Source of the DNA: Lineus longissimus
Lineage: Eukaryota; Nemertea; Pilidiophora; Heteronemertea; Lineidae
Assembly: GCF_910592395.1 (NCBI RefSeq)
Contig: NC_088314.1
Location: forward strand, 17,703,998 to 17,767,997
Direction of reading: 5' to 3'
DNA length: 64,000 nucleotides
Shown here: positions 1 through 64,000 of the stretch, in pieces
Layout: each line of letters begins with the position of its first letter
How positions within the stretch are numbered: the stretch's first letter is position 1
Notes under the pieces: model-generated
The model's input: the letters and a program-made list of their open reading frames with translations, nothing else
The model's database searches: none
Told to the model about the DNA's origin: nothing
Program-made: the position numbers and the translations under genes

Positions 1-3000
1 TGCAGAACCAACCACAACTCTGGAGCCAACAACCACAGTAAAGCTGACTACAAGTGATAAACTAACCACGACTCTTGAGCTAACCACCACAGTGGAACCA
101 ACTACAACGGCAGAACCAACCACAACTCTTGAACCAACAACAACAGTGGAACCAACTACAACGGCAAAACCAACCACAACTCTTGAACCAACAACCACAG
201 TGGAACCAACTACAACTGCTGAACCAACCACAACTCTCGAGCCTACAACCACGGTGGAACCAACTACAACAGCGGAACCAACCACAACTCAGGAACCAAC
301 AACCACGGTGGAACCAACTACAACAGCGAAACCAACGACAACTCTGGAGCCAACAACCACGATGGAACCAACTACAACGACAGAACCAACCACAACTTTG
401 GAGCCTACAACCACTGCGGAACAAACTACAACTGCCGCACCAACCACAACTTTTGAGCAAACAACCACGATGAAACCAACTACAATTGATGAACCAACCA
501 CAACACTGGAACCAACAACCACAGTGGAACCAACTACAACGGCAGAACCAACCACAACTCTGCAGCCAACAACCACAATGGAACAAACCACCACTGCTGA
601 AGCAACCACAACTCTGGAACCAACTACCACAGTGGAACCAACTACAACTGCAGAACCAACCACAACTCTGGAGCCAACAACCACAGTAAAGCTGACTACA
701 AGTGATAAACTAACCACGACTCTTGAGCTAACCACCACAGTGGAACCAACTACAACGGCAGAACCAACCACAACTCTTGAACCAACAACCACAGTGGAAC
801 CAACTACAACAGCTGAACCAAGCACAACTCTGGAGCCTACAACCACGGTGGAACCAACTACAACAGCTGAACCAACCACAACTCTGGAGCCAAAAACCAC
901 AATGGAACCAACTACAACAGCTGAACCAACCACAACTTTGGAGCCTACAACCACTGCGGAACAAACTACAACTGCCCCACCAACCACAACTTTTGAGCAA
1001 ACAACCACGATGAAACCAACTACAATTGATGAACCAACCGCAACACTGGAACCAACAACCAGAGTGGAACAAACTACAACGGCAGAACCAACCACAACTC
1101 TGCAGCCAACAACCACAATGGAACAAACCACCACTGCTGAAGCAACCACAACTCTGGAACCAACTACCACAGTGGAACCAACTACAACTGCAGAACCAAC
1201 CACAACTCTGGAGCCAACAACCACAGTAAAGCTGACTACAAGTGATAAACTAACCACGACTCTTGAGCTAACCACCACAGTGGAACCAACTACAACGGCA
1301 GAACCAACCACAACTCTTGAACCAACAACAACAGTGGAACCAACTACAACGGCAAAACCAACCACAACTCTTGAACCAACAACCACAATAGAACCAACTA
1401 CAACTGCTGAACCAACCACAACTCTCGAGCCTACAACCACGGTGGAACCAACTACAACAGCGGAACCAACCACAACTCAGGAACCAACAAACACGGTGGA
1501 ACCAACTACAACAGCGAAACCAACGACAACTCTTGAGCCAACAACCACGATGGAACCAACTACAACGACAGAACCAACCACAACTTTGGAGCCTACAACC
1601 ACTGCGGAACAAACTACAACTGCCGCACCAACCACAACTTTTGAGCAAACAACCACGATGAAACCAACTACAATTGATGAACCAACCACAACACTGGAAC
1701 CAACAACCACAGTGGAACCAACTACAACGGCAGAACCAACCACAACTCTTGAACCAACAACCACAGTCGAACCAACTACAACTGCTGAACCAAGCACAAC
1801 TCAGGAACCTACAACCACGGTGGAACCAACTACAACAGCGGAACCAACCACAACTCTGCAGCCAACAACCACAATGGAACAAACCACCACTGCTGAAGCA
1901 ACCACAACTCTGGAACCAACTACCACAGTGGAACCAACTACAACTGCAGAACCAACCACAACTCTGGAGCCAACAACCACAGTAAAGCTGACTACAAGTG
2001 ATAAACTAACCACGACTCTTGAGCTAACCACCACAGTGGAACCAACTACAACGGCAGAACCAACCACAACTCTTGAACCAACAACCACAGTGGAACCAAC
2101 TACAACTGCTGAACCAAGCACAACTCTGAAGCCTACAACCACGGTGGAACTAACTACAACAGCTGAACCAACCACAACTCTGGAGCCAAAAACCACAATG
2201 GAACCAACTACAACGGCAGAACCAACCACAACTTTGGAGCTAACAACCACAGTGGAACCAACTACAACTGCTGAGGAAACCACCACTCTGGAGCCAACAA
2301 CCACAGTACAACCAACTACAACTGCTGAGGAAACCACCACTCTGGAGCCAACAACAACAGTGGAACCAACTACAACGGCAGAACCAACCACAACTCTTGA
2401 ACCAACAACCACAGTGGAACCAACTACAACTGCTGAACCAACCACAACTCTCGAGCCTACAACCACGTTGGAATCAACTACAACAGCGGAACCAACCACA
2501 ACTCAGGAACCAACAACCACGGTGGAACCAACTACAACAGCGGAACCAACGACAACTCTTGAGCCAACAACCACGATGGAACCAACTACAACGACAGAAC
2601 CAACCACAACGACAGAACCAACCACAACTTTGGAGCCTACAACCACTGCGGAACAAACTACAACTGCCGCACCAACCACAACTTTTGAGCAAACAACCAC
2701 GATGAAACCAACTACAATTGATGAACCAACCACAACACTGGAACCAACAACCACAGTGGAACCAACTACAACGGCAGAACCAACCACAACTCTGCAGCCA
2801 ACAACCACAATGGAACAAACCACCACTGCTGAAGCAACCACAACTCTGGAACCAACTACCACAGTGGAACCAACTACAACTGCAGAACCAACCACAACTC
2901 TGGAGCCAACAACCACAGTAAAGCTGACTACAAGTGATAAACTAACCACGACTCTTGAGCTAACCACCACAGTGGAACCAACTACAACGGCAGAACCAAC

Positions 3001-6000
3001 CACAACTCTGGAACCAACAACCACAGTGGAACCAACTACAACTGCAGAACCAACCACAACTCTGGAGCCAACAACCACAGTAAAGCTGACTACAAGTGAT
3101 AAACTAACCACGACTCTTGAGCTAACCACCACAGTGGAACCAACTACAACGGCAGAACCAACCACAACTCTTGAACCAACAACCACAGTGGAACCAACTA
3201 CAACAGCTGAACCAAGCACAACTCTGGAGCCTACAACCACGGTGGAACCAACTACAACAGCTGAACCAACCACAACTCTGGAGCCAAAAACCACAATGGA
3301 ACCAACTACAACGGCAGAACCAACCACAACTTTGGAGCTAACAACAACAGTGGAAGCAACTACAACTGCTGAGGAAACCACCACTCTGGAGCCAACAACC
3401 ACAGTACAACCAACTACAACTGCTGAGGAAACCACCACTCTGGAGCCAACAACAACAGTGGAACCAACTACAACGGCAGAACCAACCACAACTCTTGAAC
3501 CAACAACCACAGTGGAACCAACTACAACTGCTGAACCAACCACAACTCTCGAGCCTACAACCACGTTGGAACCAACTACAACAGCGGACCCAACCACAAC
3601 TCAGGAACCAACAACCACGGTGGAACCAACTACAACAGCGGAACCAACGACAACTCTTGAGCCAACAACCACGATGGAACCAACTACAACGACCGAACCA
3701 ACCACAACTTTGGAGCCTACAACCACTGCGGAACAAACTACAACTGCCGCACCAACCACAACTTTTGAGCAAACAACCACGATGAAACCAACTACAATTG
3801 ATGAACCAACCACAACACTGGAACCAACAACCACAGTGGAACCAACTACAACGGCAGAACCAACCACAACTCTTGAACCAACAACCACAGTTGAACCAAC
3901 TACAACTGCTGAACCAAGCACAACTCTGGAACATACAACCACGGTGGAACCAACTACAACAGCGGAACCAACCACAACTCTGGAACCAACAACCACAGTG
4001 GAACCAACTACAACAGCGGAACCAACCACAACTCTGCAGCCAACAACCACAATGGAACAAACCACCACTGCTGAAGCAACCACAACTCTGGAACCAACTA
4101 CCACAGTGGAACCAACTACAACGGCAGAACCAACCACAACTCTGCAGCCAACAACCACAATGGAACAAACCACCACTGCTGAAGCAACCACAACTCTGGA
4201 ACCAACTACCACAGTGGAACCAACTACAACTGCAGAACCAACCACAACTCTGGAGCCAACAACCACAGTAAAGCTGACTACAAGTGATAAACTAACCACG
4301 ACTCTTGAGTTAACCACCACAGTGGAACCAACTACAACGGCAGAACCAACCACAACTCTTGAACCAACAACAACAGTGGAACCAACTACAACGGCAAAAC
4401 CAACCACAACTCTTGAACCAACAACCACAGTGGAACCAACTACAACTGCTGAACCAACCACAACTCTCGAGCCTACAACCACGGTGGAACCAACTACAAC
4501 AGCGGAACCAACCACAACTCAGGAACCAACAACCACGGTGGAACCAACTACAACAGCGAAACCAACGACAACTCTGGAGCCAACAACCACGATGGAACCA
4601 ACTACAACGACAGAACCAACCACAACTTTGGAGCCTACAACCACTGCGGAACAAACTACAACTGCCGCACCAACCACAACTTTTGAGCAAACAACCACGA
4701 TGAAACCAACTACAATTGATGAACCAACCACAACACTGGAACCAACAACCACAGTGGAACCAACTACAACGGCAGAACCAACCACAACTCTGCAGCCAAC
4801 AACCACAATGGAACAAACCACCACTGCTGAAGCAACCACAACTCTGGAACCAACTACCACAGTGGAACCAACTACAACTGCAGAACCAACCACAACTCTG
4901 GAGCCAACAACCACAGTAAAGCTGACTACAAGTGATAAACTAACCACGACTCTTGAGCTAACCACCACAGTGGAACCAACTACAACGGCAGAACCAACCA
5001 CAACTCTTGAACCAACAACCACAGTGGAACCAACTACAACAGCTGAACCAAGCACAACTCTGGAGCCTACAACCACGGTGGAACCAACTACAACAGCTGA
5101 ACCAACCACAACTCTGGAGCCAAAAACCACAATGGAACCAACAACAACAGCAGAACCAACCACAACTTTGGAGCTAACAACAACAGTGGAAGCAACTACA
5201 ACTGCTGAGGAAACCACCACTCTGGAGCCAACAACCACAGTACAACCAACTACAACTGCTGAGGAAACCACCACTCTGGAGCCAACAACAACAGTGGAAC
5301 CAACTACAACGGCAGAACCAACCACAACTCTTGAACCAACAACCACAGTGGAACCAACTACAACTGCTGAACCAACCACAACTCTCGAGCCTACAACCAC
5401 GTTGGAACCAACTACAACAGTGGAACCAACCACAACTCAGGAACCAACAACCACGGTGGAACCAACTACAACAGCGGAACCAACGACAACTCTTGAGCCA
5501 ACAACCACGATGGAACCAACTACAACGACCGAACCAACCACAACTTTGGAGCCTACAACCACTGCGGAACAAACTACAACTGCCGCACCAACCACAACTT
5601 TTGAGCAAACAACCACGATGAAACCAACTACAATTGATGAACCAACCACAACACTGGAACCAACAACCACAGTGGAACCAACTACAACGGCAGAACCAAC
5701 CACAACTCTTGAACCAACAACCACAGTTGAACCAACTACAACTGCTGAACCAAGCACAACTCTGGAACATACAACCACGGTGGAACCAACTACAACAGCG
5801 GAACCAACCACAACTCTGGAACCAACAACCACAGTGGAACCAACTACAACAGCGGAACCAACCACAACTCTGCAGCCAACAACCACAATGGAACAAACCA
5901 CCACTGCTGAAGCAACCACAACTCTGGAACCAACTACCACAGTGGAACCAACTACAACTGCAGAACCAACCACAACTCTGGAGCTAACAACCACAGTAAA

Positions 6001-6060
6001 GCTGACTACAAGTGATAAACTAAGCACGACTCTTGAGCTAACCACCCCAGTGGAACCAAC
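1..6060 (+). repeat. 18-bp minisatellite with long higher-order units (mucin exon 1)
   Basis: This is an 18-bp unit coding six residues. The MKPTTIDEP marker falls at about 471, 1011, 1659, 2703, 3783, 4701 and 5619. The intervals of 540, 648, 1044, 1080, 918 and 918 bp are all exact multiples of 18. A second marker, VKLTTSDKL, recurs near 32, 686, 1226, 1982, 2918, 3082, 4268, 4916 and 5996. Blocks between markers are near copies with whole hexamers gained or lost. Confidence 0.85.
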
Positions 6061-6611
6061 TACACCTGCTGAGGAAACCACAACTCTGGAGTCTACAACC
6101 ACGGCGGAACCAACTTCTGCAGACGAACCAACCACAACTGTGGAGCCAGCAACCACGGTGGAACCAACTACAGCTGCTGAACAAACCACAACTCTGGAAC
6201 CAACAACCACAATGGAACCAACCACCACCGCTGAACCAACCACAACTCTGGAGCCAACTACAACGGTGGAACCAACTACAACAGTAGAACCAAAAACAAC
6301 TCTGGAGCTTACTACAACAGTGGAACTAACTACTAGACCTGAATTTACCACAACTCGGGAGCCTACCACCACAGTAGAATTAATTACTTCATCGGAACCA
6401 ACCACAACTGAGCAACTAACTACTACTGCTGAACCAACCAGCACTCTTGAGCTAACCACTCTTGAACGAACATCAACTCAGCAACCGACAACTACAATGG
6501 AGCATCTTACAACAGCCGATTCGACAACCACAGTGAAACTGACCACCACAGTTGATCCAACAACAACACTAGGCATGACAACAGTTGAGACGTACACCCT
6601 TCCGGAAAATG
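1..6611 (+). CDS. Mucin exon 1 (5' end outside the window), TTTxEP repeats
   Basis: The frame is open from base 2 to a donor at 6612 (aatg|gtaaat, phase 1), giving at least 2,203 codons. It encodes hexapeptides of the form EPTTTx, where x is mostly A, L, V or M; Thr is about half of all residues and Glu recurs every sixth. Longer repeat blocks are marked by the motifs MKPTTIDEP and VKLTTSDKL. From about 6060 the repeats decay (TTRPEF, TTSSEP, LERTSTQQP), and the exon ends in a motif shared with all the other mucin exons, MTTVETYTLPENG. The role is inferred to be an extended, densely O-glycosylated rod. Reading on past the donor gives a stop at 6652, which I treat as intron. Confidence 0.82.
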
Positions 6612-7249
6612 GTAAATTGATCAGTCGTCAGGAAAAGAAATTATTTTTATAAACAGAATTGAAAATCACTAGCTTTTTGGGGAGGGGATATTTTCTGAAG
6701 GGGGTGTCACTCCCAACGAAGGGGTATGCACATCCGTGAAATTAGAAAAATGTTATAGCCCTTTACGATAGGCAGATGAGCGTCTTTAATCCACGCGGGT
6801 GAGAAGTATGACCGTTCTATTTTGGTTCAAACTCGCGGATTACCACGCTTCTCCTGAGTGTCAATGTTGTGTTGTTAGCAAAGATTGTTACAGCAGAACG
6901 TTGGTTTAGCAATCCTATGGCTTTTTGCAGGCAAAGCTCTTTTGAATAGGGGTTAAAGAAAAGACCTCCGGCGTGGGCTCGCTGCTCTGTTAGAAAAAAA
7001 CCCCTATGCCGGCTTTTTCCGGAACGCAAATGTTTGGGCAGAGAGTTATAGCTGTATTTCAACTCCCTGAGTGACCCGCCCCCCCCTCCCCCTTCCTCCC
7101 AATACTTTAATGTAGAGACATAAGTTCAAATTCTTCTTCTCGTTCTGCGTTCGAAAATAGAGGTTCGTCATTTGAATTCAAATTAGTACATATCGTCTGA
7201 ATTTTATTTCCTGCCGCATGCAGCTAATAAATGTCGTTCTTATTTACAG
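6612..7249 (+). other. Intron, mucin exon 1 to SEA-1a
   Basis: Donor gtaaat and acceptor tatttacag. The 638 bp hold no convincing gene. A C-rich tract lies at 7075-7100. The sequence is unrelated by eye to the matching introns of later cassettes. Confidence 0.75.
7075..7100 (-). other. Possible G-quadruplex (C-rich on plus strand)
   Basis: The minus strand carries G runs of 3, 2, 5, 8 and 3 separated by one or two bases, which meets the usual pattern for a G-quadruplex; the plus strand could form an i-motif. It lies inside the first intron. Function is unknown. Confidence 0.4.
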
Positions 7250-7356
7250 TAACGACTCTCGACGGTTCGTTTCTTCTCCAGCAGAATTTTACAGATGACC
7301 TTTTCAATTCGTCATCAGATGCCTACCTTGAGCTCGAACAGGCCCTTCTTGATCTG
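7250..7356 (+). CDS. SEA domain 1, exon a
   Basis: Exon of 107 bp: phase 1 acceptor after tatttacag, phase 0 donor ctg|gtacgt. It encodes the N-terminal third of a SEA domain, with QQNFTDDLFNSSSDAY and LELEQALLDL. This matches the first helix region of SEA domains in MUC1 and MUC16, where a S/T-x-x-Y-x-E-L-like motif follows an N-glycosylated stretch. Two N-glycosylation sequons are visible (NFT, NSS). The protein differs from the later cassettes at several sites, so this is the most divergent SEA copy. Confidence 0.83.
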
Positions 7357-7660
7357 GTACGTACCTTTTGGAACTGCATGATTTAGTTCTTAATTCTAAG
7401 CTCAGTCTTGAACAATGATGCCTATTACAGTAGTGAGCTGATTATGTCCCATTTTCTCCTCACTTTCACAATGAAATGAAGCCTTGAATCATTCAATTGT
7501 GCAGGAATATATCTTATTCCGAATACAATACCATTTTGTTCTTCTCGTTATAACGTACTTGTATGCGCGGAAAATGAAATAATTATGCTTGAAATAAAGA
7601 GCAAACATGTGCAAAATGCTTTGATGAAAGTTCACGCAACTTGGCTGTTCTTTTCTACAG
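7357..7660 (+). other. Intron, SEA-1a to SEA-1b
   Basis: 304 bp, donor gtacgt and acceptor ttctacag. AT-rich; I see nothing else in it. Confidence 0.75.
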
Positions 7661-7728
7661 TTATCAGCAGCATTCAACGAGTCGGACCTGGCAGGCGATA
7701 TTGGAGCAATAACGATCCTTGGATTCGA
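7661..7728 (+). CDS. SEA domain 1, exon b
   Basis: 68-bp exon, phase 0 to phase 2 (ttcga|gtaagt). It encodes LSAAFNESDLAGDIGAITI followed by LGF, the second helix and first strand leading to the cleavage loop. It contains a third sequon, NES. Confidence 0.82.
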
Positions 7729-8240
7729 GTAAGTTCTACTTCTTCAGCTTGTGATTGTTCTCGTAATGGTGTTCCAGCCTTTTTGATTACCCATTCACTC
7801 TGCTCTTTCCCTGGCGCTCATTCCTGATTGTTTAGGCATGTGCAGTAGAGGGGGAATGGTTTCTTTCGAAGCCTGAAATTGACTATCGGAATTCGGAATA
7901 GAGGAAAATTCGGACGGGAAAATCAGAAGGATGGTCTCGCCAAGTACTATCTTCCCTGGCTTGAGAGTCAGCACTCCTGGGATGGGATGGATTAATATTG
8001 TATAGTTATTGAATAACGATGCATCAACAGAGATCTTCATCTGATACAGAATCTGAGTTGATTTAATTTAGGAGATGCAAATGAAAACCATATTATAAAA
8101 ATTCCGTAACGACACATGTCAAGATATTTTTGCCTTTTTAAAATATTTTGCCACTCAAAGAAATTGATTATTCTAATAATGTCGAGTGCAAATTGGCAAA
8201 ATGACATTCAATTAACCTTTAATGAAATCTCCATTTTCAG
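7729..8240 (+). other. Intron, SEA-1b to SEA-1c
   Basis: 512 bp, donor gtaagt and acceptor attttcag. Short open frames on both strands here have no recognisable product. I see no other feature. Confidence 0.7.
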
Positions 8241-8410
8241 GGAAGGAAGCATCAGAGCAAGATTTAGACTTCTTCTGAAGATACTCGGTTCTTCAGATGA
8301 CGCAGCAACCGTGCAAGGATCAATTGGTGCGGCATTCGTTAATTATCTGAATAATCACCCAGGAATTGCAGCAAGGTTTAATGTGGATACAAACTCTATA
8401 ATTGTTGTAG
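8241..8410 (+). CDS. SEA domain 1, exon c (cleavage motif)
   Basis: 170-bp exon, phase 2 to phase 1 (gtag|gtaggt). It opens with EEGSIRARFRLLLK. The Gly-Ser corresponds to the G/S autoproteolysis point of SEA domains (FRPGSVVV in mucins). The rest, with LNNHPGIAARFNVDTNSIIV, forms the C-terminal helix and strand. Self-cleavage is inferred from family knowledge, not shown. Confidence 0.82.
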
Positions 8411-8886
8411 GTAGGTAGAAGTACTTTGGCATGTTTCTCGAAGCAGCACAGTTGACACTTTCCTTAAGCGACAGGGAAGTCAGGTTTCTAAAATAGTGAC
8501 CACCCCCCCTCTTTCCCCCTTCCCCGCCCATTGCTAGGAGGAGCAAAGAATAATGTATCTGCTGGATCGAGATAGCAAAGACCTTTCATAAATTTTTGAC
8601 AGAATTCAAAATTGAAGGGAATGTATCAAAAAGGCCAAGACCTCTAATGTTTCAATAGAACTGATGTCACAAGCACCGAATATGGCAAAGCAATGTTATT
8701 TTGACTTCATCAGTAGCAAATCCAGTGTAGCCAAATTCCAAACATTCCCACAGAGAAATAATTTTAAATCAAGTCTTCAGATCACGAGCCATATCAGTTT
8801 AACATTTCGTTTGGAATAGGTCCAACACTTATACAATCCTGATCTTTTTTTCGGCGCTAACCTCAACTATCTATTTCTATTTATAG
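8411..8886 (+). other. Intron, SEA-1c to PAN-1
   Basis: 476 bp, donor gtaggt and acceptor atttatag. It holds a second C-rich tract at 8501-8529. It lacks the 185-bp sequence that precedes the PAN exon in cassettes 2 to 6. Confidence 0.72.
8501..8529 (-). other. Possible G-quadruplex (C-rich on plus strand)
   Basis: Minus-strand G runs of 3, 4, 5 and 7 are separated by short loops. With the tract at 7075-7100 it makes two such elements, both in cassette 1 introns and not in the others. Confidence 0.35.
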
Positions 8887-9108
8887 AAGCAGAGTCATGT
8901 CCATACGTTGTATTCAGTTTCGGCAACTGCCCTGACAACACTATCAGAACGTTCTCTGGGCGCAAACATAGATTTTGCAGGAACCAGTGTGATGCATTAC
9001 CAGACTGTAAAGGATATTGGTTCAAAGTCACAAATGGCAAGCGTCGATGTTCACTGAAGAGTTACATTTGCAGCAATCCAACAGGATATGGGAAGATGTG
9101 GCAGAAAG
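8887..9108 (+). CDS. PAN/apple-like cysteine-rich domain 1
   Basis: 222-bp exon, phase 1 to 1 (acceptor ctatttatag, donor aaag|gtagga). It encodes 74 residues with seven cysteines; an eighth (DCP) comes from the start of the next mucin exon. The spacing is C-x9-C-x15-C-x3-C-x5-C-x13-C-x6-C-x13-C. The core CRNQCDALPDCKGYW followed by CSLKSYIC resembles PAN/apple domains (C-x3-C-x5-C, then C-x-L), which bind proteins or sugars. The assignment is by pattern only. Compared with PAN-2 it differs at a few residues (EAES for EVES, SFGNCPD for SSGNCPE, WQK for WKK). Confidence 0.78.
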
Positions 9109-9557
9109 GTAGGAGAACGTACAAATGCTGTAAAAGGTTACATCATGGTCACGGTGGAGCGTAGATCATTATTTAACAAAAGCACGAATTAAATTATTTC
9201 ACATGTCAAATTATTGAAAAGGCAAACTATATTCACGATATTTACAGTCTCAGCTACTGACCAGTCCTGCATACAAACTCTGTTAAAAGAGAGAAAATAA
9301 AGTTTTATAGTTGAATAAAAGAATATTTTTCCCACTCAAGAGAATATCTGATGAATGTCTGATAACATGTTAAACATATCATCTGATATTCATGGTCGAT
9401 AATAGTATCTTAAGCAAGAAAAAGGTCTTTGTTCTCTAAAATTACACAAGAATTTCATGTCTGAAGGCACTGAAAATATGTATTATATTAAAAACTATCG
9501 TTCATTACTTACATGTATATTTGATTCAATCAGTGCAATATGTTACACTACCTTCAG
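9109..9557 (+). other. Intron, PAN-1 to mucin exon 2
   Basis: 449 bp, donor gtagga and acceptor accttcag at 9557. An earlier in-frame acceptor (aatcag at 9533) would add eight residues. I prefer 9557 because cassettes 2 to 6 use the matching tatcttcag or tatcctcag. AT-rich, nothing else seen. Confidence 0.7.
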
Positions 9558-12500
9558 ACTGTCCTATTGAAAGCACAACAACGGCCAAACAATCCACTTC
9601 ACCTAACCCAACCACAACTGGAGACCAAAGAAGCACTGAGCACCTCACCACTACGCCAGAAGCAACCACAACTCTAGAGCCAACAACCACAGTGGAACCA
9701 ACTACTACTGCTGAACCAACCACAACTCTGGAGCCAACAACCACGATGGAATCAACTACAACTGCAGAACCAACCTCAACTCTGGAACCAACAACCTCAG
9801 TGGAACCAACTACAACTGCAGAACCAACCACAACTTTCGAGCCAACAACCACGATGGAACCAACTACAATGGCAGAACCAACCACAACTCTGGAGCCAAC
9901 AACCTCAGTGGAACCAACTACAACAGCAGAACCAACCATAACCTTCGAGCCAACTACCACAGTGGAACCAACTACAACTGCCGCACCAACCACAACTTTC
10001 GAGCCAACAACCACGATGGAACCAACTACAACGGCAGAACCAACCACAACTCAGGAGCCAACAACCTCAGTGGAACCAACTACAACGGCAGAACCAACCA
10101 CAACTTTGGAGCCAACTACCACAGTGGAACCAACCACAACTGCCGAACCAACCACAACTCTGCAACCATCAACCACAATTGAACCAACCACCACCGCTGA
10201 ACTAACCACAACTCTTGAGCCATCTACCACAGTGGAACCAACCACAACTGCTGAACCAACCACAACTCTGGAACCAACAACCACAATGGAAGCAACCACC
10301 ACCGCTGAAGCAACCGCCACTCTGGAGCCAACTACCACAGTGGAAACCACCACAACTGCAGAACCAACCACAACTCTGCAACCAACAACCACAATGGAAG
10401 CAACCACCACAGCTGAAGCAACCACCACTCTTGAGCAAACTACCACAGTGGAACCAACCACAACTGCCGAACCAACCACAACTCTGGAACCAACAACTAC
10501 AATGGAAGCAACCACCACCGCTGAAGCAACCACCACTCTGGAGCCAACTACCACAGTGGAACCAACCACAACTGCAGAACCAACCACAACTCTGGAACCA
10601 ACAACCACAATGGAACCAACCACCACAGCTGACGCAACCACAACTCTTGAGCCAACTACCACAGTGGAACCAACCACAACTGCTGAACCAACCACAACTC
10701 TGGAACCAACAACCACAATGGAAGCAACCACCACCGCTGAAGCAACCACCACTCTGGAGCCAACTACCACAGTGGAACCAACCACAACTGCTGAACCAAC
10801 CACAACTCTGGAACCAACAACCACAATGCAACCAACCACAACCGCTGAACCAACCACAACTCTTGAGCCAACTACCACATTGGAACCAACCACAACTGCC
10901 GAACCAACCACAACTCTGGAACCAACAACCACAATGGAAGCAACCACCACCGCTGAACCAACCACAACTCTTGAGCCAACTACCACAGTGGAACCAACCA
11001 CAACTGCCGAACCAACCACAACTCTGGAACCAACAACCACAATGGAACCAACCACCACCGCTGAACCAACCACAACTCTTGAGCCAACTACCACAGTGGA
11101 ACCAACCACAACTGCCGAACCAACCACAACTCTGGAACCAACAACCACAATGGAACCAACTACAACTGCCACACCAACCACAACACTGGAACCAACAACC
11201 ACAATGGAACCAACCACCACCGCTGAAGCAACCACAACTCTGGAGCAAACTACCACAGTGGAACCAACCACAACTCTGGAACCAGCAACCACAATGGAAC
11301 CAACCACCACCGCTGAAGCAACCACCACTCTGGAGCCAACTAGCACAGTGGAACCGACTACAACTGCTGCACCCACCACAACTTTGGAGCCAACAACCAC
11401 AATGGAACCAACTACAACTGCTGTACCAACCACAACACTGGAACTAACAACCACAATGGAACCAACCACAACAGCTGAAGCAACCACAACTCTGGAGCCA
11501 ACTTCCACAGTGGAACCAACCACAACTGCTGAACCAACCACAACTCTGGAACCAACAACCACAATGGAACCAACCACCACCGCTGAACCAACCACACCTC
11601 TGGAGCCAACAACCTCAGTGGAACCAACTACAACGGCAGAACCAACCACAACTCTGGAGCCAACAACCACAGTTGAACCAACTACAACGGCAGAACCAAC
11701 CACAACTCTGGAGCCAACAACCTCAGTGGAACCAACTACAACTGCCACACAAACCACAACTTTGGAGCCAACAACCACAGTTGAACCAACTACAACGGCA
11801 GAACCAACCACAACTCTGGAGCCAACAACCTCAGTGGAACCAACTACAACGGCAAAACCAACCACAACTGCAGTACCAACCACAACACTGGAACTAACAA
11901 CCACAATGGAAGCAACCACCACCGCTGAAGCATCCACAACTCTGGAGCCAACCACCACAGTGGAACCAACCACAACTTTGGAGCCAACCACCACAATGGA
12001 ACCAACCACAACTGCTGAACCAACCACAACTCTGGAACCAACAACAACAATGGAAGCAACCACCACCGCTGAACCAACCACAACTCTTGAGCCAACTACA
12101 ACAGTGGAACCAGCCACAACTGCTGAACCAACCACAACTCTGGAACCAACCACCACAATGGAACCCACTACAACGGCAGAACCGACCACAACTGCTGTAC
12201 CAACCACAACACTGGAACTAACAACCACAATGGAAGCAACCACCACCGCTGAACCAACCACAACTCTGGAGCCAACCACCACAGTGGAACCAACCACAAC
12301 TTTGGAGCCAACCACCACAATGGAACCAACCACAACTGCTGAACCAACCACAACTCTGGAACCAACAACAACAATGGAAGCAACCACCACCGCTGAACCA
12401 ACCACAACTCTTGAGCCAACTACAACAGTGGAACCAATCACAACTGCTGAACCAACCACAACACTGGAACTAACAACCACAATGGAAGCAACCACAACCG

Positions 12501-15500
12501 CTGAAGCAACCTCAACTCTGGAGCCAACAACCACAGTGGAACCAACTACAACTGCCGAACCAACCATAACTCTGAAACCAACAACCCCAATGGAAGCAAC
12601 CACCACCGCTGAACCAACCACAACTCTTGAGCCAACTACCACAGTGGAACCAACCACATCTGCTGAACCAACCACAACTCTGGAACCAACAACCACAATG
12701 GAACCAACCACCACCGCTGAACTAACCACAACTCTTGAGCCATCTACCACAGTGGAACCAACCACAACTACTGAACCAACCACAACTCTGGAACCAACAA
12801 CCACAATGGAAGCAACCACCACCGCTGAAGCAACCACCACTCTGGAGCCAACTACCACAGTGGAACCAACCACAACTGCCGAACCAACCACAACTCCGCA
12901 ACCAACAACCACAATGGAACCAACCACAACTGCTGAACCAACCACAACTCTGGAACCAACAACCACAATGGAAGCAACCACCACCGCTGAAGCAACCACC
13001 ACTCTGGAGCCAACTACCACAGTGGAACCAACCACAACTGCAGAACCAACCACAACTCTGCAACCAACAACCACAATTGAACCAACCACCACTGCTGAAC
13101 TAACCACAACTCTTGAGCCAACTACCACAGTGGAACCAACCACATCTGCTGAACCAACCACAACTCTGGAACCAACAACCACAATGGAACCAACCACCAC
13201 CGCTGAACTAACCACAACTCTTGAGCCATCTACCACAGTGGAACCAACCACAACTGCTGAACCAACCACAACTCTGGAACCAACAACCACAATGGAAGCA
13301 ACCACCACCGCTGAAGCAACCACCACTCTGGAGCCAACTACCACAGTGGAACCAACCACAACTGCCGAACCAACCACATCTCTGCAACCAACAACCACAA
13401 TGGAACCAACCACAACTGCTGAACCAACCACAACTCTGGAGCCAACCACCACAGTAGAACCAACCACAACTTTGGAGCCAACCACCACAATGGAACCAAC
13501 CACAACTGCTGAACCAACCACAACTCTGGAACCAATAACAACAATGGAAGCAACCACCACAGCTGAACCAACCACAACTCTTGAGCCAACTACAACAGTG
13601 GAACCAACCACAACTGCTGAACCAACCACAACACTGGAACTAACAACCACAATGGAAGCAACGACAACCGCTGAAGCAACCTCAACTCTGGAGCCAACAA
13701 CCACAGTGGAACCAACTACAACTGCCGAACCAACCACAACTCTGGAACCAACAACCCCAATGGAAGCAACCACCACCGCTGAACCAACCTCAACTCTTGA
13801 GCCAACTACCACAGTGGAACCAACCACATCTGCAGAACCAACCACAACTCTGGAACCAACAACCACAATGGAACCAACCACCACCGCTGAACTAACCACA
13901 ACTCTTGAGCCATCTACCACAGTGGAACCAACCACAACGGCTGAACCAACCACAACTCTGGAACCAACAACCACAATGGAAGCAACCACCACCGCTGAAG
14001 CAACCACCACTCTGGAGCCAACTACCACAGTGAAACCAACCACAACTGCCGAACCAACCACAACTCTGCAACCAACAACCACAATGGAACCAACCACAAC
14101 TGCTGAACCAACCACAACTCTGGAACCAACAACCAAAATGGAAGCAACCACCACCGCTGAAGCAACCACCACTCTGGAGCCAACTACCACAGTGGAACCA
14201 ACCACAACTGCAGAACCAACCACAACTCTGCAACCAACAACCACAATTGAACCAACCACCACCGCTGAACTAACCACAACTCTTGAGCCATCTACCACAG
14301 TGGAACCAACCACAACTGCTGCACCAACCACAACTCTGGAACCAACAACCACAATGGAACCAACCACCACCGCTGAACCAACCACAACTCTTGAGCCAAC
14401 TACCACAGTGGAACCAACCACAACTGCTGAACCCACCACAACTCTGGAACCAACAACCACAATGGAAGTAACCACCACCGCTGAAGCAACCACCACTCTG
14501 GAGCCAACTACCACAGTGGAACCAACCAGAACTGCAGAACCAACCACAACTCTGCAACCAACAACCACAATGGAAGCAACCACCACCGCTGAACCAACCA
14601 CAGCTCTTGAGCCAACTACCACAGTGGAACCAACCACAACTGCCGAACCAACCACAACTCTGGAACCAACAACCACAATGGAACCAACCACCACCGCTGA
14701 ACCAACCACAACTCTTGAGCCAACTACCACAGTGGAACCAACCACAACTGCTGAACCAACCACAACTCTGGAACCAACAACCACAATGGAAGCAACCACC
14801 ACCACTGAAGCAACCACCACTCTTGAGCCACCTACCACAGTGGAACCAACCACAACTGCTGAACCAACCACAACTCTGGAACCAACAACCACAATGGAAC
14901 CAACCACCACAGCTGAAGAAACCACCACTCTGGAGCCAACAACCACAGTGGAACCAACCACAACTGCCGAACCAACCACAACTCTGGAACCAACAACCAC
15001 AATGGAAGCAACCACCACCGCTGAACCAACCACAACTCTTGAGCCAACTACCACAGTGGAACCAACCACAACTGCCGAACCAACCACAACTCTGGAACCA
15101 ACAACCACAATCGAACCAACAACCACCGCTGAACCAACCACAACTCTTGAGCCAACTACCACAGTGGAACCAACCACAACTGCCGAACCAACCACAACTC
15201 TGGAACCAACAACCACAATGGAACCAACCACCACCGCTGAACCAACCACAACTCTTGAGCCAACTACCACAGTGGAACCAACCACAACTGCCGAACCAAC
15301 CACAACTCTGGAACCAACAACCACAATGGAACCAACCACCGCTGAACCAACCACAACTCTTGAGCCAACTACCACAGCGGAACCAACCACAACTGCTGAA
15401 CCAACCACAACTCTGGAACCAACAACCACAATGGAACCAACCACCACCGCTGAACCAACCACAACTCTTGAGCCAACTACCACAGTGGAACCAACCACAA

Positions 15501-17615
15501 CTGCTGAACCAACCACAACTCTGGAACCAACAACCACAATGGAAGCAACCACCACCGCTGAAGTAACCACCACTCTGGAGCAAACTACCACAGTGGAACC
15601 AACAACAACTGCAGAACCAACCACAACTCTGCAACCAACAACCACAATGGAAGCAACCACCACAGCTGAAGCAACCACCACTCTGGAGCCAACTACCACA
15701 GTGGAACCAACCACAACTGCAGAACCAACCACAACTCTGGAACCAACAACTACAATGGAAGCAACCACCACCGCTGAAGCAACCACCACTCTGGAGCCAA
15801 CTACCACAGTGGAACCAACCACAACTGCAGAACCAACCACAACTCTGGAACCAACAACCACAATGGAACCAACCACCACAGCTGAAGCAACCACAACTCT
15901 TGAGCCAACTACCACAGTGGAACCAACCACAACTGCCGAACCAACCACAACTCTGGAACCAACAACCACAATGGAAGCAACCACCACCGCTGAACCAACC
16001 ACAACTCTTGAGCCAACTACCACAGTGGAACCAACCACAACTGCTGAACCAACCACAACTCTGGAACCAACAACCACAATGGAAGCAACCACCACCGCTG
16101 AAGCAACCACCACTCTGGAGCCAACTACCACAGTGGAACCAATCACAACTGCCGAACCAACCACAACTCTGGAAACAACAACTACAATGGAAGCAACCAC
16201 CACCGCTGAAGCAACCACCACTCTGGAGCCAACTACCACAGTGGAACCAACCACAACTGCAGAACCAACCACAACTCTGGAACCAACAACCACAATGGAA
16301 CCAACCACCACAGCTGAAGCAACCACAACTCTTGAGCCAACTACCACAGTGGAACCAACCACAACTGCTGAACCAACCACAACTCTGGAACCAACAACCA
16401 CAATGGAAGCAACCACCACCGCTGAAGCAACCACCACTCTGGAGCCAACTACCACAGTGGAACCAACCACAACTGCAGAACCAACCACAACTCTGGAGCC
16501 AACCACAACAATGGAAGCAACCACCACAGCTGAAGCAACCACCACTCTGGAGCCAACTACCACAGTGGAACCAACCACAACTGCCGAACCAACCACAACT
16601 CTGGAACCAACAACCACAATGGAAGCAACCACCACCGCTGAACCAACCACAACTCTTGAGCCAACTACCACAGTGGAACCAACCACAACTGCTGAACCAA
16701 CCACAACTCTGGAACCAACAACCACAATGGAAGCAACCACCACCGCTGAAGCAACCACCACTCTGGAGCCAACTACCACAGTGGAACCAACCACAACTGC
16801 CGAACCAACCACAACTCTGGAACCAACAACCACAATGGAAGCAACCACCACCGCTGAAGCAACCACCACTCTGGAGCCAACTACCACAGTGGAACCAACC
16901 ACAACTGCAGAACCAACCACAACTCTGGAGCCAACCACAACAATGGAAGCAACCACCACAGCTGAAGCAACCACCACTCTGGAGCCAACTACCACAGTGG
17001 AACCAACCACAACTGCCGAACCAACCACAACTCTGGAACCAACAACCACAATGGAAGCAACCACCACCGCTGAACCAACCACCACTCTGGAGCCAACTAC
17101 CACAGTGGAACCAACCACAACTACCGAACCAACCACATCTCTGGAACCAACAACCACAATGGAAGCAACCACCACCGCTGAAGCAACCACCACTCTGGAG
17201 CCAACTACCACAGTGGAACCAACCACAACTGCTGAACCAACCACAACTCTGGAACCAACAACCACAATGGAAGCAACCACCACCCCTGAAGCAACCACCA
17301 CTCTAGAGCCAACTACCACAGTGGAACCAACCACAACTGCTGAACCAACCACAACTCTGGAACCAACAACCACAATGGAAGCAACCACCACCGCTGAAGC
17401 AACCACCACTCTGGAGCCAACTACCACAGTGGAACCAACCACAACTGCCGAAACAACCACAACTTTGGAGACAACAACTACAGTGGAACCAACTACTACT
17501 GCTTATGCAACCACAACTTTTGAGCAGACAACCACCGTTGACCCGGCAAGTACAACTGAGCCAACCACAGCACTTGTAATGACAACGGTTGAATCCTTCA
17601 CCCCTGAAGAAAATG
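9558..17615 (+). CDS. Mucin exon 2, 2,686 codons of TTTxEP repeats
   Basis: 8,058-bp exon, phase 1 to 1. It begins with DCPIES, supplying the eighth cysteine of the preceding PAN-like domain, then a short unique stretch (TAKQSTSPNPTTTGDQ). After this come about 440 hexapeptides in a regular order x = V, A, L, M, A, L; in the last two units Pro is often replaced by Ala (EATTTAEATTTL). It ends with MTTVESFTPEENG and a donor at 17616 (gtaagt). A five-residue unit (MEPTTAEP) at about 15326-15345 breaks the hexamer register and is shared with mucin exon 3. The 5' end differs from those of exons 3 to 7, so this exon has a separate left-hand history. Expected product: a heavily O-glycosylated, acidic rod. 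Confidence 0.85.
9660..17470 (+). repeat. 108-bp higher-order repeat array (mucin exon 2)
   Basis: Six 18-bp units form a 108-bp block. For example, ctctggagccaactacca starts at 15681 and again at 15789. Each hexamer type has its own synonymous Thr codons: V type ACT ACC ACA, L type ACC ACA ACT, M type ACA ACC ACA, second A type ACC ACC ACC. The array is cleaner and more uniform toward its 3' end. Confidence 0.85.
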
Positions 17616-18034
17616 GTAAGTAATATATTCATTCACAGGTAAAATCAAGTATTTTTTAATCCATTCTTGGTAAAAAGTATGTCACAGATGATGTTTTTTT
17701 TGTTTGATGATAGGTTAAGTGAGCAACCATACTGCGGGAGCCCAAAAAATATCATAAATCAGCATCGTACAGTTCGATCAAGCAAAAGTAACTAGTTGAG
17801 AAGAATAAACATTTATAGAGACAGATACTCGACTTTGTTAATTGAGGTTACATATAACATTTGCAAGATCTCATTTTAGGCACTGGACAGGGTATTGATG
17901 CGAACAAGACCCATTCATTGAAATGATCATATGTTACCAGTATCTGACCGAGTAAACTATGTGAAGCTGACTTATGAATTGTTTATTTGTAATCTGAGTA
18001 CCTTACAAACATTCAATTTGATTTTCTTTTGTAG
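17616..18034 (+). other. Intron, mucin exon 2 to SEA-2a
   Basis: 419 bp, donor gtaagt and acceptor ttttgtag. AT-rich with a poly-T run at about 17693. I see no gene in it. Confidence 0.78.
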
Positions 18035-18141
18035 TTACCACTTTCGAAGCTTCCTTCAGTCTTCAGCAGAATTTTACTGAAGACCTTTTGAACTCCTCAT
18101 CAGACGCATATCGTGAACTCGAACAGGCTCTTTTAGAGCTG
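18035..18141 (+). CDS. SEA domain 2, exon a (type I)
   Basis: 107 bp, phase 1 to 0 (donor ctg|gtatgt). It encodes VTTFEASFSLQQNFTEDLL followed by NSSSDAYRELEQALLEL, with sequons NFT and NSS. This defines the type I SEA start; cassette 3 has the same sequence. Confidence 0.84.
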
Positions 18142-18546
18142 GTATGTATCAATTAAAATCCCAAATCAAAATGTTAGTTTCTGCGTGAAGCGCATAAGCA
18201 TTCAAGTCCCATGAAAACTACTAGTGTTAGTAATATCTGGTTGCTTTTACTGTCTGGTCCATTCTTGGGTTACAGAAAAATGTGTAAAATCATGTCTAGG
18301 TCTGCCTTGCATTGATCCTATTTTCTGACTATTTCATAACGAATATTGAACTTTAATAAATGACAGCTGAAAGTGACACAACTTAAGGTGTTTTTAAAGG
18401 CCAGTTTTGTCTTCAATGACTATGAGGTTTTCAAATTATGAAATAGACATTGAACATAAATTTCAATATTTCACAATTTTTTTTTTTTATTCTGGTTGCA
18501 AAGGTATTTTATCGCTTTAAACTACTCGTTTTTTCCTCTTCTTTAG
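18142..18546 (+). other. Intron, SEA-2a to SEA-2b
   Basis: 405 bp with a poly-T run at about 18479-18489 and acceptor cttctttag. No gene seen. Confidence 0.78.
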
Positions 18547-18614
18547 TTATCATCATCATATAATGAGTCTGACCTGGCAGGAGATATTGGAGAAATTACA
18601 ATCCTTGGATTCGA
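18547..18614 (+). CDS. SEA domain 2, exon b (type I)
   Basis: 68 bp, phase 0 to 2. It encodes LSSSYNESDLAGDIGEITI followed by LGF. Sequon NES is kept. Confidence 0.83.
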
Positions 18615-18959
18615 GTGAGTAATTATGTTGTGCACAGGACCATTTTAAACAGTATACACGTCTCAAGGCCTCTGCCTCAACTGTTCGAGGTCACATCTTG
18701 ACCAGGTACCAAATACCCAAAGCGTGTCACACCCATGCAACTCATGCATCACTTTGGTCATGGTTCGTCGGAAATGATTTTAAAATTAACGACCATCAAA
18801 AGGGTAATTTCTTCCACATGAAAGTTTTTAATCACCTTGTTTTGATGATAATATAATGTGATTTCGATTCAAAATATATTTCAAAGTATCAAATGAAACT
18901 ACATGTTCTATTCCTGTGTATGAACTGCATTCACTAATTTATAATATCTTGATTTTCAG
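18615..18959 (+). other. Intron, SEA-2b to SEA-2c
   Basis: 345 bp, donor gtgagt and acceptor gattttcag. Nothing else seen. Confidence 0.78.
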
Positions 18960-19129
18960 AGAAGGAAGTATCAGAGCAAGATTTAGACTTCTTCTGAAGA
19001 GATTTGTTTCTTCAGATGAGACAGCAACCGTACAAGGATCACTTGGTACCGCATTCGTTAATTATCTAAATAATCACCCAGGAATTGCAGCAAGGTTTGA
19101 TGTGGATGTAAACTCTATAAGTGTTGTTG
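18960..19129 (+). CDS. SEA domain 2, exon c (type I, cleavage motif)
   Basis: 170 bp, phase 2 to 1 (donor gtaagc). It encodes EEGSIRARFRLLLKRF, then LGTAFVNYLNNHPGIAARF and DVDVNSISVV. The Gly-Ser of the putative self-cleavage site is intact. Confidence 0.84.
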
Positions 19130-19726
19130 GTAAGCAGACGTCCTCCTATTGTCATAATTAGTTACCATCGAAGCAATTTCTTTCGAATTAAGAGAAAACT
19201 ACTTGAAAATTATGGCCGATTAAGCAGTTATATTTTCCTATCGCTATCGTCATCATATCGTCTTACAGCGCCCAACAGTAAAAGCTACACGCACAAGACA
19301 TACAAAGAGACGATGAGAACAAAATCATTGTTTTCCAAATATTTTCAGATGCTAAGGGTGCGTGATACTTGATGACCTGAAACTTTCAACAATCTGCTGT
19401 ATTGAGTAAATTTTCATAATGTTTCACGTAATGGCACTGCAGACAGAAGCATTGTTTCGGGAAAAATCATTGCACTATAATTGGTGGGAAGGACTAATCA
19501 ATCGAAGTCTTCAAGACTTTCAACTGATTTCTGCGAGGAATAGACCGATTTTTGACAGAGCAAAGGTTCAGTGTAATGGAGGGGAAACTGAGACCCTGGA
19601 GGAAACCTGGATTAAGAATTCATCTCAGCCATGACAGTCACAAACTACAACTTGTACAATTAAAACCAGCTGATTCTAGAGCTTCATTCTCACAACTAAA
19701 TCCATCTAAACCGTCTCTATTTGCAG
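19130..19726 (+). other. Intron, SEA-2c to PAN-2, with conserved 3' segment
   Basis: 597 bp. The first 400 bp are specific to type I cassettes. From about 19526 to 19726 the sequence closely matches the type II introns (for example 36552-36751). That last part is open in the PAN frame from 19552, but the few type I/type II differences all change the codon, so I treat it as intron. Confidence 0.72.
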
Positions 19727-19948
19727 AAGTAGAGTCATGTCCATACGTTGTGTTCAGTTCTGGCAACTGCCCTGAAAACACTATCAGAACGTTCTCTGGG
19801 CGCAAACATAGATTTTGCAGGAACCAGTGTGATGCATTACCAGACTGTAAAGGATATTGGTTCAAAGTCACAAATGGCAAGCGTCGATGTTCACTGAAGA
19901 GTTACATTTGCAGCAATCCAACAGGATATGGGAAGATGTGGAAGAAAG
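19727..19948 (+). CDS. PAN/apple-like cysteine-rich domain 2 (type I)
   Basis: 222 bp, phase 1 to 1 (acceptor ctatttgcag, donor gtagga). It starts EVESCPYVVFSSGNCPENTI and has seven cysteines, with an eighth supplied by mucin exon 3. It keeps the type I residues RTFSGRKHRFCRNQC and KRRC. Many third codon positions match PAN-1 exactly although the introns around PAN-1 are unrelated, so copying between cassettes by gene conversion is likely. Confidence 0.8.
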
Positions 19949-20296
19949 GTAGGAGAATATAAAAACGCTGTAAAAGATTATATTACAATCATGGGAAAGT
20001 TTAGATCACAAGTAATATTAATAGAAACTGGCCTCTGGTCCGATTCCTGAAAATACAAGCTAAGCTCACGAAATTTATGGTCAATCTCAAAAACAGATTT
20101 TAACAAATTTTTATCTCAACCTCCTGTCCTGCATTCCAACACTCACAAGAGGGAATAAAACGTTTCAGTTCTCTTACATTTCACCAGATATTCATGCAGA
20201 AAGCCTGGAAATGATATTTCATATTAGCGGCTACCTCATTACCATTTCATTACCTGTTTTGGATTCAAATGGAGTAATATATCATTCTATCTTCAG
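19949..20296 (+). other. Intron, PAN-2 to mucin exon 3
   Basis: 348 bp, donor gtagga and acceptor tatcttcag. It matches the 391-bp type II introns apart from a block of roughly 50 bp missing near 20100. Confidence 0.78.
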
Positions 20297-23200
20297 ACTG
20301 TCCGACAGAAAGCACAACAAAAGTGGAACACACCACTACACCTCAACCAACCACAACTAGAGTGGCAACACCAACAGGAGAGCTAACAACAACAGTGCCA
20401 TCAACTACACTTCCCGAACCAACCACACCTTTGGAATTGACTACAACAATGGAACCAATAATGACAGTGAAACTAACCACGACAATGGACCCTACAACAA
20501 AAATGGAACGAACTACTACAGCTAAACCAGCCACAACTCTTGAGACGACAACCACCGTAGAACCAACAACCACAGTTGAACCAACAACCACTGTGGAACA
20601 AACTACCACAGCTGAACCCACAACCACTCTTGAGCCAACTAACACGGTGGAACCAACTACCACTGTTGAACCAACAACCACTGTGGAACCAACCACCACA
20701 GTTGAACCAACGACCTCAGTAGAACAAACGACCTCAGTAAAACCAACTACAACTGTAGAACCAACAACCACTGTGGAACAAACTACTACAACTGAAACCA
20801 CAACAACTCTTGAACCAACGTCCACAGTTGAACCGACTACTTCAGTTGAACCAACAACTACATCTCAACTAACTACAACGCTGGAGCCTATAACTACAGT
20901 GGAACCAACTTCAACAGCGGAACCAACCACAACTCTTGAACCAACAACTACAATGGAACCAACGACCACAGTTGAACCAACATCCACAGTTGAACCGACT
21001 ACTACAGTTGAAACAACAACTACATCTGAACCAACTACAACGCTGGAGCCTACAACCATGCTGGTACCAACAACAACAGCGGAACAAACAACCACAACTC
21101 AGGAGCCAACTACTACTGCAGAACAAACCTCAACTCTTGAGCCAACAACCACAATCGAACTAACGACCTCAGTAGTACCAACGACCACCGTAGAACCAAC
21201 AACCACAGTCGAACCAACGACTACAGCAGAGCCAACAACCACTCAAGAGCCAACTACTACAGCTGAACCAACCACAACTCTTGAACTGACAACTACAGCT
21301 CAACGCACAACAACTCTTGAGCCAGCCACTACTGTGGAACCAACTACCACAGTGGAACCAACAACCACTGTGGAACCAACCACCACAGTTGAACGAACAA
21401 CAAGGTCTGAGCCAACATCAACAAATGAATTGACTACTAAAGCAGAATTAACAACCACTGCGGAGCCAACTACCACTACTGAACCAACCACAACTCTTCA
21501 ACCAACAACTACATTGGAACCAACGACCACAATAGAACCAACCACAACTCTTGAGCCAACGTCAACACTTGCACCGACTACTACAGTTGAACCAACAACT
21601 ACATCTGAACCAACTACAATGCTGCAATCTGCAACTACCGTGGAACCAACTTCAACAGCGCAACCAACCACAACTCTTGAACCAACAACTACATTGGAAC
21701 CAACGACCACAGTTGAAGCAACCACCACTCTGGAGCAAACTACCACAGTGGAACCAACCACAACTGCTGAACCAACCACAACTCTGGAACCAACAACCAC
21801 AATGGAAGCAACCACCACCGCTGAAGCAACCACCACTCTGGAGCAAACTACCACAGTGGAACCAACCACAACTGCAGAACCAACCACAACTCTGCAACCA
21901 ACAACCACAATGGAAGCAACCACCACAGCTGAAGCAACAACCACTCTGGAGCCAACTACCACAGTGGAACCAACCACAACTGCAGAACCAACCACAACTC
22001 TGGAACCAACAACTACAATGGAAGCAACCACCACCGCTGAAGCAACCACCACTCTGGAGCCAACTACCACAGTGGAACCAACCACAACTGCAGAACCAAC
22101 CACAACTCTGCAACCAACAACCACAATGGAACAAACCACCACAGCTGAAGCAACCACAACTCTTGAGCCAATTACCACAGTGGAACCAACCACAACTGCT
22201 GAACCAACCACAACTCTGGAACCAACAACCACAATGGAAGCAACCACCACCGCTGAAGCAACCACCACTCTGGAGCCAACTACCACAGTGGAACCAACCA
22301 CAACTGCCGAACCAACCACAACTCTGGAACCAACAACCACAATGGAAGCAACCACCACCGCTGAACCAACCACAACTCTTGAGCCAACTACCACAGTGGA
22401 ACCAACCACAACTGCTGAACCAACCACAACTCTGGAACCAACAACCGCAATGGAAGCAACCGCCACCGCTGAAGCAACCACCACTCTGGAGCCAACTACC
22501 ACAGTGGAACCAACCACAACTGCCGAACCAACCACAACTCTGGAACCAACAACTACAATGGAAGCAACCACCACCGCTGAAGCAACTACCACTCTGGAGC
22601 CAACTACCACAGTGGAACCAACCACAACTGCAGAACCAACCACAACTCTGGAACCAACAACCACAATGGAACCAACCACCACAGCTGAAGCAACCACAAC
22701 TCTTGAGCCAACTACCACAGTGGAACCAACCACAACTGCTGAACCAACCACAACTCTGGAACCAACAACCACAATGGAAGCAACCACCACCGCTGAAGCA
22801 ACCACCACTCTGGAGCCAACTACCACAGTGGAACCAACCACAACTGCAGAACCAACCACAACTCTGCAACCAACAACCACAATGGAAGCAACCACCACCG
22901 CTGAACCAACCACAACTCTTGAGCCAACTACCACAGTGGAACCAACCACAACTGCCGAACCAACCACAACTCTGGAACCAACAACCACAATGGAACCAAC
23001 CACCACCGCTGAACCAACCACAACTCTTGAGCCAACTACCACAGTGGAACCAACCACAACTGCTGAACCAACCACAACTCTGGAACCAACAACCACAATG
23101 GAAGCAACCACCACCACTGAAGCAACCACCACTCTTGAGCCACCTACCACAGTGGAACCAACCACAACTGCTGAACCAACCACAACTCTGGAACCAACAA

Positions 23201-26200
23201 CCACAATGGAACCAACCACCACAGCTGAAGAAACCACCACTCTGGAGCCAACAACCACAGTGGAACCAACCACAACTGCCGAACCAACCACAACTCTGGA
23301 ACCAACAACCACAATGGAAGCAACCACCACCGCTGAACCAACCACAACTCTTGAGCCAACTACCACAGTGGAACCAACCACAACTGCCGAACCAACCACA
23401 ACTCTGGAACCAACAACCACAATCGAACCAACAACCACCGCTGAACCAACCACAACTCTTGAGCCAACTACCACAGTGGAACCAACCACAACTGCCGAAC
23501 CAACCACAACTCTGGAACCAACAACCACAATGGAACCAACCACCACCGCTGAACCAACCACAACTCTTGAGCCAACTACCACAGTGGAACCAACCACAAC
23601 TGCCGAACCAACCACAACTCTGGAACCAACAACCACAATGGAACCAACCACCGCTGAACCAACCACAACTCTTGAGCCAACTACCACAGCGGAACCAACC
23701 ACAACTGCTGAACCAACCACAACTCTGGAACCAACAACCACAATGGAACCAACCACCACCGCTGAACCAACCACAACTCTTGAGCCAACTACCACAGTGG
23801 AACCAACCACAACTGCTGAACCAACCACAACTCTGGAACCAACAACCACAATGGAAGCAACCACCACCGCTGAAGCAACCACCACTCTGGAGCAAACTAC
23901 CACAGTGGAATCAACAACAACTGCAGAACCAACCACAACTCTGCAACCAACAACCACAATGGAAGCAAGCACCACAGCTGAAGCAACCACCACTCTGGAG
24001 CCAACTACCACAGTGGAACCAACCACAACTGCAGAACCAACCACAACTCTGGAACCAACAACTACAATGGAAGCAACCACCACCGCTGAAGCAACCACCA
24101 CTCTGGAGCCAACTACCACAGTGGAACCAACCACAACTGCAGAACCAACCACAACTCTGGAACCAACAACCACAATGGAACCAACCACCACAGCTGAAGC
24201 AACCACAACTCTTGAGCCAACTACCACAGTGGAACCAACCACAACTGCCGAACCAACCACAACTCTGGAACCAACAACCACAATGGAAGCAACCACCACC
24301 GCTGAACCAACCACAACTCTTGAGCCAACTACCACAGTGGAACCAACCACAACTGCAGAACCAACCACAACTCTGGAACCAACAACTACAATGGAAGCAA
24401 CCACCACCGCTGAAGCAACCACCACTCTGGAGCCAACTACCACAGTGGAACCAACCACAACTGCAGAACCAACCACAACTCTGGAACCAACAACCACAAT
24501 GGAACCAACCACCACAGCTGAAGCAACCACAACTCTTGAGCCAACTACCACAGTGGAACCAACCACAACTGCCGAACCAACCACAACTCTGGAACCAACA
24601 ACCACAATGGAAGCAACCACCACCGCTGAACCAACCACAACTCTTGAGCCAACTACCACAGTGGAACCAACCACAACTGCTGAACCAACCACAACTCTGG
24701 AACCAACAACCACAATGGAAGCAACCACCACCGCTGAAGCAACCACCACTCTGGAGCCAACTACCACAGTGGAACCAATCACAACTGCCGAACCAACCAC
24801 AACTCTGGAAACAACAACTACAATGGAAGCAACCACCACTGCTGAAGCAACCACCACTCTGGAGCCAACTACCACAGTGGAACCAACCACAACTGCAGAA
24901 CCAACCACAACTCTGGAACCAACAACCACAATGGAACCAACCACCACAGCTGAAGCAACCACAACTCTTGAGCCAACTACCACAGTGGAACCAACCACAA
25001 CTGCTGAACCAACCACAACTCTGGAACCAACAACCACAATGGAAGCAACCACCACCGCTGAAGCAACCACCACTCTGGAGCCAACTACCACAGTGGAACC
25101 AACCACAACTGCAGAACCAACCACAACTCTGGAGCCAACCACAACAATGGAAGCAACCACCACAGCTGAAGCAACCACCACTCTGGAGCCAACTACCACA
25201 GTGGAACCAACCACAACTGCCGAACCAACCACAACTCTGGAACCAACAACCACAATGGAAGCAACCACCACCGCTGAACCAACCACAACTCTTGAGCCAA
25301 CTACCACAGTGGAACCAACCACAACTGCTGAACCAACCACAACTCTGGAACCAACAACCACAATGGAAGCAACCACCACCGCTGAAGCAACCACCACTCT
25401 GGAGCCAACTACCACAGTGGAACCAACCACAACTGCCGAACCAACCACAACTCTGGAACCAACAACCACAATGGAAGCAACCACCACCGCTGAAGCAACC
25501 ACCACTCTGGAGCCAACTACCACAGTGGAACCAACCACAACTGCAGAACCAACCACAACTCTGGAGCCAACCACAACAATGGAAGCAACCACCACAGCTG
25601 AAGCAACCACCACACTGGAGCCAACTACCACAGTGGAACCAACCACAACTGCCGAACCAACCACAACTCTGGAACCAACAACCACAATGGAAGCAACCAC
25701 CACCGCTGAACCAACCACCACTCTGGAGCCAACTACCACAGTGGAACCAACCACAACTACCGAACCAACCACATCTCTGGAACCAACAACCACAATGGAA
25801 GCAACCACCACCGCTGAAGCAACCACCACTCTGGAGCCAACTACCACAGTGGAACCAACCACAACTGCTGAACCAACCACAACTCTGGAACCAACAACCA
25901 CAATGGAAGCAACCACCACCCCTGAAGCAACCACCACTCTAGAGCCAACTACCACAGTGGAACCAACCACAACTGCTGAACCAACCACAACTCTGGAACC
26001 AACAACCACAATGGAAGCAACCACCACCGCTGAAGCAACCACCACTCTGGAGCCAACTACCACAGTGGAACCAACCACAACTGCCGAAACAACCACAACT
26101 TTGGAGACAACAACTACAGTGGAACCAACTACTACTGCTTATGCAACCACAACTTTTGAGCAGACAACCACCGTTGACCCGGCAAGTACAACTGAGCCAA

Positions 26201-26251
26201 CCACAGCACTTGTAATGACAACGGTTGAATCCTTCACCCCTGAAGAAAATG
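20297..26251 (+). CDS. Mucin exon 3, 1,985 codons, composite array
   Basis: 5,955 bp, phase 1 to 1. It opens with DCPTESTTKVEHTTTPQP, an edge shared with exons 4 to 7. The first 1.4 kb (to about 21712) has V- and S-rich hexamers of the type seen in exons 5 to 7 (EPTSTVEP, TTTTQEP heptamers, SSEPTSTNEL-like blocks). It then switches sharply to the V-A-L-M-A-L array of exon 2. The 3' end (MTTVESFTPEENG) matches exon 2, including the short MEPTTAEP unit at 23638-23658. The exon is therefore a join of two repeat families, best explained by unequal crossing over. Confidence 0.85.
21712..26096 (+). repeat. 108-bp higher-order repeat array (mucin exon 3)
   Basis: This is the same 108-bp V-A-L-M-A-L block as in mucin exon 2. 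The part after about 22716 aligns with 14400-17460 of exon 2, with an extra 324 bp here. Confidence 0.83.
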
Positions 26252-26671
26252 GTAAGTAATATATTCATTCACAGGTAAAATCAAGTATTTTTTAATCCAT
26301 TCTTGGTAAAAAGTATGTCACAGATGATGTTTTTTTTTGTTTGATGATAGGTTAAGTGAGCAACCATACTGCGGGAGCCCAAAAAATATCATAAATCAGC
26401 ATCGTACAGTTCGATCAAGCAAAAGTAACTAGTTGAGAAGAATAAACATTTATAGAGACAGATACTCGACTTTGTTAATTGAGGTTACATATAACATTTG
26501 CAAGATCTCATTTTAGGCACTGGACAGGGTATTGATGCGAACAAGACCCATTCATTGAAATGATCATATGTTACCAGTATCTGACCGAGTAAACTATGTG
26601 AAGCTGACTTATGAATTGTTTATTTGTAATCTGAGTACCTTACAAACATTCAATTTGATTTTCTTTTGTAG

Positions 26672-26778
26672 TTACCACTTTCGAAGCTTCCTTCAGTCTT
26701 CAGCAGAATTTTACTGAAGACCTTTTGAACTCCTCATCAGACGCATATCGTGAACTCGAACAGGCTCTTTTAGAGCTG
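26672..26778 (+). CDS. SEA domain 3, exon a (type I)
   Basis: Copy of the exon at 18035-18141 with the same predicted protein, same phases and sequons NFT and NSS. Confidence 0.84.
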
Positions 26779-27183
26779 GTATGTATCAATTAAAATCCCA
26801 AATCAAAATGTTAGTTTCTGCGTGAAGCGCATAAGCATTCAAGTCCCATGAAAACTACTAGTGTTAGTAATATCTGGTTGCTTTTACTGTCTGGTCCATT
26901 CTTGGGTTACAGAAAAATGTGTAAAATCATGTCTAGGTCTGCCTTGCATTGATCCTATTTTCTGACTATTTCATAACGAATATTGAACTTTAATAAATGA
27001 CAGCTGAAAGTGACACAACTTAAGGTGTTTTTAAAGGCCAGTTTTGTCTTCAATGACTATGAGGTTTTCAAATTATGAAATAGACATTGAACATAAATTT
27101 CAATATTTCACAATTTTTTTTTTTTATTCTGGTTGCAAAGGTATTTTATCGCTTTAAACTACTCGTTTTTTCCTCTTCTTTAG

Positions 27184-27251
27184 TTATCATCATCATATAA
27201 TGAGTCTGACCTGGCAGGAGATATTGGAGAAATTACAATCCTTGGATTCGA
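27184..27251 (+). CDS. SEA domain 3, exon b (type I)
   Basis: Copy of 18547-18614, phase 0 to 2, encoding LSSSYNESDLAGDIGEITI and LGF. Confidence 0.83.
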
Positions 27252-27596
27252 GTGAGTAATTATGTTGTGCACAGGACCATTTTAAACAGTATACACGTCT
27301 CAAGGCCTCTGCCTCAACTGTTCGAGGTCACATCTTGACCAGGTACCAAATACCCAAAGCGTGTCACACCCATGCAACTCATGCATCACTTTGGTCATGG
27401 TTCGTCGGAAATGATTTTAAAATTAACGACCATCAAAAGGGTAATTTCTTCCACATGAAAGTTTTTAATCACCTTGTTTTGATGATAATATAATGTGATT
27501 TCGATTCAAAATATATTTCAAAGTATCAAATGAAACTACATGTTCTATTCCTGTGTATGAACTGCATTCACTAATTTATAATATCTTGATTTTCAG

Positions 27597-27766
27597 AGAA
27601 GGAAGTATCAGAGCAAGATTTAGACTTCTTCTGAAGAGATTTGTTTCTTCAGATGAGACAGCAACCGTACAAGGATCACTTGGTACCGCATTCGTTAATT
27701 ATCTAAATAATCACCCAGGAATTGCAGCAAGGTTTGATGTGGATGTAAACTCTATAAGTGTTGTTG
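27597..27766 (+). CDS. SEA domain 3, exon c (type I, cleavage motif)
   Basis: Copy of 18960-19129, phase 2 to 1, with the EEGSIRARF cleavage motif. Confidence 0.84.
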
Positions 27767-28363
27767 GTAAGCAGACGTCCTCCTATTGTCATAATTAGTT
27801 ACCATCGAAGCAATTTCTTTCGAATTAAGAGAAAACTACTTGAAAATTATGGCCGATTAAGCAGTTATATTTTCCTATCGCTATCGTCATCATATCGTCT
27901 TACAGCGCCCAACAGTAAAAGCTACACGCACAAGACATACAAAGAGACGATGAGAACAAAATCATTGTTTTCCAAATATTTTCAGATGCTAAGGGTGCGT
28001 GATACTTGATGACCTGAAACTTTCAACAATCTGCTGTATTGAGTAAATTTTCATAATGTTTCACGTAATGGCACTGCAGACAGAAGCATTGTTTCGGGAA
28101 AAATCATTGCACTATAATTGGTGGGAAGGACTAATCAATCGAAGTCTTCAAGACTTTCAACTGATTTCTGCGAGGAATAGACCGATTTTTGACAGAGCAA
28201 AGGTTCAGTGTAATGGAGGGGAAACTGAGACCCTGGAGGAAACCTGGATTAAGAATTCATCTCAGCCATGACAGTCACAAACTACAACTTGTACAATTAA
28301 AACCAGCTGATTCTAGAGCTTCATTCTCACAACTAAATCCATCTAAACCGTCTCTATTTGCAG
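27767..28363 (+). other. Intron, SEA-3c to PAN-3
   Basis: 597 bp, near-identical to 19130-19726. Small open frames in it are conserved only because the whole intron is duplicated. Confidence 0.75.
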
Positions 28364-28585
28364 AAGTAGAGTCATGTCCATACGTTGTGTTCAGTTCTGG
28401 CAACTGCCCTGAAAACACTATCAGAACGTTCTCTGGGCGCAAACATAGATTTTGCAGGAACCAGTGTGATGCATTACCAGACTGTAAAGGATATTGGTTC
28501 AAAGTCACAAATGGCAAGCGTCGATGTTCACTGAAGAGTTACATTTGCAGCAATCCAACAGGATATGGGAAGATGTGGAAGAAAG
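28364..28585 (+). CDS. PAN/apple-like cysteine-rich domain 3 (type I)
   Basis: Copy of 19727-19948 with an identical predicted protein. Seven cysteines, with the eighth at the start of mucin exon 4. Confidence 0.8.
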
Positions 28586-28933
28586 GTAGGAGAATATAAA
28601 AACGCTGTAAAAGATTATATTACAATCATGGGAAAGTTTAGATCACAAGTAATATTAATAGAAACTGGCCTCTGGTCCGATTCCTGAAAATACAAGCTAA
28701 GCTCACGAAATTTATGGTCAATCTCAAAAACAGATTTTAACAAATTTTTATCTCAACCTCCTGTCCTGCATTCCAACACTCACAAGAGGGAATAAAACGT
28801 TTCAGTTCTCTTACATTTCACCAGATATTCATGCAGAAAGCCTGGAAATGATATTTCATATTAGCGGCTACCTCATTACCATTTCATTACCTGTTTTGGA
28901 TTCAAATGGAGTAATATATCATTCTATCTTCAG

Positions 28934-31900
28934 ACTGTCCGACAGAAAGCACAACAAAAGTGGAACACACCACTACACCTCAACCAACCACAACTAGAGT
29001 GGCAACACCAACAGGAGAGCTAACAACAACAGTGCCATCAACTACACTTCCCGAACCAACCACACCTTTGGAATTGACTACAACAATGGAACCAATAATG
29101 ACAGTGAAACTAACCACGACAATGGACCCTACAACAAAAATGGAACGAACTACTACAGCTAAACCAGCCACAACTCTTGAGACGACAACCACCGTAGAAC
29201 CAACAACCACAGTTGAACCAACAACCACTGTGGAACAAACTACCACAGCTGAACCCACAACCACTCTTGAGCCAACTAACACGGTGGAACCAACTACCAC
29301 TGTTGAACCAACAACCACTGTGGAACCAACCACCACAGTTGAACCAACGACCTCAGTAGAACAAACGACCTCAGTAAAACCAACTACAACTGTAGAACCA
29401 ACAACCACTGTGGAACAAACTACTACAACTGAAACCACAACAACTCTTGAACCAACGTCCACAGTTGAACCGACTACTTCAGTTGAACCAACAACTACAT
29501 CTCAACTAACTACAACGCTGGAGCCTATAACTACAGTGGAACCAACTTCAACAGCGGAACCAACCACAACTCTTGAACCAACAACTACAATGGAACCAAC
29601 GACCACAGTTGAACCAACATCCACAGTTGAACCGACTACTACAGTTGAAACAACAACTACATCTGAACCAACTACAACGCTGGAGCCTACAACCATGCTG
29701 GTACCAACAACAACAGCGGAACAAACAACCACAACTCAGGAGCCAACTACTACTGCAGAACAAACCTCAACTCTTGAGCCAACAACCACAATCGAACTAA
29801 CGACCTCAGTAGTACCAACGACCACCGTAGAACCAACAACCACAGTCAAACCAACGACTACAGCAGAGCCAACAACCACTCAAGAGCCAACTACTACAGC
29901 TGAACCAACCACAACTCTTGAACTGACAACTACAGCTCAACGCACAACAACTCTTGAGCCAGCCACTACTGTGGAACCAACTACCACAGTGGAACCAACA
30001 ACCACTGTGGAACCAACCACCACAGTTGAACGAACAACAAGGTCTGAGCCAACATCAACAAATGAATTGACTACTAAAGCAGAATTAACAACCACTGCGG
30101 AGCCAACTACCACTACTGAACCAACCACAACTCTTCAACCAACAACTACATTGGAACCAACGACCACAATAGAACCAACCACAACTCTTGAGCCAACGTC
30201 AACACTTGCACCGACTACTACAGTTGAACCAACAACTACATCTGAACCAACTACAATGCTGCAACCTGCAACTACCGTGGAACCAACTTCAACAGCGCAA
30301 CCAACCACAACTCTTGAACCAACAACTACATTGGAACCAACGACCACAGTTGAAGCAACCACCACTCTGGAGCAAACTACCACAGTGGAACCAACCACAA
30401 CTGCTGAACCAACCACAACTCTGGAACCAACAACCACAATGGAAGCAACCACCACCGCTGAAGCAACCACCACTCTGGAGCAAACTACCACAGTGGAACC
30501 AACCACAACTGCAGAACCAACCACAACTCTGCAACCAACAACCACAATGGAAGCAACCACCACAGCTGAAGCAACAACCACTCTGGAGCCAACTACCACA
30601 GTGGAACCAACCACAACTGCAGAACCAACCACAACTCTGGAACCAACAACTACAATGGAAGCAACCACCACCGCTGAAGCAACCACCACTCTGGAGCCAA
30701 CTACCACAGTGGAACCAACCACAACTGCCGAACCAACCACAACTCTGGAACCAACAACCACAATGGAAGCAACCACCACCGCTGAACCAACCACAACTCT
30801 TGAGCCAACTACCACAGTGGAACCAACCACAACTGCCAAACCAACCACAACTCTGGAACCAACAACCACAACGGAAGCAACCACCACCGCTGAACCAACC
30901 ACAACTCTTGAGCCAACTACCACAGTGGAACCAACCAAAACTGCTGAACCAACCACAACTCTGGAACCAACAACCACAATGGAAGCAACCACCACCACTG
31001 AAGCAACCACCACTCTTGAGTCACCTACCACAGTGGAACCAACCACAACTGCTGAACCAACCACAACTCTGGAACCAACAACCACAATGGAAGCAACCAC
31101 CACCGCTGAAGCAACCACCACTCTGGAGCCAACTACCACAGTGGAACCAACTACAACTGCAGAACCAACCACAACTCTGGAACCAACAACCACAATGGAA
31201 GCTACCACCACAGCTGAAGCAACCACCACTCTGGAGCCAACTACCACAGTGGAACCAACCACAACTGCCGAACCAACCACAACTCTGGAACCAACAACCA
31301 CAATGGAAGCAACCACCACCGCTGAACCAACCACAACTCTTGAGCCAACTACCACAGTGGAACCAACCACAACTGCCGAACCAACCACAACTCTGGAACC
31401 AACAACCACAATGGAACCAACCACCACCGCTGAACCAACCACAACTCTTGAGCCAACTACCACAGCGGAACCAACCACAACTGCTGAACCAACCACAACT
31501 CTGGAACCAACAACCACAATGGAAGCAACCACCACCACTGAAGCAACCACCACTCTTGAGTCACCTACCACAGTGGAACCAACCACAATTGCTGAACCAA
31601 CCACAACTCTGGAACCAACAACCACAATGGAAGCAACCACCACCACTAAAGCAACCACCACTCTTGAGTCACCTACCACAGTGGAACCAACCACAACTGC
31701 TGAACCAACCACAACTCTGGAACCAACAACCACAATGGAAGCAACCACCACCGCTGAAGCAACCACCACTCTGGAGCCAACTACCACAGTGGAACCAACC
31801 ACAACTGCAGAACCAACCACAACTCTGGAACCAACAACCACAATGGAACCAACCACCACAGTTGAAGCAACCACCACTCTGGAGCCAACTACCACAGTGG

Positions 31901-34900
31901 AACCAACCACAACTGCCGAACCAACCACAACTCTGGAACCAACAACCACAATGGAAGCAACCACCACCGCTGAACCAACCACAACTCTTGAGCCAACTAC
32001 CACAGTGGAACCAACCACAACTGCCAAACCAACCACAACTCTGGAACCAACAACCACAATGGAACCAACCACCACCGCTGAACCAACCACAACTCTTGAG
32101 CCAACAACTACATTGGAACCAACGACCACAGTTGAACCAACATCCACAGTTGAACCGACTACTACAGTTGAACCAACAACTACATCTGAACCAACTACAA
32201 CGCTAGAGCCTACAACTACAAGGGAACCAACTTCAACAGCGGAACCAACCACAACTCTTGAACCAACAACTACATTGGAACCAACGACCACAGTTGAACC
32301 AACATCCACAGTTGAACCGACTACTACAGTTGAACCAACAACTACATCTGAACCAACTACAACGCTAGAGCCTACAACTACAAGGGAACCAACTTCAACA
32401 GCGGAACCAACCACAACTCTTGAACCAACAACTACAATGGAACCAACCACCACAGCTGAACTAACATCCACAGTTGAACCGACTACTACAGTTGAACTAA
32501 CAACTACATCTGATCCAATTACAACGCTGGAGCCTACAACCACACTGGTACCAACAACTGCAGTGGAACCAACAACCTCAACTTTTGAGCCAACAACCAC
32601 AGTCGAACAAACGACCTCAGTAGTACCAACGACCACCGTAGAACCAACTACCACGGTTGAACCAACGACTACAGTAGAACCAACAACTACTCAAGAGCCA
32701 ACTACTACAGCTGAACCAACCACAACTCTTGAACTGACAACTACAGCTGAACGCACAACAACTCTTGAGCCAGCCAGCACTGTGGCACCAACTACCACAG
32801 TGGAACCAACAACCACTGTGGAACCAACAACCACATTTGAACCAACAACAAGTTCTGAGCCAACATCAACAAATGACTTGACTACTACAGCAGAATTAAC
32901 AACCACTGCAGAGCCAACTACCACTGCTGAACAAACCACAACTCTTCAACCAACAACTACATTGGAACCAACGACCACAGTTAAACCAACCACAACTCTT
33001 GAGCCAACGTCCACATTTGAACCGACTACTACAGTTGAACCAACAACTACATCTGAACCAACTACAACGCTGGAGCCTACAACTACTATGGAACCAACTT
33101 CAGTAGCGGAAACAACCACAACTATTGAACCAAGAACTACATTGGAACCAACTTCAACGTTGAAGCCATCAACAACAGTGGACCCAACAACTACAGCGGA
33201 AACAGCAACCACAACTCAGGACCCAACTTCTACTGCTGAACAAACCACAACTCTAGAACCAACAACTGCATTGGAACCAACGACCACAGTAGAACCAACC
33301 ACAACTCTTAAGCCAACGTCCACAGTTAAATCGACTCCTACAGTTGAACTAACAACTACATCTCAACCAACTACAACGCTAGAGCCTACATCTACAGTGG
33401 AACCAACTTCAACAGCTGAACCAACCACAACTCTTGAACCAACAACTACAACGGAACCAACCACCACAGCTGAACCAACATCCACAGTTGAACCGACTAC
33501 TACAGTTGAACCAACAACTAGATCTGATCCAACTACAATGCTGGAGCCTACAACCACACTGGTACCAACAACTACAGCGGAACCAACAACCACAACTCAG
33601 GAGCCAACTACTACTGCTCAACAAACCTCAACTCTTGAACGGACAACTACAGCTCAACGCACAACAACTCTTGAGCCAACCAGCACTGTGGAACCAACTA
33701 CAACAGTGGAACCAACAACCACTGTGGAACCAACAACCACAGTTCAACCAACAACAAGTTCTGAGCCAACATCAACAAATGAATTGACTACTACAGCAGA
33801 ATTAACAACCACTGCGGAGCCAACTACTTCTGCTGAACCAACTACAACTCTACAACCAACAACTACATTGGAACCAACAACCACAGTAGAACCAACCACA
33901 ACTCTTGAACCGACAACTACAGCTCAACGCACAACAACTCTTGAGCCAGCCAGCACTGTGGAACCAACTACAACAGTTGAACCAACAACAAGTTCTAAGC
34001 CAACATCAACAAATGAATTGACTACTACAGCAGAATTAACAACCACTGCGGAGCCAACTTCCAATGCTGAACCAACCACAACTCTTCAACCAACAACTAC
34101 ATTGGAACCAACAACCACAGTAGAACCAACCACAACTCTTGAGCCAACGTCCACAGTTGAACCGACTACTACAGTTGAACCAACAGCTGCATCTGAACCA
34201 ACTACAACGCTGGAGCCTACAACTATCGTGAAACCCACTGCAACAGCGGAACCAACCACAACTCCTGAACCAACAACTACAATGTTGAAGCCAATAACAA
34301 CAGTGGACCCAACAACTACAGCAAAACCAACGACCACAACTCAGGACCCAACTACTACTGCTGAACAAACCACAACTACATTGGAACGAACGACCACAGT
34401 TGAACCAACCACAACTCTTGAGCTAACATCCACAGTTGAACCGACTACTACTGTTGAACCAACAACTACATCTGAACCAACTACAACGCTAGAGCCTACA
34501 AACACACTGGTACCAACAACTACAGCGGAACCAACAACCACAACTCAGGAGCCAAGTACTACTGCTGAACAAACCACAACTTTTGAGCCAACAACCACAG
34601 TCGAACCAACGACCTCAGTAGAACCGACTACCACAGTAGAACCAACAACCACAGTTGAACCAAAAACCACTGTGGAACAAACTACTACAGCTGAACGCAC
34701 AACAACTCTTGAGCCAGCCACCACTGCGGAAACAACTACCACAGTTAAACCAACAACCACTGTGGAACCAACCACTACAGTTGAACCAACCACAACTCTT
34801 AAGCCAACATCCACAGTTGAACCGACTACTACAGTTGAACCAACAACTACAGCTGAGCAAACTACAACGCTGGAGCCTACAACCACAGTGGAACCAACAA

Positions 34901-35110
34901 CTACAGCGGAACCAACAACCACTCAAGAGCCAACTACTACAACTGAACCAACCACAACTCTTGAACCGACAACTTTAGCAGAAGTAACTACAACAGCTGT
35001 CGATACAACCTCTCTGGAACCAACAACTACAGCTGAACCAACTACGACAGAGCAGCAAACAACTTCTCAAGCAATGACAACGGTTGAGACCTTTACTCCT
35101 GCTGAAAATG
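28934..35110 (+). CDS. Mucin exon 4, 2,059 codons, chimeric
   Basis: 6,177 bp, phase 1 to 1 (donor aatg|gtatgc). Three parts are visible. 28934-30350 copies the V/S-rich start of exon 3. 30350 to about 32095 is the V-A-L-M-A-L array with variants such as TLESPTTVEP. From about 32095 to the end it uses type II repeats (EPTSTVEPTTTVEPTTTSEP, SSEPTSTNELTTTAELTTTA). It ends with TTSQAMTTVETFTPAENG, the type II exon end. So a type I left half has been joined to a type II right half, and the following SEA is type II while the preceding PAN is type I. Confidence 0.85.
32095..35050 (+). repeat. Type II mucin repeat array (mucin exon 4)
   Basis: Hexamers ordered S-V-V-S-L-V/R-A-L with Ser in place of the middle Thr (EPTSTV, EPTSTA), plus heptamers TTTTQEP that break the 18-bp register. 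The switch from type I is visible at about 32092-32102. Confidence 0.78.
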
Positions 35111-35243
35111 GTATGCCATTTTTGTGTAATATTAGACTGCTTTACAGATGTTCATTTAGTTGCTTATTCTCTGCACCGATAATCTTGCTTTGTTTACATT
35201 TTCATTAACCTTTGTTTCATTGTTCGTATTCATTTTCTTACAG

Positions 35244-35350
35244 AGACGTCTTTTGAGGCTTCTTTCAGCCTTACGCAAAATTTTACTGAAGATCTTTTGA
35301 ATTCATCATCTGATGCATACGTGCAACTTGAACAGGAGTCCCTTGATATG
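35244..35350 (+). CDS. SEA domain 4, exon a (type II)
   Basis: 107 bp, phase 1 to 0. It encodes ETSFEASFSLTQNFTEDLL then NSSSDAYVQLEQESLDM. It differs from type I in the first helix (VQLEQESLDM for RELEQALLEL). Sequons NFT and NSS are kept. Confidence 0.84.
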
Positions 35351-35576
35351 GTATGTAGAGGTGCCTTTATTGCATTTAGTTGGCTGTTTAGATAACTGAG
35401 AATACAAGTATACAATAACTCAGATTAATAATTATTTGGTAAGTGTTGTTTGTCTCCTAACTAACTTAACTAAACTTAGGGGTATATACAACTACAATTA
35501 TTTTCATTAGCAAATGAGCATATATATTTAGAACCCAAGAAGTACAGGTCGAATAGTTGCATTCTCTCTCTTTCAG

Positions 35577-35644
35577 TTATATGCTTCATACAATGAGTCT
35601 GACCTGGCAGAAGACGTGGAAGAAATAACAATCCTTGGATTCGA
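35577..35644 (+). CDS. SEA domain 4, exon b (type II)
   Basis: 68 bp, phase 0 to 2. It encodes LYASYNESDLAEDVEEITI then LGF; sequon NES. Confidence 0.83.
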
Positions 35645-35928
35645 GTGAGTGATTGTTTGCAACAATACAAATTTCTTTCGAACGTGCTCAAATATTCACC
35701 ATTTCTACTCAGGCTATTCGGCCAAAGGTTATGAAATTATTCAAACAAAATTATTCATGACGAACGTCTATCCGTATCAATGTATTTGATTTGGGTCGAT
35801 CAATTTAAGTTTGATTCAAAAATTAGTGATTGACCTTCACTCATTAATGACTTTATTAAGATTAAGCGGATGCAAAAAATGAATCCAATTTCATTCACAA
35901 GACAACTGCATGTGTTTTTTAATTCCAG

Positions 35929-36098
35929 GGAAGGGAGTATTAGAATTAGATTCCGGCTTCTTCTGAGGAGGCTTATTTCTGCCGCAGAATCATCAACCAT
36001 ACAAGGATCAATTGGTACTGGGTTAGTGAATTACCTTAATAACAACCCACGAATTGCTGCAAGATTCAATGTTGATACCAGCTCTATAACTGTTACAG
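35929..36098 (+). CDS. SEA domain 4, exon c (type II, cleavage motif)
   Basis: 170 bp, phase 2 to 1 (donor gtaagt). It encodes EEGSIRIRFRLLLRRL, then IGTGLVNYLNNNPRIAARF and NVDTSSITVT. Gly-Ser is kept. Confidence 0.84.
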
Positions 36099-36751
36099 GT
36101 AAGTAGAAGTAAAATCAAAAGCAGACACGACCAACTCACAAATTATCAACATTTTCTTTTCAATTTCTTCGTGGAAACCCCTCAATACTACCGGCATCAC
36201 AGAAAATGATTTTAGTCTGAACGTGGCAACATAGCCATTGATGAGACCATCGGTACTGACACTTCGTACAGTTTTGGAAAATAAGGAGGCTAATAACGGC
36301 CCTGACTCCTGAGAACGAAACAGGGATAATGTTGAGTCAGTCTCCGAAGTCGCATCACACATTTGCAGTAAAGAATTGTTCACTGCTCGACAAGCCAGAT
36401 AAGTCAGCACAGCTCAATGAATCTGAGCTCAATATGGCCAAACACCGCACACCTATTTTTTACATGTCGGTAAACATAAGTTGTTATCGATTGGTAGGAA
36501 GTTCAAGTAAATCGAAGTTAGAGACACTTACATCTTGAAGACCTGCAAGTGATTTCTTCGACGAGTAGACCGATTTTTGACAGAGCAAAAGTTCAGTGTA
36601 ATGGAGGGGAAACTGAGACCCTGGAGGAAACCTAGATTAAGAATTCATCTCAGCCATGACAGTCACAAACTACAACTTGTACCATTAAAACCAGCTGATT
36701 CTAGGGCTTCATTCTCACAACTAAATCCATCTAAACCGTCTCTATTTGCAG
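36099..36751 (+). other. Intron, SEA-4c to PAN-4
   Basis: 653 bp. The left 450 bp are type II specific; the right 200 bp match type I introns. No independent gene is supported. Confidence 0.75.
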
Positions 36752-36973
36752 AAGTAGAGTCATGTCCATACGTTGTGTTCAGTTCTGGCAACTGCCCTGA
36801 AAACACTATCCTAACGTTCTATGGGAGAAAACAGCGTTTTTGCAGGAGCCAGTGTGATGCATTACCAGACTGTAAAGGATATTGGTTCAAAGTCACAAAT
36901 GGCAAGCGTCAATGTTCACTGAAGAGTTACATTTGCAGCAATCCAACAGGATATGGGAAGATGTGGAAGAAAG
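36752..36973 (+). CDS. PAN/apple-like cysteine-rich domain 4 (type II)
   Basis: 222 bp, phase 1 to 1. It has the same cysteine spacing as the type I copies. Five residues differ from PAN-2, all between the second and sixth cysteines (LTFY for RTFS, KQRFCRS for KHRFCRN, KRQC for KRRC). Outside this patch the DNA is almost identical to type I. Confidence 0.8.
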
Positions 36974-37364
36974 GTAGGAGAATATACAAACGTTGTAAAA
37001 GATTATATTACGATCATGGGAAAGTTTAGATCACAAGCATTAAAAATAGAAACCGGCCACTGGTCCAATTCCTGAAAATACAAGCTCAGCTCACGACATT
37101 TAGGGTCAATCTCAAAAACTCATCCAGCATTTCAATTTTTGAAAACGGAGATTATATCTTTTGTTCTCTTGATATTTCAACAGATTTTTATCTCAACCTC
37201 CTGTCCTGCATTCCAACACTCACAAGAAGAAATAAAACGTTTCAGTTCTCTTACATTTCACCAGATATTCATGCTGAAAGACTGGAAATGATATTTCAAA
37301 TCAGCCGCTACCTTTCATTACCTGTTTTCGATTCAAATGGAGTAATATATCATTCTATCCTCAG
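36974..37364 (+). other. Intron, PAN-4 to mucin exon 5
   Basis: 391 bp, donor gtagga and acceptor tatcctcag. Two near-identical copies follow at 49344-49734 and 58592-58982. Confidence 0.78.
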
Positions 37365-40300
37365 ACTGTCCGACAGAGAGCACGACAAAAGTAGAACAGA
37401 CCACTACACCTCAACCAACCACAACTAGAGTGGCAACACCAACAGTAGAGCTAACAACGACAGTGCCATCAACTACACTTGCCGAACCAACCACACCTGT
37501 AGAATTGACTACAACAGTGGAACCAATCACGACAGTGAAACTAACCACAACGATGGACCCTACAACAACAATGGAACAAACAACTACAGCTAAACCAACC
37601 ACAACTCTTGAGACAACAACCACCGTAGAACCAACAACAACAGTTGAACCAACAACCACTGTGGAACCAACCACCACAGGTGAACCAACGACCTCAGTAG
37701 AACCAACTACCACAGTAGAACCAACAACCACTGCGGAACAAACTACTACAACTGAAACCACAACAACTCTTGAGCCAACCACCACTGTGGAACCAACTAC
37801 CACTGTTGAACCAACAACCTTTGTGGAACCAACGACCACAGTTGAACCAACAACAACTTTTGAGCCAACATCAACAAATGAACCGACTACCACAGCAGAA
37901 TTAACAACCACTGCCGAGTCAACAACAACAGTCGAACCAACGACTTCAGTAGAACCAACTACCACTGTAGAACAAACAACAACAGTTGAACCAACAACCA
38001 CTGTGGAACAAACTACTACAGCTGAACCAACAACAACTCTTCAGCCAGCCACCACATTGGAACTGACTACCACAGTTGAACCAACAACCACTGTGGAACC
38101 AATCACCACAGTTGAACCAACAACAAGTTCTGAGCCAACATCAACAAATGAATTGACTACTACAGCAGAATTAACAACCACTTTGGAGCAAACTTCCACT
38201 GCTGAACCAACCACAACTCTTCAACCAACAACTAAATTGGAACCAACGACCACAGTTGAACCAACCACAACTCTTGAGCCAACGTCCACAGTTGAACCGA
38301 CTACTACAGTTGAACCAACAACTACATCTCAACCGACTACAACGCTGGAGCCTACAACAACAGTGGAACCAACTTCAACAGCGGAACCAACCACAACTCT
38401 TGAATCAACAACTACACTGGAACCAACTACAACGCTGGAGCCAACAACCACAGTAGACCCAACAACTACAGTGGAACCAACAACCACAACTCAGGACCCA
38501 ACTACTACTGCTGAACAAACCACAACTCTTGAACCAACAACTACATTGGAACCAACAACAACAGTTGAACCAACATCCACAGTTGAATCGACTACTACAG
38601 TTGAACCAACAACTACATCTGAACCAACAACAACACGGGAGCCTACAACAACACTGGTACCAACCACTACAGCGGAACCTACAACCACAACTCAGGATCC
38701 AATTACTACTGCTGAACAAACAACACCTCTTAAGCCAACAACCACAGTCGATCCAACAACTTCAGTAGAACCAACTACGACCGTAGAACCAACAACCACA
38801 GTTGAACCAAAAACCACTGTGGAACAAACTACTACAGCTGAACCAACAACAACTCTTGAGCCAACCACCACTGTGGAACCGACTACGACAGTTGAACCAA
38901 CAACCACTGTGGAACCAACAACCACAGTTGAACCAACAACAAGTTCTGAGCCAACATCAACAAATGAATTGACTACTACAGCAGAATTAACAACCACTGC
39001 AGAGCCAACTACCACTGCTGAACAAACCACAACTCTTCAACCAACAACTACATTGGAACCAACGACCACAGTAGAACCAACCACAACCCTTGAGCCAACG
39101 TCCACAGTTGAACCGACTACAACAGTTGAACAAACTACTACATCTCAACCAACTACAACGCTAGAGCCTACATCTACAGTGGAACCAACTTCAACAGCTG
39201 AACAAACCACAACTCTCGAACCAACAACTACATTGGAACCAACGACCACAGTTGAACCAACCACAACTCTTGAGCCAACGTCCACAGTTGAACCGACTAC
39301 TACAGTTGAACCAACAACTACATCTGAACCAACTACAACGCTGGAGCCTACAACTACCGTGGAACCAACTTCAACAGCGGAACCAACCACAACTCTTGAA
39401 CCAACAACTACATTGGAACCAACGACCACAGTTGAACCAACATCCACAGTTGAACCGACTACTACAGTTGAACCAACAACTACATCTGAACCAACTACAA
39501 AGCTAGAGCCTACAACTACAAGGGAACCAACTTCAACAGCGGAACCAACCACAACTCTTGAACCAACAACTACAATGGAACCAACCACCACAGCTGAACT
39601 AACATCCACAGTTGAACCGACTACTACAGTTGAACCAACAACTACATCTGATCCATCTACAACGCTGGAGCCTAAAACCACACTGGTACCAACAACTGCA
39701 GTGGAACCAACAACCACAACTCAGGAGCCAACAACTACTGCTGAACAAACCTCAACTCTTGAGCCAACAACCACAGTCGAACCAACGACCTCAGTAGTAC
39801 CAACGACCACCGTAGAACCAACTACCACGGTTGAACCAACGACTACAGTAGAACCAACAACTACTCAAGAGCCAACTACTACAGCTGAACCAACCACAAC
39901 TCTTGAACCGACAACTACAGCTGAACGCACAACAACTCTTGAGCCAGCCAGCACTGTGGCACCAACTACCACAGTGGAACCAACAACCACTGTGGAACCA
40001 ACAACCACAGTTGAACCAACAACAAGTTCTGAGCCAACATCAACAAATGACTTGACTACTACAGCAGAATTAACAACCACTGCAGAGCCCACTACCACTG
40101 CTGAACAAACCACAACTCTTCAACCAATAACTACATTGGAACTAACGACCACAGTAGAACCAACCACAACCCTTGAGCCAACGTCCACAGTTGAACCGAC
40201 TACAACAGTTGAACCAACAACTACATCTCAACCAACTACAACGCTAGAGCCTACATCTACAGTGGAACCAACTTCAACAGCTGAACAAACCACAACTCTC

Positions 40301-43300
40301 GAACCAACAACTACATTGGAACCAACGACCACAGTTGAACCAACCACAACTCTTGAGCTAACGTCCACAGTTGAACCGACTACTACAGTTGAACCAACAA
40401 CTACATCTGAACCAACTACAACGCTGGAGCCTACAACTACCGTGGAACCAACTTCAACAGCGGAACCAACCACAACTCTTGAACCAACAACTACATTGGA
40501 ACCAACGACCACAGTTGAACCAACATCCACAGTTGAACCAACATCCACAGTTGAACCGACTACTACAGTTGAACCAACAACTACATCTGAACCAACTTCA
40601 ACGCTAGAGCCTACAACTACAATGGAACCAACTTCAACAGCGGAACCAACCACAACTCTTGAACCAACAACTACAATGGAACCAACCACCACAGCTGAAC
40701 TAACATCCACAGTTGAACCGACTACTACAGTTGAACCAACAACTACATCTGATCCAACTACAACGCTGGAGCCTACAACCACACTGGTACCAACAACTGC
40801 AGTGGAACCAACAACCTCAACTTTTGAGCCAACAACCACAGTCGAACCAACGACCTCAGTAGTACCAACGACCGTGGTAGAACCAACTACCACGGTTGAA
40901 CCAACGACTACAGTAGAACCAACAACTACTCAAGAGCCAACTACTACAGCTGAACCAACCACAACTCTTGAACCGACAACTACAGCTGAACGCACAACAA
41001 CTCTTGAGCCAGCCAGCACTGTGGCACCAACTACCACAGTGGAACCAACAACCACTGTGGAACCAACAACCACAGTTGAACCAACAACAAGTTCTGAGCC
41101 AACATCAACAAATGACTTGACTACTACAGCAGAATTAACAACCACTGCAGAGCCCACTACCACTGCTGAAGAAACCACAACTCTTCAACCAATAACTACA
41201 TTGGAACCAACGACCACAGTAGAACCAACCACAACCCTTGAGCCAACGTCCACAGTTGAACCGACTACAACAGTTGAACCAACAACTACTTCTCTACCAA
41301 CTACAACGCTAGAGCCTACATCTACAGTGGAACCAACTTCAACAGCTGAACAAACTACAACTCTCGAACCAACAACTACATTGGAACCAACGACCACAGT
41401 TGAACCAACCACAACTCTTGAGCCAACGTCCACAGTTGAACCGACTACTACAGTTGAACCAACAACTACATCTGAACCAACTACAACGCTGGAGCCTACA
41501 ACTACCGTGGAACCAACTTCAACAGCGGAACCAACCACAACTCTTGAACCAACAACTACATTGGAACAAACGACCACAGTTGAACCAACATCCACAGTTG
41601 AACCGACTACTACAGTTGAACCAACAACTACATCTGAACCAACTACAACGCTAGAGCCTACAACTACAATGGAACCAACTTCAACAGCGGAACCAACCAC
41701 AACTCTTGAACCAACAACTACAATGGAACCAACCACCACAGCTGAACTAACATCCACAGTTGAACCGACTACTACAGTTGAACCAACAACTACATCTGAT
41801 CCAACTACAACGCTGGAGCCTACAACCACACTGATACCAACAACTGCAGTGGAACCAACAACCTCAACTTTTGAGCCAACAACCACAGTCGAACCAACGA
41901 CCTCAGTAGTACCAACGACCGTGGTAGAACCAACTACCACGGTTGAACCAACGACTACAGTAGAACCAACAACTACTCAAGAGCCAACTACTACAGCTGA
42001 ACCAACCACAACTCTTGAACCGACAACTACAGCTGAACGCACAACAACTCTTGAGCCAGCCAGCACTGTGGCACCAACTACCACAGTGGAACTAACAACC
42101 ACTGTGGAACCAACAACCACAGTTGAACCAACAACAAGTTCTGAGCCAACATCAACAAATGACTTGACTACTACAGCAGAATTAACAACCACTGCAGAGC
42201 CAACTACCACTGCTGAACAAACCACAGCTCTTCAACCAACAACTACATTGGAACCAACGACCACAGTTGAAACAACAACCACTGTGGAACGAACCACAAC
42301 AGTTGAACCAACAACTAGTTCTGAGCCAACATCCACAGTTGAACTGACTACTACAGTTGAACCAATAACTACATCTGAACCAACTACAACGCTGGAGCCT
42401 ACAACCACACTGGTACCAACAACTACAGCGGAACCAACAACCACAACTCGGGAGCCAACTACTACTGCTGAACAAACCTCAAATCTTGAGCCAACAACCA
42501 CAGTCGAACCAACGACCTCAGTAGTACCAACGACCACCGTAGAACCAACAACCACAGTTGAACCAAAAACCACTGTGGAACAAACTACTACAGCTGAACG
42601 CACAACAACTCTTAAGCCAGCCACCACTGCGGAAACAACTACCACAGTTAAACCAACAACCACTGTGGAACCAACCACTACAGTTGAACCAACCACAACT
42701 CTTAAGCCAACATCCACAGTTGAACCGACTACTACAGTTGAACCAACAACTACAGCTGAGCAAACTACAACGCTGGAGCCTACAACCACAGTGGAACCAA
42801 CAACTACAGCGGAACCAACAACCACTCAAGAGCCAACTACTACAACTGAACCAACCACAACTCTTGAACCGACAAATATAGCAGAAGTAACTGCTAAAGT
42901 TGAATCGACTACTATAGTTGAACCAACAACTACATTTGATCCAACTACAACGCTGGAGCCTACAACCACACTGGTACCAACAACTTCAGCGGAACCAACA
43001 ACCACAACTCAGGAGCCAACTACTACTGCTGAACAAACCTCAACTCTTGAGCCAACAACCACAGTCGAACCAACGACCTTAGTTGTACCAACGACCACCG
43101 TAGAACCAACAACCACAGTTGAACCAACAACCAGTGTGGAACAAACTACTAAAGCTGAAAGCACAACAACTCTTGAGCCAGCCACCACTGTGGAACCAAC
43201 TACCACAGTTGAACCATCAACCACTGTGGAACCAACCACCACAGTTGAACCGACCACAACTCTTCAGCCAACATTCACAGTTGAACCGACTACTACAGTT

Positions 43301-46300
43301 GAACCAACAACCACAGTTGAACCAAAAACCACTGTGGAACAAACTACTACAGCTGAACCAACAACAACTCTTGAGCCAACCACCACTGTGGAACCAACTA
43401 CGACAGTTGAACCAACAACCACTGTGGAACCAACAACCACAGTTGAACCAACAACAAGTTCTGAGCCAACATCAACAAATGAATTGACTACTACAGCAGA
43501 ATTAACAACCACTGCAGAGCCAACTACCACTGCTGAACAAACCACAACTCTTCAACCAACAACTACATTGGAACCAACGACCACAGTAGAACCAACCACA
43601 ACCCTTGAGCCAACGTCCACAGTTGAACCGACTACAACAGTTGAACAAACTACTACATCTCAACCAACTACAACGCTAGAGCCTACATCTACAGTGGAAC
43701 CAACTTCAACAGCTGAACAAACCACAACTCTCGAACCAACAACTACATTGGAACCAACGACCACAGTTGAACCAACCACAACTCTTGAGCCAACGTCCAC
43801 AGTTGAACCGACTACTACAGTTGAACCAACAACTACATCTGAACCAACTACAACGCTGGAGCCTACAACTACCGTGGAACCAACTTCAACAGCGGAACCA
43901 ACCACAACTCTTGAACCAACAACTACATTGGAACCAACGACCACAGTTGAACCAACATCCACAGTTGAACCGACTACTACAGTTGAACCAACAACTACAT
44001 CTGAACCAACTACAACGCTAGAGCCTACAACTACAAGGGAACCAACTTCAACAGCGGAACCAACATCCACAGTTGAACCGACTACTACAGTTGAACCAAC
44101 AACTACATCTGATCCATCTACAACGCTGGAGCCTAAAACCACACTGGTACCAACAACTGCAGTGGAACCAACAACCACAACTAAGGAGCCAACAACTACT
44201 GCTGAACAAACCTCAACTCTTGAGCCAACAACCACAGTCGAACCAACGACCTCAGTAGTACCAACGACCACCGTAGAACCAACTACCACGGTTGAACCAA
44301 CGACTACAGTAGAACCAACAACTACTCAAGAGCCAACTACTACAGCTGAACCAACCACAACTCTTGAACCGACAACTACAGCTGAACGCACAACAACTCT
44401 TGAGCCAGCCAGCACTGTGGCACCAACTACCACAGTGGAACCAACAACCACTGTGGAACCAACAACCACAGTTGAACCAACAACAAGTTCTGAGCCAACA
44501 TCAACAAATGACTTGACTACTACAGCAGAATTAACAACCACTGCAGAGCCCACTACCACTGCTGAACAAACCACAACTCTTCAACCAATAACTACATTGG
44601 AACTAACGACCACAGTAGAACCAACCACAACCCTTGAGCCAACGTCCACAGTTGAACCGACTACAACAGTTGAACCAACAACTACATCTCAACCAACTAC
44701 AACGCTAGAGCCTACATCTACAGTGGAACCAACTTCAACAGCTGAACAAACCACAACTCTCGAACCAACAACTACATTGGAACCAACGACCACAGTTGAA
44801 CCAACCACAACTCTTGAGCTAACGTCCACAGTTGAACCGACTACTACAGTTGAACCAACAACTACATCTGAACCAACTACAACGCTGGAGCCTACAACTA
44901 CCGTGGAACCAACTTCAACAGCGGAACCAACCACAACTCTTGAACCAACAACTACATTGGAACCAACGACCACAGTTGAACCAACATCCACAGTTGAACC
45001 AACATCCACAGTTGAACCGACTACTACAGTTGAACCAACAACTACATCTGAACCAACTTCAACGCTAGAGCCTACAACTACAATGGAACCAACTTCAACA
45101 GCGGAACCAACCACAACTCTTGAACCAACAACTACAATGGAACCAACCACCACAGCTGAACTAACATCCACAGTTGAACCGACTACTACAGTTGAACCAA
45201 CAACTACATCTGATCCAACTACAACGCTGGAGCCTACAACCACACTGGTACCAACAACTGCAGTGGAACCAACAACCTCAACTTTTGAGCCAACAACCAC
45301 AGTCGAACCAACGACCTCAGTAGTACCAACGACCGTGGTAGAACCAACTACCACGGTTGAACCAACGACTACAGTAGAACCAACAACTACTCAAGAGCCA
45401 ACTACTACAGCTGAACCAACCACAACTCTTGAACCGACAACTACAGCTGAACGCACAACAACTCTTGAGCCAGCCAGCACTGTGGCACCAACTACCACAG
45501 TGGAACCAACAACCACTGTGGAACCAACAACCACAGTTGAACCAACAACAAGTTCTGAGCCAACATCAACAAATGACTTGACTACTACAGCAGAATTAAC
45601 AACCACTGCAGAGCCCACTACCACTGCTGAAGAAACCACAACTCTTCAACCAATAACTACATTGGAACCAACGACCACAGTAGAACCAACCACAACCCTT
45701 GAGCCAACGTCCACAGTTGAACCGACTACAACAGTTGAACCAACAACTACTTCTCTACCAACTACAACGCTAGAGCCTACATCTACAGTGGAACCAACTT
45801 CAACAGCTGAACAAACTACAACTCTCGAACCAACAACTACATTGGAACCAACGACCACAGTTGAACCAACCACAACTCTTGAGCCAACGTCCACAGTTGA
45901 ACCGACTACTACAGTTGAACCAACAACTACATCTGAACCAACTACAACGCTGGAGCCTACAACTACCGTGGAACCAACTTCAACAGCGGAACCAACCACA
46001 ACTCTTGAACCAACAACTACATTGGAACAAACGACCACAGTTGAACCAACATCCACAGTTGAACCGACTACTACAGTTGAACCAACAACTACATCTGAAC
46101 CAACTACAACGCTAGAGCCTACAACTACAATGGAACCAACTTCAACAGCGGAACCAACCACAACTCTTGAACCAACAACTACAATGGAACCAACCACCAC
46201 AGCTGAACTAACATCCACAGTTGAACCGACTACTACAGTTGAACCAACAACTACATCTGATCCAACTACAACGCTGGAGCCTACAACCACACTGATACCA

Positions 46301-47474
46301 ACAACTGCAGTGGAACCAACAACCTCAACTTTTGAGCCAACAACCACAGTCGAACCAACGACCTCAGTAGTACCAACGACCGTGGTAGAACCAACTACCA
46401 CGGTTGAACCAACGACTACAGTAGAACCAACAACTACTCAAGAGCCAACTACTACAGCTGAACCAACCACAACTCTTGAACCGACAACTACAGCTGAACG
46501 CACAACAACTCTTGAGCCAGCCAGCACTGTGGCACCAACTACCACAGTGGAACCAACAACCACTGTGGAACCAACAACCACAGTTGAACCAACAACAAGT
46601 TCTGAGCCAACATCAACAAATGACTTGACTACTACAGCAGAATTAACAACCACTGCAGAGCCAACTACCACTGCTGAACAAACCACAGCTCTTCAACCAA
46701 CAACTACATTGGAACCAACGACCACAGTTGAAACAACAACCACTGTGGAACGAACCACAACAGTTGAACCAACAACTAGTTCTGAGCCAACATCCACAGT
46801 TGAACTGACTACTACAGTTGAACCAATAACTACATCTGAACCAACTACAACGCTGGAGCCTACAACCACACTGGTACCAACAACTACAGCGGAACCAACA
46901 ACCACAACTCGGGAGCCAACTACTACTGCTGAACAAACCTCAAATCTTGAGCCAACAACCACAGTCGAACCAACGACCTCAGTAGTACCAACGACCACCG
47001 TAGAACCAACAACCACAGTTGAACCAAAAACCACTGTGGAACAAACTACTACAGCTGAACGCACAACAACTCTTGAGCCAGCCACCACTGCGGAAACAAC
47101 TACCACAGTTAAACCAACAACCACTGTGGAACCAACCACTACAGTTGAACCAACCACAACTCTTAAGCCAACATCCACAGTTGAACCGACTACTACAGTT
47201 GAACCAACAACTACAGCTGAGCAAACTACAACGCTGGAGCCTACAACCACAGTGGAACCAACAACTACAGCGGAACCAACAACCACTCAAGAGCCAACTA
47301 CTACAACTGAACCAACCACAACTCTTGAACCGACAACTTTAGCAGAAGTAACTACAACAGCTGTCGATACAACCTCTCTGGAACCAACAACTACAGCTGA
47401 ACCAACTACGACAGTGCAGCAAACAACTTCTCAAGCAATGACAACGGTTGAGACCTTTACTCCTGCTGAAAATG
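37365..47474 (+). CDS. Mucin exon 5, 3,370 codons in one 10.1-kb exon
   Basis: 10,110 bp, phase 1 to 1, the largest exon in the window. It starts DCPTESTTKVEQTTTPQP and ends TTSQAMTTVETFTPAENG with donor gtatgc. Repeats are type II: EPTTTV, EPTSTV, EPTTTS, SEPTSTNDLTTTAELTTTA, and TTTTQEP heptamers. An internal direct duplication (about 38785-42869 and 43300-47331) accounts for most of its length. Between the copies, near 42870-42900, sits EPTNIAEVTAKVESTTIV, which looks like a decayed form of the exon's own 3' end (EPTTLAEVTTTAVDTTSL). So an old exon end seems to be buried inside the present exon. No stop is found in 3,370 codons. Confidence 0.85.
38785..42869 (+). repeat. Internal duplication in mucin exon 5, copy 1
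   Basis: Matches 43300-47331 at an offset of 4,515 bp on the left and 4,461 bp on the right. The 54-bp change is an in-frame loss of 18 codons in copy 2 near 44060. Both offsets are multiples of three, so the frame is kept. Confidence 0.83.
43300..47331 (+). repeat. Internal duplication in mucin exon 5, copy 2
   Basis: Second copy of 38785-42869. About 430 bp of other type II repeats separate the two copies. Only a few base differences are seen by eye over 4 kb. Confidence 0.83.
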
Positions 47475-47607
47475 GTATGCCATTTTTGTGTAATATTAGA
47501 CTGCTTTACAGATGTTCATTTAGTTGCTTATTCTCTGCACCGATAATCTTGCTTTGTTTACATTTTCATTAACCTTTGTTTCATTGTTCGTATTCATTTC
47601 CTTACAG

Positions 47608-47714
47608 AGACGTCTTTTGAGGCTTCTTTCAGCCTTACGCAAAACTTTACTGAAGATCTTTTGAATTCATCATCTGATGCATACGTGCAACTTGAACAGG
47701 AGTCCCTAGATATG
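47608..47714 (+). CDS. SEA domain 5, exon a (type II)
   Basis: Same protein as SEA-4 exon a. The two DNA changes seen (aat/aac for Asn, ctt/cta for Leu) are silent. Confidence 0.84.
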
Positions 47715-47940
47715 GTATGTAGAGGTGCCTTTATTGCATTTAGTTGGCTGTTTAGATAACTGAGAATACAAGTATACAATAACTCAGATTAATAATTATT
47801 TGGTAAGAGTTGTTTGTCTCCTAACTAACTTAACTAAACTTAGGGGTATATACAACTTCAATTATTTTCATTAGCAAATGAGCATATATATTTAGAACCC
47901 AAGAAGTACATGTCGAATAGTTGCTTTCTATCTCTTTCAG

Positions 47941-48008
47941 TTATATGCTTCATACAATGAGTCTGACCTGGCAGAAGACGTGGAAGAAATAACAATCCTT
48001 GGATTCGA
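47941..48008 (+). CDS. SEA domain 5, exon b (type II)
   Basis: Same as 35577-35644, phase 0 to 2. Confidence 0.83.
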
Positions 48009-48293
48009 GTGAGTGATTGTTTGCAACAATACAAATTTCTTTAGAAACGTGCTCAAATATTCACCATTTCTACTCAGGCTATTCGGCCAAAGGTTATGAA
48101 ATTATTCAAACAAAATTATTCATGACGAACGTCTATCCGTATCAATGTATTTGATTTGGGTCGATCAATTTAAGTTTGATTCAAAAATTAGTGATTGACC
48201 TTCACTCATTAATGACTTTATTAAGATTAAGCGGATGCAAAAAATGAATCCAATTTCATTCACAAGACAACTGCATGTGTTTTTTAATTCCAG

Positions 48294-48463
48294 GGAAGGG
48301 AGTATTAGAATTAGATTCCGGCTTCTTCTGAGGAGGCTTATTTCTGCCGCAGAATCATCAACCATACAAGGATCAATTGGTACTGGGTTAGTGAATTACC
48401 TTAATAACAACCCACGAATTGCTGCAAGATTCAATGTTGATACCAGCTCTATAACTGTTACAG
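48294..48463 (+). CDS. SEA domain 5, exon c (type II, cleavage motif)
   Basis: Same as 35929-36098, with EEGSIRIRF, phase 2 to 1. Confidence 0.84.
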
Positions 48464-49121
48464 GTAAGTAGAAGTAAAATCAAAAGCAGACACGACCAAC
48501 TCACAAATTATCAACATTTTCTTTTCAATTTCTTCGTGGAAACCCCTCAATACTACCGGCATCACCGAAAATGATTTTAGTCTGAACGTGGCAACATAGC
48601 CATTGATGAGACCATCGGTACTGACACTTCGTACAGTTTTGGAAAATAAGGAGGCTAATACTTGAACGGCCCTGACTCCTGAGAACGAAACAGGGATAAT
48701 GTTGGGTCAGTCTCCGAAGTCGCATCACACATTTGCAGTAAAGAATTGTTCACTGCTCGACAAGCCAGATAAGTCAGCACAGCTCAATGAATCTGAGCTC
48801 AATATGGCCAAACACCGCACACCTATTTTTTACATGTCGGTAAACATAAGTTGTTATCGATTGGTAGGAAGTTCAAGTAAATCGAAGTTAGAGACACTTA
48901 CATCTTGAAGACCTGCAAGTGATTTCTTCGACGAGTAGACCAATTTTTGACAGAGCAAAAATTCAGTGTAATGGAGGGGAAACTGAGACCCTGGAGGAAA
49001 CCTAGATTAAGAATTCATCTCAGCCATGACAGTCACAAACTACAACTTGTACAATTAAAACCAGCTGATTCTAGAGCTTCATTCTCACAACTAAATCCAT
49101 CTAAACCGTCTCTATTTGCAG
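48464..49121 (+). other. Intron, SEA-5c to PAN-5
   Basis: 658 bp, copy of 36099-36751 with a 5-bp insertion at about 48661. No gene seen. Confidence 0.76.
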
Positions 49122-49343
49122 AAGTAGAGTCATGTCCATACGTTGTGTTCAGTTCTGGCAACTGCCCTGAAAACACTATCCTAACGTTCTATGGGAGAAA
49201 ACAGCGTTTTTGCAGGAGCCAGTGTGATGCATTACCAGACTGTAAAGGATATTGGTTCAAAGTCACAAATGGCAAGCGTCAATGTTCACTGAAGAGTTAC
49301 ATTTGCAGCAATCCAACAGGATATGGGAAGATGTGGAAGAAAG
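49122..49343 (+). CDS. PAN/apple-like cysteine-rich domain 5 (type II)
   Basis: Predicted protein identical to PAN-4. Seven cysteines, eighth from mucin exon 6. Confidence 0.8.
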
Positions 49344-49734
49344 GTAGGAGAATATACAAACGTTGTAAAAGATTATATTACGATCATGGGCAAGTTTGGA
49401 TCACAAGCATTATAAATAGAAACCGGCCACTGGTCCAATTCCTGAAAATACAAGCTAAGCTCACGACATTTAGGGTCAATCTCAAAAACTCATCCAGCAT
49501 TTCAATTTTTGAAAACGGAGATTATATCTTTTGTTCTCTTGATATTTCAACAGATTTTTATCTCAACCTCCTGTCCTGCATTCCAACACTCACAAGAAGA
49601 AATAAAACGTTTCAGTTCTCTTACATTTCACCAGATATTCATGCTGAAAGACTGGAAATGATATTTCAAATCAGCCGCTACCTTTCATTACCTGTTTTCG
49701 ATTCAAATGGAGTAATATATCACTCTATCTTCAG
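49344..49734 (+). other. Intron, PAN-5 to mucin exon 6
   Basis: 391 bp, acceptor tatcttcag. It has no stop in the PAN frame, unlike its two sister introns. Confidence 0.75.
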
Positions 49735-52700
49735 ACTGTCCGACAGAGAGCACGACAAAAGTAGAACAGACCACTACACCTCAACCAACCACAACTAGAG
49801 TGGCAACACCAACAGTAGAGCTAACAACGACAGTGCCATCAACTACACTTGCCGAACCAACCACACCTGTAGAATTGACTACAACAGTGGAACCAATCAC
49901 GACAGTGAAACTAACCACAACGATGGACCCTACAACAACAATGGAACAAACAACTACAGCTAAACCAACCACAACTCTTGAGACAACAACCACCGTAGAA
50001 CCAACAACAACAGTTGAACCAACAACCACTGTGGAACCAACCACCACAGGTGAACCAACGACCTCAGTAGAACCAACTACCACAGTAGAACCAACAACCA
50101 CTGTGGAACAAACTACTACAACTGAAACCACAACAACTCTTGAGCCAACCACCACTGTGGAACCAACTACCACTGTTGAACCAACAACCTTTGTGGAACC
50201 AACGACCATAGTTGAACCAACAACAACTTTTGAGCCAACATCAACAAATGAACCGACTACCACAGCAGAATTAACAACCACTGCCGAGTCAACAACAACA
50301 GTCGAACCAACGACTTCAGTAGAACCAACTACCACTGTAGAACAAACAACAACAGTTGAACCAACAACCACTGTGGAACAAACTACTACAGCTGAACCAA
50401 CAACAACTCTTCAGCCAGCCACCACATTGGAACTGACTACCACAGTTGAACCAACAACCACTGTGGAACCAATCACCACAGTTGAACCAACAACAAGTTC
50501 TGAGCCAACATCAACAAATGAATTGACTACTACAGCAGAATTAACAACCACTTTGGAGCAAACTTCCACTGCTGAACCAACCACAACTCTTCAACCAACA
50601 ACTACATTGGAACCAACGACCACAGTTGAACCAACCACAACTCTTGAGCCAACGTCCACAGTTGAACCGACTACTACAGTTGAACCAACAACTACATCTC
50701 AACCGACTACAACGCTGGAGCCTACAACAACAGTGGAACCAACTTCAACAGCGGAACCAACCACAACTCTTGAATCAACAACTACACTGGAACCAACTAC
50801 AACGCTGGAGCCAACAACCACAGTAGACCCAACAACTACAGTGGAACCAACAACCACAACTCAGGACCCAACTACTACTGCTGAACAAACCACAACTCTT
50901 GAACCAACAACTACATTGGAACCAACAACAACAGTTGAACCAACATCCACAGTTGAATCGACTACTACAGTTGAACCAACAACTACATCTGAACCAACTA
51001 CAACGCGGGAGCCTACAACAACACTGGTACCAACCACTACAGCGGAACCTACAACCACAACTCAGGATCCAATTACTACTGCTGAACAAACAACACCTCT
51101 TAAGCCAACAACCACAGTCGATCCAACAACTTCAGTAGAACCAACTACGACCGTAGAACCAACAACCACAGTTGAACCAAAAACCACTGTGGAACAAACT
51201 ACTACAGCTGAACCAACAACAACTCTTGAGCCAACCACCACTGTGGAACCAACTACGACAGTTGAACCAACAACCACTGTGGAACCAACAACCACAGTTG
51301 AACCAACAACAAGTTCTGAGCCAACATCAACAAATGACTTGACTACTACAGCAGAATTAACAACCACTGCAGAGCAAACTTCCACTGCTGAACCAACCAC
51401 AACTCTTCAACCAACAACTACATTGGAACCAACGACCACAGTTGAACCAACCACAACTCTTGAGCCAACGTCCACAGTTGAACAAACTACTACAGTTGAA
51501 CCAACAACTACATCTGAACGAACTACAACGCTGGAGCCTACAACAACAGTGGAACCAACTTCAACAAAGGAACCAACCACAACTCTTGAGCCAACGTCCA
51601 CAGTTGAACAAACTACTACAGTTGAACCAACAACTACATCCGAACCAACCACAACGCTGGAGCCTACAACAACAGTGGAACCAACTTCAACAGTGGAACC
51701 AACCACAACTCTTGAATCAACAACTACACTGGAACCGACTACAACGCTGGAGCCAACAACCACAGTAGACCCAACAACTACAGTGGAACCAATAACCACA
51801 ACTCAGGACCCAACTACTACTTCTGAAAAAACCACAACTCTTGAACCAACAACTACATTGGAACCAACAACAACAGTTGAACCAACATCCACAGTTGAAT
51901 CGACTACTACAGTTGAACCAACAACTACATCTGAACCAACTACAACGCGGGAGCCTACAACAACACTGGTACCAACCACTACAGCGGAACCTACAACCAC
52001 AACTCAGGATCCAATTACTACTGCTGAACAAACAACACCTCTTAAGCCAACAACCACAGTCGATCCAACAACTTCAGTAGAACCAACTACGACCGTAGAA
52101 CCAACAACCACAGTTGAACCAAAAACCACTGTGGAACAAACTACTACAGCTGAACCAACAACAACTCTTGAGCCAACCACCACTGTGGAACCAACTACGA
52201 CAGTTGAACCAACAACCACTGTGGAACCAACAACCACAGTTGAACCAACAACAAGTTCTGAGCCAACATCAACAAATGACTTGACTACTACAGCAGAATT
52301 AACAACCACTGCAGAGCAAACTTCCACTGCTGAACCAACCACAACTCTTCAACCAACAACTACATTGGAACCAACGACCACAGTTGAACCAACCACAACT
52401 CTTGAGCCAACGTCCACAGTTGAACAAACTACTACAGTTGAACCAACAATTACATCTGAACGAACTACAACGCTGGAGCCTACAACAACAGTGGAACCAA
52501 CTTCAACAAAGGAACCAACCACAACTCTTGAGCCAACGTCCACAGTTGAACAAACTACTACAGTTGAACCAACAACTACATCCGAACCAACCACAACGCT
52601 GGAGCCTACAACAACAGTGGAACCAACTTCAACAGTGGAACCAACCACAACTCTTGAATCAACAACTACACTGGAACCGACTACAACGCTGGAGCCAACA

Positions 52701-55700
52701 ACCACAGTAGACCCAACAACTACAGTGGAACCAATAACCACAACTCAGGACCCAACTACTACTTCTGAAAAAACCACAACTCTTGAACCAACAACTACAT
52801 TGGAACCAACAACAACAGTTGAACCAACATCCACAGTTGAATCGACTACTACAGTTGAACCAACAACTACATCTGAACCAACTACAACGCGAGAGCCTAC
52901 AACCACACTGGTACCAACCACTACAGCGGAACCTACAACCACAACTCAGGATCCAACTACTACTGCTGAACAAACAACACCTCTTAAGCCAACAACCACA
53001 GTCGAACCAACAACTTCAGTAGAACAAACTACGACCGTAGAACCAACAACCACAGTTGAACCAAAAACCACTGTGGAACAAACTACTACAGCTGAACCAA
53101 CAACAACTCTTGAGCCAAGCACCACTGTGGAACCAACTACCACTGTTGAACCAACAACCACAGTGGAACCAACCACCACAGGTGAACCAACGACCTCAGT
53201 AGAACCAACTACCACAGTAGAACCAACAACCACTGTGGAACAAACTACTACAACTGAAACCACAACAACTCTTGAGCCAACCGCCACTGTGGAACCAACT
53301 ACCACTGTTGAACCAACAACCACTGTAGAACCAACGACCACAGTTGAACCAACAACAACTTTTGAGCCAACATCAACAAATGAACCGACTACCACAGTCG
53401 AACCAACGATCTCAGTAGAACCAACTACCACTGTAGAACAAACAACAACAGTTGAACCAACAACCACTGTGGAACAAACTACTACAGCTGAACGCACAAC
53501 AACTCTTGAGCCAGCCAAAACTTTGGAACCAACTACCACAGTTGAACCAACAACCACTGTGGAACCAACCACCACAGTTGAACCAACAACAAGTTCTGAG
53601 CCAACATCAACAAATGAATTGACTACTACAGCAGAATTAACAACCACTGGGGAGCAAACTTCCACTGCTGAACCAACCACAACTCTTCAACCAACAACTA
53701 CATTGGAACCAACGACCACAGTTGAACCAACCACAACTCTTGAGCCAACGTCACCAGTTGAACCGACTACTACAGTTGAACCAACAACTACATCTGAACC
53801 GACTACAACGCTGGAGCCTACAACAACAGTGGAACCAACTTCAACAGCGGAACCAACCACAACTCTTGAATCAACAACTACACTGGAACCAACTACAACG
53901 CTGGAGCCAACAACCACAGTAGACCCAACAACTACAGTGGAATCAACAACCACAACTCAGGACCCAACTACTACTGCTGAACAAACCACAACTCTTGAAC
54001 CAACAACTACATTGGAACCAACAACAACAGTTGAACTAACATCATCAGTTGAATTGACTACTACAGTTGAACCAACAACTACATCTGAACCAACTACAAC
54101 GCGGGAGCTTACAACCACACTGGTACCAACCATTACAGCGGAACCTACAACCACAACTCAGGATCCAATTACTACTGCTGAACAAACAACACCTCTTAAG
54201 CCAACAACCACAGTCGAACCAACAACTTCAGTAGAACCAACTACGACCGTAGAACCAACAACCACAGTTGAACCAAAAACCACTATGGAACAAACTACTA
54301 CAGCTGAACCAACAACAACTCTTGAGCCAACCACCACTGTGGAACCAACTACGACAGTTGAACCAACAACCACTGTGGAACCAACCACCACAGTTGAACC
54401 AACATTCACAGTTGAAGCGACTACTACAGTTGAACCAACAACTATATCTGAACTAACTACAACGCTGGAGACTACAACTACAGTGGAACCAACTTCAACA
54501 GCGGAACCAACCGCAACTCTTGAACCAACAACTACATTGGAACCAACTACAACGCGGGAGCCTACAACCACACTGGTACCAACAGCTACAGCGGAACCAA
54601 CAACCACAATTCGGGAGTCAACTACTACTGCTGAACAAACCTCAACTCTTGAGCCAACAACCACAGTCAAACCAACGACCTCAGTAGAACCAACTACCAC
54701 CATAGAACCATCAACCACAGTTGAACCAACAACCATCGTTGAAGAAACTACTACAGCTGAACCCACAACTACATCTGAACCAACTACAACGCTGGAGCCT
54801 ACAACTACCGTGGAACCAACTTCAACAGCGGAACCAACCACAACTCTTGAACCAACAACTACACTGGAACCAACGACCACAGTTGAAACATCATCCACAG
54901 TTGAACCGACTTCTACAAGTGAACCAACAACTACATCTGAACCAACAACAAGGCTGGAGCCTACAACTACAGTGGAACCAACTTCAACAGCGGAACCAAC
55001 CACAACTCTTGAACCAACAACTACAATGGAACCAACAACCACAGTTGAACCAACATCCACAGTTGAACCGACTTCTACAGTTGAACCAACAACTACATCT
55101 GAACCAACTACAACGCTGGAGCCTACAACTACAGTGGAACCAACTTCAACAGAGGAACCAACCACAACTCTTGAGCCATTATCCACAGTTGAACCGACAA
55201 CTACAGTTGAACCAACAACTACTTCTGAACCAACTACAAAGCTAGAGACTACAATTTCCGTGGAACCAACTTCACCAGCTGAACGAACCACAACTCTTGA
55301 ACCAACAACTACACTGGAACCAACGACCACAGTTGAACCAACATCCACAGTTGAACCAACTTCTACAGTTGAACCAACAACTACATCTAAACCAACTACA
55401 ACGCTGGAGCCTACAACTACAATGGAACCAACTTCAACAGCGGAACCAACCACAATTCTTGAACCAACAACTACACTGGAACCAACGACCACAGTTGAAC
55501 CAACATCCACAGTTGAACCAACATCCACAGTTGAATCGACTACTACAGTTGAACCAACAACTACATCTGAACCAACTACAACGCGGGAGCCTACAACCAC
55601 ACTTGTACCAACAACTACAGCGGAACCAACAACCACAACTCAGGATCTAACTACTACTGCTGAACAAACCACAAATCTTGAGCCAACAACCACAGTCGAA

Positions 55701-56727
55701 CCAACAACCTCAGTAGAACCAACTACGACCGTAGAACCAACAACCACAGTTGAACCAACAACCACTGTGGAACAAACTACTACAGCTGAACCAACAACAA
55801 CTCTTGAGCCAACCACCACTCTAGAACCAACTACCACAGTTGAACCAACAACCACTGTGGAACCAACCACCACAGTTGAACCAACAACAAGTTTTGAGCC
55901 AACATCAACAAATGACTTGACTACTACAGCAGAATTAACAACCACTGCAGAGCCAACTACCACTGCTGAACCAACTACAACTCTTCAACCAACAACTACA
56001 TTGGAACCAACGACCACAGTTGAACCAACCACAACTCTTGAGCCAACGTCCACAGTTGAACCGACTACTACAGTTGAACCAACAACTACATTTGAACCAA
56101 CTACAACGCTGGAGCCTACAACCACACTCGTACCAACAACTACAGCGGAACCAAAAACCACAACTCAGGAGCCAACTACTACTGCTGAACAAACCTCAAC
56201 TCTTGAGCCAACAACCACAGTCAAACCAACGACCTTAGTTGTACCAATGACCACCGTAGAACCAACAACCACAGTTGAACCAACAACCAGTGTGGAACAA
56301 ACTACTAAAGCTGAACGCACAACAACTCTTGAGCCAGCCACCACTGTGGAACCAACTACCACAGTTGAGCCATCAACCACTGTGGAACCAACCACCACAG
56401 TTGAACCGACCACAACTCTTAAGCCAACATCCACAGTTGAACCGACTACTACAGTTGAACCAACAACTACAGCTGAGCAAACTACAATGCTGGAGCTTAC
56501 AACCGAAGTGGAACCAACAACAGTGGAACCAACAACCACTCAAGAGCCAACTACTACAGCTGAACCAACCACAACTCTTGAACCGACAACTTTAGCAGAA
56601 GTAACTACTACAGCTGTCGATACAACCTCTCTGGAACCAACAACTACAGCTGAACCAACTACGACAGTGCAGCAAACAACTTCTCAAGCAATGACAACGG
56701 TTGAGACCTTTACTCCTGCTGAAAATG
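49735..56727 (+). CDS. Mucin exon 6, 2,331 codons
   Basis: 6,993 bp, phase 1 to 1. The first part matches exon 5 at an offset of 12,370 bp and exon 7 at 9,248 bp. A 942-bp unit is repeated about two and a half times from about 50762 to 53116. Downstream lie S-rich blocks (EPTSTVEPTSTVEPTTTSEP) and a 3' end like exon 5 (EPTTLAEVTTTAVDTTSL, then MTTVETFTPAENG). Two shortened hexamers near the end (EVEPTTVEPTTTQEP) mark it and the related end of exon 7 off from exons 4 and 5. Confidence 0.85.
50762..53116 (+). repeat. 942-bp tandem repeat inside mucin exon 6
   Basis: Copies begin near 50762, 51704 and 52646; the third is cut off at about 53116, where it changes to AGC ACC ACT. The period of 942 bp is 314 codons, so the frame is kept. 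The unit includes TTESTTTLEP-, TTTTQDP- and TTPLKPTTTVDP-like blocks. Copies differ at a few bases. Confidence 0.85.
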
Positions 56728-56860
56728 GTATGCCATTTTTGTGTAATATTAGACTGCTTTACAGATGTTCATTTAGTTGCTTATTCTCTGCACCAATAAT
56801 CTTGCTTTGTTTACATTTTCATTAACCTTTGTTTCATTGTTCGTATTCATTTTCTTACAG

Positions 56861-56967
56861 AGACGTCTTTTGAGGCTTCTTTCAGCCTTACGCAAAACTT
56901 TACTGAAGATCTTTTGAATTCATCATCTGATGCATACGTGCAACTTGAACAGGAGTCCCTTGATATG
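56861..56967 (+). CDS. SEA domain 6, exon a (type II)
   Basis: Same protein as SEA-4 and SEA-5 exon a, phase 1 to 0. Confidence 0.84.
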
Positions 56968-57193
56968 GTATGTAGAGGTGCCTTTATTGCATTTAGTTGG
57001 CTGTTTAGATAACTGAGAATACAAGTATACAATAACTCAGATTAATAATTATTTGGTAAGAGTTGTTTGTCTCCTAACTAACTTAACTAAACTTAGGGGT
57101 ATATACAATTACAATTATTTTCATTAGCAAATGAGCATATATATTTAGAACCCAAGAAGTACAGGTCGAATAGTTGCATTCTCTCTCTTTCAG

Positions 57194-57261
57194 CTGTATG
57201 CTTCATACAATGAGTCTGACCTGGCAGAAGACGTGGAAGAAATAACAATCCTTGGATTCGA
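57194..57261 (+). CDS. SEA domain 6, exon b (type II)
   Basis: Begins CTG TAT where the sister copies have TTA TAT; both encode Leu-Tyr, so the protein is the same. Phase 0 to 2. Confidence 0.83.
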
Positions 57262-57546
57262 GTGAGTGATTGTTTGCAACAATACAAATTTCTTTAGAAA
57301 CGTGCTCAAATATTCACCATTTCTACTCAGGCTATTCGGCCAAAGGTTATGAAATTATTCAAACAAAATTATTCATGACGAACGTCTATCCGTATCAATG
57401 TATTTGATTTGGGTCGATCAATTTAAGTTTGATTCAAAAATTAGTGATTGACCTTCACTCATTAATGACTTTATTAAGATTAAGCGGATGCAAAAAATGA
57501 ATCCAATTTCATTCACAAGACAACTGCATGTGTTTTTTAATTCCAG

Positions 57547-57716
57547 GGAAGGGAGTATTAGAATTAGATTCCGGCTTCTTCTGAGGAGGCTTATTTCTGC
57601 CGCAGAATCATCAACCATACAAGGATCAATTGGTACTGGGTTAGTGAATTACCTTAATAACAACCCACGAATTGCTGCAAGATTCAATGTTGATACCAGC
57701 TCTATAACTGTTACAG
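57547..57716 (+). CDS. SEA domain 6, exon c (type II, cleavage motif)
   Basis: Same as 35929-36098 with EEGSIRIRF, phase 2 to 1. Confidence 0.84.
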
Positions 57717-58369
57717 GTAAGTAGAAGTAAAATCAAAAGCAGACACGACCAACTCACAAATTATCAACATTTTCTTTTCAATTTCTTCGTGGAAACCCCT
57801 CAATACTACCGGCATCACAGAAAATGGTTTTAGTCTGAACGTGGCAACATAGCCATTGATGAGACCATCGGTACTGACACTTCGTACAGTTTTGGGAAAT
57901 AAGGAGGCTAATAACGGCCCTGACTCCTGAGAACGAAACAGGGATAATGTTGAGTCAGTCTCCGAAGTCGCATCACACATTTGCAGTAAAGAATTGTTCA
58001 CTGCTCGACAAGCCAGATAAGTCAGTACAGCTCAATGAATCTGAGCTCAATATGGCCAAACACCGCACACCTATTTTTTACATGTCGGTAAACATAAGTT
58101 GTTATTGATTGGTAGGAAGTTCAAGTAAATCGAAGTTAGAGACACTTACATCTTGAAGACCTGCAAGTGATTTCTTCGACGAGTAGACCGATTTTTGACA
58201 GAGCAAAAGTTCAGTGTAATGGAGGGGAAACTGAGACCCTGGAGGAAACCTAGATTAAGAATTCATCTCAGCCATGACAGTCACAAACTACAACTTGTAC
58301 CATTAAAACCAGCTGATTCTAGAGCTTCATTCTCACAACTAAATCCATCTAAACCGTCTCTATTTGCAG
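57717..58369 (+). other. Intron, SEA-6c to PAN-6
   Basis: 653 bp, copy of 36099-36751. No gene seen. Confidence 0.76.
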
Positions 58370-58591
58370 AAGTAGAGTCATGTCCATACGTTGTGTTCAG
58401 TTCTGGCAACTGCCCTGAAAACACTATCCTAACGTTCTATGGGAGAAAACAGCGTTTTTGCAGGAGCCAGTGTGATGCATTACCAGACTGTAAAGGATAT
58501 TGGTTCAAAGTCACAAATGGCAAGCGTCAATGTTCACTGAAGAGTTACATTTGCAGCAATCCAACAGGATATGGGAAGATGTGGAAGAAAG
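58370..58591 (+). CDS. PAN/apple-like cysteine-rich domain 6 (type II)
   Basis: Predicted protein identical to PAN-4 and PAN-5. Phase 1 to 1. Confidence 0.8.
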
Positions 58592-58982
58592 GTAGGAGAA
58601 TATACAAACGTTGTAAAAGATTATATTACGATCATGGGCAAGTTTAGATCACAAGCATTATAAATAGAAACCGCCCACTGGTCCAATTCCTGAAGATACA
58701 AGCTAAGCTCACGACATTTAGGGTCAATCTCAAAAACTCATCCAGCATTTCAATTTTTGAAAACGGAGATTATATCTTTTGTTCTCTTGATATTTCAACA
58801 GATTTTTATCTCAACCTCCTGTCCTGCATTCCAACACTCACAAGAAGAAATAAAACGTTTCAGTTCTCTTACATTTCACCAGATATTCATGCTGAAAGAC
58901 TGGAAATGATATTTCAAATCAGCCGCTACCTTTCATTACCTGTTTTCGATTCAAATGGAGTAATATATCATTCTATCTTCAG
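58592..58982 (+). other. Intron, PAN-6 to mucin exon 7
   Basis: 391 bp, acceptor tatcttcag. Nothing else seen. Confidence 0.77.
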
Positions 58983-61900
58983 ACTGTCCGACAGAGAGCA
59001 CGACAAAAGTAGAACAGACCACTACACCTCAACCAACCACAACTAGAGTGGCAACACCAACAGTAGAGCTAACAACGACAGTGCCATCAACTACACTTGC
59101 CGAACCAACCACACCTGTAGAATTGACTACAACAGTGGAACCTATTACGACAGTGAAACTAACCACAACGATGGACCCTACAACAACAATGGAACAAACT
59201 ACTACAGCTAAACCAACCACAACTCTTGAGACAACAACCACCGTAGAACCAACAACAACAGTTGAACCAACAACCACTGTGGAACCAACCACCACAGGTG
59301 AACCAACGACCTCAGTAGAACCAGCTACCACAGTAGAACCAACAACCACTGTGGAACAAACTACTACAACTGAAACCACAACAACTCTTGAGCCAAACAC
59401 CACTGTGGAACCAACTACCACTGTTGAACCAACAACCTTTGTGGAACCAACGACCACAGTTGAACCAACAACAACTTTTGAGCCAACATCAACAAATGAA
59501 CCGACTACCACAGCAGAATTAACAACCACTGCCGAGTCAACAACAACAGTCGAACCAACGACTTCAGTAGAACCAACTACCACTGTAGAACAAACAACAA
59601 CAGTTGAACCAACAACCATTGTGGAACAAACTACTACAGCTGAACCAACAACAACTCTTCAGCCAGCCACCACATTGGAACTGACTACCACAGTTGAACC
59701 AACAACCACTGTGGAACCAATCACCACAGTTGAACCAACAACAAGTTCTGAGCCAACATCAACAAATGAATTGACCACTACAGCAGAATTAACAACCACT
59801 TTGGAGCAAACTTCCACTGCTGAACCAACCACAACTCTTCAACCAACAACTACATTGGAACCAACGACCACAGTTGAACCAACCACAACTCTTGAGCCAA
59901 CGTCCACAGTTGAACCGACTACTACAGTTGAACCAACAACTACATCTCAACCGACTACAACGCTGGAGCCTACAACAACAGTGGAACCAACTTCAACAGC
60001 GGAACCAACCACAACTCTTGAATCAACAACTACACTGGAACCAACTACAACGCTGGAGCCAACAACCACAGTAGACCCAACAACTACAGTGGAACCAACA
60101 ACCACAACTCAGGACCCAACTACTACTGCTGAACAAACCACAACTCTTGAACCAACAACTACATTGGAACCAACAACAACAGTTGAACTAACATCCACAG
60201 TTGAATCGACTACTACAGTTGAACCAACAACTACATCTGAACCAACTACAACGCGGGAGCCTACAACAACACTGGTACCAACCACTACAGCGGAACCTAC
60301 AACCACAACTCAGGATACAATTACTACTGCTGAACAAACAACACATCTTAAGCCAACAACCACAGTCGATCCAACAACTTCAGTAGAACCAACTACGACC
60401 GTAGAACCAACAACCACAGTTGAACCAAAAACCACTGTGGAACAAACTACTACAGCTGAACCAACAACAACTCTTGAGCCAACCACCACTGTGGAACCAA
60501 CTACAACAGTTGAACCAACAACCACTGTGGAACCAACAACCACAGTTGAACCAACAACAAGTTCTGAGCCAACATCAACAAATGACTTGACTACTACAGC
60601 AGAATTAACAACCACTGCAGAGCAAACTTCCACTGCTGAACCAACCACAACTCTTCGACCAACAACTACATTGGAACCAACGACCACAGTTGAACCAACC
60701 ACAACTCTTGAGCCAACGTCCACAGTTGAACAAACTACTACAGTTGAACCAACAACTACATCTCAACCAACTACAACGCTGGAGCCTACAACAACAGTGG
60801 AACCAACTTCAACAAAGGAACCAACCACAACTCTTGAGCCAACGTCCACAGTTGAACAAACTACTACAGTTGAACCAACAACTACATCCGAACCAACCAC
60901 AACGCTGGAGCCTACAACAACAGTGGAACCAACTTCAACAGTGGAACCAACCACAACTCTTGAATCAACAACTACACTGGAACCGACTACAACGCTGGAG
61001 CAAACAACCACAGTAGACCCAACAACTACAGTGGAACCAATAACCACAACTCAGGACCCAACTACTACTGCTGAAAAAACCACAACTCTTGAACCAACAA
61101 CTACATTGGAACCAACAACAACAGTTGAACCAACATCCACAGTTGAATCGACTACTACAGTTGAACCAACAACTACATCTGAACCAACTACAACGCGAGA
61201 GCCTACAACCACACTGGTACCAACCACTACAGTGGAACCTACAACCACAACTCAGGATCCAACTACTACTGCTGAACAAACAACACCACTTAAGCCAACA
61301 ACCACAGTCGAACCAACAACTTCAGTAGAACAAACTACGACCGTAGAACCAACAACCACAGTTGAACCAACAACCACTGTGGAACAAACTACTACAACTG
61401 AAACCACAACAACTCTTGAGCCAACCGCCACTGTGGAACCAACTACCACTGTTGAACCAAGAACCACTGTAGAACCAACGACCACAGTTGAACCAACAAC
61501 AACTTTTGAGCCAACATCAACAAATGAACCGACTACCACAGCAGATTTAACAACCACTGCCGAGCCAACAACAACAGTCGAACCAACGATCTCAGTAGAA
61601 CCAACTACCACTGTAGAACAAACAACAACAGTTGAACCAACAACCACTGTGGAACAAACTACTACAGCTGAACGCACAACAACTCTTGAGCCAGCCACCA
61701 CTTTGGAACCAACTACCACAGTTGAACCAACAACCACTGTGGAACCAACCACCACAGTTGAACCAACAACAAGTTCTGAGCCAACATCAACAAATGAATT
61801 GACTACTACAGCAGAATTAACAACCACTGGGGAGCAAACTTCCACTGCTGAACCAACCACAACTCTTCAACCAACAACTACATTGGAACCAACGACCACA

Positions 61901-63929
61901 GTTGAACCAACCACAACTCTTGAGCCAACGTCCACAGTTGAACCGACTACTACAGTTGAACCAACAACTACATCTGAACCGACTACAACGCTGGAGCCTA
62001 CAACAACAGTGGAACCAACTTCAACAGCGGAACCAACCACAACTCTTGAATCAACAACTACACTGGAACCAACTACAACGCTGGAGCCAACAACCACAGT
62101 AGACCCAACAACTACAGTGGAATCAACAACCACAACTCAGGACCCAACTACTACTGCTGAACAAACCACAACTCTTGAACCAACAACTACATTGGAACCA
62201 ACAACAACAGTTGAACCAACATCCACAGTTGAATCAACTACTACAGTTGAACCAACAACTACATCTGAACCAACTACAACGCGGGAGCCTACAACCACAC
62301 TGGTACCAACCATTACAGCGGAACCTACAACCACAACTCAGGATCCAACTACTACTGCTGAACATACAACACCTCTTAAGCCAATAACCACAGTCGAACC
62401 AACAACTTCAGTGGAACCAACTACGACCGTAGAACCAACAACCACAGTTGAACCAACAACCATCGTTGAAGAAACTACTACAGCTGAACCCACAACTACA
62501 TCTGAACCAACTACAACGCTGGAGCCTACAACTACCGTGGAACCAACTTCAACACCGGAACCAACCACAACTCTTGAACCAACAACTACACTGGAACCAA
62601 CGACCACAGTTGAAACATCATCCACAGTTGACCCGACTTCTACAAGTGAACCAACAACTACATCTGAACCAACAACAAGGCTGGAGCCTACAACTACAGT
62701 GGAACCAACTTCAACAGCGGAACCAACCACAACTCTTGAACCAACAACTACAATGGAACCAACAACCACAGTTGAACCAACATCCACAGTTGAACCGACT
62801 TCTACAGTTGAACCAACAACTACATCTGAACCAACTACAACGCTGGAGCCTACAACTACAGTGGAACCAACTTCAACAGAGGAACCAACCACAACTCTTG
62901 AGCCATTATCCACAGTTGAACCGACAACTACAGTTGAACCAACAACTACTTCTGAACCAACTACAAAGCTAGAGACTACAACTTCCGTGGAACCAACTTC
63001 ACCAGCCGAACGAACCACAACTCTTGAACCAACAACTACACTGGAACCAACGACCACAGTTGAACCAACATCCACAGTTGAACCGACTTCTACAGTTGAA
63101 CCAACAACTACATCTGAACCAACTACAACGCTGGAGCCTACAACTACAATGGAACCAACTTCAACAGCGGAACCAACCACAATTCTTGAACCAACAACTA
63201 CACTGGAACCAACGACCACAGTTGAACCAACATCCACAGTTGAACCAACATCCACAGTTGAATCGACTACTACAGTTGAACCAACAACTACATCTGAACC
63301 AACTACAACGCGGGAGCCTACAACCACACTGGTACCAACAACTACAGCGGAACCAACAACCACAACTCAGGATCTAACTACTACTGCTCAACAAACCACA
63401 AATCTTGAGCCAACAACCACAGTCGAACCAACAACCTCAGTAAAACCAACTACGACCGTAGAACCAACAACCACAGTTGAACCAACAACCACTGTGGAAC
63501 AAACTACTACAGCTGAACCAACAACAACTCTTGAGCCAGCCACCACTGTGGAACCAACTACCACAGTTGAACCATCAACCACTGTGGAACCAACCACCAC
63601 AGTTGAACCGACAACAACTCTTAAGCCAACATCCACAGTTGAACCGACTACTACAGTTGAACCAACAACTACAGCTGAGCAAACTACAATGCTGGAGCCT
63701 ACAACCGAAGTGGAACCAACAACAGCGGAACCAACAACCACTCAAGAGCCAACTACTACAGCTGAACCAACCACAACTCTTGAACCGACAACTTTAGCAG
63801 AAGTAACTACTACAGCTGTCGATACAACCTCTCTGGAACCAACAACTACAGCTGAACCAACTACGACAGTGCAGCAAACAACTTCTCAAGCAATGACAAC
63901 GGTTGAGACCTTTACTCCTGCTGAAAATG
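58983..63929 (+). CDS. Mucin exon 7, 1,649 codons
   Basis: 4,947 bp, phase 1 to 1, the shortest complete mucin exon. It starts DCPTESTTKVEQTTTPQP. Its first 1.3 kb follow exon 6 at a 9,248-bp offset, but it carries fewer copies of the 942-bp unit. The 3' part again resembles exon 6 (TSEPTTRLEPTTTVEP, LEPLSTVEP, then EPTTLAEVTTTAVDTTSL) and it ends MTTVETFTPAENG with donor gtatgc at 63930. The gene must continue, because the donor is intact and a SEA exon is expected just outside the window. Confidence 0.84.
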
Positions 63930-64000
63930 GTATGCCATTTTTGTGTAATATTAGACTGCTTTAAAAAATGTTCATTTAGTTGCTTATTCTCTGCACCGAT
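63930..64000 (+). other. Intron after mucin exon 7 (cut by window end)
   Basis: It copies the first 71 bp of the 133-bp type II intron, except that ctttacagatg in the sister copies reads ctttaaaaaatg here. The expected SEA exon would begin about 60 bp past the window end. Confidence 0.7.

Follow-up and report, generated by a model that had tools for sequence, protein, structure and literature searches.

A predicted type II membrane mucin of 27,829 or more residues in the nemertean Lineus longissimus

Introduction

Does a 64-kb stretch of a Lineus longissimus chromosome (contig NC_088314.1, positions 17,703,998 to 17,767,997; hereafter the window, in which position 1 is the first letter and minus values lie upstream) belong to one gene for one giant mucin? 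A first-pass annotation of the letters had claimed a single gene encoding a mucin longer than 17,000 residues, with both gene ends missing and a length exceeding that of human MUC16. In the UniProt reference, human MUC16 has about 14,500 residues. Two reviews put it at 22,152 residues (PMC11101557; PMC7564553).

Results

An unbroken reading frame runs through the window and beyond it

With all splice sites re-derived, the 31 exons in the window join across 30 introns into 52,253 nt of unbroken frame, or 17,417 codons without a stop, and splice phases are consistent at every junction, which bears out the earlier estimate of about 52.25 kb of continuous frame kept at every junction (Table 1). 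Coding sequence begins no less than 34.6 kb upstream and ends with a TAA at +81,099, so that both gene ends do lie outside the window. As to the further claim that no poly(A) structure interrupts the series, the window introns (11,676 bp) do contain AATAAA or ATTAAA hexamers, but their number, 23, shows no enrichment over the 22.7 expected from 100 Markov resamplings.

Table 1. Exons of the gene model in the window, all on the forward strand.
Feature	Position	Strand	Remarks
Mucin exon M1, 3' part	1..6611	+	open frame, donor phase 1; whole exon -7320..6611, 4,644 residues
SEA 5 exon a	7250..7356	+	AG/GT, phase 1 to 0; spliced SEA 5 piece matches SEA, E=1.2e-7
SEA 5 exon b	7661..7728	+	AG/GT
SEA 5 exon c	8241..8410	+	AG/GT; motif GSIRA
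PAN-like exon P2	8887..9108	+	phase 1-1; PAN_4 E=0.0037, under cut-off
Mucin exon M2	9558..17615	+	phase 1-1, 0 in-frame stops
SEA 6 exon a	18035..18141	+	splice model
SEA 6 exon b	18547..18614	+	splice model
SEA 6 exon c	18960..19129	+	splice model
PAN-like exon P3	19727..19948	+	splice model
Mucin exon M3	20297..26251	+	splice model
SEA 7 exon a	26672..26778	+	splice model
SEA 7 exon b	27184..27251	+	splice model
SEA 7 exon c	27597..27766	+	splice model
PAN-like exon P4	28364..28585	+	splice model
Mucin exon M4	28934..35110	+	splice model
SEA 8 exon a	35244..35350	+	splice model; spliced SEA 8 piece matches SEA, E=1e-8
SEA 8 exon b	35577..35644	+	splice model
SEA 8 exon c	35929..36098	+	splice model
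PAN-like exon P5	36752..36973	+	splice model
Mucin exon M5	37365..47474	+	splice model
SEA 9 exon a	47608..47714	+	splice model; placed by profile-match position
SEA 9 exon b	47941..48008	+	splice model
SEA 9 exon c	48294..48463	+	splice model
PAN-like exon P6	49122..49343	+	splice model
Mucin exon M6	49735..56727	+	splice model
SEA 10 exon a	56861..56967	+	splice model
SEA 10 exon b	57194..57261	+	splice model
SEA 10 exon c	57547..57716	+	splice model
PAN-like exon P7	58370..58591	+	splice model
Mucin exon M7	58983..63929	+	splice model; then two further cassettes and stop (+81,099) beyond the window
Model exons beyond the window	upstream of M1 or downstream		44 - 8 = 36 exons

The 11 mucin exons of the whole model have no internal stop in the coding frame, versus 527 and 1,570 in the two other forward frames. 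Their antisense frames hold 0-341 stops per frame and exon, and because the composition of the repeats leaves an antisense frame almost free of stops in several exons, the open frame alone is weaker evidence than it appears; exon-versus-intron conservation, the dN/dS of the SEA exons and consistent splice phases give the stronger support for coding. We rejected antisense coding, as the long antisense ORF (2,483 aa) derives from the repeat and, in most mucin exons, stops interrupt the corresponding antisense frames. Also rejected were hydrophobic tails that intron read-through might add to M4-M6 as alternatives, since they are not kept in M7, where a stop comes earlier.

The flanking chromosome extends the frame in both directions, to 75 exons and 83,490 nt with the last codon as sole stop, giving 27,829 residues with AG at 75 of 75 acceptors and GT at 74 of 74 donors. 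One gene encoding a mucin longer than 17,000 residues is the best reading of the sequence, with its length raised by the flanks. The comparison with MUC16 survives in part: the codons in the window outnumber the residues of the shorter human figure but not those of the longer one, and the full model exceeds both. We put at roughly 68% the probability that these exons form one gene, grown by cassette duplication, whose product is a type II membrane mucin with a single pass and 27,829 or more residues.

The gene spans ~116 kb between its first certain coding exon and its stop codon, or ~124 kb with a candidate first exon. A strict scan for a start exon found none, and a looser scan gave six rows in 15.4 kb, one of which, with its junction from -42,352 to -34,574, was chosen by eye as the candidate; this piece matches the genome at its own locus only. 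The model lacks only a start exon, and its length is a minimum. From 5' to 3' the modules are a tail, a membrane helix, two SEA units, a short mucin region, SEA and PAN-like units, a mucin region, 17 Ig domains with a SEA among them, M1 and eight SEA-PAN-like-mucin cassettes. Mucin sequence makes up 24,068 residues (T+S 49.5%, P 13.4%) in long PTS, threonine-rich domains.

The N-terminus carries a predicted membrane anchor and SEA domains

The highest hydropathy peak of the protein lies at residues 95-113 (2.86), the second (2.08) being inside SEA 4, and RKYFTRTR precedes the helix, placing basic residues on its N side. Hydropathy and charge, in a model whose start exon is a candidate, predict a type II orientation. 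The N-terminal tail also carries FDNPIF, which we take to resemble an LDL-receptor type endocytosis signal. A paralogue on another contig (C6) has a tail exon 70% and a helix exon 63% identical to those here, followed in the same order by SEA 1, SEA 2 and a mucin exon (by eye; SEA 2a is also a profile match). After the mucin region the model has no C-terminal membrane helix or cytoplasmic tail, the last exon consisting of repeat and TAA and all other hydropathy peaks reaching at most 2.08. For a C-terminal helix, an alternative last exon outside the present model is conceivable.

Five pieces, holding six SEA units, 3 of the 17 Ig exons and 2 of the 8 late cassettes, were scanned against Pfam. 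SEA scored over the cut-off in all five (best E 8.1e-24, in two stretches), and Ig_3 matched the Ig piece at E 5.9e-32; the remainder of the 12 SEA units in the model, outside these pieces, were assigned by similarity. Neither VWD nor cystine-knot domains, as in gel-forming mucins, matched in these same pieces. Long PTS domains, SEA domains and a transmembrane helix, the hallmarks of a membrane-tethered SEA mucin, are all present as sequence predictions. SEA autoproteolysis occurs at a GS[IV]VV-type motif; the sequences seen here are GSIIV in SEA 3 and 4 and GSIRA or GSIRI in SEA 5-12, with none of these in SEA 1 and 2, and SEA 2 has an RRKR site.

The label PAN is not secure. Both PAN_4 (17.7 bits, with 27 needed) and PAN_1 (E=0.015) fell under the cut-off, and a structure model had a mean pLDDT of 59, with nothing matching its fold at E<=0.001. 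Of 15 matches in the genome, the nine best are the nine PAN-like exons of the gene model. Searches of a protein collection gave no match at E<=10 for either the SEA-PAN cassette (72 candidates) or the N-terminal piece (7,453 candidates); such blanks are weak evidence of absence, because a relative that differs greatly in length drops out as a candidate.

Cassettes are duplicated, and their SEA exons are under selection

Between cassettes 5 and 6, the SEA exons are 77.6, 85.3 and 89.4% identical and the PAN-like exons 97.3%, versus 63.5-71.1% for the introns over ungapped columns with many gaps, where one shuffle each gave 62.5-70.7%. These introns keep a faint likeness, since three of the five outscore all 200 shuffles; of the others, one is equalled by 2 of 200 and one by 19 of 200. 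Selection on the SEA exons is seen in dN/dS values of 0.25 (cassettes 5/6), 0.22 (5/8) and 0.18 (6/8); PAN-like exons, with few changes, give 0.49-0.74. Among recent duplicates the coding changes give a mixed picture: 101 of 241 are synonymous (summed over nine overlapping comparisons), versus 29% for random changes in M5, but single pairs range from 0/3 and 12/42 to 45/77.

Tandem blocks are 99.3-100% identical, and this near-identity makes the cassette copy number, which rests on the assembly, uncertain. The gene might be real but much shorter, its near-identical blocks multiplied by assembly or drawn from one haplotype, and the identity of linkers 2 and 3 (99.96% over 2,778 bp) and of blocks in M1, M5 and M9 (99.9-100% over the stretches found) would fit this. 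We consider it very improbable: linkers 4-8 differ pairwise by 0.8-2.5% and the lengths of the mucin exons vary, so that these are not one read copied repeatedly; even with the four most similar blocks collapsed, ~22,000 residues (22,011-22,065) remain. Frequent skipping of cassettes in one gene, yielding a typically shorter and variable protein, is conceivable because all cassette units have phase 1 at both ends, and the SEA 1c exons are duplicated and look mutually exclusive. It is nevertheless doubtful, as the junctions from PAN-like to mucin exons are not weak in any of the eight cases (donors 6.9 bits, acceptors 8.8-15.5 bits).

A different division would place two units here, a type II SEA-Ig membrane protein of ~3,374 residues that ends just after Ig17, and a mucin of ~24,455 residues from its own gene or promoter starting in the M1 region. 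Ig17 (ending at -7814) and M1 are separated by a 493-bp gap, and the M1 acceptor, on which the link between the Ig part and the mucin series would depend, scores lowest among the 75, with 3.5 bits in a leave-one-out test; the median is 11.6, the second-lowest acceptor has 5.6, and for all AG dinucleotides of the region the 95th percentile is 3.2. The gap holds three AATAAA, which would permit a shorter isoform that stops after Ig17, and the C6 paralogue, tying together only tail, helix, SEA and mucin, is silent on this step. However, 1.4 hexamers are expected and 164 of 1,000 resamplings reach three, an enrichment that is not significant; a phase-compatible acceptor sits at the right place; the open frame of M1 starts LLIVTYICHMLYMSTTTAEPTTT, where a signal peptide is not evident; and a 3' UTR followed by a promoter would have little room in the gap. 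Two units are thus unlikely, and in the preferred single-gene reading all cassettes would be joined into one mRNA.

Discussion

In the architecture that we propose for this single gene, the short N-terminal tail with FDNPIF would stay cytoplasmic, a single helix would cross the membrane with SEA domains directly outside, and the 17 Ig domains would form a stalk. The nine giant threonine-rich exons, with eight SEA-PAN-like units between them, would then make a glycosylated brush several micrometres long, possibly serving as a surface barrier and shed via GSIIV (SEA 3 and 4) and RRKR (SEA 2). The gene may have grown as its SEA-PAN-like-mucin cassette was duplicated in tandem, a process that could spare the frame because cassette boundaries are uniformly phase 1. 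We give even odds to the full picture, in which this would be the largest mucin yet predicted, tethered in reverse (type II) on an Ig stalk with a free mucin C-terminus, and grown by cassette duplication within one gene into a brush of ~6 micrometres (assuming 0.25 nm for each of 24,068 residues), with SEA or furin-type sites at which it could be shed.

If confirmed, the protein would be among the largest of all proteins, though shorter than titin (some 34,000-35,000 residues), and would form a giant surface brush of reverse membrane orientation. It would also show that proteins can reach this size through duplication of cassettes that share one intron phase, and would open to experiment the question of how cells produce, fold and secrete one mucin chain of 24,000 residues.

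Matriptase, enteropeptidase and HAT/TMPRSS11 are type II proteins with an N-terminal tail, a membrane helix and a membrane-proximal SEA, the same arrangement as predicted here; unlike them, this protein would have a huge mucin ectodomain, and no protease domain matched in the five scanned pieces. Among solved structures, the top sequence match of the cassette SEA, not significant at E=0.099, was the SEA region of the adhesion GPCR ADGRF1, whose GPCR part is absent here. MUC16 is similarly a giant tethered threonine/serine-rich mucin and contains many SEA modules (a figure legend in one review gives 16), but it is described there as type I, with a C-terminal membrane anchor (PMC11101557), whereas the present model has an N-terminal helix, a C-terminus of mucin repeat, 17 Ig and nine PAN-like units and 27,829 residues. 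If confirmed, it would be longer than the published figure for the mucin that the same review calls the largest ever discovered (PMC11101557). Titles and abstract openings from a narrow literature search mentioned no mucin of this architecture. The sea-anemone mucin1-like and mucin4-like proteins are also invertebrate SEA mucins with PTS regions, mucin1-like differing in its signal peptide, single SEA and C-terminal membrane helix (PMC9080433).

One spliced frame extends beyond both edges of the window

Re-derivation of the splice sites in the window (C7:17,703,998–17,767,997, in a genome of 391 Mb and 30 contigs) gives one frame of 31 exons, 52,253 nt and 17,417 codons, in agreement with the first-pass annotation, which had claimed about 52.25 kb of continuous spliced frame. 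The EPTTTx-type repeat makes up seven plus-strand stop-to-stop frames of 1,666 to 3,408 amino acids each, between which lie a SEA domain split over three short exons and one cysteine-rich exon. The mucin exons contain no internal stops in the coding frame, compared to 527 and 1,570 (summed) in the other forward frames.

Examining 100 kb on each side of the window, we found that the series runs on in both flanks, placing both gene ends outside the window as the same annotation had held. Downstream are two further cassettes with SEA 11, SEA 12, the PAN-like exons P8 and P9, and mucin exons M8 and M9, terminating in a TAA at +81,099. Past this stop, ten poly(A)-type hexamers occur from 81,770 to 83,928, and a CELSR-like cadherin, the sole Pfam match among eight flank ORFs (E ≤ 0.001), is found from 113.7 kb onward. 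Upstream of M1 are 17 Ig exons, 14 of them 273 nt long, with the ninth also holding the start of SEA 4, which comes after Ig9. Before the Ig exons lies the mucin exon MUCb, preceded in turn, going 5', by PAN-like exon 1 with SEA 3, a 65-residue mucin exon, SEA 2, SEA 1 and a linker. Up to its only stop, the model comprises 75 exons, 83,490 nt and 27,829 residues (~2.93 MDa of polypeptide), with internal phases 1 (n = 50), 0 (n = 12) and 2 (n = 12).

Exons located in the flanks (negative coordinates lie upstream of the window)
Feature	Position	Strand	Remark
Tail exon	-34574..-34370	+	5' of membrane-helix exon
Membrane-helix exon	-33957..-33808	+	5' of linker
Mucin exon MUCb	-26394..-23215	+	1,060 residues
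Mucin exon M1	starts -7320	+	preceded by Ig exons
Mucin exon M8	66186-69905	+	downstream flank
Mucin exon M9	72161-81099	+	downstream flank, series ends there

Bar one near its end, the tail exon has no in-frame ATG before the helix. A scan of 15.4 kb that required an ATG exon with a phase-0 end and seven or more of nine donor positions returned six rows, one of which (-42,435 to -42,352, coding 28 mostly charged residues) is a candidate only for the start exon; it would give 27,857 residues, and had no genome match other than its own locus. Similar ORFs of 315–341 amino acids form two tandem pairs at -61559..-51957; the three of these four that were scanned had no Pfam match at E ≤ 0.001.

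Splice sites define two firm parts of the chain

Splice sites were scored against one another, leaving out identical ones. The median acceptor scores 11.6 bits; M1 is the lowest (3.5), followed by one at 5.6, and the 95th percentile for all AG dinucleotides across the region is 3.2 bits. Among donors, the tail exon scores lowest (1.2 bits versus a median of 9.1). The junctions from PAN-like to mucin exons, which the first-pass annotation had singled out, score 6.9 bits for the donor and 8.8 to 15.5 bits for the acceptor in all eight cases. By these scores the predicted chain is firm over the 24,455 residues between M1 and the stop, and again between the helix exon and Ig17, with the weakest inner step of the model at the Ig17-to-M1 link. 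A short isoform ending after Ig17 is possible. The 493-bp gap between these exons (-7813..-7321) contains three AATAAA, and at least three occurred in 164 of 1000 resamplings.

The third SEA 1 exon is present in two 167-nt copies (-31402..-31236 and -31191..-31025), alike at 37/55 residues and 116/167 bases. Both run from phase 2 to 1, so joint use would break the frame, making mutually exclusive alternative exons likely.

Coding constraint and probable growth by duplication

Cassettes 5 and 6 are 77.6, 85.3 and 89.4% identical in their SEA exons and 97.3% in the PAN-like exon. Their five introns, with many gaps, reach 63.5–71.1% over ungapped columns, against 62.5–70.7% for one shuffle each; with 200 shuffles, three of the five beat all, one was reached by 2/200 and one by 19/200. 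The introns therefore keep a faint likeness, strongest in the PAN-to-mucin intron but well short of the similarity between exons. For SEA, dN/dS is 0.25 (5/6), 0.22 (5/8) and 0.18 (6/8), and PAN-like values are 0.49, 0.61 and 0.74, with few changes behind each. Synonymous distance between cassettes 5 and 6 is 0.05 for the PAN-like exon versus 0.41 for SEA, which suggests homogenisation of PAN-like exons between cassettes. Across cassettes, similarity is higher for the PAN-like exons at 8887-9108, 19727-19948 and 36752-36973 and the introns beside them than for the SEA exons, a pattern that gene conversion might have produced.

Nine overlapping comparisons of recent duplicates, largely of mucin sequence, sum to 241 coding changes, of which 101 are synonymous; the share for random changes in M5 is 29%. 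As single pairs range from 0/3 to 45/77, selection on the mucin repeat is not clear-cut. By age, the cassettes form three classes (5; 6 and 7; 8 to 12). Identity reaches 99.96% over 2,778 bp between linkers 2 and 3, and is 97.5–99.2% pairwise among linkers 4 to 8. Identity of 99.9–100% over ungapped stretches was found in a ~4.1 kb block (M1) and in tandem steps of 4,461 bp (M5) and 2,241 bp (M9). Such blocks may be recent duplications or assembly effects; subtracting one copy of each, plus one 8.6-kb cassette, leaves 22,011–22,065 residues.

A predicted type II anchor with a paralogous locus

The top hydrophobic peak of the model (2.86) lies at residues 95–113, the runner-up (2.08) being within SEA 4. 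The helix is flanked by RKYFTRTR on its N side and by a neutral to acidic stretch on the other, from which a cytoplasmic N-terminus is predicted. The model has the features of a tethered SEA mucin, but differs from the type I kind in having no C-terminal anchor; a study of sea-anemone mucins (PMC9080433) describes SEA-bearing ones that have a signal peptide and a C-terminal helix.

The type II anchor would hold the protein in the membrane with SEA domains close by, and a very tall surface coat would result from the Ig stalk together with a brush in which SEA–PAN-like units interrupt 24,068 mucin residues. Cleavage-type motifs are RRKR in SEA 2, GSIIV in SEA 3 and SEA 4, and GSIRA or GSIRI in SEA 5–12. 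Cutting at RRKR or GSIIV could release the brush; SEA 5–12 may or may not be self-cleaving. We infer that the brush may act as a barrier or trap.

At E ≤ 1 the tail and helix exons each match one other place in the genome; both places are on contig C6, separated by ~3.4 kb, with 70% (tail) and 63% (helix) identity where they align. Reading by eye, SEA 1 comes next, within about 0.8 kb, then SEA 2 and a mucin exon of different repeat; the start of SEA 2 is also a profile match. The strongest argument for assigning tail, helix, SEA and mucin to one gene is this order, shared by the C7 and C6 loci. Within the conserved part of the tail sits FDNPIF, which resembles the LDL-receptor signal. The C6 paralogue (C6:18,027,721-18,060,233) also has further SEA and cysteine-rich units past these elements. 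A distant PAN-like exon, 47% identical, lies at C9:15,420,103-15,420,318, where the 3.2 kb that was read contains no mucin-type ORF, and weaker PAN-like matches occur on C2, C19, C10 and other parts of C7.
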